From Williamsia sp. DF01-3 (GTDB taxonomy: Bacteria; Actinomycetota; Actinomycetes; Mycobacteriales; Mycobacteriaceae), in the NCBI RefSeq assembly GCF_023051145.1, contig NZ_JALKFS010000005.1, forward strand, positions 3,179,733 through 3,243,732: a stretch of DNA of 64,000 nucleotides, given 5' to 3'. The notes beneath the pieces were generated by a model, which was not told where the DNA came from, did no database searches, and saw nothing but the letters and a program-made list of their open reading frames with translations. This document shows positions 1 to 64,000 of the stretch, one piece after another. The translations under genes were made by a program, and so were the position numbers. Positions within the stretch are counted from its first letter, which is position 1, and every line of letters starts with the position of its first letter.

Positions 1-1
1 G

Positions 2-3000
2 TCATCGAGTGACGGACGATCCAACAGCATCTACGCTCCCCACGCCGATGGCCAGCGAGTGGCGCTCCAACGTGCGTACGACGATGCCCGCTGCGAGCCT
101 TCGTCGGTCGAACTGTTCGAGGCACACGCCACCGGTACAGCAGTCGGCGACAAGACCGAACTCACAGCACTCGGAAAGATGCTGCGTGCCAACACCGATG
201 AGGAGGCGTTTGCTGCGCTCGGTAGTGTCAAATCGCAGATCGGGCACACCAAGGGCGCAGCCGGTACAGCCAGCCTGATCAAACTGGCACTGGGTCTGCA
301 TCACAAGATCCTGCCGGGCACCATCAACGTGAGTCGTCCCAACCCGGTCATCACAGATGGCGCGCCTTACTACGTCAACAGTCTCACCCGTCCATGGGTG
401 CTCGATCCACATCGCCCGGTGCGTAGGGCGGCGGTCTCGGCAATGGGATTCGGCGGCACGAACTTTCACATGGTTCTCGAGGAAGTCGATACGGACCGAA
501 GCGGGGTGCGGACCTGGCACCAGACGCCGACGGCTTCGCTCTGGCACGCGCAGGATGTGCCGGCGCTCATCGAGGAACTCCAGAGCGGTTCGCCGGTCGA
601 TGGGGGCGCCATCCCGGCAACCGACGCCAGAATCGGCTTCGTGTGGGTCGACGAGGAGCAGCGCAGCCGGCTCATCGAGGTCGCGTTGGAGACATTGGCG
701 CGCGACGCTGACTCACCGGCCTGGAATCACCCAGAGGGCATATACTTTCGCCGACAGGCGCAGGCCGACCTCAAGGTGGGCGCACTGTTCTCTGGGCAGG
801 GCAGCCAGTACGTCAACATGGCGGCCTCCTCGGCCATGAACCTACCGCCGGTGGCAGGGGCCTTTGATGACGCCAACGCCGCTTTCGAAGGTGTGGAGCG
901 CCGACTCGGCTCCATCGTGTTCCCGCCTCCGGCCTTCGACGACGATGAACGGGCCGAGCAGGAGGAGCTCCTCAAGCTCACCGAGCATGCGCAACCGGCG
1001 ATCGGTGCGGTATCGGTCGGTCAGTACAGATTCCTGTCAGAACTGGGCTTCGCCGCCGAAGCGTTCGGCGGACACAGTTTCGGGGAGCTCGGCGCGCTCT
1101 GGGCGTCCGGCGCACTGGAGACCGGGGACTACTTCCGGCTGGCGCGCGCTCGCGGCGCCGCGATGGCCAAAGAATCGGGCTCAGACCGGGGAGCGATGCT
1201 GGCCGTTCGCGCTTCGCGCTCCGACGTCGACGAGCTGGTCGACCGCACCGACGACGTTTACGTGTGCAATCACAACGCCCCTGACCAAGTGGTGGTCGGT
1301 GGTGGCAATGACGCCGTGGCGGATTTCGCCGAACAATGCGCTGAGCTCGGCTGGAACACAAGGACATTGCCGGTGTCGGCAGCGTTCCATACGCCGTACG
1401 TCGCACACGCCACCGGCACGTTCCGCGAGGCGGTGGACTCGGTCACCATTGGTGCCCCCCAGGGCGCGGTGTACGGAAACGATCCCGAACGTGTCTACGG
1501 ACCCGATGCTGCAGGCAACGCCGACATCCTCGTCGACCAATTGATGCACCCGGTCGAGTTCGTGGCGGTGCTCCGAGGAATGCGCGACGCGGGCTGCACG
1601 GCCTTCGTCGAGTTCGGACCCAAACAGGTGCTCACGTCTCTGGTTCGGCGCACGCTGGGTGATCAGGTCATCGCGATTCCCACCGACATCGGACCGATGG
1701 GAGACGGAGACCTCGGGCTCAAACGGGCCGCGGTCGCTCTGGCGGTGTTGGGGATGCCGTTGTCCGGCATCAATCGGTATCAGGCCGACCCGCCGGCCCC
1801 ACCGCGCACGTCGGCGATGGCGGTCACCATCTCAGCACCGGAATACGTTCCGGAAACCCGTCGTAAGGCGTACGCCGACGTACTGGCCAACGGCTATCGG
1901 ATCAACACGGTCGGCGCCGACGACATCGATGATCCCGTTCGACCCGATCCGGTCCAGCCCAATCCGCTCGGTGCCGACGAACATCCGACGACCACACCAC
2001 ACACACCCGCAGAACGTCCTGAGGAGTTCACAGTGACACAACACCTTTCCCGCGCCGGGGACCCGAATGACGGTCACCTGAACTCGGCATTGAACCAGCA
2101 CCTCGACACCCACCGCGAGTTCCTGGGGGCCCAACTCGGAATCGCTCGCGACCTCGCTGACGCGCTGCGTCGCGGCAACCTCGACGACGGATCGATCCGG
2201 GCGATCGAAGCGGTCAGCAATCAGTCGGTGGCGTTGAGCGACAGCCATTCCCAAGCAGCACACGTGTTGGTCGGGCTCGCCGAACTCGAAGCAGGGCTGT
2301 CGCCCGAGACAACTGCGGTCCCGGCCCGCGCTCGGCGGTCCGTCACCGTTCAGTCGTCGCCGGTGCCCGCCATCTCCGCACCAGTTGACACGGAGTCGGC
2401 ACGGTCCGATCAGACGTCGAACGCCCCGGCCGCGCACACTGCTCGTCAGGACAATGCCGCACCGGTCAGCACCACCTCGACGCCTCCGGCCGAGCCCTCG
2501 ATACCCGGTTCAGATCTGTCGGAGCCGGCCGCCGAGCCTTCCGCGGCCCCAAGCGTGCCGGCAGTGGACGGACACGAGGCTGCTGCCGACGATCTCCACA
2601 CCGCCCTTCGGGAGGTCATCGCCGAAAAGACCGGGTATCCGGTCGAGATGATCGGCAGCACGATGGATCTGGAGTCCGACCTGGGCGTCGACTCGATCAA
2701 ACGGGTTCAGGTGCTCGGAGCGGTACAGGAGCGGTTCCCGCACCTCCCGAGTCTGGGCCCCGAGCAACTCGGTGAGCTTCGAACGATCGACCAAATCGTC
2801 GAGGTCATCTCCGAGGGGAGTGATGCTTACCCAAAAGCGCCGGCCGCGGTGGCGCCGCGGCTCACTGATCACGCCCTGACCTCAGAGCAGACTGATTCGA
2901 CCGACGAACTTCCATCGGCCGAACGAACACCGGTCGAACTCGTGGCCCTGCCTCGGATCGACCGCGCTGTCGACGTATTCACCACTGATCCGACCGCATC

Positions 3001-5299
3001 CCTGCTCATCGTCGGGAACGTCAGCTCCCGGCTCGTCGACGCGCTGTCCGAAGCACTGCGAGCACAGCGCTGGCGGGTGACGGGCTCACAAGCGCACTCC
3101 GGCACCACCGGTTCGTCCGAGACTGCAACGGATCAGCCGACGGACTCGCAGGCTGACCTCTGCGTGGTGATCCTGGGTGAGCCGACAACGATCTCGGAGG
3201 CTCAACAAGTCCTCTCCGACTCGATCCTCGCCATCAAGGCAGCCTCCAAAGCACTGATCCCGACGGGCGGGCGCGCCGCGTTGCTGGCAGTCACCACCGT
3301 CGACGGTGCCCTCGGCTTCGGCGACCTCGATGTCGACCCGGTGGCGGCAATGGCCGCCGGCATCGGTGGTGCAGTGAAGACACTGGCAGCGGAACGCCCC
3401 GAGCTGTTCTGCCGCGCAGTGGATGTCAATCCACTGGTAGATCCGGACCAGTTCGCCCGGACGATCATCGACGAGTCACACGATTCGGCGGTCGACACCC
3501 TCGAGGTGGGTGTCGGTGAGCTGGGGGAGCGGCACACCCTGGTTCCCAGCGGGCACGGGGCCCCGGCCACAGAGTTGTCTGCGGTCGGTGAGGACCCGCT
3601 CCACGACATGTCGGTAGGCGCGAACGATCTTCTGGTGGTGTCCGGCGGAGCCCGTGGCGTGACCGCCCTCTGTGTTCGTGAACTGGCCGCCCGCACTGAA
3701 GCTCGCTTCATCCTTCTGGGGCGCACCGATCCTTCACCGGACCCAGATTGGGCACAAGGAGTCGACGACGCCTCGTTACAAGGTGCGGCGATCAGGGCGT
3801 TGGCCGGAAGTGGACTGACGCCCCGCGACATCAACTCTCGCTGCGCTGGCGTACGGGCGGGACGCGAGATCCGCGAAACTCTGAACGCGCTGGGAGAACG
3901 TGGGCAATACCTGAGCGTCGATGTGACCGACGCCGACGCACTGCGCACTGCGCTTGCGCCCTACAGGCAGTCGGTCACGGGCATCATTCACGGTGCGGGC
4001 GTCCTTGCCGACTCACTGATCGCGTCGAAAGAAGATTCAGAGATCGCGCGGGTCCTCACTCCGAAACTGCGTGGGATCGACGCACTGATGGACTCTTTGG
4101 ACTCAGCCGCCGACGACTCGCCCGTCGAACACCTGGTGTTGTTCACGTCCGTGGCCGGGCTCTTCGGCAATCGGGGCCAGAGTGATTACGCCACCGCCAA
4201 CGAAGCCCTTGGACGATTCGCGGTTGCCACGAAGCGTCGGCACCCGGAACGTCACGTCACCGCGATCGATTGGGGAGCGTGGGACGCCGGCATGGTCGAT
4301 GACGTGTTACGGGCGCACTTCCGCGACAACGGGGTCGAATTACTCCACCCACGGGCAGGCGCAGTGGCTTTCGCAGAGCAGTTCTCGGTAGAACGCAGGG
4401 ACGATGTAGTGGTCTTGATCGGGCCGACGCGTCCGTTGGCTTCCGGATCCGCCCCGGATCCGGTTGCCTTCACCGCACGCCGCGTCATCGAGGATCTGGC
4501 GCGCCACCCGATCATCGAGGCGCACCGGATCGGCGAGAAGGTGGTACTCCCTGCCACTTTCGCACTCGGCGCGATGATCAACGTGGCGGAGAGAGCGTTG
4601 CCGGGTCGATGCGTCCGAGGGGTCAGAGACTTCCGTGTACTCAATGGCGTCTCCTTTCCGTCGGGTTCGACGGTCCCGCAGCTGCTGGTACATGCCGAGC
4701 CGACGCGCGACGCGACCACGTTGTCGGTCCGGGTCACGAGTGTTGATGGCGAACGCCTCATCCCTCATTACGTCGCTCAACTCCTGTTGGCCGACAACGA
4801 GCCGCCGATGACCACAGTCGATCCCGACTGGGGCCACGTCGGGAAGGACGCTCAGTTCATCTACGACGAGGGACAGCAGTTCCACGGACCGGCCCTTCGT
4901 GGGCTCGCGGAGGTCTTGGAGTTGTCCGAATCGCGATTGGTGGTCACCGCCTCGCTACCCGAAGCGGTTGTAGCGCTTGGAGCGTACCAGGGAATGTTGC
5001 ACAATCCGGTGCAAGCCGACCTGATCCTGCAGGTGCCACCGGTACTCGCACACAGCGCGCTGGGAGCGGCGTGCCTGCCGATGGGCGTGGGTTCCATTGA
5101 CTTCTACCACCAACTGCCGACCGGCGAGGCATTCACCGTCGTCGCCGACAATCTCAGGCGCGATGCGTTGTCGGCCACTGTTGATGCGGTGGCGATCGCG
5201 CAAGACAACACAGTCTTGCAACGCTGGAACGACGTTTCGGTGGTCACCGCGCCTGACCTTTCAGCAATGTTTCTTGAGTCGGCCCGGCAGTGGAACTGA
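2..5299 (+). CDS. Pfa-type (PUFA-synthase-like) iterative type I polyketide/secondary lipid synthase, 5' end outside window
   Basis: The reading frame is open from the first bases, so the KS nucleophile region lies upstream. Numbering from the internal GTG at 59: the KS C-terminus has EAHATGT (His about 23) and a second His in IGHTKGAAG. An acyltransferase follows with GQGSQ near 246 and GHSFGE near 338. A P/A/S-rich linker leads to a single ACP with the PUFA-type DSIKR motif (Ser about 879). Next is a ketoreductase (GGARGVTA near 1195; S-Y-N residues in TSVAGLFGNRGQSDYATAN), and last a double-hotdog dehydratase (HPIIEAH near 1483, DLILQ near 1655). The order KS-AT-ACP-KR-DH is that of PfaA with only one ACP instead of several in tandem. 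The next two genes supply the PfaC- and PfaD-like partners. It probably builds a partly reduced or unsaturated acyl chain from malonyl units; the chain is unknown. Confidence 0.9.
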   Translation, partial: SSSDGRSNSIYAPHADGQRVALQRAYDDARCEPSSVELFEAHATGTAVGDKTELTALGKMLRANTDEEAFAALGSVKSQIGHTKGAAGTASLIKLALGLHHKILPGTINVSRPNPVITDGAPYYVNSLTRPWVLDPHRPVRRAAVSAMGFGGTNFHMVLEEVDTDRSGVRTWHQTPTASLWHAQDVPALIEELQSGSPVDGGAIPATDARIGFVWVDEEQRSRLIEVALETLARDADSPAWNHPEGIYFRRQAQADLKVGALFSGQGSQYVNMAASSAMNLPPVAGAFDDANAAFEGVERRLGSIVFPPPAFDDDERAEQEELLKLTEHAQPAIGAVSVGQYRFLSELGFAAEAFGGHSFGELGALWASGALETGDYFRLARARGAAMAKESGSDRGAMLAVRASRSDVDELVDRTDDVYVCNHNAPDQVVVGGGNDAVADFAEQCAELGWNTRTLPVSAAFHTPYVAHATGTFREAVDSVTIGAPQGAVYGNDPERVYGPDAAGNADILVDQLMHPVEFVAVLRGMRDAGCTAFVEFGPKQVLTSLVRRTLGDQVIAIPTDIGPMGDGDLGLKRAAVALAVLGMPLSGINRYQADPPAPPRTSAMAVTISAPEYVPETRRKAYADVLANGYRINTVGADDIDDPVRPDPVQPNPLGADEHPTTTPHTPAERPEEFTVTQHLSRAGDPNDGHLNSALNQHLDTHREFLGAQLGIARDLADALRRGNLDDGSIRAIEAVSNQSVALSDSHSQAAHVLVGLAELEAGLSPETTAVPARARRSVTVQSSPVPAISAPVDTESARSDQTSNAPAAHTARQDNAAPVSTTSTPPAEPSIPGSDLSEPAAEPSAAPSVPAVDGHEAAADDLHTALREVIAEKTGYPVEMIGSTMDLESDLGVDSIKRVQVLGAVQERFPHLPSLGPEQLGELRTIDQIVEVISEGSDAYPKAPAAVAPRLTDHALTSEQTDSTDELPSAERTPVELVALPRIDRAVDVFTTDPTASLLIVGNVSSRLVDALSEALRAQRWRVTGSQAHSGTTGSSETATDQPTDSQADLCVVILGEPTTISEAQQVLSDSILAIKAASKALIPTGGRAALLAVTTVDGALGFGDLDVDPVAAMAAGIGGAVKTLAAERPELFCRAVDVNPLVDPDQFARTIIDESHDSAVDTLEVGVGELGERHTLVPSGHGAPATELSAVGEDPLHDMSVGANDLLVVSGGARGVTALCVRELAARTEARFILLGRTDPSPDPDWAQGVDDASLQGAAIRALAGSGLTPRDINSRCAGVRAGREIRETLNALGERGQYLSVDVTDADALRTALAPYRQSVTGIIHGAGVLADSLIASKEDSEIARVLTPKLRGIDALMDSLDSAADDSPVEHLVLFTSVAGLFGNRGQSDYATANEALGRFAVATKRRHPERHVTAIDWGAWDAGMVDDVLRAHFRDNGVELLHPRAGAVAFAEQFSVERRDDVVVLIGPTRPLASGSAPDPVAFTARRVIEDLARHPIIEAHRIGEKVVLPATFALGAMINVAERALPGRCVRGVRDFRVLNGVSFPSGSTVPQLLVHAEPTRDATTLSVRVTSVDGERLIPHYVAQLLLADNEPPMTTVDPDWGHVGKDAQFIYDEGQQFHGPALRGLAEVLELSESRLVVTASLPEAVVALGAYQGMLHNPVQADLILQVPPVLAHSALGAACLPMGVGSIDFYHQLPTGEAFTVVADNLRRDALSATVDAVAIAQDNTVLQRWNDVSVVTAPDLSAMFLESARQWN

Positions 5300-5334
5300 C
5301 CACCCGGAACCACGCATCGAAGACAGGAAGATAC

Positions 5335-7371
5335 ATGGCACACATCCGCTTTGACGGCATTGTGTTCAATCCCGTACCTGCCCGACCCGCGGACGTGGTG
5401 GAGGCCGTGCCGAGATCCGCCGGCAACCGGACCCGCGAATTGCTCGCACCGCGAGAAACTGTGCCGGTGGGGACGATGGCACCGCTGGCCGCAGTCCGAG
5501 ACAGCGTTGTCCGTGCTCACCAGGCCACCATTGCTGCCGCGTCGGCTGTCGCACGGGCGACACTGCACGATGGCCTCAACCCGGCACCGAAACAACTGGG
5601 TGAAAAGAGGTGGCCCGAGACCGTAGAAACGTTCTCCACCACTCGCGCTGCCGAACTCGCTGCTGTGCGTTGTTTTCGACCTCTGGCCCGATCCGCCAAA
5701 CGGGAGCTGTCCTCTGAAGACATCGATGTACTCACCCGCGGCGGGATCGAGCAGGTGTTCGGTCCGACGCACTGCCAAACCGCCACCGATCATGCAACAG
5801 GCCGAACCATCGCCGCGAACAGCATGTTGACAGTCGCGTCCCACGGACAGGTACAGAGCATCGAAGGTCTCGAGTCGTCGGCACGCGGGGCCGACTTCGG
5901 CGGCCTCACAGTGAGGTACAACGGTGACCCCGTTGCGGCCGCACGGTCCGCGGCCGAGGTTTTCGGTGTGTTCGTTGGCCTGCATCTGTGCATGTCCGAT
6001 TGTGTGGCCGAATCGCAGGCACACGGCACTGCACCGAATCCACCTTCCTCACAACGATTGTCATTGCGCGTGGTGGAGATCGATCTCGTCCCGATTCCGC
6101 ATCTACGGGCGCGCGTGAGTATCTCTGGGTCAGAGCCGTCCCGGGACAACGGCTTCGATGTCACCGTTGACTTCATACCTCGCGATGGTGTCGCATTGGG
6201 CCCCGGTACCAACGGTCACCTGCAGGGCTGGACCGGACGCGTGGCGACAACCGGCCGGCAGGCACTGTTGAGCGAGTTCCACATGGCGCATCTGGCCCGC
6301 GGTGATCAGGGGATCGCGTTCGGACCCGAGTTCTCGCGCTACACCGGCAACCGGGCCACTCGGCTGCCCACCGGAGGGCTGTTGCTGGTTGACCGGGTCA
6401 CAGAGTTCTCCGGCACACGAGGCAATTGGGACGCCGGTGCGGACTATCGCACCGAATACGACGTGCCTGCCGACGCGTGGTACCTGGAGGACACTGCAAA
6501 CGGATCCGTGCCGCACTTCGTCTACATGGAGACATCGTTGCAGGCCGCTCTGCTGATGGGCTACTACCTCGGCCCCACGCTCGGGTCCACTGAGACCTTG
6601 CGACTTCGAAACCTCGGCGGAACCGCCACCGTCAGTCGCAGACTGGACCTCCGGGGAAAGACGGTCGACCAGAGCTCGACGCTCGTGTCGACGACGCTCA
6701 TGCCTGGGTCATCGCTGCAGAGTTTCGACTACTCCCTTCGGATGGACGGAGATGAGTTCTACAGCGGCACGACCATGTTCGGGTACTTCAGCGATTCGGC
6801 CCTGGACAATCAAACCGGGCTCGACGCAGGACGCCATCGACCGAACTGGCTCGAGACATTGGACTCGGCACCACAGGTACGCACCATAGATGTGGCGGCA
6901 CGTCGGGACCGACGCGAACCGCTGTGCTCCATGGGGGCGTTGGCTCTGGTCGACGGAGTCGATGTGGTCGACGGGGGTGGCCAGTACGGCAAGGGGTATC
7001 TGCACATGACCCGCGACATCGAGGCAGACGAGTGGTTCTTCGACTGCCATTTCTACCTCGACCCGGTGATACCGGGTTCACTCGGCGTCGAGTCGGTGAT
7101 TCAGTGCATCCAAGAGTGGATGGTGGATGCCGGGATGCACCGGCAATGGCGTGACCCCCAGTTCCACATTCCCGTGAACGTGCCCTTCAACTGGAAGTAC
7201 CGCGGCCAGTTCGTCCCAGACGACGGTCATTGTGAGCTGGAGGTCCACGTGAAAGACATTCGCCCTCAGCCCGGCTCGGTTGTTGTCGTCGCAGACGCGT
7301 CGCTGTGGAAACCGGGTTTGCGCATCTACGAACTCATCGACATTTCGGTTGAACTCAGAGAAGGGATCTGA
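5335..7371 (+). CDS. PfaC-like protein with FabA-type hotdog dehydratase domains
   Basis: Predicted product of 678 aa. The ATG at 5335 is chosen because AGGAAG lies 6-11 nt upstream; an in-frame GTG at 5290 would overlap the synthase. The C-terminal two thirds resemble the paired FabA-like dehydratase domains of PfaC: RLPTGGLLLVDRV begins one hotdog unit, and MGALALVDGV...DCHFYLDPVIPGSLGVESV carries the FabA-like His (CHF) and PGSLG helix of the other. An upstream stretch around ELSSEDIDVLTRGGIEQVFG resembles the PfaC linker before a DH unit. No ketosynthase or chain-length-factor domain is present, unlike marine PfaC. It should dehydrate or isomerise 3-hydroxyacyl-ACP intermediates of the upstream synthase. 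Confidence 0.85.
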   Translation: MAHIRFDGIVFNPVPARPADVVEAVPRSAGNRTRELLAPRETVPVGTMAPLAAVRDSVVRAHQATIAAASAVARATLHDGLNPAPKQLGEKRWPETVETFSTTRAAELAAVRCFRPLARSAKRELSSEDIDVLTRGGIEQVFGPTHCQTATDHATGRTIAANSMLTVASHGQVQSIEGLESSARGADFGGLTVRYNGDPVAAARSAAEVFGVFVGLHLCMSDCVAESQAHGTAPNPPSSQRLSLRVVEIDLVPIPHLRARVSISGSEPSRDNGFDVTVDFIPRDGVALGPGTNGHLQGWTGRVATTGRQALLSEFHMAHLARGDQGIAFGPEFSRYTGNRATRLPTGGLLLVDRVTEFSGTRGNWDAGADYRTEYDVPADAWYLEDTANGSVPHFVYMETSLQAALLMGYYLGPTLGSTETLRLRNLGGTATVSRRLDLRGKTVDQSSTLVSTTLMPGSSLQSFDYSLRMDGDEFYSGTTMFGYFSDSALDNQTGLDAGRHRPNWLETLDSAPQVRTIDVAARRDRREPLCSMGALALVDGVDVVDGGGQYGKGYLHMTRDIEADEWFFDCHFYLDPVIPGSLGVESVIQCIQEWMVDAGMHRQWRDPQFHIPVNVPFNWKYRGQFVPDDGHCELEVHVKDIRPQPGSVVVVADASLWKPGLRIYELIDISVELREGI

Positions 7372-7372
7372 C

Positions 7373-8929
7373 ATGGTTGCGCCGTCCACAACATCCGGGA
7401 CCGATGAGATCGCCCAGACGACAGCGGCATTGTCAGACCTCTCGCGACCGTGCTGGGTGATCCGGGACAGAGAAGACATCCGGGTGACGTCCGACGAGGC
7501 AGTCGCTGCTCGGTCAGAAGTGCTCGCTGCCGTCGGGCCGTTGACGCCTGACCGTCTCGGCGATCGATCCTTCCAGCATTTTCACGGTGTGCGATACGGA
7601 TACATGGCCGGCGCGATGGCCAATGGAATCGCATCGCCCGATCTGGTCAGCGCGCTTGCCAAAGCCGGATACCTTGCCTCCTACGGCGCTGCAGGCGTCG
7701 TACCGGCGAAGGTCGATGCGGCGCTGGCCGAGCTGACAGCAACACTGCGCGATACCCCGTTTGCCTGCAACGTCATCCACAGTCCGAGCGAACCCGCACT
7801 CGAACGCGCCATCGTGGATGCGTGCCTGCGCCATCGGGTGACCTGCGTCGAGGCGTCCGCGTTCATGTCCATGACGGCGGAACTGGTCCGCTATCGAGTT
7901 CTCGGGCTCAGATCCGCTCCCGACGGGGAAATCGTCCGGGGGCACAGGGTGGTGGCGAAGGTGTCCCGGCTCGAGGTGGCGGAGGCCTTCTTGCGGCCGG
8001 CGCCCGCCGCGTTGCTGCGCCAGCTCATGGAATCGGGTGACATCACCGCGGAGTCGGCCCACCTGGCCGCAACGGTACCGATGGCCGATGACGTCACCGT
8101 CGAGGCGGACTCGGGTGGTCACACCGATCGCCGGCCGTTGCTGGTGGCATTACCTGAGATCATCGCGTTGCGCGACCGCATCGCCGGGGAATCGCCTCTC
8201 GCCGCGAATGTTCGAATCGGGGCGGCGGGCGGCATCGGGACGCCTGCGGCCGCCGCGGCGGCTTTCGGACTTGGAGCGGCGTACGTCGTGACCGGGTCGA
8301 TCAATCAGGCAAGCGTGGAGGCGGGTACCTCCGCGGCCACGAAAGAGCTTCTGGCAACCGCGGGTTCAGCCGATTGCGTGATGGCCCCGTCCTCGGACAT
8401 GTTCGAGATGGGCGTGCAGGTGCAGGTACTGCGGCGAGGAACCATGTTCGCCGGCCGCGCCGCTCAGCTGTACGACGCGTACCGCGCTTACGACTCGATC
8501 GACGCGATCCCGCAGAAGGTGCGCGACGGGCTCGAACGCGACATCTTCCGCCGGCCGCTGGAATCGGTCTGGGACGAGTGCGTGCGTTACTTCACCGAAC
8601 GTGACCCGAACCAGATCGCGGCTGCCCAGAACAACCCGCGTCGCCGGATGGCGCTGGTGTTCCGGTGGTACCTCGGCCTCTCGTCAGGATGGAGCATCGG
8701 TGGGGACGAGACCCGAACAGCGGACTACCAAGTGTGGTGCGGCCCGGCCATGGGAGCGTTCAATTCCTGGGCGGCCGGAACGCATCTGGCGTCCGCCCGC
8801 AACCGTCGCGCCGCGGACATCGCGCATCACGTCATGACCGGTGCCGCATTCCACACCCGGGTGAGCATCCTGCGCGGTGCGGGTGTGCACTTCCCGCCGC
8901 AGTGTGCGACCTACTGGCCGTCCCTGTAG
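7373..8929 (+). CDS. PfaD-type enoyl reductase (FMN-dependent, 2-nitropropane dioxygenase fold)
   Basis: Predicted product of 518 aa. The start at 7373 lies just after the previous stop and has AGAAGG about 9 nt upstream. It carries the PfaD/trans-AT ER signatures: GVRYGYMAGAMANGIASPDLV near the N-terminus, the flavin-binding AAGGIGTPAAAAAAFGLGAAY segment, GSINQASVEAGTS, and the long C-terminal extension QVWCGPAMGAFNSWAAGTHLA typical of PfaD. It reduces the 2-enoyl intermediates of the iterative synthase in trans. Its tight spacing behind the synthase and dehydratase genes supports a three-component complex. Confidence 0.9.
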   Translation: MVAPSTTSGTDEIAQTTAALSDLSRPCWVIRDREDIRVTSDEAVAARSEVLAAVGPLTPDRLGDRSFQHFHGVRYGYMAGAMANGIASPDLVSALAKAGYLASYGAAGVVPAKVDAALAELTATLRDTPFACNVIHSPSEPALERAIVDACLRHRVTCVEASAFMSMTAELVRYRVLGLRSAPDGEIVRGHRVVAKVSRLEVAEAFLRPAPAALLRQLMESGDITAESAHLAATVPMADDVTVEADSGGHTDRRPLLVALPEIIALRDRIAGESPLAANVRIGAAGGIGTPAAAAAAFGLGAAYVVTGSINQASVEAGTSAATKELLATAGSADCVMAPSSDMFEMGVQVQVLRRGTMFAGRAAQLYDAYRAYDSIDAIPQKVRDGLERDIFRRPLESVWDECVRYFTERDPNQIAAAQNNPRRRMALVFRWYLGLSSGWSIGGDETRTADYQVWCGPAMGAFNSWAAGTHLASARNRRAADIAHHVMTGAAFHTRVSILRGAGVHFPPQCATYWPSL

Positions 8930-8952
8930 TCACATTCGACGAGGGAGTAGCC

Positions 8953-9780
8953 ATGTCCGAGGTGGTGGTGGGCGGTACAACCATCGGGTACCACGACACG
9001 GGTGCGCCGGCGGGCGTGCCCGGCGCGCAGACAGTCGTGTTTGCGCACGGATTGTTGTTCGACAGCACGATGTTCGAGGCGCAGGTCGAGGTGCTGCGGG
9101 GACGCTACAGGTGTGTTGCCTTCGATTGGCGGGGGCAAGGAATTTCGCCCCCGACAGTCGACGGGTACGACATCGAAACCCTCACCAGGGATGCGCTGGG
9201 CCTGCTCCGGGCTCTCGACATCGGGCCCGTGCACTGGGTGGGGCTCTCGATGGGGGGATTTGTCGGTTTGCGCCTCGGCGCCCGCCACGGCGAGATGCTT
9301 CTGTCCCTCACTCTGCTGGACACCAGCGCCCGCGCCGAAACGCCCGGCACAGTCCGGGAGTACAAACGACTGGCGTGGACGCAGCAATTGATCGGATTCG
9401 GACCGATCGCATCGATGGTCGCGCCTCACATGTTCGGCCCGTCGTATCGCCGAGATCCGCGGAACAAAGCATCGCTCGATCGCTGGCGACAAGCGGTGGG
9501 ACAACGGAAACGCAGTAGCGTGCGCAAGGCGGTGTACGGGGTTGCCGAACGCGCCTCGGTAGATCACGAGATCGGCGCGATCGCCGTACCGACGCTTGTA
9601 CTCGTCGGTGCGGATGACGCCGCCACGCCACCGTCGGAGTCCGAACACATCGCATCGTCGATACCGACGGCCCGACTGCAGGTGATCGACAACTGCGGTC
9701 ACAGCAGCACCGTGGAACAGCCGGCGGCGATTTCAGCTCATCTTGCGGACTTCCTCGCCGAGGTGCCCCGAACCCAGTGA
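8953..9780 (+). CDS. Alpha/beta hydrolase next to the Pfa-like synthase
   Basis: Predicted product of 275 aa. GAGGGAG precedes the ATG at 8953. The fold is the 3-oxoadipate enol-lactonase/haloperoxidase type: an oxyanion stretch at FAHGLLFDS, nucleophile elbow GLSMGG, acid Asp in LVGADDAATPP, and catalytic His in NCGHSST. It is 23 nt downstream of the PfaD gene and last in the plus-strand operon, so it may release or hydrolyse the finished acyl chain, a job usually done by a thioesterase. That role is inferred from position only. Confidence 0.8.
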   Translation: MSEVVVGGTTIGYHDTGAPAGVPGAQTVVFAHGLLFDSTMFEAQVEVLRGRYRCVAFDWRGQGISPPTVDGYDIETLTRDALGLLRALDIGPVHWVGLSMGGFVGLRLGARHGEMLLSLTLLDTSARAETPGTVREYKRLAWTQQLIGFGPIASMVAPHMFGPSYRRDPRNKASLDRWRQAVGQRKRSSVRKAVYGVAERASVDHEIGAIAVPTLVLVGADDAATPPSESEHIASSIPTARLQVIDNCGHSSTVEQPAAISAHLADFLAEVPRTQ

Positions 9781-9812
9781 TCAACCCGAGGACGACAGCT
9801 AGATTGCTCGCG

Positions 9813-10250
9813 TCAGTTTTTCATCAGTCGGATGTTGCGCATGGTCACCAGCCCGGTGGCACATAACGTGTCACCGACTGCGGTTGAAGTGAACACGTCT
9901 GCGGCAGCCACCGTGATGGTGCTGCCTGCCTTGAGTACTCGACCATGGACCACCAGTTTGTCGCCTTTTGCCGGTGCCAAGATCTTGATCGTGTAGTCGA
10001 CCGTCATGTTGATCCAGCCGGGTGCAAGCAGAGTTCCGGCGGCCGAACCGCCGGCGAAGTCTGCCAGTGAGCCGATGACGCCACCCTGAAAGAATCCGTT
10101 GTGTTGGGTCAGCTCCTGGCGGTAGGGCGCCACGAGTTCGACATCCCCGGGTTCGATGCGGGTGAAATCGAAACCCAGATGTTTGGCCGCGGGCATGCTG
10201 AGGACGACGTCCCTCACCGCCTGCTCGAAATCAGGGTTTGGAGCTTCCAT
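9813..10250 (-). CDS. PaaI-type hotdog thioesterase
   Basis: Predicted product of 145 aa, one hotdog domain. The segment HNGFFQGGVIGSLADFAGG matches the PaaI-family HGG...D catalytic motif, and YTIKILAPAKGDKLVVHGRV is the usual second strand pair. It is the last gene of the long minus-strand operon, and its start overlaps the FAAL stop by 20 nt. The likely role is hydrolysis of acyl-CoA or acyl-ACP thioesters. It ends 32 bp from the stop of the convergent plus-strand operon, with no obvious terminator hairpin between them. Confidence 0.85.
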   Translation of the reverse strand: MEAPNPDFEQAVRDVVLSMPAAKHLGFDFTRIEPGDVELVAPYRQELTQHNGFFQGGVIGSLADFAGGSAAGTLLAPGWINMTVDYTIKILAPAKGDKLVVHGRVLKAGSTITVAAADVFTSTAVGDTLCATGLVTMRNIRLMKN

Positions 10251-12072
10251 CTCTACCGTCCTTTTCTGGGACTACTGAGTCCGAGTCGATGCGCTGCGGA
10301 TCGGGTGTTGAGGTCTGTGGCCGTACACATTCGAAATCACCTGCGAGGTAGCGACGTCGAGCTGAGGCTCGCATGATCTTCCCGCTGGTGGTCTTGTGGA
10401 GTTGTCCCGGCGTCACCAAGAGCACATCGCTGACGGTCACCTGGTGTTCGCGCGTGACCGCGCTTCGAATTGCGAACGAGATGTCGTGACACCGCGACTC
10501 GGGCAGCGGGTCTTCACCTCTGATCTCCGCTACCACCACCAGGCTCTCCACACTGTCTCGTACCGTGGAGAACGCAGCGCAACCACCAGGCCGGACCGAC
10601 GGATGTGCCGACTGTACTGTGTGCTCGATGTCGTGAGGGTAGTAGTTCGTCCCGCGGATGATCACCATGTCTTTGAGGCGTCCCACAACGAAGAGTTCAT
10701 CGTCGATGAATGCGCCGAGATCGCCGGTGCGTAAGTACCTCGAAGCGGGCGAGCCGTCGATGTGGGCAGCAAAGGTCGCCGCCGACTCGTCTGGTCGACG
10801 CCAGTATCCCTGTGCCACATGGTCTCCGGCAACCCAGATCTCACCGATCTGATCGGCGCGGCACGGCCGTCGGGTATCTGGATCGATGATGCGAACATCC
10901 TCTCGGAGCAAGACCGTTCCCGATCCGACGAGGGTGGGCGACGATGGCTCGGGACTGTGATTCGTCTCCGGCACAAGGCGTTTACGACTGCGCTCCGCGG
11001 GATCGACCACGATGTGGCAAGAGCCCCTGCCCTTTCTCGCTGCCGTCACCAGAAGCGTCGCCTCGGCCAGGCCGTAACAAGGCATGAACGCGGCTTCGGT
11101 GAACCCCGCGGGTTCGAATCGTTCGGCGAATCGTCGCACGGTGTCGTCGCGGATCGGCTCGGCTCCGTTGAAGGCAACTTTCCAGTGGCTCAGGTCGAGT
11201 CCGGCGACCACGGCGTCCGTAGCCCGCGCAACACACAGATCGAAGGCGAAGTTCGGGCCTCCACTCGTGTGCGCGCGATAACGCGAGATCGCCGACAGCC
11301 ACATCAGTGGCCGTCGGATGAACGCGGACGGTGACATCAGGACGCTGGTGGCGCCGACGTAGAGCGGCTGCAAGACATTGCCGATCAGCCCCTGGTCGTG
11401 AAAGAAGGGCGCCCACCCCACCACGGTCGACTGATCGTCATGACCGAACGCCGCCTGGATCATCCGTTGATTGGCGACAAGATTGCCGTGCGTGACCATC
11501 ACCCCTTTGGGGTCTGAGGTCGAGCCAGAGGTGTACTGCAGAAAGGCGATGTCGCCGATCGCGGGGCGCCGCGCCTCCAGTTCGGCATCCATCTGGTCGG
11601 TGAAGTCGATGCCTGTAGGTTGCATCTGGTCGACGACGATCCAGCTGATCGCCTGCACCATCAGCGCCGGCAGCGCCCGCGCCGGCTCCAGCATCGAGCT
11701 CACGGTGAGGACAGTCGTGGGTTCACAGTCCCGCACGATGTTCGCTGTGGTGGTCCGCTGCCCGTGTGCTCCCGGCGGAACAACCGGCACAGCGACAACT
11801 CCTGCGTACAGGCACCCGAAGTAGGCGACGATGAAGTCCGGACCCTGAGGGAACACCAGAACCGCGCGATCGCCGGGTCGGCAGCACGACAGCAGTCGCC
11901 ACGCCACCTCCGTGGCCTGCCGGTACAGTGCCCCGTAGGTCAGCGTCACCGTCTCGACACCCGAATCATCAAGGAAGACATACGCTTTCCTGTCCGGATC
12001 AGAGTCTGCACGTTCACGCAGCAGCTGCGGCAACGTCGGCGATTCGGTAAGGGACCGTTGCGCTACATTCAC
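10231..12072 (-). CDS. Fatty-acyl-AMP ligase (FAAL)
   Basis: Predicted product of 613 aa, an adenylate-forming enzyme. The AMP-binding P-loop TSGSTSDPKGV is at residues 181-191; the FAAL-typical PPFHD-like motif appears as WAPFFHDQGLIGN and the A5 motif as YGLAEATL. The C-terminal lid has YRTGDLG-like RTGDLGAF and the closing lysine motif TTSGKIMR. FAALs activate free fatty acids as acyl-AMP and load an ACP rather than CoA. A free-standing ACP is encoded four genes upstream in the same operon and is the likely partner. The start overlaps the type II thioesterase stop by 4 nt. Confidence 0.92.
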   Translation of the reverse strand: MNVAQRSLTESPTLPQLLRERADSDPDRKAYVFLDDSGVETVTLTYGALYRQATEVAWRLLSCCRPGDRAVLVFPQGPDFIVAYFGCLYAGVVAVPVVPPGAHGQRTTTANIVRDCEPTTVLTVSSMLEPARALPALMVQAISWIVVDQMQPTGIDFTDQMDAELEARRPAIGDIAFLQYTSGSTSDPKGVMVTHGNLVANQRMIQAAFGHDDQSTVVGWAPFFHDQGLIGNVLQPLYVGATSVLMSPSAFIRRPLMWLSAISRYRAHTSGGPNFAFDLCVARATDAVVAGLDLSHWKVAFNGAEPIRDDTVRRFAERFEPAGFTEAAFMPCYGLAEATLLVTAARKGRGSCHIVVDPAERSRKRLVPETNHSPEPSSPTLVGSGTVLLREDVRIIDPDTRRPCRADQIGEIWVAGDHVAQGYWRRPDESAATFAAHIDGSPASRYLRTGDLGAFIDDELFVVGRLKDMVIIRGTNYYPHDIEHTVQSAHPSVRPGGCAAFSTVRDSVESLVVVAEIRGEDPLPESRCHDISFAIRSAVTREHQVTVSDVLLVTPGQLHKTTSGKIMRASARRRYLAGDFECVRPQTSTPDPQRIDSDSVVPEKDGRDGSSKP

Positions 12073-12809
12073 TTCGCGGGCACCACGTTGTCGAGCGCGC
12101 GGACCATGTGGGCAGCGATGGCGTCGCGGTGCTGCTGGTGGAAAAAGTGGTCCCCTGTGAACTCATGCGATCGAAATGCATTGTGTGAGTGTGCTGCCCA
12201 AGCTCGAACTTCCTCGGGGTCAACCACCGGATCTCCTGTCCCGTAGAAGGCCGTGATCGGACACGGCAGTGTTGTTGTGCGCCCGAACGTGTACTTCTCC
12301 GACAGTTCCAGGTCGGCTCTGATCAGAGCCAGCACGTACTGGCGGAACTCGGGGCTCGTTGCCTCGATATCACCCATGCCCCCCATCGTGCGCAGCGCTG
12401 TGATCAAGTCCGGTTCTGAGGCGTCATGTATCGGTGTCCTACTCGGGGAACGATGAGGTGCACGACGTCCCGACACAAACAGGTGGACAGGCGCGGCACC
12501 GGCAGCACACAGCTCGTGCGCCAATTCGAACGCCACCAGTGCCCCCATGCTGTGGCCGTACAGCGCAAACCGTGAGTCGAGAAGACAGATGTCGGAGACC
12601 AATGCACTGACCGCCTCGCCGACCCGGCGAAAGTGCGGCTCGGACGCTCGATCCTCTCGGCCAGGGAGTTGGGTTCGCACCACTGCGATGGTGGTGGGGA
12701 ACAGGCCGAGCCATCGATTGAAGGACGCCGCGCCTCCGCCGGCGTGCGGGACGCATATCAAATGGACAGGGGAGTCGTCGGCGCCCCTCAACAGCACGGA
12801 CGTGGTCAT
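12069..12809 (-). CDS. Type II thioesterase (PKS/NRPS editing)
   Basis: Predicted product of 246 aa with the TEII pattern: N-terminal LICVPHAGGGAASF (oxyanion), nucleophile GHSMGALVAFEL, Asp in FYGTGDPVVDPEEV, and His in TGDHFFHQQH. Enzymes of this family remove wrong or stalled acyl groups from carrier proteins. It overlaps the P450 stop and the FAAL start by 4 nt each, so it is translationally linked to the carrier-protein machinery. Confidence 0.92.
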   Translation of the reverse strand: MTTSVLLRGADDSPVHLICVPHAGGGAASFNRWLGLFPTTIAVVRTQLPGREDRASEPHFRRVGEAVSALVSDICLLDSRFALYGHSMGALVAFELAHELCAAGAAPVHLFVSGRRAPHRSPSRTPIHDASEPDLITALRTMGGMGDIEATSPEFRQYVLALIRADLELSEKYTFGRTTTLPCPITAFYGTGDPVVDPEEVRAWAAHSHNAFRSHEFTGDHFFHQQHRDAIAAHMVRALDNVVPAK

Positions 12810-14098
12810 GCCGCCTCATCGATCAGTCGAACCGGGAGCTGGGAGAGCCCGCGGACGATCAAACTGTCTGTCTGCCAGTCGACGTGCTCGGTCACCAGTT
12901 CCAGGCGCCGTCCGGAATCGCCGAAGAGAACGCCGATCGCAACCTCTGCCTGTAGCCGCGCGAGGAGGCCGCCGAGACAGCCGTGCATGCCGTGACCGAA
13001 CGCGAGGTGACGCTGACCGGTGCGGGTCAAGTCGAACTCATCTGGCTTCTCGAACACAGCGGGGTCTCTGTTCGCAGCCCCGATACAGAGCAGTATCTGG
13101 TCGCCGGCTTCCACCTCGCTCCCGCTGATCTCGACTCCGCGGGTGGCGACTCGTTTGGTCATCTGTAGCGGGCTCTGAAAGCGGAGGGTCTCTGCCACCG
13201 CAGCGGTTGCCAGGGACCGGTCCGACGTCAGCAGGTTTCGTTGCTCGGGGTGCTGCAACAGGGCCAGCACAGCGTTCCCGATCAGTGACTTGGTGGTCTC
13301 GTTGCCGGCGACAAAACACATGATGCACAGAAAGACGATCTCCTCGGATGCGAAGGCGTCGCCCCCTGAGGTCTTCGCGGCCAGTAGATTGCTGATCAGG
13401 TCCGTGCCGGGGTGCGCTTTGCGGTGAGCCACCAGGTCGTCGAACGCAGTGGTGAACTCCTCCACCACGTCGCACACGCGACTGAAGACCGCGGCACTCA
13501 TCAGGCCTGGTTCCAACAGGAACCGGATATCCCGAGTCCACGGCCCGACCTGTGCACGAATGCTCTCCGGAACGTCCATCCAGTCACACATCACGGTCAC
13601 GGGCAAAGGTGCGGCATAGTCACCGATGATGTCCATGCCGTCGTGCCGCGTCTGCTCGAACAACTTCTGCGCGACACCGACAATTCGCGGCCGTAGCGAG
13701 GCGACAGCTTTACTGCTGAACGCCTGATTGATCAGGCCGCGTATCCGCGCGTGGTCCGGATTGTCGGTGAACACCAGCGACTTCTCGCCCAGCCGCTCGA
13801 TCCGCGCAACGTTGCACTGCGACAGACGATCTGCTTGCCGATTCACCAATTGTGGTATCACCGCTGAGCTGAACGTCCGGTCCGTCAACACCGATTCGAC
13901 ATCTGCATGTCGGGTCAGCACCCACATACCCAGGGTCCTGTGCGGTGCCGCTTGCTGTTGAAGGGTGCGGTACTGACGATATGGATCGTCGCGAAACGCG
14001 GCGCTGAACGGGTTGAACCGTGCTACGTCCCGAACGGCGCCGGGGGGAGTGACGGAGGTCGGACCTCCGCCAGCTACCGATGATGTGGTGCCGGTCAT
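12806..14098 (-). CDS. Cytochrome P450
   Basis: Predicted product of 430 aa. The heme loop FGHGMHGCLGG has the axial Cys at residue 374, the I-helix oxygen-activation motif is CFVAGNETT, and the C-helix region is DNPDHARIRGLINQAFS. It is a soluble bacterial class I type. No ferredoxin is encoded nearby. It likely hydroxylates or epoxidises an acyl chain, perhaps on the ACP. It overlaps its neighbours by 4 nt on both sides. Confidence 0.92.
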   Translation of the reverse strand: MTGTTSSVAGGGPTSVTPPGAVRDVARFNPFSAAFRDDPYRQYRTLQQQAAPHRTLGMWVLTRHADVESVLTDRTFSSAVIPQLVNRQADRLSQCNVARIERLGEKSLVFTDNPDHARIRGLINQAFSSKAVASLRPRIVGVAQKLFEQTRHDGMDIIGDYAAPLPVTVMCDWMDVPESIRAQVGPWTRDIRFLLEPGLMSAAVFSRVCDVVEEFTTAFDDLVAHRKAHPGTDLISNLLAAKTSGGDAFASEEIVFLCIMCFVAGNETTKSLIGNAVLALLQHPEQRNLLTSDRSLATAAVAETLRFQSPLQMTKRVATRGVEISGSEVEAGDQILLCIGAANRDPAVFEKPDEFDLTRTGQRHLAFGHGMHGCLGGLLARLQAEVAIGVLFGDSGRRLELVTEHVDWQTDSLIVRGLSQLPVRLIDEAA

Positions 14099-15000
14099 CT
14101 CGGCAACCCGCCGAAGTGGCCCCCGGCATAAGGCCGTAGAACCAGGCGCAGGAGACAGATCTTGTTCATCCGGAAGCCGATTGCGGACATCTTCAGGTAC
14201 CGCTCGTAGCGAGCAACCACATCCTCACCGACGAGGGCGTTGGCTTCCTCGCGACGGGCGCGAAGCCGCTGAGCCCACTGTTCGCAGGTCCAGGCGTAGT
14301 CGAGTCGGCCGTTGGCAACCGACTGCACCTCGAACAATCCGTCGGCCGCGCTGACTATCTCAGTCAACGTCGGGAGGTCGGCGTCGGGAAAGATCTCCTG
14401 TTGCATGAACGAATTGGCGTCGCTCCGGGACATGTTCGCGTAAGCGATGGTCTGCAGCGACAACGTCCCGTCACTGTTGAGCCAGGTGCGGCACCGGGAG
14501 AAGAACTCGCGGTATATCCCGATCTTCTCCGCGGGGGTGTCGTCTGGCCGAGCGAAATGTTCGAACGCACCGATGGAGATGATTCCGCCGAAACGGTCAT
14601 CCGGCGCGAAGTCCATCCAGTTCTCGGTGCGCACTTCCACGCCGCGTAAGGCGAGCTCCCGAATGTGCCGAGTTTGCGTCGCACTCAACGTGAGGCCCAC
14701 CGCACGTGTCGCGCCGTACTTCACCGACGCCTGCTCGAGTATCGCGCCCCATCCGCATCCCACATCGAGGATCGAACGCGCCGTGTCGGCCCGCACCGCC
14801 TCGAGGTGGAATCGGAGTTTGCGTTGCTGCGCGACATCGAGTGTGTCCGCGGCGTCGGTGGGCATGGCGCACGAGTACGACAGCGACGGATCCAGCCAGA
14901 GCCCGTAGAAATCGTCACCGACGTCGTAGTGATGACGAATGGCGCGCGTGGCGGCGGACTTCCGCTCCTCTCCGGCGATCTCGTCGACCCGAGCGATCAC
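14095..15000 (-). CDS. Cyclopropane/mycolic-acid-type SAM methyltransferase (CmaA-like)
   Basis: Predicted product of 301 aa from a GTG at 15000 that shares GTGA with the ACP stop. A longer in-frame start at 15219 would run through the ACP gene and is rejected. Family signatures are HHYDVGDDFYGLWLDPSLSYSCAM, SAM motif LDVGCGWGAILEQ, GLTLSATQ and EHFARPDD. This family adds a methylene or methyl to acyl-chain double bonds, giving cyclopropanes, methyl branches or methoxy groups. Adjacency to a desaturase and an ACP suggests it acts on the double bond that the desaturase makes. Confidence 0.88.
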   Translation of the reverse strand: MIARVDEIAGEERKSAATRAIRHHYDVGDDFYGLWLDPSLSYSCAMPTDAADTLDVAQQRKLRFHLEAVRADTARSILDVGCGWGAILEQASVKYGATRAVGLTLSATQTRHIRELALRGVEVRTENWMDFAPDDRFGGIISIGAFEHFARPDDTPAEKIGIYREFFSRCRTWLNSDGTLSLQTIAYANMSRSDANSFMQQEIFPDADLPTLTEIVSAADGLFEVQSVANGRLDYAWTCEQWAQRLRARREEANALVGEDVVARYERYLKMSAIGFRMNKICLLRLVLRPYAGGHFGGLPR

Positions 15001-15263
15001 AGTCGCACGGACCTCTCGTGTACGTATCCGGCCACTGCCCGGAGAGTCGGATTGTCGAACAGCGCCTCTGGCGGAACCTCGACCCCGAAATGTCCTTCGA
15101 CATCGATGAGTAGAGACACCGCCAGGGCCGAGTCGATGCCAAGCCGGTCGAAGGTCGCGTCGGGATTCACTCTGTCGCCCGCCACTCCCAAGATGTTGCC
15201 GACGTAGTCCTGGCACCAACTGACAATTTCGTCGCTGCGAGTGTTCGAACTCTTGTCACTCAT
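14997..15263 (-). CDS. Free-standing acyl carrier protein
   Basis: Predicted product of 88 aa. The phosphopantetheine site is GIDSALAVSL, preceded by DATFDRL and followed by the helix III pattern VPPEALFDNPTLRAVAGYV. It overlaps both neighbours by 4 nt. It is the natural acceptor for the FAAL and the carrier for the desaturase, methyltransferase and P450. No phosphopantetheinyl transferase is visible in the window. Confidence 0.92.
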   Translation of the reverse strand: MSDKSSNTRSDEIVSWCQDYVGNILGVAGDRVNPDATFDRLGIDSALAVSLLIDVEGHFGVEVPPEALFDNPTLRAVAGYVHERSVRL

Positions 15264-16237
15264 GCCGGCACTCCACTCGTCGAGGTGTCACAGGTGTTGT
15301 CCGTGATGCGTTTTGCTGCCCTACGTTCGTCGGACGGTAGGCCGAGATCCCACACGAGCCCGCACGCTGCCAGCAACCTGATGAGCCAGTAACCCGGGTC
15401 CAGCCGGTACCAGTCCAATCCGAACGAAGCCGACTCCGGGAAAGCGTGGTGGTTGTTGTGCCAGGATTCGCCCAGCGTCACAAGGGCAAACACTCCTCCG
15501 TTGCGGCTGTTCTCCCTCGACGCATAGGGCCGTGTACCGAACATGTGCAGGAAGGAGTTGATGGCCCAGACGATGTGCTCGAGGACGAACATCCGGACCA
15601 ACCCACCCCACAGGAGCCCACTGATCACCCCGGTCCAGCTCTGGTACACCACACCGCCGATCACGGCGGGCAAGACGAGACCCAGGGCAACCCAGTAGTA
15701 GTACTGGCGCGCGACGCGGACAAGGGCACGATTCTTGATGAGGTCCGGCGCGTAGTGGACCACGTTCGGATACTCATGGCGGCGCATCCACAGGAAGTGT
15801 GAGTGCATCAGACCTCGGAGACGTCCCTTGACATCGGAACCATAAAGGTTGGGGGAGTGGGGGTCTCCGTCCCGGTCACCGCATTCGTGGTGTCGGCGAT
15901 GCAGGGCGACCCACGAGACGACTCCGCCTTGACCCGCCATGGATCCGAAGATCACCAGCGCGGTGATCACCGATTGCTTCGCCTTGAAGGTGCGATGAGT
16001 GAAGAGCCGGTGGTAACCAACGGTGATTCCCAGTCCCGTCAGTAACCAGAGCGAGAAGAACAAGACGAGCTCGGTGAGTCCGAGGGGGTGTACGAAGAGG
16101 AACGCCAGAGCCGCTACGGTTCCGACGATCGGGAGGATGTCGAACAGCAGAAAGTGCCGACGCTGCAGCCGGTGCAGATACGCATTGCTCACGGTCTTGG
16201 TTCGCGGGGCCTGCGGTGCGAGGTGATTGTCGGTCAT
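15260..16237 (-). CDS. Membrane fatty acid desaturase, acyl-CoA/acyl-ACP delta-9 class
   Basis: Predicted product of 325 aa with three histidine boxes: HRLFTH at 76-81, HRRHH at 113-117 and HNNHH at 260-264. These form the di-iron site of the stearoyl-CoA desaturase superfamily. Hydrophobic pairs lie around 30-70 and 175-225. Because a FAAL and a free ACP are in the same operon, acyl-ACP is a plausible substrate, as for JamB-type desaturases/acetylenases. The site of desaturation cannot be read from sequence. Confidence 0.9.
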   Translation of the reverse strand: MTDNHLAPQAPRTKTVSNAYLHRLQRRHFLLFDILPIVGTVAALAFLFVHPLGLTELVLFFSLWLLTGLGITVGYHRLFTHRTFKAKQSVITALVIFGSMAGQGGVVSWVALHRRHHECGDRDGDPHSPNLYGSDVKGRLRGLMHSHFLWMRRHEYPNVVHYAPDLIKNRALVRVARQYYYWVALGLVLPAVIGGVVYQSWTGVISGLLWGGLVRMFVLEHIVWAINSFLHMFGTRPYASRENSRNGGVFALVTLGESWHNNHHAFPESASFGLDWYRLDPGYWLIRLLAACGLVWDLGLPSDERRAAKRITDNTCDTSTSGVPA

Positions 16238-16249
16238 CTGGGTCCCTGC

Positions 16250-16864
16250 CTACGCGGACCGAAAGATGGGATACAGGCTGGGGCCCCCGGGAAGTGTAAT
16301 CTCGCCGCCGATTCGCTTCGATCCGAGACGTTCCCACAGCCGGAGGCTGCGCAGCGACGAAGCCTCGGCGTACACCCCGAAACCATGCGTGACACGGAGT
16401 TCACGGAAGGCTCCGATCAACATCTCGCGCGCTCCGCTACCGCGGGTTTCCGGTCGGATCGCCGCGTACAACGCGTGAACGTGCAGCGGAAGATCAGTGG
16501 GGTGGTGCGCATCAAGAGTTTGCATGAGCGTACTGACCTTGGGACCGCACGGTCCGCATGCCTGTTCCAACTCGGCCAGGACCGCGATGTCGTCCTCTTC
16601 GCTCGTTGCCTCCGTCCCCGACCAGACGAGCACGCCGTCATAGGACGCCGTCGCCGCGACGGCACCCCCGTTGTCGAGCAGCTGCCGTGTGGTGATGTCG
16701 AAGAACGCATCCAGGTAACGCGCCCGCTCCGGGACATCCTCCGGGATGGCCCACTTGATGACCGGATCGTCGGCGAAGGCGCAGGATAACGTGGCGACGA
16801 CTGCGCCCAGATCGGGGTCCGAGGTGACTATGGGATCAGTTGATGGAGGTTGAGCAATGGTCAT
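16250..16864 (-). CDS. GNAT-family N-acyltransferase
   Basis: Predicted product of 204 aa. The ATG at 16864 overlaps the decarboxylase stop (ATGA); an upstream start at 16957 would run deep into that gene and is rejected. The GNAT core is seen as LYAAIRPETRGSGAREMLIGAFRELR (acyl-CoA pyrophosphate loop) and LWERLGSKRIG at the C-terminus. Coupling to a decarboxylase suggests it may acylate the amine produced; it could equally be a resistance-type acetyltransferase. Confidence 0.8.
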   Translation of the reverse strand: MTIAQPPSTDPIVTSDPDLGAVVATLSCAFADDPVIKWAIPEDVPERARYLDAFFDITTRQLLDNGGAVAATASYDGVLVWSGTEATSEEDDIAVLAELEQACGPCGPKVSTLMQTLDAHHPTDLPLHVHALYAAIRPETRGSGAREMLIGAFRELRVTHGFGVYAEASSLRSLRLWERLGSKRIGGEITLPGGPSLYPIFRSA

Positions 16865-18288
16865 GGAACCAAAGGCCTTTCGGTGGTGTCGGTGTATGCC
16901 GTGATGATTGCCGCTGCGCAGGCGTCTACGTCCTCGGCAGTGGTCTGCCAGTTGCACACCGACAGCCGCAACGTGGGGGTGCCGCGCCAGACGGTGGGAC
17001 TTGCCCAGCCCGTGCCGCCGCGTTGCAGGGCTTCGACGATGTGGTCGAGACGAATCGAGGGATCGTCAGGGTCGTCGGTGTCGAATACGACCAGCACCTG
17101 ATTCAGTACCACGTCATTGACTATCGAGATCCCGTCGACGAGTACCAACTGATCGGCCAATCGCCTTGCCAGCGAACAGCACCGATCGATCAGCTCGGCA
17201 ACACCACGTGTTCCGAGGTGCCGCAACGTGGACCACACCACCAATCCGCGGGCACGGCGAGACAGATCAGGTGTGTAGTCGGCGGGATCACGGGCACCAT
17301 CGGGTGCGACGGTGAGATAGTCGGCAGTCGTGCGCAGCGCGGCGCGATGGGCCTCGGGATCGGCGCAGAAGACCAAACCGCAGTCGTAGGGCACGTTGAG
17401 CCATTTGTGAGCGTCTGTGGCCCACGAATCGGCCGACGCCAAACCCTCGACATGTTGTCGCGCAGTAGCACTCGCGGCCGCCCACATTCCGAAGGCGGCA
17501 TCGAGATGCACCCACCCGTCCCGTGCATGCGCCAGTTCGGTGATGGTGTCCAACCGGTCGACCGATCCGGAGTCGACGTTCCCCACCTGACCGCAGACGA
17601 TCAAGGGCCCGGTTGTGTTCTCGAGAGTCGCTTCCAGTGCCGGAATCGACATCCGGCCCTGATCGTCCACATCCACGGGGTGAATCTGCCCGGCCATGCC
17701 GAGAAGCCGAAGCGCCCGATAGACGGTCGTGTGGCAACCCCGGCTGACCAGCACCCGGGGCACCGGAGCACCGAACAGACCGTGGCGCTCCACATCCCAT
17801 CCGGCCCTGGCCAGCACGGCGTGGCGGGCGGCGGCCAAGCCGCTGAGGTTGGCCATCGCGCAACCGGAGGTGATACCGGTCGATGTGCCCTCCGGTAGGC
17901 CGAACATGTCGACCAGCCACCGCGCCACCGTCTCCTCGACAACTGACGCTGTCGGACTGGTTGCGTAGAGCGCGCCGCATTGATCCCACACAGAGGTGAC
18001 CCATTCGGTGGCTATGGCCACCGGGTATGCGCCTCCCATGACAAAGCCGAGAAATGTCGGAGCACCTGAATGCAGCAGTCCTGGTTCACCTTTGGTGAAC
18101 AGCTCACCGAGCACGGACCACGGGTCCAGACCCTGGTCCGGTAGTGGCCCGGCGAAGGAGGCCTCCAGCTCGGCGCGGGCCGTCACACGCTCGGAGTTGT
18201 CGTCGGCCAGATAGTTGATGCTGTAGTCGCACACTGCGCGCAGCAAGTTGTCGATGTCGGTGGCAGAAGCGCTCTGTAGTGTCCTCAT
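16861..18288 (-). CDS. PLP-dependent group II amino acid decarboxylase
   Basis: Predicted product of 475 aa. The internal-aldimine Lys is K295 in TDAHKWLNVPYDCG, the PLP ring-stacking His is H186 in GCHTTVYRA, and D263 in HLDAAFG binds the pyridinium N. N-terminal GPLPDQG and HSGAPTFLGF are typical of the aromatic-L-amino-acid/glutamate decarboxylase group. The substrate is undetermined. It is followed by the GNAT gene with a 4-nt overlap and sits 93 nt downstream of the ABC permease. A paralogue of equal length lies at 28528-29946 on the other strand. Confidence 0.88.
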   Translation of the reverse strand: MRTLQSASATDIDNLLRAVCDYSINYLADDNSERVTARAELEASFAGPLPDQGLDPWSVLGELFTKGEPGLLHSGAPTFLGFVMGGAYPVAIATEWVTSVWDQCGALYATSPTASVVEETVARWLVDMFGLPEGTSTGITSGCAMANLSGLAAARHAVLARAGWDVERHGLFGAPVPRVLVSRGCHTTVYRALRLLGMAGQIHPVDVDDQGRMSIPALEATLENTTGPLIVCGQVGNVDSGSVDRLDTITELAHARDGWVHLDAAFGMWAAASATARQHVEGLASADSWATDAHKWLNVPYDCGLVFCADPEAHRAALRTTADYLTVAPDGARDPADYTPDLSRRARGLVVWSTLRHLGTRGVAELIDRCCSLARRLADQLVLVDGISIVNDVVLNQVLVVFDTDDPDDPSIRLDHIVEALQRGGTGWASPTVWRGTPTLRLSVCNWQTTAEDVDACAAAIITAYTDTTERPLVP

Positions 18289-18381
18289 CTCGCGTTCCAG
18301 TCTTCTGCGGGCCCGCCGCCGGCGGGGGTGACGGGGCTCTTTGTCATGGACCGATCGGGCAGTGCTATCGCCGGAGCTGAT

Positions 18382-19281
18382 TCACTTGAGACCGCTTCGC
18401 ACGAAGGCGTTGACGATGTGGCGCTGCAGGATGACATAGAGAACGAAGATCGGCAGGCAGGCCAGACCGGCCAGAGCCATCATCGGCCCCCACTGATCGC
18501 CTTCGGTGCCCATGAAACTCCGCAGGCCGAGTTGCAAGACGTCGTTGCTGGATTGGAGTACCACTGCGGGCCAGAAGTACTCGTTCCAGGAGTTGATGAA
18601 CAACAAGATGGCCAGCGCCGCCAACGCCGGGCGCAGGTTCGGAACCACGACTGTCCACAGGATCGACCACGAGGACCGTCCGTCCATCCGTGCCGCTTCG
18701 ATCAGTTCCTTCGGGAACCCGGACATGTGCGTGCGCATCATCAGGACGGCGAGCGCTGAACTGAGAGTTGGGACAACCACCCCGGACAGCGTGTTGAGCA
18801 GCCCCAACTGGTTCAGCAGAAAGTAATTCGGCAGCATGGTGACCTGGTAAGGCACCAACCACGTGCCGACGAACGCCAGGTACAGCAGGCCCTGGAACTT
18901 GAACCGGTAGACCGCAAACGCGTACGACGCGAGGATGGCGATGAGAAGCTGGCCGCAGGTAGATGCAAGCGCAACACCAAAAGTGTTGAGCATCAACCTC
19001 GTCACATCGACTTTGTCGGCGGCGTCGAAATAGTTCTCGACCGACAGCGGCCACGGCAGTGGCGTCAAAGAGCTGACGTCGCCGGGCCGTCGGAGCGACG
19101 TCGCGACCAGCCAGTAGATCGGGAACATACACGCGAGTGCGATGACCGCCAGTGTGAGGTGCCCCCAGATGCGCGCGAGCACACCACGCCCCGCGCCCAC
19201 GGTCGAGGCGGGCGATGTCGGCAGGGGAGGACGGACAGGCTCCGCCGTGTCCTCTGCCTTCAACATGCTGTCAGTTGTCAT
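18382..19281 (-). CDS. ABC transporter permease, UgpE/MalG type
   Basis: Predicted product of 299 aa starting at ATG 19281, which overlaps the end of the partner permease by 11 nt. It has about six membrane segments and the EAA loop KELIEAARMDG that docks to the ATPase. It pairs with the UgpA-like permease just upstream. The family imports carbohydrates or glycerophosphodiesters. Confidence 0.9.
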   Translation of the reverse strand: MTTDSMLKAEDTAEPVRPPLPTSPASTVGAGRGVLARIWGHLTLAVIALACMFPIYWLVATSLRRPGDVSSLTPLPWPLSVENYFDAADKVDVTRLMLNTFGVALASTCGQLLIAILASYAFAVYRFKFQGLLYLAFVGTWLVPYQVTMLPNYFLLNQLGLLNTLSGVVVPTLSSALAVLMMRTHMSGFPKELIEAARMDGRSSWSILWTVVVPNLRPALAALAILLFINSWNEYFWPAVVLQSSNDVLQLGLRSFMGTEGDQWGPMMALAGLACLPIFVLYVILQRHIVNAFVRSGLK

Positions 19282-20224
19282 GGAAGGTGATCCGTTCCGA
19301 CAGCCAGACCAAGAAGCCGGCGACAACGCCGAATCCGAGGAACAGGACGATGCCTGCCGCCGCGCTCAGGCCGGCATTGAATGAGTGGAATCCGTAGTCC
19401 CAGAGGAGGTAATAGATGTTTGTGGTCGCACCGGCCGGCCCACCCTGGGTCAGGGTGTCGATCAGCGGGAAACTCCACTGGGCGCTGAGCAGGATGGTCA
19501 TGAGAGTGAGGAACACGAGAGTCGGCGACAGCAGTGGCAGGGTGATCCGCCGGCCGATCTGGAGCCGGGTTGCTCCGTCGAGCTGTGCGGCCTCGTCGTA
19601 ATCCGAGCTGATGCCGGCGAGACCGGCGGCCACTGCCAGCACCGCGAATCCGATCAAGTGCCATCCGGTGATGACGATGATCGCCAGTTGCGCCGTGTTC
19701 TTGTCGTAGATCCAGTTGTGGTCGGTTCCCAAGACCCTGTTGACGATTCCGCCACTGGGATCGAGCAGCCAGCGCCACACTGCTGCCCCTGCTACCGGCG
19801 CCACCAGGAAGGGCGCGAAGATGAACCCCTGGTAGATCCGCGAGCTTCGTACCGAGACACCCCGCATCGCGAACCCGATCACGACCGGAACCACCACGGT
19901 GAACGGCAGCAGACCGATGATGAGTACAACCGTCAGCCACACGGCATCACCGAGTGCCGGCAGTTCGAACAACTGCTCGTAATTGTCGGTGCCCACCGAC
20001 TTCATGGGACTTGCCGGAAGGAGGTTCCATGACACGGTGGACAACTGCACCGCTTGGACAAGCGGCCGGTAGGTCCACACCACCAAGAGGATCAACGCCG
20101 GGGTGAGGTACAGATAGGGCACGACGCCCCGCGTGAGCCGCGACCACCGCCGGGACCGCACAGGCGGTACCGGGGTGGTCGTCGAACTGTGTACGGGCGT
20201 CGGTGTCTGGACCGGAACGAACAT
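19271..20224 (-). CDS. ABC transporter permease, UgpA/MalF type
   Basis: Predicted product of 317 aa. A Pro/Thr-rich cytoplasmic N-terminus is followed by about six membrane segments (first: YLYLTPALILLVVWTY). The EAA motif is DYDEAAQLDGATRLQIGRRITLP. It lies between the phosphodiesterase gene (6-nt gap) and the second permease (11-nt overlap), completing a CUT1-type importer with the genes at 18382, 21091 and 22463. Confidence 0.9.
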   Translation of the reverse strand: MFVPVQTPTPVHSSTTTPVPPVRSRRWSRLTRGVVPYLYLTPALILLVVWTYRPLVQAVQLSTVSWNLLPASPMKSVGTDNYEQLFELPALGDAVWLTVVLIIGLLPFTVVVPVVIGFAMRGVSVRSSRIYQGFIFAPFLVAPVAGAAVWRWLLDPSGGIVNRVLGTDHNWIYDKNTAQLAIIVITGWHLIGFAVLAVAAGLAGISSDYDEAAQLDGATRLQIGRRITLPLLSPTLVFLTLMTILLSAQWSFPLIDTLTQGGPAGATTNIYYLLWDYGFHSFNAGLSAAAGIVLFLGFGVVAGFLVWLSERITFHDN

Positions 20225-20230
20225 CGTGGA

Positions 20231-21094
20231 TCAGTTCGCGTTCGGGGTGAGCGACCACAGTCGTTCGAGGGCCACCGACTGCGGTTCGCTGTACACATCC
20301 TCCACGCCGACGACGTCGACGGACGTGGCAACCGCAGATTCACCGAACAGGTCGATTCGGCTGAACCCGAAACCGACACCCGCCCGGTGCCTTCCCTGCG
20401 GCGGTACCGGATCGGTGCGGTACGACAGCGGCGGCCCGATCCAGACCGGGATGCCCGATATCGCCGAGGCACCGGTGTAGTGCGCATGGCCGCAGAGGAT
20501 CATCCGCACATCCGAGCCGGCGATGACCGACTCGAGCGCGCTCGGATCCGTCAGCCGAAGGAAGTCGACCGTGGCGACCGGCGACCGAACCGGCGGATGG
20601 TGCATCACCAGCAGCGTTCCGCGCGGGGCCCTGTCCTCCAATACCTTTGCCAGCCAGTCCAGCTGGACATCCTCGAGACTGCCGTCATGACGCCCCGGCG
20701 TGGTGCTGTCGAGTATCACAATGCGCAGTCCACCGATGTGATGGACCGCATCGAACGGCGCGCCGAGGTCGGTCGACCCATTGCGACTCAAGTCCAGGCC
20801 GATGCGGAACCCGGCGCGGTCATCGTGATTTCCCATCGCGTAACACAGCGTGGCGCCGAGCCTCGCCGCAGTGGGCTCCAACATCGTCCGCAGCGTTCGG
20901 TAAGCCTCGGGAGACCCTGCGTCGGCGAGATCGCCGGACACGATGATCGCGTCCACCGACCCTTCCCACGCGTCTAGGTGGTTGAGAACCTTACGCAGAT
21001 TCCGTGTTGTGTCCATCATCCCGTGCATCAGATCGCCGCCGCCGCTCAAATGCGTGTCGGTGAGCTGGATGACGGTGTGGTCGGGCCCGGTCAT
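20231..21094 (-). CDS. Cyclic-nucleotide/glycerophosphodiester phosphodiesterase (CpdA/GpdQ-like)
   Basis: Predicted product of 287 aa, a calcineurin-type metallophosphoesterase. The metal-binding blocks appear in order: DTHL, GDLAD, GNHD, HHPP and GHAHYTG. The family includes 3',5'-cAMP phosphodiesterases such as Rv0805 and glycerophosphodiesterases such as GpdQ. Its place inside a Ugp-type ABC operon (4-nt overlap with the binding-protein gene) favours processing of an imported glycerophosphodiester, but this is inference. Confidence 0.85.
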   Translation of the reverse strand: MTGPDHTVIQLTDTHLSGGGDLMHGMMDTTRNLRKVLNHLDAWEGSVDAIIVSGDLADAGSPEAYRTLRTMLEPTAARLGATLCYAMGNHDDRAGFRIGLDLSRNGSTDLGAPFDAVHHIGGLRIVILDSTTPGRHDGSLEDVQLDWLAKVLEDRAPRGTLLVMHHPPVRSPVATVDFLRLTDPSALESVIAGSDVRMILCGHAHYTGASAISGIPVWIGPPLSYRTDPVPPQGRHRAGVGFGFSRIDLFGESAVATSVDVVGVEDVYSEPQSVALERLWSLTPNAN

Positions 21095-22452
21095 GACACC
21101 GGCAGAAGCGTGTTCGCCTGCTCCTGCGCGGCCGTCAAGGCGGTCGCCGGATCGGCACCCTGGAACACCGCGGACTCCACGGCAGACATCACGCCGTCCC
21201 GAATCTGCAGGTATTCATTGCCGGGCATCGAGATCCACGGTTCCATCGACTTCAGCTGCTCCAGGTTCGGCTCGAGGAGCGGGTTCTGGGCCGCCCACTC
21301 CTGCAACCCGGCCGGGTCGTCCATCAAACCTGTGCGCAGCGGGAGATAGCCGATGCCACTGGAGATCTTGACGTAGGCCTGTTCGCTGGTGAGGAACTTG
21401 ATCAGCTCCCACGAAGCACGCTGTTTGGCGGGGTCCTGCGAGAAGATGAACAGCGACGCACCGGAGTTGGTCGGCACGACGGGCTTGTCGCCGAAGCTCG
21501 GCATCGTCGTGGATCGCAGGTCCCATTTGTCTTTGGCACCCTTGACAAACTGATCCTGAATGGCGCTTGTCTCCAGTAGCATTCCCATCTCGCCGCGAGC
21601 AAATGCTTCATAACCCTGCTTTTGTGTCAGCTTGGGAGTGGCTCCCGAGTTGACCATCTGCTGTGCCATGCTGACCACCTCGACCGCAGCCGGATCGGCA
21701 AATGTCAGCGCGTCCCGGTTCTCGGAGATCACCCGGCCACCGTTCGAGCGCACGAGACTCTGGAAGCACCAATCCTTTGCGGCCTTGGTCAGGCAGTCGA
21801 TGTAGGCACCGCCCTTGCCCGTCTTGTCAGCAATGGTCTTGGCAGCGACCGCAACTTCGTCCCAGGTACGCGGCGGGTTGTTCGGGTCCAGGCCGGCTTG
21901 CTGGAAAAGTGTTGCGTTGTAGTAGAACACCGGCGTCGAGAAGACGAACGGAACGCCGTACGTCTGGCCGTCCCAGTCGCTCAAGGTTCGGGCAGTCGGA
22001 GCGAACGGATGCGTGGTGCCCTCGAAGTTCTTGTCCACTGCCTCTTCGCCGACCAATTGATCCAGCGACTTTGCCTGGAGTTGATTCACCGTGAAGTCGA
22101 GATCGGAGAATCCCAGCTGTGCAACGTCAGGGGGATTGCCGGCGGTCATCTGATTGCGGATGCTGGAAATGGTGTCAGTGGCCGGATTGGGGCTGTTTCC
22201 AGCCGGCTTCTGCGGGGTGACGGTGATGTTCGGATGCTCTTTGGAGAAGTCTGCGAGCAAGCTGTTGAACGTGTCCGTCCACGCACCCGCCAGTCCGTAG
22301 TTGTAGCTCTCGAAGACGATCGAGACCTTCTGGTCGTCCGCCAATTCGGGAATGGCTGAGGTTTCTGTTTCGTCCGACGTACTCGACAAACAGCCGGTGA
22401 GCGTCAACAGTGACGCGATCAACGGCACGGCGATCTTGAGTCTGGCCTTCAC
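21091..22452 (-). CDS. ABC transporter substrate-binding lipoprotein (UgpB/MalE family)
   Basis: Predicted product of 453 aa from GTG 22452, with AGGAG 8 nt upstream; longer in-frame starts overlap the ATPase gene and are rejected. The signal peptide KARLKIAVPLIASLLTLTGC ends in a lipobox (LTGC), so it should be lipid-anchored outside the membrane. The body is a family 1 solute-binding protein (FVFSTPVFYYNATLFQQAGLDPNNPPRTWDE style). Substrate is unknown; sugars or glycerophospho compounds are usual. Confidence 0.9.
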   Translation of the reverse strand: MKARLKIAVPLIASLLTLTGCLSSTSDETETSAIPELADDQKVSIVFESYNYGLAGAWTDTFNSLLADFSKEHPNITVTPQKPAGNSPNPATDTISSIRNQMTAGNPPDVAQLGFSDLDFTVNQLQAKSLDQLVGEEAVDKNFEGTTHPFAPTARTLSDWDGQTYGVPFVFSTPVFYYNATLFQQAGLDPNNPPRTWDEVAVAAKTIADKTGKGGAYIDCLTKAAKDWCFQSLVRSNGGRVISENRDALTFADPAAVEVVSMAQQMVNSGATPKLTQKQGYEAFARGEMGMLLETSAIQDQFVKGAKDKWDLRSTTMPSFGDKPVVPTNSGASLFIFSQDPAKQRASWELIKFLTSEQAYVKISSGIGYLPLRTGLMDDPAGLQEWAAQNPLLEPNLEQLKSMEPWISMPGNEYLQIRDGVMSAVESAVFQGADPATALTAAQEQANTLLPVS

Positions 22453-22462
22453 GGCAGTGCTC

Positions 22463-23629
22463 CTACGTAAAAGAGAGTTGAGGATGGACGGGTCGTGCCG
22501 CCGGGTGCTGCCACTGCAGCCTCCGGCCGTTTTCGGGATCGAAGAGATGAAGATCAGAGCTGTCCGCGACAAGAGTGATCTCTGATCCGATGGTGAGGTC
22601 GCGAACACCGCCGATCCGAGACACCCGGGCGCACAGCGCGACCGAGTTGACCGAGCAGTGCAGCAGGACGTCCCCACCGAGATTTTCGGTGAGCGTCACC
22701 ACGGCAGGAAGTCGCACCACGTTGCTGGCCGGGTCCTGGACGCGCCCCTCGAAGCGGTCGTCCAGTCGGAGACGCTCGGGCCGGACACCGAGGGTCAAGC
22801 GAGCGGTGTTCACCTCTGCCTGCGTGGCCTCGATGCCGAGGGGCACAACCGATTTTCCGACGTGAGCAACCAGTCGACCGGCTTGGGCCACGATGTCGAC
22901 GTCTATGAGGTTCATCGGTGGGGCGCCGAGGAAAGCTGCGACAAACACCGACTGGGGGGTGTCGTACAGCTCCTCGGGAGTACCGACCTGCTCGACACGC
23001 CCCTTGTTCAGCAGCGCAATTCGGTCAGCCATCGTCATCGCCTCGACCTGGTCATGGGTGACGTACAGGAAGGTCTTGTTGACGCGCTTGTGCAGTTCGA
23101 TGAGCTCGGTACGGGTGACCGCACGCAGTCGGGCGTCCAGATTCGACAGTGGTTCATCCATCAGGAACGCGCCCGGATCGCGAACCATGGCCCGTGCCAA
23201 TGCGACACGCTGTCGCTGACCGCCCGACAACTGTCCCGGTCGCCGGTCGAGTAGTTCCGTCAGGCCCAGCGAAGCGGCCACGCGGTCGACCGTTTGTTTT
23301 GCCTCTTGCTTGGCCACTTTTGCGGTACGCAGGGGGAAAGCGATGTTCTTTGCCACCGTCAGATGTGGGTACAGCGCGTAACTCTGGAACACCATCGCCA
23401 GATTGCGTTCTCGGGGTGGTACTTCTGTGACATCGGTGCCATCGATCACCACGCTTCCCTCGGTCGGTGTCTCCAGACCGGCGATGATGCGCAGCAGAGT
23501 CGATTTGCCGCATCCGCTCGGTCCCAGGAGCACCATGAACTCGCCGCTCGGTACGGTCAGATCAATCGACTCGAGTACCGTCGTCCCGTCGAATCGCTTG
23601 GTCACCCCATCGAGGAACAGTTCGCTCAT
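22463..23629 (-). CDS. ABC transporter ATP-binding protein (UgpC/MsmK type)
   Basis: Predicted product of 388 aa from ATG 23629, which shares ATGA with the previous stop. Walker A GPSGCGKST is at 36-44, then the Q-loop in VFQSYALYPHLTV, signature LSGGQRQRVALARA, Walker B FLMDEPLSNLD and the H-loop VTHDQVEA. The C-terminal extension of about 150 residues is the TOBE/MOI regulatory domain found in CUT1 ATPases. It energises the two permeases downstream. Confidence 0.92.
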   Translation of the reverse strand: MSELFLDGVTKRFDGTTVLESIDLTVPSGEFMVLLGPSGCGKSTLLRIIAGLETPTEGSVVIDGTDVTEVPPRERNLAMVFQSYALYPHLTVAKNIAFPLRTAKVAKQEAKQTVDRVAASLGLTELLDRRPGQLSGGQRQRVALARAMVRDPGAFLMDEPLSNLDARLRAVTRTELIELHKRVNKTFLYVTHDQVEAMTMADRIALLNKGRVEQVGTPEELYDTPQSVFVAAFLGAPPMNLIDVDIVAQAGRLVAHVGKSVVPLGIEATQAEVNTARLTLGVRPERLRLDDRFEGRVQDPASNVVRLPAVVTLTENLGGDVLLHCSVNSVALCARVSRIGGVRDLTIGSEITLVADSSDLHLFDPENGRRLQWQHPAARPVHPQLSFT

Positions 23630-24537
23630 TCGACGGGCCCGGGTGTGGCGAGCTCGCCGGTCTCGATCCACTGTCGCACCACGGGCGCCAGCAGTCGCGA
23701 ATCGGCCAGCCAATCGACGTGACCGCGATGGGTGATCGAAGAGTCGCCTTCGATGTGCCAGCGAGTTACTTTGGCAGAAGACAGCTTCCGCACCAGGAAG
23801 TCGACGTTCGATTTCGGCCCGAGGGTGTCGTCGTCCAGCGAGATGGCCAGCACCGGGAGGTCGAGCTTGCTGATGAGCTCGTCGTAGTTCAGCTTGGTGC
23901 CCTTCGGCCTGTAACGGGCGGTCAACGAATGCCGCGACCAGTCGATCATCACTCCGCCGGCCATCGGACCAGGTATCAGGATCCCGCCCGGCCAGGATCC
24001 CTTGACTCGAGCCAGCAGCCCGATCCACTGGATGGTCGACAGCGCCTCGATCCAGCGTCGAGGCCCGAATGCGCGCCAGAAGACGGTGCCGGTCCCGATG
24101 ATCGTGACAGAGGCGACCGGGCCCTGCGTGCCTTGTGCAGCGGTTCGCAGCAGAGCCAGCTGGCCACCGAGGCTGTGTCCGAAGAGGTGTATCCGGGTCG
24201 CCTCGAATCGCTGACAAACAGCGTCGATGATCGCGGGGAGATCTTCTTCGAGCATCTCTCGGTAACCGAAGTCGGGACAGTCCGCGAGTGCCGGCCGCGC
24301 TTCACCTTGCGCACGGAGATCACAGGTGGCAACCTGCACGCCAGATTTGTTGAGTGCTTTGATCAAGGGCGCATAGTGCTTGGCCTTCATCGCCATCGCG
24401 GGGATGATCAGGACAACGGGTGCCTGCGCGTCGGTCGTGGGCCAGACACGCAGGGTGATCGTGATGCCCGGTACCGGCTCGACGACGATCGACTCCTGCT
24501 GTTTGAACGCGTCCGGACGCCCGGTTGTCTGCGTCAT
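23626..24537 (-). CDS. Alpha/beta hydrolase, monoacylglycerol-lipase-like
   Basis: Predicted product of 303 aa. The ATG at 24537 overlaps the thioesterase stop by 4 nt. It has a serine-hydrolase core with nucleophile GHSLGGQLALL and an N-terminal VLIIPAMAMKAKHYAPLIKAL lid entrance. A C-terminal Asp (SLDDDTLGPKSNV) and His (ITHRGHVDW) complete the triad. It probably cleaves an acyl ester, fitting the lipid theme. Both neighbours are translationally coupled. Confidence 0.8.
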   Translation of the reverse strand: MTQTTGRPDAFKQQESIVVEPVPGITITLRVWPTTDAQAPVVLIIPAMAMKAKHYAPLIKALNKSGVQVATCDLRAQGEARPALADCPDFGYREMLEEDLPAIIDAVCQRFEATRIHLFGHSLGGQLALLRTAAQGTQGPVASVTIIGTGTVFWRAFGPRRWIEALSTIQWIGLLARVKGSWPGGILIPGPMAGGVMIDWSRHSLTARYRPKGTKLNYDELISKLDLPVLAISLDDDTLGPKSNVDFLVRKLSSAKVTRWHIEGDSSITHRGHVDWLADSRLLAPVVRQWIETGELATPGPVE

Positions 24538-25067
24538 CGGACGACCTCTCCGTGCACCACATCGCACACGTACTCGAACGTGAACTTCGCAACGGTGACG
24601 TCGTCGGCGTTCAAGACCACCGCTTTGGCCGAGATGTCGTGACGGCCGGTGCTGACCGACGACGTGATGACCCTGAGTTCGCGCTCGTCGACCGTCGCGA
24701 CGGTTCGCAGGACACCCATCGCAGGCTTGCGGTACGACGCCGTGGCGGACTTGAGCACGAGACGTTCGATTGTGTTCAGCTTGGTCGCGGCGGCGCCGAC
24801 AAATGCGGCCGCGCCTGCGATATCCGCCGCCGTGTAGATCGCGCCCGCATGCACGGTACCCATGTGGTTCATACCCGATGCCTCGCCGCTAATTTCGACT
24901 ATGGCGTGTTCTGGGGTCAGTACGGTGATCGTGGTGCCCACATGCTTGCCGAAGGGCACGATCTCGTCAGAGCGTGATCGGAGCGCTTCGAAGTCGGGAT
25001 CGGCGTAGTCGATGTCGCCGAAAGCCGCGCCGAAGCTGCCGACAGGAACTGTGGTGCTGGTTGACAT
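24534..25067 (-). CDS. DUF4442/PaaI-type hotdog protein (putative thioesterase)
   Basis: Predicted product of 177 aa. The hotdog motif MNHMGTVHAGAIYTAADIAGAA resembles the PaaI/DUF4442 family, where His and Asp residues act on acyl-CoA. The remainder (ATASYRKPAMGVLRTVATV) is the usual beta-sheet. It lies 23 nt after the acyl-CoA dehydrogenase gene and overlaps the following lipase-like gene. Acyl-CoA hydrolysis is likely; the substrate is unknown. Confidence 0.78.
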   Translation of the reverse strand: MSTSTTVPVGSFGAAFGDIDYADPDFEALRSRSDEIVPFGKHVGTTITVLTPEHAIVEISGEASGMNHMGTVHAGAIYTAADIAGAAAFVGAAATKLNTIERLVLKSATASYRKPAMGVLRTVATVDERELRVITSSVSTGRHDISAKAVVLNADDVTVAKFTFEYVCDVVHGEVVR

Positions 25068-25090
25068 TATTCTCCTGGAGTCGATGTTGG

Positions 25091-26272
25091 TCAGTTGGGT
25101 AGCCGGCGTAGTGCACGCCGGGCAATCGACCAGCGCAGCACCTCCGTCGGTCCCTCGTAGATCCGAAATGCCCTGGCCTCCACCAGGAACCTGGCAACCA
25201 GGTGGTCCTCACAGACGCCGAGCCCGCCGTGCAGCTGGACAGCACGATCGAGGATGCGCCACACCGCCTCTGCCACAAATGCTTTGGCCACCGACGCGGC
25301 ATGACGAGCATCAGAGGCAGCGGGCCCTTGAGCATCGATCACTTCCGCCGCCCGCCGGATCAGCCCCTGGCTCGCCGCAATGTCGATTTCGGTGTCCGCG
25401 ATCATTGCCTGTGCAAAGCCGCTCTCCGCAATCGGTGATCCGAATGAGGTCCTCTTGGTCACATGCCGGCAGGCCAGGTGATGAGCCCGGATCGCGACGC
25501 CCAGCCAATTGACGCAGAAGATGACACGGGAGGGAGCAAGACGGGCCTGCGCGTAGACCATCGCGCTACCCACCTCACCGAGGCGCGCGTCGTCACCGAC
25601 CTCGCAGTCGGCGAAACGAACAATGCAGTGTCCGCCGGGTACACATCGGTCGAGCGTGGTCATCCGTTCCACGACCTCGACACCGGGGTTGTCGGCATCG
25701 ACGATGAACATCGTGGCGCCGTGCGCAGTGTCGGCAATACAGATGAAAAACGCCGCGCCATCTGCTCCGGTGGTGAAGTGCTTGTCTCCGTTGATGATCC
25801 ATCCGGTCGACGTCTGTAGCGCAGAAGTCATGAGCATCGACGGATCCGAGCCGGCGCCGGGCGCAGGTTCTGTCATCGCAATTGACGATCGAACCGTGCC
25901 GGACGCCAGGGGAGCGAGGTACCGCTCCTTCTGCTCCGGTGTTCCGGCGTGCTCCAAGAGATGGATGTTGCCGTCGTCCGGTGCCGAGCAGTTCACCGAG
26001 ATCGGACCGAGGAGGCTGGTGCCCGCCACCTCCATCACGTCGATCACTTCCGTCAAACTCAGATCCAACCCACCATGTTCACGCGAGGACAGCGGACCGA
26101 AAACTCCTGCAGCTCGCGCTTTTTCCTGAAGGTCGAGACGCATGTCGTCGGTTACCCGCAGGTTGTTGCGGATGACGTCGATCTCGACCGGGATCACTTC
26201 GTCCGTGATGAACGTCTGCATCCGCGCCTTCAGAGACGCTGGTGCCTGTGGTGGCGTCGTGGTGGCGGTCAT
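25091..26272 (-). CDS. Acyl-CoA dehydrogenase
   Basis: Predicted product of 393 aa. ACAD signatures are SIAMTEPAPGAGSDP (FAD/substrate region), HFTTGADGAAFFICIAD, and the C-terminal QLHGGLGVCEDHLVARFLVEARAFRIYEGPTEVLRWSIARR. It has an RxxxIYEGPTEV end as in long-chain ACADs. Its ATG at 26272 has GGAG 8 nt upstream, and nothing precedes it on this strand for about 375 bp, so it is likely the first gene of the 17-gene transcription unit. It catalyses alpha,beta-dehydrogenation of an acyl-CoA. Confidence 0.92.
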   Translation of the reverse strand: MTATTTPPQAPASLKARMQTFITDEVIPVEIDVIRNNLRVTDDMRLDLQEKARAAGVFGPLSSREHGGLDLSLTEVIDVMEVAGTSLLGPISVNCSAPDDGNIHLLEHAGTPEQKERYLAPLASGTVRSSIAMTEPAPGAGSDPSMLMTSALQTSTGWIINGDKHFTTGADGAAFFICIADTAHGATMFIVDADNPGVEVVERMTTLDRCVPGGHCIVRFADCEVGDDARLGEVGSAMVYAQARLAPSRVIFCVNWLGVAIRAHHLACRHVTKRTSFGSPIAESGFAQAMIADTEIDIAASQGLIRRAAEVIDAQGPAASDARHAASVAKAFVAEAVWRILDRAVQLHGGLGVCEDHLVARFLVEARAFRIYEGPTEVLRWSIARRALRRLPN

Positions 26273-26649
26273 CGAAGCACTCCGTCCTTCGGAACGGGCC
26301 AGAACTATCAGGACCCGCTCGTGGCTGCCTCGTACCGAGGCGGTCTGGAGTCAGTTTCTCCGAGCAGACGAGCCGGAGCGATGGCGATAGGGAGCGTCGA
26401 TTGCGCGAGTGAGACGTACCGGCCGCGAGTACACCGGCCCGGCACGTGCCGCGCTAGAGAAGCGGTGAGGGCGTGCCTCACGTTCAGCTCAAGGAACGGC
26501 AGTGTCTACCGACGTGCCGGCGCATGGTCGGCGATCAGCCGGCCGGCCGCCGGCATCGGTGGACGTTCCGCGGGCTCGTCTGCCCGCGAGCGAAAACCCT
26601 GGCTATCTGCTGCTTCGAGGAGCAGTGACTTCGAGTCTGGAGGTCTGAG
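26273..26649. other. Intergenic region holding the presumed promoter of the 17-gene operon
   Basis: No credible gene is seen in this 377-bp stretch between the acyl-CoA dehydrogenase start and the VOC gene stop. A small inverted repeat GTGAGG/CCTCAC lies at 26465-26481 with a 5-nt loop. I cannot place a -10/-35 pair with confidence. Confidence 0.5.
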
Positions 26650-27036
26650 TCACGCAGGCTGGAACAGCTCGACCAGATTGCCTGAGGGGTCAGAGACGAG
26701 AATTTGCTGACCTCCCGGGCCGCTCACGATGTCACTGCGAAATGGGACGTCGGCAGCTCGAAGTCGGTCGATTTCCGCGGCCAAATCTTCGACGATCAGA
26801 TGGATCCGGTTCCAACCGCCCGCGGTAGGCACTGCACCGTCCGGCTGGGTGCGTGCGCCGGAACTCGTCGGCCCGGAGAGCAACAGACGCAGGGGACCTC
26901 GAACCACATCGGCGAATGCGGGAGCTGCGCTGTAACGCAGAGTGAAGCCGAAGTGTTCGGTATAGAAGGCGATCGCAGCATCCACGTCAGTGACGATGTA
27001 TCGCACATTTGCGAGACTCGGATCAATAGATGTCAT
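26650..27036 (-). CDS. VOC (glyoxalase/bleomycin-resistance fold) protein
   Basis: Predicted product of 128 aa from ATG 27036, with GGAGAGG about 8 nt upstream. A single VOC domain is seen: VRYIVTDVDAAIAFYTEHFGF at the N-terminus, IHLIVEDLAAEIDRLRAADVPF in the middle, and ILVSDPSGNLVELFQP at the end with the metal-binding Glu. Family members are metal-dependent lyases, dioxygenases or binding proteins. Nothing fixes the substrate. Confidence 0.85.
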   Translation of the reverse strand: MTSIDPSLANVRYIVTDVDAAIAFYTEHFGFTLRYSAAPAFADVVRGPLRLLLSGPTSSGARTQPDGAVPTAGGWNRIHLIVEDLAAEIDRLRAADVPFRSDIVSGPGGQQILVSDPSGNLVELFQPA

Positions 27037-27183
27037 CACAACGCCTCTCCGGTAGAACGGGTCTTTCGCCATCGGGATTTTAGCGGACAAGCACCGTCGA
27101 TTTGCCGGCCCATCGGTCATGTCGCCTGACGGCCGCCGGTCGATGACCTGATTGGGACTCCGCTCGGCTGCCATGGTCGCATT

Positions 27184-27203
27184 ATTCGCACACATGTGCG
27201 AAT
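27184..27203. promoter_or_regulatory. 20-bp palindrome resembling a variant SOS/LexA box
   Basis: ATTCGCACACATGTGCGAAT has 9-bp perfect arms and a 2-bp centre, and abuts the ATG at 27204. Its core TCGCACACATGTGCGA differs from the actinobacterial LexA box TCGAACACATGTTCGA by one symmetric change per half-site. It may be the operator of the downstream gene for LexA or another dimeric repressor. Confidence 0.55.
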
Positions 27204-27926
27204 ATGGTCACGATGAACGCGCGCGGAAAGACCGGACTGAGTACCGAGGACCTGGCATCGCTGACCACGGCACTTACCGCCGGCAAGCGGGTCACCGTCT
27301 ACCTCCGTGATCCGATGCCATCGCTTGATCTGCCCGCGGGAGCATCAGCGCGTGTGATATCCGTCGACGGGTCGACGGTGACAGTGCGGCCGAAAGGTGT
27401 CGACGACCAATTGCCGTTCGAGGCCGATGAACTGCTGAAGACCCGGACGGCAGCAACACCGACACCAGCGCGCCAGCGGCCGGTCAAGGCGACGCCCGCA
27501 TCACCCAGACCATCAGGCGCGTCGACCGCACCGAAACCCATTGCATCGCAGGCAAAGACGACATCCGAACCTGCGAAACCAACATCGGCGCAACCGAACC
27601 CTGCGCCGCCAAAACCGGTGCGACGCCCTAAACCTTCCAGCGCAGTAAGTGTCACCATCACGTCGGCTGGCGACACCGCGTGGACGGTGTCGTTGTCGCA
27701 CGGAACCAAGAAGCAGGGCAAGGCCACCGAGGTCACCTCAGACCGGGTGGCGCGAGCGATGCAGGTGCTCGGTGACGACGCCGCAATCCAAGCCGTCAAT
27801 GCAGTGATCGAGTCGGCACGGACGGCGGCCCAGAAAAGGATTGACGAGTTGAGCCAGGAGCTCGAAGCAGCAAAAGCCATGCTTGCACATCTTGAGGTTC
27901 AGGCGGAGGGCTCTGACTACGAGTAG
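27204..27926 (+). CDS. Small actinobacterial protein with P/A-rich linker and C-terminal coiled coil (DUF6319-like)
   Basis: Predicted product of 240 aa; a second ATG at 27213 would give 237 aa and leave more room after the palindrome. The N-terminal 75 residues look like a compact beta domain (KRVTVYLRDPMPSLDLPAG...). A low-complexity A/P/T/K linker spans about 80-145. A second conserved block follows (SVTITSAGDTAWTVSLSHG), then a helix rich in A/E/Q/L that could form a coiled coil. I recall similar proteins annotated DUF6319 in mycolata but cannot confirm it. Function is unknown. Confidence 0.7.
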   Translation: MVTMNARGKTGLSTEDLASLTTALTAGKRVTVYLRDPMPSLDLPAGASARVISVDGSTVTVRPKGVDDQLPFEADELLKTRTAATPTPARQRPVKATPASPRPSGASTAPKPIASQAKTTSEPAKPTSAQPNPAPPKPVRRPKPSSAVSVTITSAGDTAWTVSLSHGTKKQGKATEVTSDRVARAMQVLGDDAAIQAVNAVIESARTAAQKRIDELSQELEAAKAMLAHLEVQAEGSDYE

Positions 27927-27930
27927 CCTC

Positions 27931-27987
27931 GCGCCCGCCGCGCCCTAGTGTTTCGTCACGTGTGACGAAACGAGTGGAGCGGGCGCC
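27931..27987. repeat. Large nested inverted repeat downstream of the DUF6319-like gene
   Basis: Outer arms GCGCCCGC (27931-27938) and GCGGGCGC (27979-27986) enclose a near-perfect inner stem GTTTCGTCAC (27950-27959) and GTGACGAAAC (27962-27971) separated by 2 nt. No T-run follows, so it is a weak candidate for intrinsic termination. It may instead be a protein-binding palindrome or a boundary element. Confidence 0.6.
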
Positions 27988-28527
27988 TGCCTAGATGTGC
28001 CGCAGGGCCGTGCCACCTAGGCGAGAACCCAGGCATGTCGTCACACACAGCCTTGGGCGACCGTAGACGCAGGACTTTGGGCAGTACGCGCGGCCAACCC
28101 AAAGCTCGGCCACACGAATTCAGCACGCCGCCGCGGTTCGCATCGAGCCCGCGCTGTAAACCGTGAGCGGTAGTTCGAGGCGAAGCCAGGCCACAGGCGC
28201 GCCGTTAAGGGTGCGCAAGGTTTCATGCGTGCAGCGAAGCGAACTCGTCATATCGGTACACGCAGCGAACGAGGAGAAACTGGTCACCACCAGTCTCAAC
28301 TTCCCTCACGCCGACGCCGATAAGAAACATTATGTCAAGTAAACTGGACATGCCGCAGGTAGGGACACATCGCGGACTGCGGCGGCGTCTGGCAGGCTTG
28401 ACCCATTGCCAATTCTGGGTTGGCTTGACGGCCACTGGAGTCGCTTCGATAAGTGAATCCGCTGCCAGGTCGGCATCGGTGAGGTCGACGCTCGCACGAC
28501 ACGAACTCGAGAGCGAGGATGGTTTCA
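27988..28527. other. Apparently non-coding stretch at the left side of the patchwork region
   Basis: No frame here shows a recognisable protein. It contains one operator-like palindrome (28332-28351) and the motif TCGTCACAC near 28039, an echo of the stem at 27950. I see no tRNA, integrase or transposase. Confidence 0.5.
28332..28351. promoter_or_regulatory. Operator-like palindrome upstream of the second decarboxylase
   Basis: ATGTCAAGTAAACTGGACAT has 9-bp arms with one mismatch around a central AA. It lies about 180 bp before the decarboxylase start. The left half (TATGTCAAGTAA) occurs again at 31879-31890. Confidence 0.4.
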
Positions 28528-29946
28528 ATGGATCAGCATTCCGCCCCGGTTGGAACCGACGACGTGTACGCGGCTCTGCCAAGGGCGTTGGAACTGGCGA
28601 CCGAATACCTGCAGGGAATGCCACACCGGCCGGTCGATGCGAGTACGAGCTATGACGAGGTCGTCGACGCACTGAGCGGGCCGTTGCCCGACCAAGGTAC
28701 GAATGCGGTCACGGTAGTCGAGCGATTGGCCGCCACTCTCGGTCCGGCAACCATTGCGTGCGCCGGCCCTCGCTACTTCGGCCTCGTCGTCGGAGGAACG
28801 CTACCCGCGGCCCTGGCTGCCGACTGGCTGGTATCGACCTGGGACCAGACCGCGTACAGCCGGATGTCGTCGCCGGCCGGCGCTGCGATCGATGCCGTCA
28901 CCGAGCGCTGGGTTCTCGACGGTCTTGGGTTGCCCACGCGCGCGGCGGTCGGGTTCGTCACCGGAGCCACGGCGGGAAACGTCGTCGGGTTGCTTTCCGC
29001 ACGGCACGTTCTCTTGGCGCGGCAAGGTTGGGACGTTGAGGCCGATGGGCTCGCCCAGGCGCCCCGTGTTCGCGTACTCGTGGGCGACGAGGTCCATCCC
29101 TCCGTACTGCAGGCGTTGCAGATGATCGGTCTTGGATCGCGCCGCGTCGAGCGCGTGGCGGTCGACGCACAAGGAGCGATGAGAGCCGACGCGCTCGCCG
29201 ACGCGCTCGCCGCCGACTCCGACCCCGCCATCGTGTGCGCGCAGGTCGGCAACGTGAACTCCGGAGCGTGCGACCCAATGTCAGAGATCGTCGCGGCGAC
29301 CCACAAGCACGGCGGCTGGGTTCACGTCGACGGCGCATTCGGACTTTGGGCTAGCGCATCGCCGCGACTGTCGGCACTCGTTCGAGGTGTCGAGTTGGCC
29401 GATTCGTGGTCGACCGACGCACACAAGTGGCTCAACGTCCCCTACGACTGCGGCCTGGCCATTGTCGCCGACCCCCAAGCTGCTCGCTCCGCACTAGGTG
29501 CCAACACCAGCTATCTGCCCACGAGTAGCGAGCGCGAGCCCGGCGTCCTGGTGCCCGAGATGTCCCGGCGTGCACGCGCGGTACCTGTCTACGCAGCGCT
29601 CGCCTCGCTAGGCAGGCTGGGGTTGCGACAACTGATCGAACGCTGCTGCGAGCATGCCCGCCGCCTGGCCGAGACGATGCAAGCCACCGACGGCTTCTCC
29701 GTATGCAACGACGTGGTGCTCAACCAGGTCCTGATCCGCGCTGACGACAGCGACGAGCGCACTTGGCGTGTGGCAGAACTCGTGCGCCGCAGCGGAGAGG
29801 CGTGGGTCGCGGGAACCGAATGGCACGGTCGAGCGGCGATACGCGTGTCCTTCTCCAATTGGACGACAGCGGATAACGACCTCGACCGTCTCGCTGAAGC
29901 GCTGCGGCAATCGCTGGCGGCGGCGCGCAAAACTCAACAGGCGTAA
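28528..29946 (+). CDS. PLP-dependent group II decarboxylase, paralogue of the operon enzyme
   Basis: Predicted product of 472 aa from ATG 28528 (GAGG 9 nt upstream; an ATG at 28519 gives 475). Catalytic Lys in STDAHKWLNVPYDCG (about residue 300), PLP-contact HVDGAFG, and N-terminal SGPLPDQG are shared with the enzyme at 16861-18288. Long stretches align by eye, including LLARQGWDVEADGL and NDVVLNQVL. The PLP-stacking His is at EVHPSVLQA. It stands alone without an acyltransferase. Substrate is unknown; it may decarboxylate the same or a related amino acid. Confidence 0.87.
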   Translation: MDQHSAPVGTDDVYAALPRALELATEYLQGMPHRPVDASTSYDEVVDALSGPLPDQGTNAVTVVERLAATLGPATIACAGPRYFGLVVGGTLPAALAADWLVSTWDQTAYSRMSSPAGAAIDAVTERWVLDGLGLPTRAAVGFVTGATAGNVVGLLSARHVLLARQGWDVEADGLAQAPRVRVLVGDEVHPSVLQALQMIGLGSRRVERVAVDAQGAMRADALADALAADSDPAIVCAQVGNVNSGACDPMSEIVAATHKHGGWVHVDGAFGLWASASPRLSALVRGVELADSWSTDAHKWLNVPYDCGLAIVADPQAARSALGANTSYLPTSSEREPGVLVPEMSRRARAVPVYAALASLGRLGLRQLIERCCEHARRLAETMQATDGFSVCNDVVLNQVLIRADDSDERTWRVAELVRRSGEAWVAGTEWHGRAAIRVSFSNWTTADNDLDRLAEALRQSLAAARKTQQA

Positions 29947-30599
29947 GGCCAAGGCTGCGGCTCAGCGGCGCCGCCAGCAGGGGACGGCATTCCTGGACGT
30001 TTGCGCAGAGAAGCGCCAAGTCTGAACTTGATCGTGCTTTCTCCGGCGGTCTCGGGTTCGTCGTCGTCGATGTTCTCCGGGTGCGGATTTCGCGTGGCTC
30101 CCGCTGTCGAGTCCCGGTCTCGTGTCGATCCCCCTGGCCTTTGTCCTGGGCGTCGTCGGCACGTTCGTCGGCCGAGGCAACCCAGAGGACCCGTGTACGC
30201 AGGCCGAGATAGAGGTCCGGTCACTCACCGTTGTCGGCGTCGAGACGGCCGTGACGCAAAGAACGCGCCGACGCGCAACAGAATCGCGAAACAATCTTCG
30301 CCGCGGCGGATCGCCATTTTGCATCGGCTCGTCGAGTCCGAGAGATTATTTCTGGGCGTAGTGGTCGAAAGTTGCCGGTAGACAACCGATTACACTGGCA
30401 TTGACTATGGGCCGGTGGGCAGGTTCAGTACCCCACGACGCGTTTGGAGTTGGAGTGTGCGGCAACCGACGCCCGCAGCGCCTACGGGCTCTCCGAGATC
30501 GGTGGGAATGCAGCGCTCAGCGCTCAGGGCTAGTCCGGGATGAGGTCGGACGCCTTCACGCCCAGATGCGGGTTGAACTGGTGGCCGGGGGTCCGCGAA
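29947..30599. other. 653-bp region without a convincing gene
   Basis: Short frames exist on both strands but none has a recognisable family or actinobacterial codon pattern. A promoter-like pair TTGCCG (30373) and TACACT (about 30391) and a GTTGCC...GACAAC repeat are seen near 30372-30387. I read this as decayed or intergenic DNA inside the patchwork region. Confidence 0.45.
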
Positions 30600-30986
30600 C
30601 TATCCGCGGGCGGCCAGTGCACGCTTGGCCGCCTCGACCAAGTGCTCGGCCGCGCGGTTCATCTTCTTCAACTCCACAGCGGTCAGGTGCTGGTGCGTGT
30701 AGGCAGCCTTGTTCTTCAAGTTGAGCAGGACGTTCAGGTGACGCTCAGATCCGCCGTCCGCCCGCTTGAGCATGGCGACGGCCTCGCTGTGACTACCGGT
30801 GTTGGAGTGCACGCCGAGGCGTATGCAACAGATGACGTCCGAAGCGGCGATTCCGGCGTCCACGTAGAGGTCCCCGGCAGCGTTGGGCATCTCCTCGCCG
30901 AGGCGTTCCGCAGCGGCGAAGAACTCGTTCGCTTTGGACATACGCCCCGCGGTGACCACGGAGTCACAGTTCCGCTGTCCCGCCAT
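30600..30986 (-). CDS. HEPN-domain protein, putative toxin of a MNT/HEPN pair
   Basis: Predicted product of 128 aa, all helical in appearance (ANEFFAAAERLGEEMPNAAGDLYVDAGIAASDVICCIRLGV). A C-terminal segment NLKNKAAYTHQHL sits where HEPN RNases carry Rx4-6H; Lys replaces the expected Arg, so RNase activity is uncertain. The ATG overlaps the nucleotidyltransferase stop (TGATG). In MNT/HEPN systems the HEPN toxin is neutralised by AMPylation by its partner. Confidence 0.7.
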   Translation of the reverse strand: MAGQRNCDSVVTAGRMSKANEFFAAAERLGEEMPNAAGDLYVDAGIAASDVICCIRLGVHSNTGSHSEAVAMLKRADGGSERHLNVLLNLKNKAAYTHQHLTAVELKKMNRAAEHLVEAAKRALAARG

Positions 30987-31615
30987 CAGGACCTCCTCGC
31001 CGAGCGCAGTTGGGTATTGAGCCAGGCCCGTGTGCCCGCGACAGTCAGTCCCTGCTTCGACACGTCGTCGAGCAGGGGTTCACCGGCGATGGCCGCGGCG
31101 CGGAACTCATCCTCGGCGTACTCGACGATGCGGCTGTCGTTTCCAGTCCACGCGGTGACCAGCCGGGCGAGTTCGGTCAGCCTCTGCTCCCACCTCTCAT
31201 CGTCGGAGTCGGTCCCGCGCACCAGGAACAGGTCGATGTCGCTGTCGAGCTTCATGCGCCCGGTCGCGGCCGACCCGAACACCGCGGCGTAGCGCAGCGC
31301 GGTCCCCCACTCGTCCAGGTGCTGTTCGAGGCGTCTTAGGAACGTGGAGTGCAGCCGCGACAGTCGAATGATCGGCTCGGCCGCAAGGTGGTCGGTGTTG
31401 AGGCGGTATGTGTGGGTCCGACCCACCTCGTCGTGCAGCACCACGCCCTGAGCGGTGAGCCGGTTGAGGACCTTGCGGATACCTTCCCCCGACGCGGTGT
31501 TCAGGATGCGCTGGACCTGGCTGATCGTGAACGTGACCTCCGCGCTCGCCAGGACCGCGAGCACGTCGCCATCCAACGTCGGCGTTACCGTGGCGAACGG
31601 CTTGCTGAGCTGCAT
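30986..31615 (-). CDS. Winged-helix plus minimal nucleotidyltransferase (MNT), putative antitoxin
   Basis: Predicted product of 209 aa from ATG 31615 with AAGGGGG 7 nt upstream. Residues 1-75 form a winged helix (TFTISQVQRILNTASGEGIRKVLNRLTAQGVV, then HTYRLN). Residues 115-145 hold the Pol-beta-type NTase motif GSAATGRMKLDSDID, with catalytic Asp at 128 and 130. The fused DNA-binding domain suggests autoregulation at the nested repeat just upstream. It is immediately followed by the HEPN gene. Confidence 0.82.
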   Translation of the reverse strand: MQLSKPFATVTPTLDGDVLAVLASAEVTFTISQVQRILNTASGEGIRKVLNRLTAQGVVLHDEVGRTHTYRLNTDHLAAEPIIRLSRLHSTFLRRLEQHLDEWGTALRYAAVFGSAATGRMKLDSDIDLFLVRGTDSDDERWEQRLTELARLVTAWTGNDSRIVEYAEDEFRAAAIAGEPLLDDVSKQGLTVAGTRAWLNTQLRSARRS

Positions 31616-31623
31616 GGTCAACC

Positions 31624-31671
31624 CCCTTCTCTAACTAAAGTTAGAGTATCACCACTATAGTTGGAGAAGGG
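31624..31671. promoter_or_regulatory. Nested inverted repeats before the MNT/HEPN genes (putative operator)
   Basis: The outer repeat pairs CCCTTCTCTAACTA (31624-31637) with TAGTTGGAGAAGGG (31658-31671), one mismatch in 14. Inside lies CTCTAAC-TAAA-GTTAGAG (31629-31646), a perfect 7-bp-arm palindrome. The block overlaps the ribosome binding site side of the MNT gene and is AT-rich compared with its surroundings, as expected of a promoter-operator bound by the MNT winged helix. Confidence 0.6.
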
Positions 31672-31889
31672 TGATTCCGGCGGAACGGCTTGTCATAGTC
31701 CGGGATGAGGTTGTACCCACGCGAGCACAAGTCGCAGAACGCATCGCCGCAGGCCTGGCGACTCAACAAATCGCCGAGGACTTGATGGTCTCCCCTACAC
31801 CGTCGGTACACCACGGGCTTTCGTCTTTTCTAACGAAACACGTTGCAGGACAACGGGTGGATTCGAGACCTGAACTATATGTCAAGTAA
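31671..31889 (+). pseudogene. LuxR-type helix-turn-helix remnant
   Basis: A 72-codon frame whose middle, RAQVAERIAAGLATQQIAEDLMVSP, matches the C-terminal HTH of LuxR/NarL regulators (usual pattern REREVAELIAAGLSNREIAERLFVSP). No receiver or sensor domain precedes it and the end is atypical. It is likely a truncated relic or captured HTH; a functional mini-regulator is less likely. Confidence 0.5.
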
Positions 31890-31890
31890 G
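31879..31890. repeat. 12-bp direct repeat TATGTCAAGTAA, second copy
   Basis: Identical to 28331-28342. The two copies bracket the decarboxylase, the gap and the MNT/HEPN genes (about 3.55 kb). They may be chance, shared operator half-sites, or a footprint of insertion. Confidence 0.35.
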
Positions 31891-32000
31891 CATGACTATG
31901 CGCTGATTGGGCCGTGCCCGCCCACCGACATCAGCAAAAGCGTGAAGACTTTTCTCGCCAGGTGACGCCATGATGGGCAACGCTCTGCGATACTCGCCAC

Positions 32001-32591
32001 GTGGGGGCGGCGAAAGGCGTTGGAGACCATGCAGTGGGGATCCTCCGGACAGCGGGAGTTGAACTCGGTCCGGGTCTCACCGACACCGAGTTCAACGAGA
32101 TCGCGGCACACTACGGAGTCGATTTCAACCCTGACCATCGTAGTTTGCTTGCGACGGCGTTGCCGCTCGGTGACCGCTGGCCCAATTGGCGAGACGGTGA
32201 CGACAGATGTCTGCGCTTACTTCTCGACCAGGCCGTCAGTGGACTGATTTATGACGCCCTGCACCAGGATCCGCCGTTCTGGGGCGCCTCGTGGGGCCCC
32301 AGACCGACGACCGCCGCCGATGTTGCCGCCGTGGTGCGGCGAGAGTTCGCGAAATGGCCGCGCCTCATACCTATCTACGCCCATCGCATGACACCTGCAG
32401 CTCCCTCACCTTCCGGGTCGCCGGTGTTCTCTGTATGGCAAACAGACATCATCTACTACGGAGCCAATCTGCTTGAGTACCTCGACAACGAGATGACCGG
32501 CGGCGGTCGTCGGCACCTCTCCCCCAGAACAGTCCGCATTCCCCACTGGACCGACTTCGTTGAATCTGGCAACAACCCAGACGTGATCTAA
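32001..32591 (+). CDS. SUKH/SMI1-KNR4-like protein
   Basis: Predicted product of 196 aa from GTG 32001. It contains the pattern LTDTEFNEIAAHYGVDFNPDHRSLLATALPLGDRWPNWRD, a later WGPRP block, and PIYAHRM...SVWQTDIIYYGANLLEYL, reminiscent of actinobacterial SMI1/KNR4 (SUKH) proteins. SUKH proteins are often immunity proteins in contact-dependent toxin systems; no toxin is visible beside it. The start is uncertain because no ribosome binding site is clear. Confidence 0.55.
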   Translation: MGAAKGVGDHAVGILRTAGVELGPGLTDTEFNEIAAHYGVDFNPDHRSLLATALPLGDRWPNWRDGDDRCLRLLLDQAVSGLIYDALHQDPPFWGASWGPRPTTAADVAAVVRREFAKWPRLIPIYAHRMTPAAPSPSGSPVFSVWQTDIIYYGANLLEYLDNEMTGGGRRHLSPRTVRIPHWTDFVESGNNPDVI

Positions 32592-32625
32592 AAGCCCGTC
32601 AACAGTGAGGCGGTGTGTTCGCGAA

Positions 32626-32889
32626 ATGGAGACCTCGATCACCCGGGACGTGCTCGCAGCCTTCGGAGCCGGACTGTCCGACCCGGTGCGGACAGAAGTA
32701 CTGATGGCGCTCGGATTTGGACCCAGTAAACCAGCAAGCTTGCACGATGCCTCAGCGCCAGACTGTGACCGAACAACATGCCCGAGTCAACTCCACTCCC
32801 GACCGAGGACCCCTCGACAGCGGGCTAAGGAGGCCATTCGATCGTTGTCTCGCACACTCCTTAGTGATTCATGCCCGACCTTCGGGTAG
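32626..32889 (+). pseudogene. Possible ArsR-type HTH remnant
   Basis: The first 30 codons after ATG 32626 (LAAFGAGLSDPVRTEVLMAL) resemble the start of ArsR winged helices, normally followed by a recognition helix. Here the similarity stops after about residue 35 and the rest is low-quality sequence. Treated as a truncated fragment; low confidence. Confidence 0.3.
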
Positions 32890-32937
32890 AACCAACGATG
32901 GATCTACTGTTGACTCGTGCGGTTCGACTTATCTTCA

Positions 32938-33834
32938 ATGATCGATCCTGAGCTCTGGTCCCTGGCCGATGAGTCGCGAGCCTTTTATGCCCGCCGACAG
33001 TCCGGCCGCGGCGCACGTAACGTCGACGAGTTGCGGGCTTTCCGGTTGCAAGCACCCGCCCCGGCGGTCTGCGAACCGCCGCCGCACCTCGAGCAGGTGT
33101 CGGCCGATGGCGCAACCGTTCCCGTGAGGATCCACAGCCCCGCCGGACGGCCGCCCTCCGGCGTGATCCTCGAAATCCACACCGGTGGCTTCTTCATGGG
33201 CTCAGCGGCCGGCGGCGACATCCGCAACCGTCGACTTGTGGAGACGCTCGGGGTCGCTGTGGTGAGCGTCGACTACCGCCTCGCGCCCGAGAACCCATGG
33301 CCGGCCGCAGCTGACGACTGCGAAACCGCCGCGCTCTGGCTGGCCGAGCATGCCCAAGCACGTTTCGGCACAACGAACCTCGCAGTGGTCGGCTTCTCCG
33401 CCGGCGCGACCTTGGCCATGGCAACCCTTCTCCGATTCCGCGACCGTGGCCTCGAAGTCTTCAGCGGAGGCGTACTCCAATGTGGAACATACGACCTTTC
33501 CGCACAAACACCAGCGGGCAGGTTGATCGCAGATGAGTACTTCCTCGGCGCGTACGCCGGTGATGCACCTGACCGGACCCACCCAGATCTGTCACCCGCA
33601 TTCGCTGACCTCGACGACTTACCGCCCGTCATGCTCGTGATCGGCACCGAAGACATCCTCTTGGAGGACAACTTGGTTATGGCAACACGACTCGCGGCCG
33701 CCGGCGTCGAGGTCGATCTACGCCTCTACCCTGCCTCACCACATGCCTTCAGCGGGCACTCAACGTCGATGGCTCGGGCGGCTCTGAACGACATCGACGA
33801 TTGGTTGCGCGATCGCCTCGGTGTGCTCGACTGA
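32938..33834 (+). CDS. Alpha/beta hydrolase fold-3 esterase (HSL family)
   Basis: Predicted product of 298 aa from ATG 32938 (a GTG at 32917 is also in frame). HSL-family layout: oxyanion motif LEIHTGGFFMG with Thr in the usual HGGG position, VDYRLAPENPWPAA, nucleophile GFSAGATLAMA, Asp in IGTEDILLEDN, and His in SPHAFSGH. It hydrolyses short or medium acyl esters. HTGG instead of HGGG is a modest variation. No operon partner is evident. Confidence 0.82.
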   Translation: MIDPELWSLADESRAFYARRQSGRGARNVDELRAFRLQAPAPAVCEPPPHLEQVSADGATVPVRIHSPAGRPPSGVILEIHTGGFFMGSAAGGDIRNRRLVETLGVAVVSVDYRLAPENPWPAAADDCETAALWLAEHAQARFGTTNLAVVGFSAGATLAMATLLRFRDRGLEVFSGGVLQCGTYDLSAQTPAGRLIADEYFLGAYAGDAPDRTHPDLSPAFADLDDLPPVMLVIGTEDILLEDNLVMATRLAAAGVEVDLRLYPASPHAFSGHSTSMARAALNDIDDWLRDRLGVLD

Positions 33835-34237
33835 ACCCCGCTTGGCAGCAGCGGGCGCGCCTGAAGGTTACTGGCGTAATGGGAATTTTTCGCCACATTC
33901 AGCGACGGACACGCCGTTCAGAACTGCTGCGCGAACGGCGAGACCGGACGATCGGAGCACTCAACCCAAGCCGTGGCGACGTCGGCGGTTTTCGTTGTCG
34001 ATGCGCTTCGGTCGGGCGTTCGAGAATCTTGGTGAAGTTGGGATGTTCGGCGATATGTTGGGCTGCGCGACTCCAGCTGGGCACCCGCGCGTAAGCACTG
34101 TTCCACACCCCGAACACCGCTTCGCTGGCCCACGTTTCGGCGAGCGGTACCACCGTGGCATGAACACCGCTGTCGCGGAATCTGGTCATCGTCTGACCGC
34201 CAGCCCATACTGCGCGTCATCCGCAGAGGACAGGGTG
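33835..34237. other. 403-bp region between esterase and lipase, no firm gene
   Basis: A minus-strand frame at 33899-34189 has an actinobacterial-looking N-terminal half (TWASEAVFGVWNSAYARVPS) but a basic, low-complexity end and no known family. I regard it as unproven. Confidence 0.4.
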
Positions 34238-35194
34238 TTAGCCGACTCCGGAGTTCGGTTCGACAACCGCACATGGCGCTGGACGGTGCGAAGCGTCATC
34301 GAGAGCGTTGAGTACAAATGTTGCGACCCGGCGTGTTGCCGCAAGGCCTCGGTGCGCTGTTCGGTCGATCGCGCACCCATCTTGGACCACGATGTTGTGC
34401 ACTGCTGTGCCTGCGGGCCCAGGCGTCAAACCCGCCGTGTACGGAATCACGAGCTCGTCGTATTTCGTGGCGATGTTCGTGTACCGGACGCCTGAAACAT
34501 ACGGCGAGCCATCGGCATTCAGTGTCGTGATGAAGTCAGATCCCTCTACTGCCTGTAAACAGGCCGGGCACAACGGAATCGAGAGCGCACCTGATAGTCC
34601 GAGCTGTTCGTGCATCTCCTGGAGATAGTCTTCCCCCGCGGGTCCAGCAGTGCCGTTCCAGAGCGCGCCAAGGGCAACCAAGTTGGCGACGATGTCTTTT
34701 CCCCCTAGGAACTTCGCGTAATATCCCGACACCAAGCTTCCCTGCGAATGGGAAATAATGTCGACTTCCGAAGCCCGTGTTGACGTGCGAACGCGTTCGA
34801 CGAACACCGAGAGTTCGGCGGCATCGTCTTCCAAGGGATCAAGAGCACCTATTGCGGACAGAGGCCAGGGCGCATTGTCGATCTGGCCATATGTCAAACC
34901 GTAAACGCAGTACCCCTCGTTCTTCAGCAGCGGGCCGTACACTCCCCAATTGACCTGTTGGCTCGCAAATCCTCCGTGTACCAACACCACGGGTCGCGGG
35001 TGCGCCGGGCTTGGCCGGCACGACCAATCGTTGGTACCGGGCAATGAGCCGTTCGGGTTGGTCAACTCGGCGACGATCCCCGTGTTGAAGTCGTAGCTGA
35101 CTGGCAGCGGCGCGGCGGTCGCCGTGGCGGGCGACGCAGCGACAAAGCAGATTGCCAACATCAAAATTGCAACTAAGCGTAGACGTTTCCTCAT
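34238..35194 (-). CDS. Secreted lipase/esterase (class 2 lipase-like)
   Basis: Predicted product of 318 aa from ATG 35194, with AGGGGG 5 nt upstream. It has a classical Sec signal (MRKRLRLVAILMLAICFVAASPATATAA). The mature protein has a lipase fold: VVLVHGGFAS oxyanion loop, nucleophile SHSQGSLV, HNIVVQD near the C-terminus, and several Cys that may form disulfides outside the cell. It probably hydrolyses acylglycerols. Confidence 0.85.
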   Translation of the reverse strand: MRKRLRLVAILMLAICFVAASPATATAAPLPVSYDFNTGIVAELTNPNGSLPGTNDWSCRPSPAHPRPVVLVHGGFASQQVNWGVYGPLLKNEGYCVYGLTYGQIDNAPWPLSAIGALDPLEDDAAELSVFVERVRTSTRASEVDIISHSQGSLVSGYYAKFLGGKDIVANLVALGALWNGTAGPAGEDYLQEMHEQLGLSGALSIPLCPACLQAVEGSDFITTLNADGSPYVSGVRYTNIATKYDELVIPYTAGLTPGPAGTAVHNIVVQDGCAIDRTAHRGLAATRRVATFVLNALDDASHRPAPCAVVEPNSGVG

Positions 35195-35430
35195 CAACCC
35201 CCTAGTGCGCGACGAATGCGACGCATCGTCCACACACACAGATCCCCGAATTCCGTCGAATGCTACTGGCTGTGCAGTGCCTTAGGGTCCATATCGACGG
35301 CTTTAATCGCGAGCAGCTTCGTTCACCGTGTGAGGCTCCCTAGGTGAGCGCCAATAGTTGTTCTGTCGCGTAGCCCCGGTGGGCACTGATTGCGTCGACG
35401 CGCAGTTCGGTTGGTCCCGCATGGATCGCG

Positions 35431-36465
35431 CTATTCGCCGACGGCGTCACGCCTGCTCAACATCATGATCGCCAGCCGCCAGTCGAAGCCGACCGTGGTG
35501 TCTTGGTTGATGGCGTCCGTCAGCCGCTCGGTGAACAATTCGTGCTCGATCGCCGCGCGGTCCTCGTGCGGTATGGCCGCGAGCAATGACGGGCCGAACG
35601 ACACCCGAATGGCCTCGGCAACGTCGCGGGCGTACTGCCCCCGGTCGCCCTCCACGTTCTGCTCGGCAATCGGATCACCCAGGACTACCTCTTCGAAATG
35701 ATCAAGTGTGAAGGCGGCGTGCGGGAATGGCGCATGCCACTCGGCTGTGGTGCGGTACCACGCCGGGATGGGAGTTAGCGACATCGTGGGCAGGCGTCCT
35801 GTTTCGGTCATGTCGTCGGCGACGCGCCTGAGCGTTGTCATCACGGTTTCGGCCCCGCTGTAGCCGGCCGAATCAGCCGACCCGACCACGATGACGAGGC
35901 GTCCACCCGGCAACAACTCACGACTTCTGGCGTCGAGGAACCGGGCCCAGTCATCGCCCGCCCGCCGGGCCCACCGGTCACGCTGCGACTGCGTCCCGTC
36001 GGTGTACCACATGCCGTCGAGCGGCCCCGGAGCTGCGCTGAGCCAATGCAGCGCAATCGAACTCCACCCCAGAGAGACAGATCGCGGCGGGAGTATATGT
36101 CGGTAGAACGACCTCCCGACCGCGCTGGTGTAGACACCGGGACCAGCGTAGGTGCCCGGATCGTCTGCGACAGTGGCAAACAACGAGCTGAAATCGTTCA
36201 GCGGGAGGTCAGTGTGGACCACGCTGATCGGCATGTCGGCCGGATGAACGCGGCGCATTTCGTCGATCGCGGCGCGCATGGGGGCCAGCGAATTGCGTCC
36301 CTCTGAACATCCGTAGTCAGCGATCGTCAGCGACCCGTCGGAGGTCGGTGGCACGACTGCGGCTGCCGAGCGAAGCAGCGGAAAGGCTCGTGCCGCGGCA
36401 CTCAACTGCGCCGTCGAGTGCTCGTTGTACTGCCCGCCGCCCGCCATCGCTTCTGGTTGCGTCAT
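35431..36465 (-). CDS. SABATH-type SAM-dependent carboxyl methyltransferase
   Basis: Predicted product of 344 aa from ATG 36465 (GGAG 9 nt upstream; ATG 36480 is possible). SABATH features are seen: IADYGCSEGRNSL for SAM binding, VHTDLPLNDFSSLF, and the loop SLGWSSIALHWLS with the aromatic-binding Trp. The C-terminus also matches the family (FTLDHFEEVVLGDP). Such enzymes methylate carboxyl groups of small acids and are best known from plants. A bacterial member in this position is uncommon. Confidence 0.82.
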   Translation of the reverse strand: MTQPEAMAGGGQYNEHSTAQLSAAARAFPLLRSAAAVVPPTSDGSLTIADYGCSEGRNSLAPMRAAIDEMRRVHPADMPISVVHTDLPLNDFSSLFATVADDPGTYAGPGVYTSAVGRSFYRHILPPRSVSLGWSSIALHWLSAAPGPLDGMWYTDGTQSQRDRWARRAGDDWARFLDARSRELLPGGRLVIVVGSADSAGYSGAETVMTTLRRVADDMTETGRLPTMSLTPIPAWYRTTAEWHAPFPHAAFTLDHFEEVVLGDPIAEQNVEGDRGQYARDVAEAIRVSFGPSLLAAIPHEDRAAIEHELFTERLTDAINQDTTVGFDWRLAIMMLSRRDAVGE

Positions 36466-36614
36466 GAGTGATTTCTCCATCGATCGGCGGGCTCCGACAT
36501 CTGCTCGCTCCTCCCTACCTTCAAATTCCGGATGTCAGGCGGCGAATCGCGAAACCCGAACCCGGCCCCACTGCGAGTCCGATGAGTTTCGGTCCTTGGG
36601 GTGGTCTAACTCGC

Positions 36615-37178
36615 ATGGGCAAACTCACTTACGGCATGAATATCTCAGTGGACGGCTACATCGCCGACGGGAACGGCGATATCGGGTGGAGCGACCCTGA
36701 TGCCGAACTGCACCAGTACTGGAACGACCAGGTCCGCAACACGGCGGTGTCGTTGTACGGGCGAAAGCTGTACGAGCTAATGGCCGCCCACTGGCCGACC
36801 GCCGACGAGGCCCCCGACGTGTCGCCGGTGGAGGCCGAGTACGCCCGGCTGTGGCGTGCGATGCCGAAAGTGGTGTTCTCGAACACCCTCGGTTCGGTCG
36901 GCTGGAACTCGAGACTGGAGCGAGGCGATGTCGTCGACTTCGCCGCAAGACTGAAGGCGGACACCGACGGGGTGATCGACGTTGCCGGTGCCACGCTCGC
37001 CGCGCCGTTGGTCAGGGCCGGCCTCATTGACGAGTTCCACATGGTGGTCACCCCCGCCGCGGTGGGCGGCGGGCTGCCGTTCTTTCCAGCCTTGGACAGC
37101 TGGATCTCGTTAAAGCTGACTGAGAACCGGACGTTTCCATCCGGCGCGGTGCTCCTCCGGTATACAACCAAGAAGTAG
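36615..37178 (+). CDS. DHFR-like/RibD C-terminal domain reductase
   Basis: Predicted product of 187 aa from ATG 36615. Typical motifs are LTYGMNISVDGYIAD at the N-terminus, SLYGRKLYELM, VVFSNTLGSVGW, and VAGATLAAPLVRAGLIDEFHMVVTPAAVGGG (NADPH site). The family reduces pteridine- or flavin-related substrates; many members have no assigned role. It is transcribed away from the methyltransferase gene, sharing about 150 bp. Confidence 0.85.
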   Translation: MGKLTYGMNISVDGYIADGNGDIGWSDPDAELHQYWNDQVRNTAVSLYGRKLYELMAAHWPTADEAPDVSPVEAEYARLWRAMPKVVFSNTLGSVGWNSRLERGDVVDFAARLKADTDGVIDVAGATLAAPLVRAGLIDEFHMVVTPAAVGGGLPFFPALDSWISLKLTENRTFPSGAVLLRYTTKK

Positions 37179-37359
37179 GAGCCGGTCACGCTGGTGCGTC
37201 ACTGTCTGTGGAGACGTGGGACGGCCGATCCCCCAGCCATCCCGACGCTGCTGGTGCTGGTCGCGGGCTGCACCACCGCACCAAACGCCAATCCAGAAAG
37301 GCAAGAGCGTCCGACACCAGCCTTACATTTGCGCAGGCCTGCTGAGAACGGTGTGTTGC

Positions 37360-38799
37360 TCAGCGAGGGGTGAGACCAAACGGTAGTCCTCTGCGCCGGG
37401 CCCAGTCGGCGTGAGCACGACCGGCGTCGGTGTTGGGTGTTCCGATACCGTCGAGGCAATCGAGTTGCTCGCGGGTGTCGAGAGTGGCTCCTAGTTCGCT
37501 GAGAATTGCATTGATACCCAGGTTGATTCGGGCGAGCATGACGAAATCGCTGGGAATCTGCATTTTGCGTACCGCAATACCTATCGGCCCGTCGTCGAAC
37601 ATGGACTGCATTAAGCCGGTGCTGTCTGCCGGAACGAAAGTATGCGGCTGTTCAGTGTTCACGCTCGAGGCCATCATTGCCCACCACTGAAAGGCATCGT
37701 CGACACCGAGATCCGTGTCGGCAGTGATGAAGCCGTTGTCGATCATCAGGCGGTACAACTCGTGGCGGTCGCCTTCGCAGGTGGCCCGAAACATTGTGAC
37801 AATTCCGCGGCGAACCCACTCGGGGAACTGTTTGACACAACCGAAGTCGACAAAACCTACTGTCCCGTCGTTGCCGAATCGGTAGTTGCCCGGGTGCGGG
37901 TCTGCATTGAACAGGTTGCTGTGGCGGTACGCCCCGAAACCAAAATAGCCGATCGCCGTAGCCCAGCGGTTACGCAATTCCTGGTCGGCGGTGCGGGCCT
38001 GTGCCCACCCCACCCCATCGAGAAAAGTCATGGTTATCACCAGATCGCCGACATGACTGTCGACCACGTCCGGCACTCGGATGAAGGGGTGTCCGCGGTA
38101 CAGGTCGGCGAATCGTCGGATGCTGCGTGCTTCGAGGCGGTAGTCGAGTTCGTCAGCGATTCGCTCGGCCACTTCAGCGGCAGCGGATCGCTGGTCGGTG
38201 CGCATCGCCCGCGGTGTCAACGACATCCCGAGTTTGAGGAACGTGGCCAGCAATTCAGTGTTGGCGAGGTCATCTCTGATCGCGCGGGCCACACCGGGGT
38301 ACTGGACTTTCACCGCGACCTCTCGTCCATCGGCGAGCCGCGCCCGGTGCACCTGTCCGATGGACGCCGCAGCGACCGGCTCCGGGGAGAACTCGACGAA
38401 CAACTCTTCGACCGGGCGACCGAGATCAACTTCGATGATTTCCCGGACCGTAGCGACGTCCATCGGCGGGGCGTCGGACTGAAGGCGCTGCAACGCAGCC
38501 TGATAGGCGGCGAACGGCCCACCGACGTCGGGATCGACGTCGTAGGTCGACACGAGTTGGCCTGCCTTCATCAACACGCCTTTTGAGTGGCCGAGCAGGT
38601 CTGCGTAGCGTTGAGCGGTGCGCTCGTGGAATCGGCCGAGGGCCTCGGTGTCTCCTGCACGCGAGCGCAGGCCCGCCACGACTCGTCCGCCGGCTGCGCG
38701 CGCAGCGAAACCGACGACAGGGACGGTGCGGCGAACTCTGCCGGCTTGCACAGATCCAAATCGGATTTCTTCATCGGGGATGGAGCTTTCGTCATTCAT
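37360..38799 (-). CDS. ABC1/UbiB-family atypical kinase
   Basis: Predicted product of 479 aa. Family-specific KxGQ motif in MKAGQLVS, the AAAS-containing loop AAASIGQVHRA, ATP-binding VKVQYPG, catalytic region FNADPHPGNY and the metal-binding FVDFGCVKQ. These proteins use ATP to help lipophilic (isoprenoid or quinone) metabolites move in or out of membranes. It overlaps the upstream P450 by 4 nt, so the two act together under the divergent TetR. Confidence 0.9.
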   Translation of the reverse strand: MNDESSIPDEEIRFGSVQAGRVRRTVPVVGFAARAAGGRVVAGLRSRAGDTEALGRFHERTAQRYADLLGHSKGVLMKAGQLVSTYDVDPDVGGPFAAYQAALQRLQSDAPPMDVATVREIIEVDLGRPVEELFVEFSPEPVAAASIGQVHRARLADGREVAVKVQYPGVARAIRDDLANTELLATFLKLGMSLTPRAMRTDQRSAAAEVAERIADELDYRLEARSIRRFADLYRGHPFIRVPDVVDSHVGDLVITMTFLDGVGWAQARTADQELRNRWATAIGYFGFGAYRHSNLFNADPHPGNYRFGNDGTVGFVDFGCVKQFPEWVRRGIVTMFRATCEGDRHELYRLMIDNGFITADTDLGVDDAFQWWAMMASSVNTEQPHTFVPADSTGLMQSMFDDGPIGIAVRKMQIPSDFVMLARINLGINAILSELGATLDTREQLDCLDGIGTPNTDAGRAHADWARRRGLPFGLTPR

Positions 38800-40007
38800 C
38801 GTTCTGCCCTATCGGTAAAGACCAAGGGGACCTGGGTGGGTCCGCGCAGGATTCCCGAGGCGTGCCAGGTCACTGGTCCGGCGAGCTGTGGTCGACGAGC
38901 GCACAACTGCCTTAGGGCGATAGCCAGTTCCAGCTTTGCCAATGCTGCACCCAGACAGCGATGTCGGCCGTAGCCGAGGGCTAGATGCGGCCGCCCCTTG
39001 TCGCGGTCGGGACGGAACTCGTCCGGCGCCTCGAACACTTCTGGGTCCCGGTTGGCTGCCGCGATGGCGACGATGACCCGCGCACCCGGTTCAATTGTGT
39101 GTCCGTCAATCTCGCGGCGACCGGTCGCGGCGCGCACGACGATCTGGGCTGTCCCGTCCAGGCGGAGTAGTTCGTCAATCACCCGGTCGGCGCCGACGTC
39201 GTCGAGCGTGTCTATCAACCTATCGCCGACGTCCCCGGCGCAAAGACGAATCATACTCGTTCCCAACAGTTTTGCAGTTGTCTCGTGACCGGCGACGGCG
39301 AGAAGAATCGCGTTGGACACCACTTCGTCGAGTTCGAGTTGGGGGTCGGTGGCCAACAAGCTGAGCAGATCATTCTCGGGCTGTTGCCGGCGCTCGGCGC
39401 ACACAGGCAGGAACTCGGCCAGCACCGCAGTCAGCCCCGATATCGATGGCACGTCATCGGAAGGAAGGATTGTCCCTTCCAACCCGAGCACCAACTCACT
39501 CGTCTTGTCCCACATCAACTGCGCAACGTGAGGTTCGAGCGCCAACCACTCCGCAATGACAGCGATAGGCAGTGGTTCGGCGATCCTCGACATCAAGTCG
39601 AAAGTTACCCCTGACGCGACATCACCAATGACTTCGGCGGCGATCGCCGCAATCCCGTCACTCATCGACGCGATGTAGCGCGGCGTGAAGACGTCGCGAA
39701 GTGCGCCGCGGGCCCTTCCGTGGTCGGGTGGGTCGAGGGAGAGCATGGTCTGCGCGAGCGGCGCGTCCTCAAGACCATTGGCCCGCAACGCCTGGCGACT
39801 GACCTCGGCAGCCAACGGATCGCTGCTCCATCCAGTGCCGAGCAACACCTCGCGGGCCGCGTTGTATCCACTGATCACCCACGATTGAGTCTGTTCGTCG
39901 AAATGAATGGGCCGGCGGCCGTGATCCCAAGGCCGAGACAGCACCGACGTTGTGCCGTCTGGCCACTTCCATCTCTGCAGTGCTGACGGATCGGTAACCG
40001 CATTCAT
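38796..40007 (-). CDS. Cytochrome P450, TetR-controlled
   Basis: Predicted product of 403 aa from ATG 40007, with GAGGAGG 6 nt upstream. Heme loop LGYGRHRCLGA has Cys at 351; the I-helix motif AVAGHETT and the RPDRDKGR segment are present. The DPPDHGRARGALRDVFT block is the C-helix. The substrate is probably hydrophobic, given coupling to the ABC1-type kinase. Its promoter carries two matching palindromes. Confidence 0.92.
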   Translation of the reverse strand: MNAVTDPSALQRWKWPDGTTSVLSRPWDHGRRPIHFDEQTQSWVISGYNAAREVLLGTGWSSDPLAAEVSRQALRANGLEDAPLAQTMLSLDPPDHGRARGALRDVFTPRYIASMSDGIAAIAAEVIGDVASGVTFDLMSRIAEPLPIAVIAEWLALEPHVAQLMWDKTSELVLGLEGTILPSDDVPSISGLTAVLAEFLPVCAERRQQPENDLLSLLATDPQLELDEVVSNAILLAVAGHETTAKLLGTSMIRLCAGDVGDRLIDTLDDVGADRVIDELLRLDGTAQIVVRAATGRREIDGHTIEPGARVIVAIAAANRDPEVFEAPDEFRPDRDKGRPHLALGYGRHRCLGAALAKLELAIALRQLCARRPQLAGPVTWHASGILRGPTQVPLVFTDRAER

Positions 40008-40024
40008 ATGCGCCTCCTCAGACT

Positions 40025-40073
40025 CCTAAGTGGTTACTTAGGACCTCACTTGGCTACACTAAGTGCACACTTG
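40025..40073. promoter_or_regulatory. Two matching TetR-type operators in the P450/TetR divergent promoter
   Basis: TAAGTGGTTACTTA (40027-40040, inside the perfect repeat CCTAAGT-GGTT-ACTTAGG at 40025-40042) and TAAGTGCACACTTG (40060-40073) share the pattern TAAGTGNNNACTTR. Their centres are 33 bp apart, about three helical turns. They lie between the divergent P450 and TetR starts. Confidence 0.7.
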
Positions 40074-40140
40074 GGGCGTGTCAACGGCGTTGACGCTATC
40101 GGGGCGACCACACGGCGTGTGACCGTACGGAATGAGGGTG

Positions 40141-40764
40141 ATGAGCACAGCAACGCGCGACCGATTGATCGAGGAAGCGATGCGCCTCTTCGGAGAACAG
40201 GGTTACCGTGCGACGAGCGTGGCCCAGATCGAGGAAGCAGCAGGCCTCACGCCAGGTTCAGGCGGGCTTTACCACCACTTTCGGTCCAAAGAACAGCTCC
40301 TGGAAGCGGGAATCGACCGTCAACTCGACCGCCTGCGCGCGCTGCGCGACATCGGGCATATCTTCGAGGGGCTCACCGACATCCGCTCCGAGCTCACCGT
40401 CATGGGCCGGTACACGCTCGAGGTCATCGACGAAGAAAGTCAACTCCTGCGCATCGTGTCTTCCGAACTTCGTAACCGACCGGCCAAACTGGCCGACACC
40501 CTGGCCGATCTTGTTGACCAGTCGTACGCGGGCATGGCGAGCTGGGTTCAACGGAATGTCCCCGGCATCGAGAGGGAGCGGGCCGAAAACATCGCAACAA
40601 TCGCGATGAACGCATTGTTCGCGCACCGGACAATGCCGCACTTCCTGGGCCTACAACCACTTTCGATTCAAGACGACCGCATCATCGGCGAATGGGTCGA
40701 GATGGTTGCCGGACGGATCGAACAATGCGACCCCACGCGCGGTCCTCGGGCAGACCAGAATTGA
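40141..40764 (+). CDS. TetR/AcrR-family regulator of the P450-ABC1 pair
   Basis: Predicted product of 207 aa from ATG 40141 (ATG 40132 adds three residues). The N-terminal HTH reads RDRLIEEAMRLFGEQGYRATSVAQIEEAAGLTPGSGGLYHHFRSKEQLL. The C-terminal ligand domain is all-helical, with no recognisable specificity. It is divergent from the P450 gene and should repress both directions through the twin operators. Confidence 0.88.
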   Translation: MSTATRDRLIEEAMRLFGEQGYRATSVAQIEEAAGLTPGSGGLYHHFRSKEQLLEAGIDRQLDRLRALRDIGHIFEGLTDIRSELTVMGRYTLEVIDEESQLLRIVSSELRNRPAKLADTLADLVDQSYAGMASWVQRNVPGIERERAENIATIAMNALFAHRTMPHFLGLQPLSIQDDRIIGEWVEMVAGRIEQCDPTRGPRADQN

Positions 40765-40825
40765 GACACCGGTACCAACGCACCACCCGACTAGCTCTGC
40801 GCCGCCGTGCTGTCGTCATCCAGCA

Positions 40826-41182
40826 TCAGTGTCCATAGGTATAGCGGAGACCAGCATTGATGAGCTTCCCGATCCGCTGACACATGTGCCGGAACAGGCG
40901 GTCATCTGGAGCGGGTGGTTCGACCAGCAGAGTCCATCGAAGTGCCGTCTCGCTGCCGCTTCCCGTCAGGTCGAACTGGATATTTGCATCGGGTCGCTTC
41001 GCCCAGATCGATGACCACACAACAAGTGTCGGGCGCTGGGTGGCAAGAACGCGCGGTGGCGTCTCGTCGTCGAGCAGATGCAACCACGGCCGCTGGGAAG
41101 CGCGGCCGGGATTGGCCAGGTCCTCGAACACCACCCACGGCGGGGGCGGCTGAGTGCGCTGCCGAGTCGCTACCGCTTGCAT
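40826..41182 (-). CDS. SRPBCC (START/AHSA1-like) lipid-binding-fold protein
   Basis: Predicted product of 118 aa from ATG 41182. The pattern WVVFEDLANPGRASQRPWLHLLDDETPPRVL, then WSSIWAKRPDANIQFDLTG and ALRWTLLVEPP, fits the curved beta-sheet of SRPBCC proteins, ending in a helix (RIGKLINAGLRYTYGH). Its function is unknown. It converges with the TetR gene. Confidence 0.7.
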   Translation of the reverse strand: MQAVATRQRTQPPPPWVVFEDLANPGRASQRPWLHLLDDETPPRVLATQRPTLVVWSSIWAKRPDANIQFDLTGSGSETALRWTLLVEPPAPDDRLFRHMCQRIGKLINAGLRYTYGH

Positions 41183-41492
41183 ACACGAACCGTACGAGAC
41201 CGGATGCCGGCAGTCCACCGACTACCCGCTGCGTCGGCCGATGATGCGCCGGCAAATTGGGATGCAACGACCGCTGAGAAACCGGTACGGTGTTTTCGTG
41301 TTCCGTCGAGTCGAAGCAGGTACTGGCGCCGCGCGCGCCTCTATGAGATGACTGCGCCCCGCAGCCGACCGTGATGGTCGGCAGCTCAGTCATGTCCTCG
41401 CCCCGATGTTTCGGGGAATCGACTCACCGCGTCCCGGACGCGGTCTCACTGCAGGTCCCAACAGGGGCCGTACCTGCACGGACGGATCCACC
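41183..41492. other. 310-bp divergent intergenic region
   Basis: No gene is seen. It should hold promoters for the SRPBCC gene (minus) and the FBP-domain gene (plus), and contains the hairpin pair described at 41401-41442. Confidence 0.5.
41401..41442 (+). promoter_or_regulatory. Two tandem GC-rich hairpins in the FBP gene leader
   Basis: CCCCGA-TGTT-TCGGGG (41401-41416) and CGCGTCC-C-GGACGCG (41428-41442) are perfect stems 50-90 nt upstream of the FBP start codon. They may be a leader attenuator or an unlinked terminator; no U-run is present. Confidence 0.4.
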
Positions 41493-41990
41493 ATGAAACC
41501 TCTTACCCATCAGCAGATCATCGACTCATTTCGCGGTGCGACGCGCAGCGAGATCAAGCGGGTCACGTTCCCGGCCGACTTCGACGACACCGATTTCGAG
41601 GCGCTCAACTTCTACGGATGGCGGGATCGCAAGATCCCCCGTCGTGGCTACATCTGCGTCCCACATCAGGGCGACGTCATCACCTTGCTGTTGACGCAGG
41701 CTGAGGCCGTCCCCAAGCGACGGGCCATGTGTACATGGTGTCGCGATGTCACTCTGACGAGCGCAGCGGTCATGTTCTCCACGCGCCGGATGGGTTCTGC
41801 TGGGCGCCGCGGCGACACGATCGGTGTCCTCGCCTGCGAGGACTTCAGCTGTTCACGCAACGTCCGCCGGCTCCCACCCGCCTTCCACCGGCATACCGAT
41901 CTCGACGCGATACGGGCCGAGGCGGTGACGGGGCTGCGCGTTCGCGTCGAGGCCTTCGTGGCCAACGTGCTGTCGTCTGCAGACGCCTGA
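41493..41990 (+). CDS. FBP-domain (EF-G-binding, FusB-like treble-clef zinc finger) protein
   Basis: Predicted product of 165 aa from ATG 41493. A CTWC pair at 80-83 and a later CEDFSCSRNVRRL block give the four-Cys zinc site of the FBP C-terminal treble clef. The N-terminal TFPADFDDTDFEALNFYGWRDRKIPRRGYI is the part that contacts elongation factor G in FusB-type proteins. It may help ribosome release or fusidic-acid tolerance; that is known for the family, not shown here. Confidence 0.82.
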   Translation: MKPLTHQQIIDSFRGATRSEIKRVTFPADFDDTDFEALNFYGWRDRKIPRRGYICVPHQGDVITLLLTQAEAVPKRRAMCTWCRDVTLTSAAVMFSTRRMGSAGRRGDTIGVLACEDFSCSRNVRRLPPAFHRHTDLDAIRAEAVTGLRVRVEAFVANVLSSADA

Positions 41991-42142
41991 CTTCGCGCCG
42001 CGGCGCCGGCGAGCGATGCCGGCGCCGCGGCGTTCACTGCTCCCAGATGCGCAACATTGACGCGCAATTTCGCCCGGATCTACGCAGGTCAGGCTGATCG
42101 TCGGTCAGGTCTTCGCGTGCGCCGCGTGCCGCGACCACCAGC

Positions 42143-44520
42143 TCAAGAGCGGTCGAGACGGGTAACCACCCCTCGGTCTCCATCCACGCGAACACGATCA
42201 CCGGTCTTCAACGTCTGCGTGGCCACCAACGTGTTGACGACGCACGGCAAACCGTATTCGCGCGCCACCACAGCACCATGGGACACCGAGCTGCCGATAT
42301 CGGTGACAAGTGCACCGATGACGGTGAAGTACGGCGTCCAACCGACGTCGGTGACCGGTGCGACCAAAATCTCTCCACGTTGCACGTCGCGCGCCTCGAT
42401 GATCGATTTGGCGACGCGCACAACGCCTTCGACAGTCCCACGACTCGCCGGCCGGCCGATGATCTCGTTGTCGGTGACACCTCGCTGAGGCCGGACGATG
42501 AGCGGTATCGGCCGCCCGACAGACACGTCGTCGAACTCCAGCGAGTCCTGGAATGCCAGCGCCTGCCGGCGCTTGACCGCTCGATGCACAAGATCGCCGT
42601 TATCGGCGGAATCGACGACGCGGTTCAGTTCTGCCCGGTCGAAGAAGAACACGAGATCCGAATCAGACAGTCGCCCGGCCGCGGCCAGCACCTCACCCAG
42701 ATGCCGGTAGCCCAGCTTGAGTGAATGCGCCATCAGCGCCATCTTCGATTTGGTCTCCTCGCGCCCTCGTGCGCCTCCTTGCGCCAACCTGGCGAGAAGT
42801 CTGATGGACGCTGCGCTGGGCACTTCGGGCCGGCTCTTGGCCGAACCGCGGTCGGACGGATCGAGCGCGGAACGCACCATCACCTGCATCATCGCGCCCA
42901 GCCCTTCCGGGTCCTCGGCCCACGAGGCATCGCGCATGCACAGCTCGCGGTATCCACGGTGGCCGTGGCGCTCCAGGAATTTCTCCAGCGCTACCCCGGC
43001 TGCGCTGCCGGTGGCGCGCAACTCCCCGACCGCGGTACCCGGCTCCCCCGTCAAGAACTTCGTGGCAGCCACGTCGTCGGCCGCGATGGTCTGTACCACC
43101 GAGTCGAGCTCTTCCAACATGAGCGCGCTCTCGACATCGGACGCGCCGCCATGAGCCTGGTCGCCTCGGCGCGACCCTCGTCTTCGCTACGTCCTTCTTT
43201 GACTGCTTGTCGCATCAAAACGCTCTCGAGGACGTTTGCGGCGACCGCCGCGCGCGACGACGATCGCACATGGGTCAAGGTGATGTCGCAGTACTGTTCC
43301 ACCCCGCGTTCGAGCTGCCGCAACACCTGCCGAGGGTCATCACCGGTCGGCACCTCGAACTCGGCGATCTGCTCCTTCAATCGCCGGATCGCGGGCCCGG
43401 CAGACAACGCGTACGTGGTGAGCCGCACGGTGTTGACCAGTCTGCGCAAGAACGGCTTTGGTGGTTTCGGTTTCAACTCGTCAACCACCCGACCGCAGAT
43501 CGAGGTGGAGAATTGTTCGAGCGAATTGCCCAGGATCCCCGAGCTCAGACCGGTGCCCTCGGTCAGGTTCAAGAACATGTGCCCCTGAAAATAGCCGACC
43601 TGCAGCCACGGCTTCTCGTACTTCGGCTGCGCTCGCGCCACCACCTGCGTCATCTGCATCGCGTAGTCGATGGCAAAACCGGAGACCGAAGCAGTCAACG
43701 GGCAGAACGCCCCGGGCATCATCTCGCCGATGTTGCAGCGGGTGTACACATGGTCTGCACCCGCGAGTGGTGAATCCATCTCGCCAAGATCGCCGGGCAG
43801 AGTGGTGATAGGACGAGCCTGCAGCCACCAGAGCTTCCCCGATTGGTCTATGGCCCACTCGAGATCCATCGGTTTGGCCCAATGGTGGACAGCGCGCAGG
43901 GCGCCCGCCCGGATGTCCGAGATTTCGTCGGACGACAGGACCGGCGTCTCACCAATCTCACGAACGGCGGGGTTGCCCTCGGAATCCAAAACGATGTGGT
44001 CTGGGGACGCCGACCCGTCGACAAGCGCTTCGCCGAGCCCGGCGATGGCATCGATCACCATGAGGTCGCGCCGGCCGGTGGCCGGATCTGCGGTGAACAC
44101 GACGCCTGCGGCTCGCGCATCGACCATGTGCTGCACCACCAGATGCATTGTGGCCGTGGTCTGTCCACTGTACGACGACGCCCGTCGGGAATGAACCGAC
44201 GCCGCACACGTGTGAACAGCCGCAGCAAAGTCATCGACGGAGTCGACTCCCAGCACGGTGTCGTACTGTCCCGCAAAGGACTGGTCGTCGCCGTCTTCGC
44301 CGACTGCCGAGGACCTCACGGCCACCGGAGTCGCACCGGCCGAAGCCATCTGGGAGAAGCGTTCAGCCACATCATCGGCGGCGATCTGCTCGGAAGCGTC
44401 AGCGATGACAAATCCCACCGGCACAGGAAGTCCCAGCCGGCGCAACTGTGCGAGGCCGGCCGCTTTTCCGCCGTAGCGGCCGTCGACGACCTCGTCGAAC
44501 TCGATCGCGGTCAACGTCAT
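42143..44520 (-). CDS. PEP-synthase/rifampin-phosphotransferase-like enzyme, reading frame broken once
   Basis: Two frames make one protein. 44520 to about 43147 encodes the ATP-grasp half (DGRYGGKAAGLAQLRRLGLPVPVGF, VAVRSSAVGEDG, MDLEWAIDQSGKLWWLQARP). The second frame, to 42143, encodes the phosphohistidine swivel domain (SSVSHGAVVAREYGLPCVVNT). The join lies near GGCGGCGCGTCCG, and one extra base restores about 792 aa. Relatives transfer phosphate from ATP through His to pyruvate or to rifampin. The N-terminus overlaps the F420-oxidoreductase stop by 4 nt. It is either a recent pseudogene or a base-calling error. Confidence 0.8.
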
Positions 44521-45515
44521 GATGATCCCCCCAATTCATCCACGATCTCCGCGAGTGCGTCGACCTCGATGGGGCCCGGTTGGTAGAGGCAGATCCGGTC
44601 GGAGACACCGTCGACCCGGTCGCGGATGTGCGCGGCCACCTCAGATGGGGTGCCACATGCGGCAATGGTGTGCAGTATTTCGTCGTCGATGAGCGTGGCC
44701 ATCTCTTGCCAGCGGCCCTGCTTGGACATCGCGTTCAGTTCTGGCTGCAGATCGCCCCATCCGTGGGCGTCGAGGACCGGCCGGTACGCCGGTGTGGAAC
44801 CGTAGAACGCCAGCAACATTCGAGTCGAGGCGTGATCGTCATCGCGGCCGGTATCCACCGACACGATGATCTCGGGCACCACCTCGAAGTCGCTCTCACT
44901 ACGGCCTGCAGCAGCCAATCCCTCGCGCACCGCAGGCAGTGTCGACTCGTGGAGGAACCGCTTCGACCCGAAAGGCATCACCAACAAACCATCGGCCACT
45001 TCTGCAGTGGCCCTGGTCAACCGGGGTCCGAGCGCGCCGAGATAGATCGGCGGCGGACCGAACGGGTTCGGGCCGGGTACAAAGGTCGGCGTCATCAAGG
45101 TGTGCCGGTAGTACTCGCCGCGGAAGTCGAGTCGTTCGCCCTCGTTCCACGTGGCGAAGATGGCTCGCAGCGCCCCCACCAATTCCTTCATCCGCGCGAC
45201 CGGATGATCGAACTCGACTCCATAACGCTTCTCGATCTGCGCGCGAACCTGCGTGCCCAGACCCAAGATGAAGCGTCCTTCGCTGATCAGCTGGAGGTCA
45301 TTGGCCTGATGGGCGAGCTGAATCGGATTGCGAGGGAATGCAATCGCAACATTCGACATGACGTCGAGATTCTTCACCGACGATGCCAGCACCAGCGGGG
45401 TGAAGACGTCGAACGGTCCTTCGAAGGTGAACACGCCTGATGCGCCGGCTTCCTTGAGCACGTGCGCCCGTTCGAGTGCATCGGTTGGCCCGAACAGCGC
45501 TGTCATGATCTTCAT
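44517..45515 (-). CDS. LLM-class (F420-dependent) oxidoreductase
   Basis: Predicted product of 332 aa, a luciferase-like TIM barrel. Typical segments are HVLKEAGASGVFTFEGPFDVFTPL, IAFPRNPIQLAHQANDLQLISEGRFILGLGTQVRAQIEKRYG, and PPIYLGALGPRLTRATAEVADGLLVMPF. In mycolata such proteins use deazaflavin F420; this one resembles the group with PRNP...L.LGLGTQ. It lies 9 nt after the CrtC-like gene and overlaps the PEP-synthase-like gene. Confidence 0.88.
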   Translation of the reverse strand: MKIMTALFGPTDALERAHVLKEAGASGVFTFEGPFDVFTPLVLASSVKNLDVMSNVAIAFPRNPIQLAHQANDLQLISEGRFILGLGTQVRAQIEKRYGVEFDHPVARMKELVGALRAIFATWNEGERLDFRGEYYRHTLMTPTFVPGPNPFGPPPIYLGALGPRLTRATAEVADGLLVMPFGSKRFLHESTLPAVREGLAAAGRSESDFEVVPEIIVSVDTGRDDDHASTRMLLAFYGSTPAYRPVLDAHGWGDLQPELNAMSKQGRWQEMATLIDDEILHTIAACGTPSEVAAHIRDRVDGVSDRICLYQPGPIEVDALAEIVDELGGSS

Positions 45516-45524
45516 ACCTGGCGC

Positions 45525-46640
45525 CTAGCTCGCCGCGTCGGTCCAGTCGGAGAATCCCGACGGGTGGTGCGGCCCGATGACGCCGTGCTCGAACAAACCC
45601 GCGCCCTCGCGAACCGATCCGTCAGCCTCGGTACACACGGCCTTCCCGACATGGTCAATGAGACTGAATGGCGCCCGGGCCATCACCTCTGGATCCGTCA
45701 GGTCGAAGTCGACGCGTTCAGCGAATGGTGCACCCTTCCAGCTGCCGTGTGCCCACGATGAGTCGCCACCGTAGCCTGACCCGAAAGCGATAGGCGCAAA
45801 CAACTTTGACTCGACGTCCAACTCGATCCTGTCTCCGGCGCGGTTCATGAACTCCACATGAGCGCTCCGAGGAATCCTTGTGCCGGGCTGGTAGTCAATG
45901 CTCACCCGAACTCCGTCGAGTTGCTCGACACGACCGTCTCGCCACCTGCGTGTGCAGTCGTACAGGCTGCGGTGGCCGTCGGGATCTTCCTGCAGGATCA
46001 AGAACAGCTGGTAGTCGTCGAACGCCAACGGCAGGTACAGCCACCACATTCCACGGAACGAAGCGTCTGGCCGTCCGGCCGGCTCGGCCTCGCCGACAGG
46101 TCGGATGCCCCACGAGCGGTCACGGCTCGCCACACTGCTGTCGTGACTGACCTCCAGTCGTTCGCCATCGACATCGATCCAGCCCTGCCACGAACCGACC
46201 TGCGCAAAGCGAGACGCCTGCAGGGTCACCCGCCTGTCGGTGAGCATCTGGTGCGGCTCCTCGAGCGCGGCGGGAAACAACCCGCGCCAGGTGAGATCGG
46301 CGGAAATACCTTCGGTCTGTGCCAACGTCAGATGCACCTGCTGTAGCGGCTCGATGACATCGAGGCGGTAGCCGTTGACGTTCTGATGAAGGCGATCGTC
46401 GTCGATGGCGTCGCTGAGGTGCACCGCGGTCTGGGTGTCGCCGCGACGAACGACGAAGTAGGCGTCCTTGACGCCGAGTCGCGGGTAATAGCCGATACCG
46501 GTCAGTGCCATGAAACGGCCTGCCCGGTCGAGCACGTTGAAGTACGACCGGTCGTAGAAATTTCGATCAGACGTAGCCGGCCAGGTCAGAGGCGCGGGCG
46601 TTTGGTGAATGGGGAACTCGTCGAGCGGGCTCAGATGCAC
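45525..46640 (-). CDS. CrtC/AttH-like (lipocalin-pair) protein of unknown function
   Basis: Predicted product of 371 aa from GTG 46640 with GAGGAG upstream. It is beta-rich with many Trp: ALTGIGYYPRLGVKDAYFVVRRGD, RSWGIRPVGE, FRGMWWLYLPLAFDDYQLFLILQEDPDG. It resembles the hydroxyneurosporene-synthase/AttH-type twin-lipocalin proteins that bind or hydrate hydrophobic molecules. It is the first gene of a three-gene operon with a divergent TetR. Confidence 0.6.
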   Translation of the reverse strand: MHLSPLDEFPIHQTPAPLTWPATSDRNFYDRSYFNVLDRAGRFMALTGIGYYPRLGVKDAYFVVRRGDTQTAVHLSDAIDDDRLHQNVNGYRLDVIEPLQQVHLTLAQTEGISADLTWRGLFPAALEEPHQMLTDRRVTLQASRFAQVGSWQGWIDVDGERLEVSHDSSVASRDRSWGIRPVGEAEPAGRPDASFRGMWWLYLPLAFDDYQLFLILQEDPDGHRSLYDCTRRWRDGRVEQLDGVRVSIDYQPGTRIPRSAHVEFMNRAGDRIELDVESKLFAPIAFGSGYGGDSSWAHGSWKGAPFAERVDFDLTDPEVMARAPFSLIDHVGKAVCTEADGSVREGAGLFEHGVIGPHHPSGFSDWTDAAS

Positions 46641-46652
46641 TAGCTCTCCTCA

Positions 46653-46672
46653 AATACGATGCGTACCGTATT
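46653..46672. promoter_or_regulatory. Palindromic operator between the CrtC-like operon and its TetR gene
   Basis: AATACGATGCGTACCGTATT has 6-bp perfect arms (AATACG/CGTATT) around 8 nt. It lies between the divergent starts at 46640 and 46690, where a TetR dimer would repress both genes. Confidence 0.6.
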
Positions 46673-46689
46673 GGAACTATGGTGAAGCC

Positions 46690-47307
46690 ATGACAGCAGA
46701 AAGCCGCAGTGAAAACAAGAGCTCTGCGCAGTCCACACCCGGGCGACCGCGTGACGGCAGGATCGATGCCGCGATCATCGCTGCCACACGCGAACTGATC
46801 CTCCAGACCGGCTACTCCGCGTTGTCACTGTCGGCGATCGCTGCGCGGGCCGGAACCACCACTGCAGCCATCTACCGCCGGTGGTCGGGCAAGGCACAGC
46901 TCGTTCACGAAGCCGTGTTGTACGCCGAATCGATACCCGTGCCAGATGGTTCCGGCGACATCCGCGCGGAGATCCGGGGTCTGGTCGAGACGGTCCGGGT
47001 CATCTTCGACAGACCGGAGGTGCGGTTGGCGCTACCGGGTCTGATCGCGGACACCGTTGCCGATCCTGAGCTGCACGCCATGATGATCGCGCGATTGGGC
47101 GGCAATCTCCCGGCATTCGAATCTCGGTTCGGACAAGAGCGCCGCGACGACGACCACCTGCCCATGCTCGCCGAGGTGGTCGCCGGCACTGCGATCTTTC
47201 GCATTCTCATCCGAAGCGACGCGGCCCTCGACGACACCTGGGTGGACGAGATGACCAAGATGATCACCGACCGTTGGCCCCCCGAGAAGTCGCTGGACCA
47301 CTCTTGA
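46690..47307 (+). CDS. TetR-family regulator
   Basis: Predicted product of 205 aa from ATG 46690. HTH: IIAATRELILQTGYSALSLSAIAARAGTTTAAIYRRWSGKAQLVHEA. The C-terminus matches the TetR_C_16-like group (VRLALPGLIADTVADPELHAMMIARL). It is divergent from the CrtC-like/F420/PEP-synthase-like operon and is its likely repressor. Confidence 0.88.
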   Translation: MTAESRSENKSSAQSTPGRPRDGRIDAAIIAATRELILQTGYSALSLSAIAARAGTTTAAIYRRWSGKAQLVHEAVLYAESIPVPDGSGDIRAEIRGLVETVRVIFDRPEVRLALPGLIADTVADPELHAMMIARLGGNLPAFESRFGQERRDDDHLPMLAEVVAGTAIFRILIRSDAALDDTWVDEMTKMITDRWPPEKSLDHS

Positions 47308-47364
47308 AAAGCGCTCTCCGGTCCACCCGAACGGCTTTGACGGCGGGGAACTATCGTTCGCTGT

Positions 47365-48867
47365 ATGCGCTTTGATGAGTATCAGGATTTCGATGCACTC
47401 GGACTCGCTCAACTCGTCAAAGACGGTGACGTGACGGCCGGCGAGCTCCTCGATATCGCGCAGCAGCGGGCACATGAGGTGAACCCTCAGATCAACGCAA
47501 TCGTCCGCTTCATGAACTCACAGGCCGAAGATCACGTTGTCGATGAACGGGCGGGCCCATTCAGCGGCGTCCCGTTCCTGATCAAGGACCTGGCTCAGGA
47601 CTATCGTGGCCTTCCGAGCAGCAGCGGCTCGCGATCACTCGCAAACGTTCTCGCGAGCGAGCATTCCACCGTGGTCCAGCGATGGCTCGACGCCGGACTC
47701 GTCATCTTCGGCAAGACCAACACCCCCGAGTTCGGCGCCAGGGGAATCACCGAGCCCGAACTGTTCGGGCCCGCGCGCAACCCATGGGATCTGACCCGGA
47801 CACCTGGAGGTTCGTCGGGCGGATCCGCCGCGGCTGTTGCTGCCGGCATTGTTCCGGTCGCCGGTGCCAACGACGGCGGTGGCTCTATCCGGATCCCGGC
47901 CGCCTGCTGCGGACTCGTCGGTCTCAAGCCGGGCCGCGGGCTCCTCCCCATGGGTCCAGCCATCGGTGAGGCAATGCACGGCGCCGCCGCACAAGGCGTT
48001 GTCTCCCGCTCGGTACGGGATACTGCGGCGATGCTCGATGTACTCGCCGGGGGCGAGCCGAGCGGCCCGTTCCTGCCTTCCGTCCCGCCTGACACCTACC
48101 TCTCACAGGTGGGTGCCGATCCCGGACGGCTACGAATCGGCGTCTGCTCCACATCGGGCATCAATCCCGATCCCCATTCAGAAGCGGTGGCGGCGGTCGA
48201 CGCCACCGCGAAAGTTCTTGGCGACCTCGGACACGACGTGGAGATCCTGGACCGGCAGCCGTTCGACGACCTGGCGTTGGCCCGCGACTTCCTGCTGACC
48301 TGGTTTGTGTACCTGGCTTGGGAAATGGACGACGCCAAGCGCCGATCCGGTTGCAGCGACTCCGATTTCGAAGTCGACACGCGTGTGATGGCCGCGCTGG
48401 GGCGAGCCCACAGCGGTGTCGAGTACGTCGATGCGGTCATGCGCCGACACGACCATGTACGAAAGTTGTCAGCGTACTTCGACAAGCATGACCTGCTGAT
48501 GACGCCAACGCTGGCCGAGCCTCCGCCACGCATCGGGGCGTTCGACACTCCCCGCCCAGCGCGCATGGCGGCGGCCGCTCTTCTGAGAACTCGTACAGCC
48601 GGCCTTCTGCGGCATGCCCCGTTGGTGGACAACATGATCCAGGACAACCTCAGTTGGGTGCCCTACACACAATTGGCGAACCTGACCGGGCGTCCCGCGC
48701 TGTCGCTACCACTCCACTGGACCCCGCAAGGCATTCCGATGGGTGTGCAGTTCACCGCTCAGCTCGGTGGTGAAGCCATGCTCCTGCGTCTCGCAGGACA
48801 CCTCGAACAAGCCATGCCCTGGGGACAGCGCTGGGCCGACCTCTCCCCCACAGCTAGCTCCGTGTGA
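47365..48867 (+). CDS. Amidase-signature-family amidase
   Basis: Predicted product of 500 aa. The Ser-cisSer-Lys triad reads Lys74 (IKDLAQD), cis-Ser150 in GGSSGGSAAA, and Ser174 in DGGGSIRIPAA. These enzymes hydrolyse amides or aryl carbamates such as acyl amides, nicotinamide and nylon oligomers. It follows the TetR gene by 57 nt on the same strand, possibly in one transcript. Confidence 0.9.
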   Translation: MRFDEYQDFDALGLAQLVKDGDVTAGELLDIAQQRAHEVNPQINAIVRFMNSQAEDHVVDERAGPFSGVPFLIKDLAQDYRGLPSSSGSRSLANVLASEHSTVVQRWLDAGLVIFGKTNTPEFGARGITEPELFGPARNPWDLTRTPGGSSGGSAAAVAAGIVPVAGANDGGGSIRIPAACCGLVGLKPGRGLLPMGPAIGEAMHGAAAQGVVSRSVRDTAAMLDVLAGGEPSGPFLPSVPPDTYLSQVGADPGRLRIGVCSTSGINPDPHSEAVAAVDATAKVLGDLGHDVEILDRQPFDDLALARDFLLTWFVYLAWEMDDAKRRSGCSDSDFEVDTRVMAALGRAHSGVEYVDAVMRRHDHVRKLSAYFDKHDLLMTPTLAEPPPRIGAFDTPRPARMAAAALLRTRTAGLLRHAPLVDNMIQDNLSWVPYTQLANLTGRPALSLPLHWTPQGIPMGVQFTAQLGGEAMLLRLAGHLEQAMPWGQRWADLSPTASSV

Positions 48868-48916
48868 GAGATTCGGTGTAGCAACGCTTTTCGACAGTCG
48901 CCTGACCACTGCCACG

Positions 48917-49756
48917 TCAGCCGCCACCGGATGTCCGCCGGAACGCGTCCGGCGTTGAAACGGATCTGAGGGCGCCTGCGTCGACCGCTCGTGCAAACGT
49001 GGCGATCGCTCTGCCCGTGACATCCGGCTGGATGAGCGGGAACAAATGACTGGCGCGCGGTATCACGGTCAGATGAGCACGGGGCGAAATCGCTTCGAAG
49101 CGGCGTTCATTGACGCGAAACTGGTCCCAGCCGCCATTGATGAATTCGATCGGACCTGGATACCGCGCGAGTTCGCCCAGAGCATCGAAACGGGAGACCT
49201 CGGCGACAACATCTTTGATCGATGCCAATGCGAGGCCACCGACTTCCATGTCGTCAGCGACTCGGCGCCCGACCGATGCTCGGGTGAGCCACCTGCTGAT
49301 GGCCGCTGCCTGCTCGGGTAGGTACGCGGTCGCCGCCCCGAACGCCCGAAACGGGGCCGCATAGAACGGACTGGGTTGTGCGGTCGCGCACATCGCCACC
49401 AACCCACTGACCAGATCTGGACGCCTGCCCGCGACGGCCATCGAGACGTAGCCGCCCATCGACATGCCTGCAACGATCGCGGGTGGCCCGAGCTTTTCGA
49501 TGGCCTTGACCACCGTGTCAACGGCACTTGCGAGCGTGAACGTCTCCCCCACCCGTCTGCCATGACCGGGCAGATCCGGGAACACCACTTCGCGGTCGGG
49601 GAGCGCGGCAGCAATTCGGTGCAACGATGCCCCGCTGACACGAATCCCGTGGACGAGAACAACCGGTGCGGGAACGGGCGCAGACACGGGAGTCAGTATG
49701 CCCTCAATACTCGATGGGCCCACAGCTCCAGCTGCGCCCCTGCGCCAAACCGTCAC
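48917..49756 (-). CDS. Alpha/beta hydrolase
   Basis: Predicted product of 279 aa from GTG 49756 (GTG 49687 also possible). Motifs are VVLVHGIRVSG, FPDLPGHGRR, nucleophile GMSMGGYVSMA, INGGWDQFRV and His in PRASHLFPL. It resembles esterase/epoxide-hydrolase-like members without clear specificity. It is 60 nt downstream of the FemAB-like gene on the same strand. Confidence 0.8.
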   Translation of the reverse strand: MTVWRRGAAGAVGPSSIEGILTPVSAPVPAPVVLVHGIRVSGASLHRIAAALPDREVVFPDLPGHGRRVGETFTLASAVDTVVKAIEKLGPPAIVAGMSMGGYVSMAVAGRRPDLVSGLVAMCATAQPSPFYAAPFRAFGAATAYLPEQAAAISRWLTRASVGRRVADDMEVGGLALASIKDVVAEVSRFDALGELARYPGPIEFINGGWDQFRVNERRFEAISPRAHLTVIPRASHLFPLIQPDVTGRAIATFARAVDAGALRSVSTPDAFRRTSGGG

Positions 49757-49816
49757 ACGAAGTTCTCGAAAGTGTTGCGCAGCAACACTCGAGTTGAACG
49801 GCCGGGAAACGGCAGC

Positions 49817-51046
49817 TCATCCCAGGCGACGTAACCTGCTCCAGACAGGTCCATGCTCGAGCCACACGTAGTCCGGATTCGGACGCACCGGACGACCGCG
49901 TAGCCGATTCAGCCGTGGCGATTCGTCGATCAGTGACGTGAGTATCTCGAGTTGCCGCAGCGTCCATGCCCGCCGGGGACGAACGGCTATCTGGTAGGCG
50001 CCGAGGTAGTCGGTGATTTGTTCACTGAACGCGGTCTTGAACTGGCCCACACCGTGGCGGGGGTGAGATGGATCGGAAATGGTCGACGTCGACGGTGTCC
50101 CGTCGAGGTCATATCGCTCGCATCCCTGCTCCCGCGCCCATTGCATGATCTCCCACTGCAGCGCGTACGCCGCGCGGCTACCTCCCAGTCCACACAGGAA
50201 CGGGTCGCCAGGGCGCTTGCGAATCGAGCCCGCCCCCAGGTACAGCGCATTCTTGCCCAATTTCGAGACGAATGCGCCGACCACCACCTCGCCCTGGTGC
50301 CGAGCCAGGAACAGCTGACCGTCGCCCGACGCTTCGTACTGCTGGAACAGCGCAGTCGACGTCTCGAGGCCGGGGATCCTGAACCGGCCACCGCTGGTGG
50401 CGTCGAGCATCTCGTACAGGATGCGGCAGTTCTCGTCGGTGGCCGGGACCCGTTCGACCGTGACACCTTCCTGCGCTGCACGACGGATCGACTTTCGCGC
50501 TCGCTTCTTGAAGCGAGCCTGCACGTCGAGTTCGGAGCCGCGTAGATCCACGATGACCGTGCTGTCGTCCAACCACGTCGGCACCCGGATAAAACCTTGG
50601 GCACGAAGGATTTTGGCGTCGTCTGCATTCGCCTTCAGTTGGGAACGCACCCGAACCGCGGTGATCCCGTTCTCTGCCCCGAACGCAGCAACTGCGCGGC
50701 CAGACCGGATCAGATCGTGAACGTCGAGGACAGGTGGTCCGAAAAGCACCCAGAGCGCTCCCACCAGCGGCACGTCCACCTGGAACGCCGTCACTGCGTA
50801 ACCGCCCACGATGAGATAGATGGGCCTGGCACCCTGTAAGGCCATGCCGTCGATGTTGGCGCGACCGCGATAGACGGTGCCCTCGTCTGGGCTCAGCAGG
50901 ATCAGTTCGTCCCACCGCGCGATTTCGTCCTCGTCGGCGAAGCGGACGTGCGTTGCTTCAGCCACAGGCTGATGACGTGCATCGCCACGTTGTCCGAATC
51001 GCCGACCTGAGCGGACAGTTCCGCGCACCGCGTTGACTGCGCTCAT
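49817..51046 (-). CDS. FemAB/GNAT-type acyltransferase coupled to AlkB
   Basis: Predicted product of 409 aa from ATG 51046, which shares ATGA with the AlkB stop. Two GNAT-like halves are visible: VRVRSQLKANADDAKILRAQGFIRVPTWLDDSTVIVDLRG, then RFKKRARKSIRRAAQEGVTVERV, and WAREQGCERYDLDGTPST typical of FemAB/lipid II:glycyl transferases. Known family members add amino acids to peptidoglycan precursors. Why it is coupled to an alkane hydroxylase is unknown. Confidence 0.8.
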   Translation of the reverse strand: MSAVNAVRGTVRSGRRFGQRGDARHQPVAEATHVRFADEDEIARWDELILLSPDEGTVYRGRANIDGMALQGARPIYLIVGGYAVTAFQVDVPLVGALWVLFGPPVLDVHDLIRSGRAVAAFGAENGITAVRVRSQLKANADDAKILRAQGFIRVPTWLDDSTVIVDLRGSELDVQARFKKRARKSIRRAAQEGVTVERVPATDENCRILYEMLDATSGGRFRIPGLETSTALFQQYEASGDGQLFLARHQGEVVVGAFVSKLGKNALYLGAGSIRKRPGDPFLCGLGGSRAAYALQWEIMQWAREQGCERYDLDGTPSTSTISDPSHPRHGVGQFKTAFSEQITDYLGAYQIAVRPRRAWTLRQLEILTSLIDESPRLNRLRGRPVRPNPDYVWLEHGPVWSRLRRLG

Positions 51047-52206
51047 CTGGCAGAACTCCCGGCTAACGCAGCGCCGTAGCGCTGCTCGATTTTGTCGGCC
51101 TTCGGCGGGTGAACATTCACCTTGGAAAGGTCGCCGTTGTAATGACCGAGCACGCGGGGATCCATCACCTTCCGCCACAGCGGCGGGAAGAACGCCAGAA
51201 CCACCATCATGGCGTAGCCCGCAGGAAATTGAGGGGCCTCGCTGCAGCTACGAAGGGCCTGGTACCGCCGTCCGGCGCGCGCGTGGTGATCGGAGTGCCG
51301 TTGCAAGTTGAGCAAGACCACGTTGCTGACGAGGTGGTCACCATTCCAACTGTGCTCGGGACGAACCTTTCCCAATCTCCCGTCCGGAGTGGGCATTCGC
51401 AGCAATCCGTAGTGCTCGATGTAGTTCACGGCTTCGAGTACAAGCATGCCAATGACCGCCTGCAGCGCGAAATATGGCAGCATCGCCCACCCGAAGGCTG
51501 CGACGATGACAACGACAATCGCGACACTCACCGACCAGGACTGCAGAATTGTGTTGCGCCAGTTCCAGAATCGGTGGCCCTGACGATGTAGACGAGCGGT
51601 TTCGAGCTCGATACCCGAGACGAGTCCTCCATAGAGCGCGCGGGGATAGAACGCGAACAAAGACTCGCCGAATCGCGCGCTCGCCGGGTCTGCAGGGGTT
51701 GCGACCTTGACGTGGTGGCCGACGTTGTGTTCGACGTAGAAGTGCCCGTATACCGACTGCGCCAACGCGATCTTGGCCAGGCTCTGCTCCAATTTCTCGC
51801 GTTTGTGGCCCAACTCGTGAGCGGCGTTGATACCGATTGCAGCACTCATGCCCAGTGTGATCGAAAGGCCAACGCGCTCACCCCTGGTCATGTCCGCGAA
51901 GGCAAGGCACCAGAAGCCGAAGAACAGACCCGCGTACTGGAGCGGGACGAAGATGTAGGTGCACCACCGGTAGTACCGGTCCGCGGACAGCGTCCGCACC
52001 GCATCATCCGGCGGTCCGGCACGGTCGGGCCCGCGGATCAGGTCGAGGAGAGGGACGACCACGAGCAGCAGGTAACCACCGAAACCCCAGAGCAGCCCCG
52101 ACACGGTGTTCGCCAGGAGGCACGCGATGAACGGCCCGGCAGGCACGAGTAGACAAAGCGGCCACAGGTGGCGTTTGGGATCCTTCCAGGTGCGAGTATC
52201 CGACAT
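51043..52206 (-). CDS. alkB: Alkane 1-monooxygenase (AlkB)
   Basis: Predicted product of 387 aa starting at ATG 52206 (a GTG at 52278 is in frame but unlikely). All AlkB boxes are present: HELGHK at 130-135, EHNVGHH at 159-165, the NYIEHYG signature at 261-267 and LQRHSDHHA at 301-309. Several membrane helices lie in between. It hydroxylates terminal carbons of medium or long alkanes with a di-iron centre. No rubredoxin or rubredoxin reductase gene follows, unlike many Gordonia/Rhodococcus alk clusters. Confidence 0.95.
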   Translation of the reverse strand: MSDTRTWKDPKRHLWPLCLLVPAGPFIACLLANTVSGLLWGFGGYLLLVVVPLLDLIRGPDRAGPPDDAVRTLSADRYYRWCTYIFVPLQYAGLFFGFWCLAFADMTRGERVGLSITLGMSAAIGINAAHELGHKREKLEQSLAKIALAQSVYGHFYVEHNVGHHVKVATPADPASARFGESLFAFYPRALYGGLVSGIELETARLHRQGHRFWNWRNTILQSWSVSVAIVVVIVAAFGWAMLPYFALQAVIGMLVLEAVNYIEHYGLLRMPTPDGRLGKVRPEHSWNGDHLVSNVVLLNLQRHSDHHARAGRRYQALRSCSEAPQFPAGYAMMVVLAFFPPLWRKVMDPRVLGHYNGDLSKVNVHPPKADKIEQRYGAALAGSSAR

Positions 52207-52487
52207 ACCCCGGTCCTCGACTTCAGCTCTGAGCTGGGTGTGGTGTATCAGCACAGCCACCTCGCCCGCAATCTTCACGCGTCTTCACACTCACGGATCC
52301 CTTCCGTGGCACTGCATACCCCAAAACCCGGTTGTTCGACGTCAGGACTGGTTCGCCCGCAGCGGCCGCTGCCAGTCCGTCTCGCCGTTCACCAAATGCA
52401 ATTCCCCACTAATCGTCTGATGCGCAATTTAAACACAGAAAGTCCGCTACCAGATCGCCAATTCGGTCATGCTGGTCGAACTGTGAT
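52207..52487. promoter_or_regulatory. Intergenic region upstream of alkB
   Basis: AT-richer than its surroundings, with a GCGCAATTTAAACAC stretch at 52421-52435. No gene is seen. It should contain the alkB promoter; no operator could be defined. Confidence 0.4.
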
Positions 52488-53160
52488 TTACCGAACCTCT
52501 TCACGCGTGTTTGCAGGTTCGGAAACATCGTTCTGGTAACGAGCTGTGCTAGCGACTGGGTCCGCGAACCAGCGCGTCAGGCTCATGACCCTGCCGCATA
52601 CAGTCAGCGATGAGCCAGGGTTCACGACCAGTTGAATGACAGTTGCGTCGATCATGTCCACGAGAATCCTTGTGAGACACCAAAGCTCATGTCTACTCGT
52701 CTCGCCGATCGACCAGCAAGGGTGATACACGTCCAAGAACCCAGTTTCGCGATCATTGATCTGCATTCGCAATGCCTCGGCGATTGCAGGGAATGCAGGC
52801 GCCGACAGGTCGTTCAACTGGGTTCGCAGCTTTGGCCGGCTACCGGCTCGACGACGGGCGGCGTTTCCTGCAGTGATGTCTGCGTCGTCGCCGGGCCTTC
52901 GCGGGGTGATTACAAATATGCAATCCGGGTTCGCTCGCGCTCCAAATCGAGTGACAAACCCGCCCGTTTCAACGTCGCCCGACGGCAGCACGCATCCGGA
53001 GTAGCAACGGATACGCCGTCCGCGAGCACCGGACCTCGTGGTGTCTCATCCACGCCATCGAACAATCCAGCGCACGAATTTGCGGATCGACGACCTGTGT
53101 CGGCGTGCTGGGCCCTATAGTGGGCAAATCTCCAGTGTCGAGCGACGGCACTGGCGGCAC
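52488..53160 (-). pseudogene. Hypothetical gene in two frames upstream of alkB
   Basis: A frame from GTG 53160 (PPVPSLDTGDLPTIGPSTP) runs into another ending at 52488 if one base is removed near 52985-52995. The joined product would be about 223 aa. It resembles no family I know. An alk regulator upstream of alkB would make sense, but no HTH is visible. It may also be a true decayed gene. Confidence 0.35.
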
Positions 53161-53262
53161 CAGAGAAGATTCCGTTCGACGGGTAACGCGTCACCGCCCG
53201 AAGACGACATCTAATACAGTGCCTCAGTCGTCGGGGACCGAGATCAAGGAGCCAGTCCCCGC

Positions 53263-54746
53263 ATGCCCTCACCTGCAATCCCCAGCGGCAATGTCGTTCC
53301 AGCTTGGGAAATCGACTCGACCGACAAGCAGCCCGGCAGGTCCGGTGGGCGTCGCAGGCCCCGCGTGCTGGTCATGAGTGCCGTTGTGGCCGTGCTCAGT
53401 ATCGGGTTGACGGCCGCGAGTTCGTTCTTGTTCACATTCACGTCCGCATCCGCGCTGACCGGCCATCCAGAAGTGCTGCGAGATGGCTGTTCGTGGGACT
53501 CATCCGGCAGCTTCGTCCAGAACTGCCAGGTCTGGTCCCCGTCGCAGAACAAGTGGGTCACGGTCCAGATCCGCGCGTCGCAGGGCAGTGACCAGGGCGT
53601 GTATCTGCTCGACGGCATGCGGGCCCGCGAGGATCGTTCGGCGTGGACAACCGACGTGAGAGCCGCGGACGTCTACGACCACACCACCGACACCACGCTG
53701 GTGATGCCCGTGGGCGGCGCATCCTCCTTCTACACCGACTGGAACGGCGGCGCGGGCGACCAGAACAGCACCATCAGGCAGGAAACGTTCCTGACCGATG
53801 AATTGCCCGCTTATCTCGCACAGAACTTCGGCGTGAGCCCGTCCAACAACGCAATCATCGGCTTGTCGATGTCGGCCGGACCGGCGGTCACCCTGGCCGA
53901 ACGTCACCCCGAGCAGTTCAAAGTCGTGCAGGCGATGTCGGGTTACTACCAAACCGACAATCCGCTGGGCGCTCTCGGTGTCTTCGCGTCTCAGACGTTG
54001 GTCTCCAACTACACAAACGGCATCCTCAACATGTGGGGTCCCCCGGCAGCGCGCAGTGGACCGAGAACGACCCTTCGAAGAACGTCAGCAAGTTGAAGGA
54101 CAACGGGCAGGTCCTGATCATCTCCTCGGGTAACGGCTTGCTGACACCCGGTGAACTCGCCCACCTGGCGCCGCAGGATCAGATCAGCGCCATCGCCTTG
54201 GAGATGTTGTCGGCGGTGTCGACCATCTTGATGCAGATGCAGGCCAGACAAAGCGGCGCCAACGTGGTCGTCCTACCCAATTACGGCGGGCACACCTGGG
54301 AGAACTGGGGCCGCGGACTCCGCGATGGGCGAGAAGAGGTGACGCAGGCGCTACGCAGCACCCCGCCTGTCACCGCCAAGACCCAGGTGGTCACCGCCTC
54401 GGGCTCACCGGTGCCGGACGGATCGGCCAAGGTCACCGACGCCGCATTGCTGGCGGCGCAAACCCCATCGGTGCTTCCGTCCGACATCCCTGAGACGGCA
54501 ACCGCGCCCGAAAGCGTTGATCCGAGCTCCGACCCATCGGCGACGGACTCCGCGCCCAGCGGGCCGACGTCCGCGACGGGGCCGGCGGCGACTGGGACCG
54601 TCACGCCCACCGACAGCCCTGCAACCACCACGCCCACTGCAGAACAGTCGCAAGTGAGCACCGAGGTACCTGCGTTGGACATTCCTTCGGCGACGACCAC
54701 ACCCCCGGCCATGAGTGGAGCGTCTTCGGCACCGGCAGCTCCATAG
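53263..54746 (+). CDS. Ag85-type mycolyltransferase-like esterase with long C-terminal tail, interrupted by a frameshift
   Basis: A signal-anchor at 35-65 is followed by an Ag85 fold: YLLDGMRARED, VMPVGGASSFYTDW, nucleophile Ser202 in GLSMSAG. The frame breaks at a run of five C (54040-54044). Adding one C restores MWGPPGSAQWTENDP and leads to GGHTWENWG with the catalytic His, then a P/T/S/A-rich tail of about 125 residues. The repaired length is 494 aa, and the sum 1484+1 is divisible by 3. The enzyme would transfer mycolates to trehalose or arabinogalactan, or act as a secreted esterase. It is probably a sequencing error, possibly phase variation. Confidence 0.85.
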
Positions 54747-54810
54747 GCTTCAGCGGGCGGGTGACAGCGATCGCTGACGGATCGACGGTCCACCGTCGGA
54801 CGTAGGCGAG

Positions 54811-55281
54811 CTACGAGGGGTGACCCGCCCGCTGCCTGCGAAGCGCCGACCACGCTCCGGTGGACCAGAGCGCCCACGCGATCAACACCGGCTGGAAGAG
54901 CAGACGTGTGGCACGGGCCTGGTCGGTGTTGAGCCCGAACGCATCACGGTGGTTGATCAGCTGCGCCAGGTTGCCCGGAAACACCGCGACGAAGAACGCG
55001 GCCAGCACCAGACCGACAGCGGCTCGGCGGCGTTTGAGGAAGACGGTCGAGGTTCCCAACGCGATCTCGACCACACCTGATGCGAGAACGGTCACGTCCG
55101 GGCCGAATGGCACGAAGTCCGGTACCTGCGCTTGGAAGTCCTGGCGCGCAAACGTCAGGTGTCCGATACCCGCGAACACCAAGGCCGATCCGAGCGCAAT
55201 GCGTGCGACAGCGCGCGCCGGCTCTTCAGCCGAAGGAGAGTCGGCGAGAAACACCGTCAGAGGGTTTGGCCGATTCGTCAT
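54811..55281 (-). CDS. DoxX-family membrane protein
   Basis: Predicted product of 156 aa from ATG 55281. Four hydrophobic helices are visible (RIALGSALVFAGIGHLTF, VTVLASGVVEIALGTSTVF, AVGLVLAAFFVAVFPGNLAQLI, FQPVLIAWALWSTGAW). The DoxX family is linked to membrane redox or thiol protection in mycobacteria. It lies between the two mycolyltransferase-like genes. Confidence 0.85.
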   Translation of the reverse strand: MTNRPNPLTVFLADSPSAEEPARAVARIALGSALVFAGIGHLTFARQDFQAQVPDFVPFGPDVTVLASGVVEIALGTSTVFLKRRRAAVGLVLAAFFVAVFPGNLAQLINHRDAFGLNTDQARATRLLFQPVLIAWALWSTGAWSALRRQRAGHPS

Positions 55282-55500
55282 TGGATTCACCTTCGAGTCG
55301 AGGTAGCCGAAGTGGCTGCTCAACCAGCGTAGGCAACCGCTCTGCACCATGCAGCTCATGTGAGCACATCTGTTGTCCGACGTTTATCGCTGCACCGTGC
55401 GGTTGATCGGTTGTCGCGACCTTCAGGCAGTCGACCTGGGCACGTGGTTTACTGTCGCGGGGTCGGGAGCCCAGTATCGACGGCACGGGGGAATCAGTAA

Positions 55501-56496
55501 GTGAGACGGCGGTTTTCGGCCATTGTGGCCATTGTGATCTTCTGTGTCATAAGTGAGCTTGCGGCAGCCCCTGCGGCGATGACGGCACCGATGGCTGACG
55601 GCCTTGCGGCGCCTGCGCGCATCGACACGTTGGTGATGGTGACGCCTCAACGAGCAAAGCTCACCGTCTACTCGCCGATGATGCGCCGGACCGTTCGTGT
55701 TGATGTGCTGTTGCCGGCGCGGCCGAGAGCCGCTACCCCACGCCCGGCGCTCTACATGCTCGACGGCATCGACGCCGGTATCTACTCGGGCTACAGCCAG
55801 AGCGGATGGACCCAGTACACGGACGTCGTGGAGTTCATGGCAGACAAGAACGTCAACGTCGTGCTTCCCATCGGCGGCACCGGCAGTTACTACACCGATT
55901 GGAAACAGGACGATCCCGCGCTGGGCAGGAACAAGTGGGAAACATTCCTCACCCGCGAACTTCCCCCGCTCATCGACTCGACGTTCGAGGGCAACGGGCG
56001 CAATGCCATCGAAGGGTTGTCGATGGGTGCCACCGGCGCATTGATGCTGGCCGTGCGGAACCCTGATCTCTACAGCGGCGCTGCGCTTTTCAGCGGCTGC
56101 CTCGACCTCGGAGACCAGGCCGCCCAGAATGCCACCACCGCAAGCGTGATGACTCGCGGCGGGAATCCGGCCAACATGTGGGGCCCGGCGTACAACGAGG
56201 CGTGGCTCGCCCACGATCCAGGCGCGAATATCGGTGCCCTGCGCGGCAAACCGCTGTACGTCGCGGTCGGAAGCGGCGTGCCGGACTGGTCGATGGGCGT
56301 GGCGGGGCTTGCCTCACCCGTCGGCGGAGCTCTCGAGGCAGCTGCGTTGGCCTGCACCCGTACCTTCGAGACCAAGGCCGAGGCGGCGGGCGTAGACATC
56401 ACGTTCGACTACCGAGAAGGCCTGCATTCCTGGGGCTATTGGAACGGCGATCTGCATCGTTCGTGGCCGACGATCCAACAGGCTCTAGGCGTGTGA
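55501..56496 (+). CDS. Ag85-type mycolyltransferase-like esterase
   Basis: Predicted product of 331 aa from GTG 55501 with a Sec signal (residues 1-26). Intact Ag85 pattern: LYMLDGIDAG, VLPIGGTGSYYTDW, nucleophile Ser174 in GLSMGATG, NMWGPAYNEAW, and catalytic His in GLHSWGYWNGDL. It should act outside the membrane on mycolate esters. It overlaps the convergent phosphatase gene by 12 nt at the stop codons. Confidence 0.9.
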   Translation: MRRRFSAIVAIVIFCVISELAAAPAAMTAPMADGLAAPARIDTLVMVTPQRAKLTVYSPMMRRTVRVDVLLPARPRAATPRPALYMLDGIDAGIYSGYSQSGWTQYTDVVEFMADKNVNVVLPIGGTGSYYTDWKQDDPALGRNKWETFLTRELPPLIDSTFEGNGRNAIEGLSMGATGALMLAVRNPDLYSGAALFSGCLDLGDQAAQNATTASVMTRGGNPANMWGPAYNEAWLAHDPGANIGALRGKPLYVAVGSGVPDWSMGVAGLASPVGGALEAAALACTRTFETKAEAAGVDITFDYREGLHSWGYWNGDLHRSWPTIQQALGV

Positions 56497-57777
56497 GTCC
56501 CCTGTCGGCAGGCCCGTCGGTGCCGGGAGCCTGGCAAGTGCCACCACGGTCACGTCGTCGGGATTGTTCGTCCGGGATGCCATACCAGAGATCGCATCCA
56601 CGATTTCGCTGGCGGACGATGCTGCCACGGCAACGGCTGCGACGTGGTCGACCGCGGCCATCGATCCGTCGTACAGATCCAGAACACCGTCGCTGAAGCA
56701 CACCACCATGTCCCCCGGCTGGAGGAACAGTTCTTGCATCGTCCAATCGTCGTCGAGTCCGAGCCCGAGCGGTAGGTCATGAGACCCGAGTCGCTCCCAC
56801 GATCCGTCGGCACGAGCGACCAGTGTCAGTCCATGCCCGGCATCGGCGTAGAGCATCCGGCCGTCCTCGGCGCGAATCCTGGCGTGGAAGAGGGTTGCGA
56901 ACGATTCGGTGTCACCCAGATCGGTTGCAAGGCAATCTGCGGTTCGTGTAAAAGCGACAACCGGGTCCTCATCGTTGCGGGCGCTTCGCACGACAGCCCG
57001 GGCTGTCGCCGCGATGATGCCCGCACCGACACCCTTGCCCATCACGTCCCCGAGAGTGAAACCCAGACCCCCGCGTATGGGATACCAGTCGAAGAAGTCG
57101 CCTCCGATCGCGGTGGACGGAATGCATGCGCCCGCAACCTGATAGCTCGGTAGTGGTGTTCCGCTCTTCGGCAACAGTGCCTGCTGAACCCGCGAAGCCT
57201 GGTCGAGTTCACTGGTCGTCGCACGCTCTCGCCGTTGGATGACAGACAGTTTCTTTCTCGACAACCGCGACAATTCGTTCACCACGGTCGCTGCGAATGT
57301 GAATGCGAACGCACTGAACAATCCGCGCCACAACTCGTTGGGATTGTCGGACACACTCGTGCCCAGTGCAAACGGCACAAGAAGAGCCGCACACACGCCC
57401 AGGAACGAATAGAAGATGAATCGACGGCCCTCTGAACTGGCGAACCAGATCACCGGGAGTATCAGCAGAGAAGCGAAGATCGACCTGCTCTCTCCCGTCG
57501 AGAAGCGAAGCGCGCCACATGCGAACAGATCGAGCGTGGGAACTATGAAGCCATACCTGTACAACGACTCGTCTCGGGAGAAGGCAACTGCGAGAACGGT
57601 TGCGATCACTGTGACCACCACAGCGCTCACCAGCACCCGCGCATCGCTGACGACCAGCGTCGGGATGGTCCCACTGAGGACCACCGCCACCGAAAAGAGC
57701 GCAACGAACGGGAGTTGTTTCAGGAGAGGTGAAGGTCGATCCACACCCAATCGGTGGCGAAGAGAGCCTTGCGGCAT
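56485..57777 (-). CDS. Membrane-bound SpoIIE/PP2C-type serine phosphatase
   Basis: Predicted product of 430 aa, with AAAGGGAG ending 4 nt before the ATG. The N-terminal half has about six membrane helices (residues 20-165). A helical linker RERATTSELDQASRVQQALLP leads to a SpoIIE domain with metal Asp residues in GGDFFDWYPI, GDVMGKGVGA, DAGHGLTL and FSDGVLD. Such proteins dephosphorylate anti-sigma antagonists in stress signalling. No anti-sigma partner is nearby. Confidence 0.9.
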   Translation of the reverse strand: MPQGSLRHRLGVDRPSPLLKQLPFVALFSVAVVLSGTIPTLVVSDARVLVSAVVVTVIATVLAVAFSRDESLYRYGFIVPTLDLFACGALRFSTGESRSIFASLLILPVIWFASSEGRRFIFYSFLGVCAALLVPFALGTSVSDNPNELWRGLFSAFAFTFAATVVNELSRLSRKKLSVIQRRERATTSELDQASRVQQALLPKSGTPLPSYQVAGACIPSTAIGGDFFDWYPIRGGLGFTLGDVMGKGVGAGIIAATARAVVRSARNDEDPVVAFTRTADCLATDLGDTESFATLFHARIRAEDGRMLYADAGHGLTLVARADGSWERLGSHDLPLGLGLDDDWTMQELFLQPGDMVVCFSDGVLDLYDGSMAAVDHVAAVAVAASSASEIVDAISGMASRTNNPDDVTVVALARLPAPTGLPTGDSHA

Positions 57778-57963
57778 GAACTCCCTTTCCCGAAAAACGA
57801 AATGTCTGATTCGACACTAGTGGACAGATCGACGTTGAGGTCGAGGGCATTCGGTGTTGTGTCGAATTCGCTTCCCGAAAAACTGTGGCTGCGAAGACAT
57901 CAGCCCTCTCCACGACCATCAGATGACCGGGCCGGACCGTGAAAATACGTCTCCGATTACGTG

Positions 57964-58593
57964 TCAGGTGGGATCGAAAGCGGCGAGCAACATTCGCGCG
58001 CCGGTCGAGATCAGATTTTGTCGGTCTGATCGATCAGGTCGCAGTAGAGCGATGCGCAGACAGAGGCTTGCGGTCGCGCCCATCGTGAGGAAGACGAGGT
58101 CGTCGAGCGCCCCGCCCTCGAGGTCGGGACGCAGACGGGCGGGGAGGACACGGGCCAGCGGTATCAGAGGGCCCTCGACCTCGCGCCAGGCGTCACCGAA
58201 CTCCGCCTCATCCGAGGCAAATGAAGCGCGGAGCACAGGGGCGTGTCTCTCGAACGCAGAAGTGAGGGTTTCCACCACGATCACCATGGCATCCATCGGA
58301 TCCTTGTCCATCGCGCTACCGACGCCGGTTGCCAGCTCTGTGGTGATCTCGTGAACCGCGGTCTTTCGTAGGTCGTCGATGATGGCGTCCATATCCGCGA
58401 AGTAGCGATACACCGTACCGATGCTGACGTGTGCAAACTGCGCCAGTTGCTGGGTTGTCGGTCGACGCGCGGGCTCGCGCCGGAGAAGCTCGACGGTTCC
58501 CTCCAGCAGCGCCTCACGCATCTCGACCCCGCGTTTCTGTCGCGGCGTCACGCGTCGATGTGGCGGAGTCGCACGGGCCTTCTGGGTGGTCAC
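57964..58593 (-). CDS. TetR-family regulator
   Basis: Predicted product of 209 aa from GTG 58593. HTH: MREALLEGTVELLRREPARRPTTQQLAQFAHVSIGTVYRYFADMDAIIDDL. It is divergent from the DUF2236 gene across about 45 bp. The sequence offers no clue to its ligand. Confidence 0.87.
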   Translation of the reverse strand: MTTQKARATPPHRRVTPRQKRGVEMREALLEGTVELLRREPARRPTTQQLAQFAHVSIGTVYRYFADMDAIIDDLRKTAVHEITTELATGVGSAMDKDPMDAMVIVVETLTSAFERHAPVLRASFASDEAEFGDAWREVEGPLIPLARVLPARLRPDLEGGALDDLVFLTMGATASLCLRIALLRPDRSDRQNLISTGARMLLAAFDPT

Positions 58594-58610
58594 AAAAGTG
58601 AATAGTAAGT

Positions 58611-58621
58611 GAGGATTCCTC
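58611..58621. promoter_or_regulatory. Short palindrome between TetR and DUF2236 genes
   Basis: GAGGATTCCTC, 5-bp arms around one base, midway between the divergent starts. A possible half of the TetR operator. Confidence 0.35.
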
Positions 58622-58637
58622 GTGTTTGACTGAGATC

Positions 58638-59852
58638 ATGACTTCAGTTCCACCGAATGACCTGGTGAATACCGATGTGGCGGTAGCTCGATTCGGCGAC
58701 GCCGGTCGGGTATGGCTCGAGGCCATGTGGCTGGGCGACGACCTGGCGGATGCCGTCGTGAACGACGACTTCTCTGGGACGTCGGCCTCCTCGGCAACCG
58801 AAGCGGTGTGGACTGCACTCGCCGACGGTGTTCGGGCGATGCCGGACGCCCCGCGGTCTCTGCAGGATCTGTTCACATTCCTGGACACCGAACCCGACTG
58901 GGTGGACCATGAGCGGCTCGACCATGCCGCAGATGCACTGATACGTCACACCGCCGCGCTGGGAATCGTGCTGGGGGCAGCATCTCTGGTGCGAGGTGCA
59001 TGTAACACCATCGCCGGGAAGCCGCTGGCACTGACAGGCCGGTACGTATCTCAGCCGGCCATTCGATCGGTCGAGGTCGGCGAGTGGCTGCGCAATGTGA
59101 TCACACCCGGGGGAATGCGTCGTGGCGGCGACGGCTTTGCGTACACCGTGCGGGTTCGGATGATCCATGCGCATGTGCGCCGCGCTCTTCGGGATCTGGA
59201 GGTGTGGGACCAGGCCGCATGGGGAGTACCCATCCCCCAGCCCTACATGGCGTTCACGCTCGCCGAGTTCGGCCACATCGCCATCGATGCGATGCACAAG
59301 TTGGGCGTTCGGTTCACAGACCGCGAACTCGCAGACATCTACCACCTGTGGAGATACGTCGGACATGTCGTCGGGATGGACGAGCGGCTCAACCCGGTCA
59401 GCGAGTCCGATCAGATCCGGATCGAGGAACTGTACCGGTTGACCTCACCCGGGCCCGGTGAAGACGACCGCGACTTCGTCGTGGCACTCACCGACGACTA
59501 TCTGATCCCAGAACTCGCCAATGCGTTGCCTGGACCGCAACGGATCCGCCACGCGGCCGCCTCCACGCTGATGCGATCGCTGCAGAGGGTGTTCATCGGC
59601 GACGACGCGGCCGACGAGTTGCACATTCCCGACGGGCGACTCAAGCACGTCGTGGGTCGCGTCGGTCCACTCCTGGCTGTCGCCGCGCGTGTCCGGCTGG
59701 CCGTGGCCGGGGACCCTGACCGGCTGACCCGCAGTGCCTATCTCGCGCGCGACGAGGACATGGATCGGATGCGGGCCGCCTATCGGGTCAACCATGATCT
59801 CGTGGACAACGCCCCGCCCACCCCGTTGCGGGCTGCTGCCGGACGGGGCTGA
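58638..59852 (+). CDS. DUF2236/MpaB-type oxygenase-like protein (latex clearing protein superfamily)
   Basis: Predicted product of 404 aa from ATG 58638 (TTG 58626 possible). Signatures are ARFGDAGRVWLEA, VRMIHAHVRRAL with conserved R/H, PIPQPYMAFTLAEFGHIAIDAMHKLG, and YHLWRYVGHVVGMDERLNP. Related proteins include MpaB oxygenases and the heme-b rubber dioxygenase Lcp. Lcp is usually secreted; no signal peptide is seen here, so this is probably a cytoplasmic relative of unknown substrate. Confidence 0.85.
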   Translation: MTSVPPNDLVNTDVAVARFGDAGRVWLEAMWLGDDLADAVVNDDFSGTSASSATEAVWTALADGVRAMPDAPRSLQDLFTFLDTEPDWVDHERLDHAADALIRHTAALGIVLGAASLVRGACNTIAGKPLALTGRYVSQPAIRSVEVGEWLRNVITPGGMRRGGDGFAYTVRVRMIHAHVRRALRDLEVWDQAAWGVPIPQPYMAFTLAEFGHIAIDAMHKLGVRFTDRELADIYHLWRYVGHVVGMDERLNPVSESDQIRIEELYRLTSPGPGEDDRDFVVALTDDYLIPELANALPGPQRIRHAAASTLMRSLQRVFIGDDAADELHIPDGRLKHVVGRVGPLLAVAARVRLAVAGDPDRLTRSAYLARDEDMDRMRAAYRVNHDLVDNAPPTPLRAAAGRG

Positions 59853-59951
59853 CCGCCTCGGGCGTCTCGGATGCAGTCAACCGTCTGCGACAATTCGAAC
59901 AATGACGTCCCGGATCACCGCCTCCCGCTCTGATTGTCTCGCCGAGCATTC

Positions 59952-61103
59952 ATGACGCGGTTTCTTGTTTTCGCACTACTGCTGGCGCTGGTGTCCTACT
60001 GGCTCCATCGGCGACTTGTCCGAGCCACCGGCGTTGCCCGCCCGTGGTCGATCATCGTCGACATCTTCCTCGGACTGCTGTGGGTACTGGCGATGATCGG
60101 TGTCGGCAGCGGCGAGCTGCTCGATCCGTCGTGGGCTCGCACCCCCGGGTTCGCCGGATGGGTGTGGCTGGGAACGGTCTTCTACCTCGTACTCGGACTT
60201 GCGATCATCGGCTTGGCATCCCTTGTCGCGCGGATGGTTCGGCGCCTTCGGGGCTCGCGGAGCGAGTCGTTCGATTCGTCCCGTCTTCGCGCGATCCGGA
60301 TTGCCACCGTGGGAGTGGTGATAGCTGCCGTTGCCACGACGAGCTACGGAGTGGTCGAAGCGGTACGACCTGAGGTCGTCCGTGTCACCGTGCCGCTCGC
60401 GGCGCTTCCCGACGAGTTCGACGGATTGCGGGTGGCTCTGATCTCCGATCTCCACGTGGGGCCCACCCGCGGCGGCGAGTTCACCGCACGCGTGGTGGAA
60501 ACAGTGAATGCCGAACGCCCAGACCTCATTGCCATCGCGGGCGATCTCGTCGACGGAACGGTCGAGAAGGTGGCCGGCGACCTGCAACCACTCCAACGGC
60601 TGTCGGCGCCTCTCGGGGTGTACGGCGTCAGTGGCAACCACGAGTTCTATGCCGACGACGGGGGGCAGTGGCTCGACGTGTGGGACAGGCTCGGCATCCG
60701 GACGCTTCGCAACGAGCACGCCGTGGTCGAACGAGGGGGCGCACGCATCGACATCATCGGCATCCACGATTACTCATCTCCGAAGCCCTACGAGCCCGAC
60801 CTCGGCCGAGCACTCGACGGGCTGGACCGCGAACGCTTCGGTCTACTCCTGGCCCACGAACCGCGCCAGGCGTTCGAGGCATCCGACATGGGTGTCGATC
60901 TCCAGCTCTCCGGTCACACCCACGGAGGTCAGATGTGGCCGATCCGCTACCTCGTGCCGCTGCAACAGCCGTCCGTAGAAGGCCTGGACCGAGTGGGCGA
61001 GACCACCTTGTACACAACACGCGGCGCCGGAGCATGGGGGCCACCAACCCGTGTCGGCGCGCCGCCAGAGGTCACCATCTTGGAGCTGGTGCGTTCTCGG
61101 TGA
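59952..61103 (+). CDS. Membrane-anchored metallophosphoesterase (YkuE-like)
   Basis: Predicted product of 383 aa from ATG 59952. Four membrane helices occupy residues 1-150. The phosphoesterase domain has SDLHVGPT, GDLVDG, SGNHEFY, LLAHEP and SGHTHGGQ. YkuE-like enzymes act on phospho-lipids or nucleotides at the membrane, for example UDP-diacylglucosamine in LpxI-like roles. It follows the DUF2236 gene by about 100 nt on the same strand. Confidence 0.88.
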   Translation: MTRFLVFALLLALVSYWLHRRLVRATGVARPWSIIVDIFLGLLWVLAMIGVGSGELLDPSWARTPGFAGWVWLGTVFYLVLGLAIIGLASLVARMVRRLRGSRSESFDSSRLRAIRIATVGVVIAAVATTSYGVVEAVRPEVVRVTVPLAALPDEFDGLRVALISDLHVGPTRGGEFTARVVETVNAERPDLIAIAGDLVDGTVEKVAGDLQPLQRLSAPLGVYGVSGNHEFYADDGGQWLDVWDRLGIRTLRNEHAVVERGGARIDIIGIHDYSSPKPYEPDLGRALDGLDRERFGLLLAHEPRQAFEASDMGVDLQLSGHTHGGQMWPIRYLVPLQQPSVEGLDRVGETTLYTTRGAGAWGPPTRVGAPPEVTILELVRSR

Positions 61104-61214
61104 ATGGATTTCGGCCCGGGACACGCGGGAGACATGCGGGCACCGCGCCGACCAACCGGCGTGTCGACGGGGCAGCGGTCGCGCGTCTCGGAGACTCTTG
61201 CTTAGATGTGTCCT

Positions 61215-61316
61215 ATGAGTACCTACACGTCGCTCGACGCTGCCATCGACACTTTCCTCAACACCAACCCCTGGGCCATCGACGTCCTCCAGTTCTTCCT
61301 GAACGGCCTGCCCTGA
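61215..61316 (+). CDS. 33-aa putative leaderless small protein
   Basis: ATG 61215 to TGA 61316 encodes 33 residues: N-terminal MSTYTSLDAAIDTF, then LNTNPWAIDVLQFFLNGLP, an amphipathic to hydrophobic helix. There is no ribosome binding site. TTAGAT at 61202-61207 could be a -10 box whose start site would fall on or beside the ATG, as in leaderless actinobacterial mRNAs. A strong terminator follows 47 nt later, so it looks like a single mini-transcript. Confidence 0.5.
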   Translation: MSTYTSLDAAIDTFLNTNPWAIDVLQFFLNGLP

Positions 61317-61362
61317 TCAGTCGCTGATCGGGCTTCGCGCCCGCAGCGCAATTGTTCGCCCG

Positions 61363-61396
61363 AATCGGTCCGTCGCCTCATGGCGACGGACCGATT
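61363..61396. terminator. Strong stem-loop terminator, probably bidirectional
   Basis: AATCGGTCCGTCGCC (61363-61377) and GGCGACGGACCGATT (61382-61396) pair perfectly over 15 bp with a 4-nt loop; TTTGCTAT follows on the plus strand. It would end the mini-gene transcript and the convergent FAD-oxidoreductase transcript. Confidence 0.85.
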
Positions 61397-61417
61397 TGCT
61401 ATATGCAACACGGCCAT

Positions 61418-62557
61418 TCATGAGATGACGCCGGAACTTTCCGGGTCACGATCCCGCACTCCCCCGTAAATTCCACGCCTGACGATCCACGGTTGCAGCA
61501 CACGGTCGATCGACCAGGCCGGGAAGCGAAACGGGCGGCCTGAGGGTGTGAACACCTCGAGCCCGTCCGGTTGGACGCCTAGGACTGATCCCCACCTCCG
61601 ATTGCGCGGACGGTAACCACGTAATGAACGCCCCGCCAATTCCGCACGAACATTGCGAGCGACGAGGCGGTCGGCCCTGTTCCGAGCCGAACCACGCAGG
61701 GGATCGCTTGCAGCCACATCCCCCACAGCGAAAACACCCGGGTGCCCCGGTACTCGCAGCTGGTCGTTCACGCGAACGAATCCCTCAGCGTCGAGCACGC
61801 TTTCGGGCAGCCAGCCGGTGTTCGGACGAACGCGGCCGACCGCCCACAACACTGCGTCAGCTGACTCAGGAGCCTGCCCGGTGGTCCACGTGACGGATCC
61901 CGTAGTGATCTCATCGCCGACGAACCCGTCGTCCAAGGCGGCACGATGGCCAGGGTGGAGCTGAACTCCGAGGTCCATCAAACGGCCTCGAACACGGCGC
62001 CAGGTTCGGATGTGGTGTTGGGGAAGAGCTCTCTCGCCGGGGTACCACAAGCTGACCTTTTTCTCCGGCCACCTGCCTGCCACGTTGGCCGCACTGCTGA
62101 CAGCTGCCGCGCCGCCTCCGATCACCATCACAGATGGTGCCGCAGCGAGCCGTTCATGCGCTGCGAGCAGACCGGCCCTGACCTCGTCGGGCGACTGCAT
62201 CACGGGTGTACGCCAGAATCCGTTGCTGACTCCTGTCGAGATGACCAGAGCGTCATACGATTCGATCGACGTCGAGTCGTCCGCACTCCTCACGGCCAGG
62301 TTTCGTGCCACCAGGTCGACGTCGGTGATCGTGCCGTGGACCGTGCGAACGCCATCGAGGCCCCGAAAGCGGTCGAAGGAGACCCAGTAGTCACGAGACC
62401 AGTCGTCCGGTCGGCTCAACCGCGTTCCCAATTCCTGCCCGCTGACGAGACCAGGTTTGACCGAGATACCCACGACATCGACGTGCCCCGCCAGGTGAAT
62501 CGCCGTCAGCACCCCGCTGTCGCCGAGGCCGGCCACGACAACTCGCTTGCGTGTCAC
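61418..62557 (-). CDS. FAD-dependent NAD(P)H oxidoreductase
   Basis: Predicted product of 379 aa from GTG 62557, which shares GTGA with the DUF1295 stop (ATG 62581 possible). The Rossmann fold is VVVAGLGDSGVLTAIHLAG; the second nucleotide site is VMVIGGGAAAVSSAANVAG; C-terminal FAD motif is HPGVFAVGDVAASDPLRG. It resembles NDH-2/ferredoxin-reductase-type flavoproteins without a membrane anchor. Confidence 0.87.
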   Translation of the reverse strand: MTRKRVVVAGLGDSGVLTAIHLAGHVDVVGISVKPGLVSGQELGTRLSRPDDWSRDYWVSFDRFRGLDGVRTVHGTITDVDLVARNLAVRSADDSTSIESYDALVISTGVSNGFWRTPVMQSPDEVRAGLLAAHERLAAAPSVMVIGGGAAAVSSAANVAGRWPEKKVSLWYPGERALPQHHIRTWRRVRGRLMDLGVQLHPGHRAALDDGFVGDEITTGSVTWTTGQAPESADAVLWAVGRVRPNTGWLPESVLDAEGFVRVNDQLRVPGHPGVFAVGDVAASDPLRGSARNRADRLVARNVRAELAGRSLRGYRPRNRRWGSVLGVQPDGLEVFTPSGRPFRFPAWSIDRVLQPWIVRRGIYGGVRDRDPESSGVIS

Positions 62558-63465
62558 ACGGTCACCCGTCGCGGACGCCATGGGACAAATCTCGGTACGC
62601 GGTCGATCACATCCTGGTATCCCGCCCGGCGTTCCAGACTGCGCTTCTCCATCATCGGAATGCTGGCTCCCAAGAACATCCCGAGCATTGCGGCGGCGCC
62701 CAGGAACAACCACCACGCATCAGACGGCGACACAGCGACCCCGAACAGCGCCAAGGCAAACCAGAAACCGAACTCCCCGAAGTAGTTCGGGTGTCTCGAC
62801 CAGCCCCACAGACCCCGGTCCATCACCTCTCCGGGTCTTCCGTCCCGAACGAATCGATGTAGCTGAGCGTCGGCGACGAGCTCGAGCCCCACCGCGGCCA
62901 GTCCCACGACGAACGCGATCGCGGTGAGCCAGCTGATGTCGTCACCCGGACGGGTGACGGCGATGTAGACCGGGAGCATTCCCGCGAAGACCTGCAAGGT
63001 GGGGATCACGTGGATGGCAAGAAGATCGGTGACGAACTCGAATCGGCCGGCCTGACCGCGCAGCATCCCGTACCGCCAGTCCTCGTGGTGCAGGCCGGGA
63101 AAACCGTGAATCCAGTTCGCCGTCAGCCGTACTGCCCAGAGCGTCACCACGATCGCGATCAACCAGCAATGCACCTCGTCGACGCCGAGATCGCCGCCGG
63201 CCCACCAATAGATCATCAGGAGAGGCGGAACGACACTCCAATAGGCGTCGTAAAAACTGGAGTTGCGATAGAACCGGCTGAACCCGAAGATGACCACGGT
63301 CGCCAGAACGTCGGCAATCAACGTGTCCAGCCACAGCCATGCCGTCTTCGGGCCCCATCCCAACCAGAGGACCGCCACGAGGATGGCGATGGAGTAGGCC
63401 GCTGCGATGCGTACGAGTGATGCTGTCTTCGTCACGAGGTCTGATGATGCCAGTACCGATCCCAC
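62554..63465 (-). CDS. DUF1295 membrane reductase (steroid 5-alpha-reductase-like)
   Basis: Predicted product of 303 aa from GTG 63465 (GTG 63435 possible). Seven or more helices. The C-terminal reductase motif is RGLWGWSRHPNYFGEFGFWFALALFG, with the Arg/His/Asn/Tyr residues that bind NADPH in the 5-alpha-reductase/ICMT superfamily. It probably reduces a polyprenyl or steroid-like substrate together with the coupled flavoprotein and the UbiA gene upstream. Confidence 0.85.
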   Translation of the reverse strand: MGSVLASSDLVTKTASLVRIAAAYSIAILVAVLWLGWGPKTAWLWLDTLIADVLATVVIFGFSRFYRNSSFYDAYWSVVPPLLMIYWWAGGDLGVDEVHCWLIAIVVTLWAVRLTANWIHGFPGLHHEDWRYGMLRGQAGRFEFVTDLLAIHVIPTLQVFAGMLPVYIAVTRPGDDISWLTAIAFVVGLAAVGLELVADAQLHRFVRDGRPGEVMDRGLWGWSRHPNYFGEFGFWFALALFGVAVSPSDAWWLFLGAAAMLGMFLGASIPMMEKRSLERRAGYQDVIDRVPRFVPWRPRRVTV

Positions 63466-63517
63466 CGGTGCCGTAAATCGACCATCATGGCCTCCTGCCG
63501 ATCCCGCCGAAGCGGGC

Positions 63518-64000
63518 TCAGGCCAGAACGATCACCGCGCACATCGTGAGCGCCACGTGGACGAGGCTGTACAACTTGTAGGCCAGACGGTTCCGTGACC
63601 GAGTGTTGCGGATCGCGGTGAGAACGGCCGTTGGCCAACACAACAGCGCCATGAGGCCTGAGGCGATCGCGACTGCGACATCGGATCCTCCGCTGGTGCG
63701 GAACAGGACCAGGTAACCGACCGCCGGCCAGATCACCATCATCACCACGAACCAGGTGCGCACAGCGGTGGCTCCGAAGAGCAGCGGCTGGGTCACCCGT
63801 CCGATGATCCGGTCACCACCCATGTCCCGGACATCTTCGATCGAGAGAGGGATGATGAACATCGTGGCCAACGCGACTATCCAGAACCAGGCTGTGGCGT
63901 CCAGTGAATGCGCTATCGCCCACGAACCCCCGAGCTGAGCGATCACACCTACCCACGTCGTGACCGGCTTCCACAAGATGTAGAACCGGGGCTTGAGGAA
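63518..64000 (-). CDS. UbiA-family prenyltransferase, N-terminal part outside the window
   Basis: The frame is open beyond 64000, so about 160 C-terminal residues are visible, in about five helices. IPLSIEDVRDMGGDRIIGRVTQPLLFG contains the second Asp-rich motif (DxxxD) typical of UbiA enzymes. It prenylates an aromatic or other acceptor, as in menaquinone or heme pathways. It is 52 nt upstream of the DUF1295 gene in the same direction. Confidence 0.82.
   Translation of the reverse strand, partial: FLKPRFYILWKPVTTWVGVIAQLGGSWAIAHSLDATAWFWIVALATMFIIPLSIEDVRDMGGDRIIGRVTQPLLFGATAVRTWFVVMMVIWPAVGYLVLFRTSGGSDVAVAIASGLMALLCWPTAVLTAIRNTRSRNRLAYKLYSLVHVALTMCAVIVLA

Follow-up and report, generated by a model that had tools for sequence, protein, structure and literature searches.

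In Williamsia sp. DF01-3, a Pfa-like synthase gene set on the plus strand faces a set of 17 genes on the minus strand across a convergent gap of 32 bp, between 9780 and 9813 of the window (the whole stretch of 64,000 nucleotides that was analysed), and this arrangement raises the question of whether both sets serve one lipid pathway. A sequence-only reading of this DNA had described the two operons, had taken them to belong together and had proposed a modified, possibly amine-linked lipid as their product. The opposed arrangement was upheld by ORF lists and Pfam/NCBIfam scans; as a whole that reading is partly supported, and the two gene sets probably cooperate to build an unusual lipid.

The plus-strand set comprises, within the window, the following genes:

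2..5299, plus strand: PfaA-like synthase, KS-AT-ACP-KR-DH, with one ACP (TIGR02813, Pfam domains, active-site residues seen in the full-length sequence)
5335..7371, plus strand: PfaC-like protein pared down to a tandem FabA-type dehydratase (PF07977)
7373..8929, plus strand: PfaD enoyl reductase (TIGR02814 above cut-off)
8953..9780, plus strand: alpha/beta hydrolase abH1 (PF00561; synteny)

The full-length PfaA has 2104 amino acids, its first 1,016 bp lying outside the window with a GTG start at C5:3178717, and the window part alone scores 1018.8 bits against TIGR02813 (cut-off 1010.1, NCBIfam scan), whereas PfaD reaches 619.7 bits against TIGR02814 (cut-off 449.25, NCBIfam). Having both a PfaA with KS-AT-ACP-KR(-DH) domains and a PfaD, the trio is predicted to be of the Pfa type. 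The full PfaA protein shows a single PP-binding match and one LGVDSIK-type site, and thus no tandem ACP array. In the PfaC-like protein, Pfam and structure searches gave FabA/DH matches only and no KS, CLF or AT; its AlphaFold model (mean pLDDT 68.5) has the DH domain of fatty acid synthase 2cf2 as top Foldseek match, with FabA ranking lower. The set begins around 4.7 kb 5' of the window with genes for an acyl-CoA ligase, an FAD enzyme and a GDSL protein, which are preceded by a LysR gene. From this LysR gene to 26272, no further KS, CLF or AT and no PfaB were seen among the scanned genes. A canonical PUFA synthase for EPA/DHA-like acids was rejected, because PfaB and KS-CLF are absent from the scanned genes and there is one ACP. 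The upstream FAD enzyme has a halogenase as its top PDB match, a weak one (E 1.8e-19); WxWxIP is the motif of flavin halogenases, and this assignment was discarded because the motif is absent on reading the sequence.

The minus-strand set consists of 17 ORFs, from 26272 to 9813, listed here by position (M2 denotes one of the modules described below):

9813..10250, minus strand: hotdog thioesterase, M2 (TIGR00369 above cut-off)
10231..12072, minus strand: predicted fatty acyl-AMP ligase (FAAL), M2 (PF00501; PDB matches including FadD23, FadD32 and FadD28)
12069..12809, minus strand: type II thioesterase, M2 (PF00975)
12806..14098, minus strand: cytochrome P450, M2 (PF00067)
14095..15000, minus strand: CMAS-type methyltransferase / cyclopropane synthase, M2 (PF02353)
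14997..15263, minus strand: free acyl carrier protein, M2 (PF00550)
15260..16237, minus strand: membrane fatty-acid desaturase, M2 marker (PF00487)
16250..16864, minus strand: GNAT-like acyltransferase (weak PDB match to puromycin N-acetyltransferase)
16861..18288, minus strand: PLP-dependent amino-acid decarboxylase (PF00282)
18382..19281, minus strand: ABC importer permease (PF00528)
19271..20224, minus strand: ABC importer permease, nearest model UgpA, under cut-off (PF00528)
20231..21094, minus strand: metallophosphoesterase of the importer module (PF00149)
21091..22452, minus strand: ABC substrate-binding protein, sugar / UgpB type (PF13416, PF01547)
22463..23629, minus strand: ABC importer ATPase, MalK type (PF00005, OB_MalK)
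23626..24537, minus strand: alpha/beta hydrolase abH2 (PF00561)
24534..25067, minus strand: DUF4442 hotdog protein, putative thioesterase (PF14539)
25091..26272, minus strand: acyl-CoA dehydrogenase, first gene of the set (PF00441)

The gene identities proposed earlier were recovered by Pfam/NCBIfam, with the exception of the GNAT-like protein, which has no match in either collection and resembles puromycin N-acetyltransferase weakly (E 2.1e-6, PDB sequence search). The M2 ligase is better read as a FAAL than as an acyl-CoA ligase, judging by full-length similarity: 7 of the 15 PDB matches at E 1e-60 or better are named FadD23, FadD28, FadD32 or fatty acyl-adenylate ligase, the best three bear the name polyketide synthase, and NCBIfam FAAL models match it below their cut-offs. 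The second PDB match of the P450 is a biotin-biosynthesis P450-like enzyme, 3ejb. PDB sequence matches gave no substrate for the importer or the decarboxylase.

With the starts listed, the genes overlap at 11 of the 16 junctions and the widest gap is 93 bp (other possible start codons would widen gaps to at most 167 bp), a spacing that fits one transcript and is no proof of it. To this extent the tightly coupled operon described before stands; however, the 17 genes are a mosaic of three separable modules, namely the FAAL/ACP/desaturase/CMAS/P450/thioesterase cassette (M2), the decarboxylase-GNAT pair and the importer/acyl-CoA-dehydrogenase block. Desaturase, ACP, CMAS and P450 occur together in all 20 fetched regions and FAAL accompanies them in 19, the single region without it being ended by its contig edge; an abH1 orthologue terminates the cassette in 14 of the 20 (synteny). 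Outside the genus, relatives of the M2 desaturase are 66-80% identical. The importer was rejected as a core component, since ABC importer and phosphoesterase exist without Pfa or M2 genes in six fetched regions (L123-L126, L131, L133), of which the last two come from genomes with Pfa elsewhere.

Module counts were made over the best 80 of 85 confirmed PfaD loci, with author-chosen identity thresholds and flanks of up to 10 kb, and near copies of the genome of the window may be missing from this sample. The decarboxylase-GNAT pair is found at 6 of these 80 loci, two from Williamsia and four from Rhodococcus, so that an amine-linked lipid is rejected as a general trait and would apply at best to Williamsia and four Rhodococcus loci. 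An acetyl-CoA carboxylase set, identified by reading sequences and not by family search, is present at 33 of the 80 and never together with that pair; the pattern is largely genus-bound and is therefore not independent evidence. A sugar-type importer substrate-binding protein lies near PfaD at 25 of the 80.

Of the 80 loci, 50 had their genomes searched for the M2 desaturase, the other 30 (among them short loci, distant bacteria, L074, L078, L079, L087 and L091) being left out. A relative was found in 29 of these 50 genomes and not in 21, and in 17 of the 29 it lies on the PfaD contig, 3.6-42.8 kb away. In the genus containing Nocardia, the desaturase is carried by 30 of 50 PfaD-positive genomes vs 1 of 68 PfaD-negative ones (Fisher p 1.2e-13, relatedness ignored), in a sample that shares genomes with the 50-genome Pfa set, so that the two counts are not independent. 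When both are on one contig in this genus, they lie within 43 kb in 14 of 16 cases. M2 and Pfa genes run on the same strand in six genomes (L067, L119, L121, L145/L146, L147/L148, L151/L152). On the PfaD tree, built from 49 of the 50 rows (L101 was too short), M2 presence switches 12 times, at least 10 of them forced by starred branches, and the link is therefore not one inherited event; the label is mildly clustered (13 of 500 shuffles were equally low). Co-occurrence and linkage thus recur in other genomes and are more than chance. The earlier view that the operons belong together, which hung on their being found together in related genomes, is borne out: the two co-occur, they are linked, and some relatives carry both on one strand. 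The synthase does not need M2, since 20 of the 50 PfaD-positive genomes of the genus containing Nocardia and 21 of the 50 named Pfa genomes are without the desaturase.

In the Frankia family, PfaD is present in 13 of 16 M2 genomes, always on a different contig or far off, and at E 1e-90 no PfaD match was obtained in the other 3, in assemblies of many contigs where gaps are possible. In two genomes of this family M2 adjoins a one-module PKS (KS-AT-KR-ACP-TE), and in G460, a PfaD-negative genome, it adjoins condensation-domain, aminotransferase and glycosyltransferase genes; because of these neighbours, M2 resembles a portable unit that supplies a tailored acyl group to different acceptors. Distance also counts on the other side: in the 13 Frankia-family genomes with both, M2 is never close to PfaD, and in G265 and G402 both sets share a contig at 447 and 571 kb from each other.

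The reading preferred here, to which somewhat less than an even chance is given, is that movable modules have come together in this locus as a single lipid pathway, in which an acyl-ACP made by M2 is extended by the Pfa synthase. FAAL would activate a fatty acid and load it on the free ACP. While so bound, the chain would undergo desaturation, methylation or cyclopropane formation through the CMAS enzyme, and P450-dependent oxidation; its editing or release would fall to the type II and hotdog thioesterases. Next, the tailored acyl-ACP would prime PfaA at its single KS, and iterative elongation with malonyl units would follow on the reduced synthase (KS-AT-ACP-KR-DH, tandem dehydratase and PfaD). 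Release could be due to the GDSL protein or an alpha/beta hydrolase, while acyl-CoA ligase, acyl-CoA dehydrogenase and DUF4442 protein would process or recycle the chain as a CoA thioester. As putative head group, the decarboxylase-acyltransferase pair of Williamsia and some Rhodococcus may add an N-acylated amine. More broadly, and rather tentatively, the movable cassette may hand a pre-tailored starter (cyclopropyl or methyl-branched, oxidised) to various elongation machines, including a stripped-down Pfa synthase, giving a hybrid lipid whose tail end is decorated.

The reverse order, in which FAAL would re-activate the released Pfa chain and transfer it to the free ACP, where desaturase, CMAS and P450 would tailor it, is considered unlikely. 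Mycolic acid methyltransferases are thought to act on long ACP-bound chains, and among the PDB matches of the CMAS enzyme are two mycobacterial cyclopropane synthases, 1kpi and 1kp9, together with mycolic acid synthases, although the top match is a bacterial cyclopropane-fatty-acyl-phospholipid synthase, 7qos. Besides, in the genus containing Nocardia PfaD is present in 30 of the 31 desaturase-positive genomes, and this near one-way dependence, M2 being rarely found without PfaD, counts against M2 acting first and also fits M2 acting after Pfa. However, the existence of M2 without PfaD in G460 and beside another PKS in the two Frankia-family genomes suggests that a Pfa product is not needed.

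It is more doubtful still that M2 and Pfa each make a separate acyl chain, the two being joined in a product with several acyl chains, for example a glycolipid or lipo-amide. The sugar-type binding protein near PfaD, the several hydrolases and thioesterases of the locus and the glycosyltransferases around M2 in G460 would agree with it, but among the scanned locus genes no glycosyltransferase and no acyltransferase other than the GNAT-like protein were recognised, and the importer is also found without the other genes. That the operons sit side by side without being related, in a region prone to recombination, is very improbable: both sets are patchy and in some genomes unlinked, yet the association within one genus and the repeated linkage in differing arrangements argue against it.

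Within the genus, the locus is present in 3 of 9 genomes. The dehydratase protein of W. muralis (L023, L024) is 96% identical, which suggests that the Williamsia occurrences are one lineage. A recent insertion was rejected on composition, as the first 28 kb, with a G+C content of 0.625-0.655 in steps of 4 kb, are no outlier with respect to the rest (0.622-0.643).

If one pathway is encoded, as preferred here, an orphan Pfa synthase becomes a testable system: its partner cassette is defined, and close relatives offer natural comparisons of presence and absence. Should M2 prime the synthase, Pfa enzymes would take elaborate starters, which is relevant to lipid engineering and perhaps to the lipids of the Nocardia, Rhodococcus, Amycolatopsis, Pseudonocardia and Frankia that carry these genes. 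The literature searched held no report of this combination of Pfa and M2, no described product for the gene set, in agreement with the sequence-only reading, and no hybrid lipid made by Pfa and decorated at its tail end.

Canonical Pfa systems have PfaB and a KS-CLF-bearing PfaC, whereas the Williamsia locus shows neither and its PfaA carries one ACP. The nearest relative examined (L026) is from R. qingshengii, a species close to R. erythropolis. In the part of the 2011 catalogue drawn on here (Shulse and Allen; PMC3098273), Pfa-type synthases of unknown product include Type Q, from Rhodococcus erythropolis PR4; the locus shares with such secondary lipid synthases, perhaps Type Q, the actinobacterial PfaA and PfaD homologues, a likeness to Type Q drawn from its description and not from sequence comparison. 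Likewise, an antiSMASH hglE-KS cluster of Rhodococcus sp. I2R, which in the section consulted is listed as 10% similar to that of vazabitide A and has no product assigned to it (PMC8396431), is likened by class name and not by sequence, hglE-KS being probably the antiSMASH class name that covers such synthases.

M2 shares with mycolic acid methyltransferases and FadD32 two families whose members act on activated acyl chains, CMAS and FAAL; the similarity is at family level, and the Williamsia proteins miss the curated NCBIfam cut-offs. The JamABC alkyne cassette feeds another assembly line. In JamABC and polyyne clusters, FAAL, free ACP and membrane desaturase are encoded together, as in M2, a trio known as the alkyne cassette and a precedent in favour of the reading preferred here; the excerpt used of this work places the alkyne cassette in cyanobacteria, planctomycetes and Entotheonella beyond the Proteobacteria, with two Mycobacteriaceae in the polyyne clade (PMC8406139). 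Likened to it by gene content and not by Jam sequences, M2 has one desaturase only, with no rubredoxin seen, and it adds a CMAS enzyme and a P450 to the set.

Two facing gene sets make up the locus in Williamsia sp. DF01-3, whose genome is 5.59 Mb in size and holds the window at C5:3179733-3243732:

up to 9780, + strand: PfaA, a protein reduced to dehydratases (PfaC'), PfaD and an alpha/beta hydrolase (abH1)
26272 to 9813, - strand: 17 ORFs, with overlaps (given the chosen starts) at 11 of the 16 junctions

PfaA starts 1,016 bp before the window and its full protein has 2104 aa. It is preceded by genes for a LysR regulator, an acyl-CoA ligase (starting about 4.7 kb ahead of the window), a FAD-binding oxidoreductase and a GDSL protein, in that order, and relatives of the whole row from LysR to PfaD are clustered elsewhere (e.g. 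regions L145/L146 and L151/L152). The best NCBIfam match of the FAD enzyme is the geranylgeranyl-reductase superfamily, under the cut-off, and its top PDB matches are halogenases, all weak. The locus is also present in two other genomes of the genus (G006 and G005), taken to be those of the Williamsia muralis strains (L023, L024) that carry the nearest named relatives of the window PfaD, 99% identical over the whole protein.

The domains of PfaA are KS, AT, a single ACP, KR and a dehydratase of PS-DH type; PfaC' consists of dehydratases alone. The AlphaFold model of PfaC' is modest (mean pLDDT 68.5) and poor over the first 110 residues or so; its top structural match is the dehydratase in 2cf2, a fatty acid synthase entry, and structures of PKSs, FASs and FabA rank below it. 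Because no second KS, CLF or PfaB was found among the scanned locus genes and PfaC' is reduced, the synthase is Pfa-like and not a canonical PUFA synthase. In its accessible text, the catalogue of Shulse and Allen (2011) includes Pfa-type synthases with unknown product and lists Type Q solely in Rhodococcus erythropolis PR4 (PMC3098273).

With PfaD as bait, the best 80 of 85 confirmed loci were fetched and scanned for module genes; the resulting counts are lower bounds, as flanks did not exceed 10 kb and contig ends cut many loci short. Three modules are recognised. M1 comprises the FAD enzyme, GDSL protein, PfaA, PfaC' and PfaD. Next to come after it is an acetyl-CoA carboxylase set, identified by eye, in 33/80 loci, or, in Rhodococcus, a decarboxylase-GNAT pair. 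Six loci have this pair (Williamsia L023 and L024; Rhodococcus L025, L026, L030 and L036); both together occur in none of the 80. M2 has the order desaturase-ACP-CMAS-P450-(TEII)-FAAL-hotdog, and its desaturase lies within reach of PfaD in 9/80 loci. M3 joins an acyl-CoA dehydrogenase-DUF4442-abH2 block to a MalK-SBP-phosphoesterase-permeases importer, whose binding protein (SBP) is close to PfaD in 25/80. The importer, with its metallophosphoesterase and two permeases, is also a conserved stand-alone unit in L123-L126, L131 and L133. The 17 Williamsia genes are M3, the decarboxylase-GNAT pair and M2. Beyond M2, abH1 is found in 14 of 20 fetched regions, two scanned regions having a second P450 in between; in Williamsia abH1 is the last gene of the Pfa set, so M2 is split by the convergent junction.

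Some other genes deserve mention. Two more PLP decarboxylases, each 43% identical to that of the operon, are encoded at window 28528-29946 (+), about 10 kb from it, and at C5:1225133-1226392; they could be paralogues with related substrates. The gene at 35431-36480 (-) matches PF03492 (E 5.5e-33), a mainly plant family of SAM-dependent carboxyl methyltransferases. A nucleotidyltransferase-fold gene with weak Pfam matches (30600-31615, -) overlaps by one base a 128-aa gene for which no Pfam match was obtained, an arrangement like that of toxin-antitoxin gene pairs or similar two-gene systems.

The sequence-only reading had taken both operons as one route to a modified lipid, and a genome search for their co-occurrence bears out the association, as both sets recur together, for example in 30 genomes among 118. 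In samples that overlap, and with p values that ignore relatedness, the PfaC' marker occurs in 10 and the importer SBP in 9 of 298 genomes of the order, five being common (p 1.6e-6); the desaturase occurs in two of these 298, both Pfa-positive (p 0.001), and in 29/50 named Pfa genomes (identity 72-97%); and in the genus of genome G265, which judging from identical places includes named Nocardia genomes (n=118), 31 genomes carry the desaturase, 50 PfaD and 30 both (p 1.2e-13). Among the 29 named genomes, 17 have the desaturase on the PfaD contig at 3.6-42.8 kb and 12 on another contig; in the Nocardia-containing genus one contig carries both in 16/30, within 10-43 kb in 14 and at 447 and 571 kb in two. 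The cassette itself is constant, with ACP, CMAS and P450 in 20/20 fetched desaturase regions and FAAL in 19, the remaining one ending at a contig end. M2 and Pfa genes share a single strand in six genomes (L067, L119, L121, L145/L146, L147/L148 and L151/L152). A quick tree of PfaD, with 49 rows, requires 12 changes in the presence of M2, at least 10 of them forced by starred branches, against a mean of 15.8 with shuffled labels (13/500 shuffles as low); thus M2 has been gained or lost repeatedly, with mild clustering.

M2 is also found with other partners. In a class sample (n=394) the desaturase occurs in 18 genomes: that of the window, G265 and 16 from one family, in which Frankia sp. AgB32 is placed by a desaturase position equal to that in its named genome. 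Fifteen newly fetched regions of this family contain ACP, CMAS and P450 in 14 cases and FAAL in 13, the shortfalls being short contigs, and in none of the 15 does a full Pfa set adjoin M2. L163 has a partial PfaA-like match nearby (40% over 169 residues), M2 of L165 adjoins a gene for a relative of the FAD enzyme encoded ahead of PfaA, and in L158 and L160 the neighbour is a single-module PKS (KS-AT-KR-ACP-TE), with one minus-strand gene between. At E 1e-90 PfaD is found in 13 of the 16 family genomes and not in three, and in the two one-contig genomes it lies about 264 kb and 1.5 Mb from M2. Within the Nocardia-containing genus, G460 alone has the desaturase without PfaD, which is not found there at E 1e-90 either. 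Ahead of its M2, on the same strand (L143, G460:C3:221000-240999), are genes for a dehydroquinate-synthase-like enzyme, an aminotransferase of DegT type, an acetyltransferase, a condensation-domain protein and two glycosyltransferases; the cluster may serve an amino-cyclitol or amino-sugar lipid. Since its own gene order is constant while its partner varies, M2 is best read as the donor of an activated acyl group.

M2 would act before the Pfa synthase, an order that we favour tentatively because the alternative partners, together with the alkyne cassette precedent, help it. The reverse order, in which the Pfa synthase acts first, agrees with the pattern inside the Nocardia-containing genus, where M2 depends on PfaD but not the other way round, and seems rather unlikely given those partners; that M2 and Pfa make one chain each is less probable again. 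The P450 may oxidise its substrate on the carrier, which fits its second-best PDB sequence match, 3ejb, a biotin-biosynthesis P450-like enzyme in complex with acyl-ACP. The decarboxylase belongs to PF00282, its function being predicted from sequence at family level, and PDB sequence matches of the importer SBP point to binding proteins of the sugar and UgpB types.

Pfa-type synthases and the FAAL/ACP/desaturase logic are already known. The literature searched, mostly outside subscription journals, yielded no report of the combination of Pfa with M2, of the cassette bearing CMAS and P450, or of its portability. A Rhodococcus study, in its accessible part, gives an hglE-KS cluster without product (PMC8396431). 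A precedent for M2 is the alkyne cassette, which, in the accessible text of its source, likewise has FAAL, desaturase and ACP (PMC8406139).
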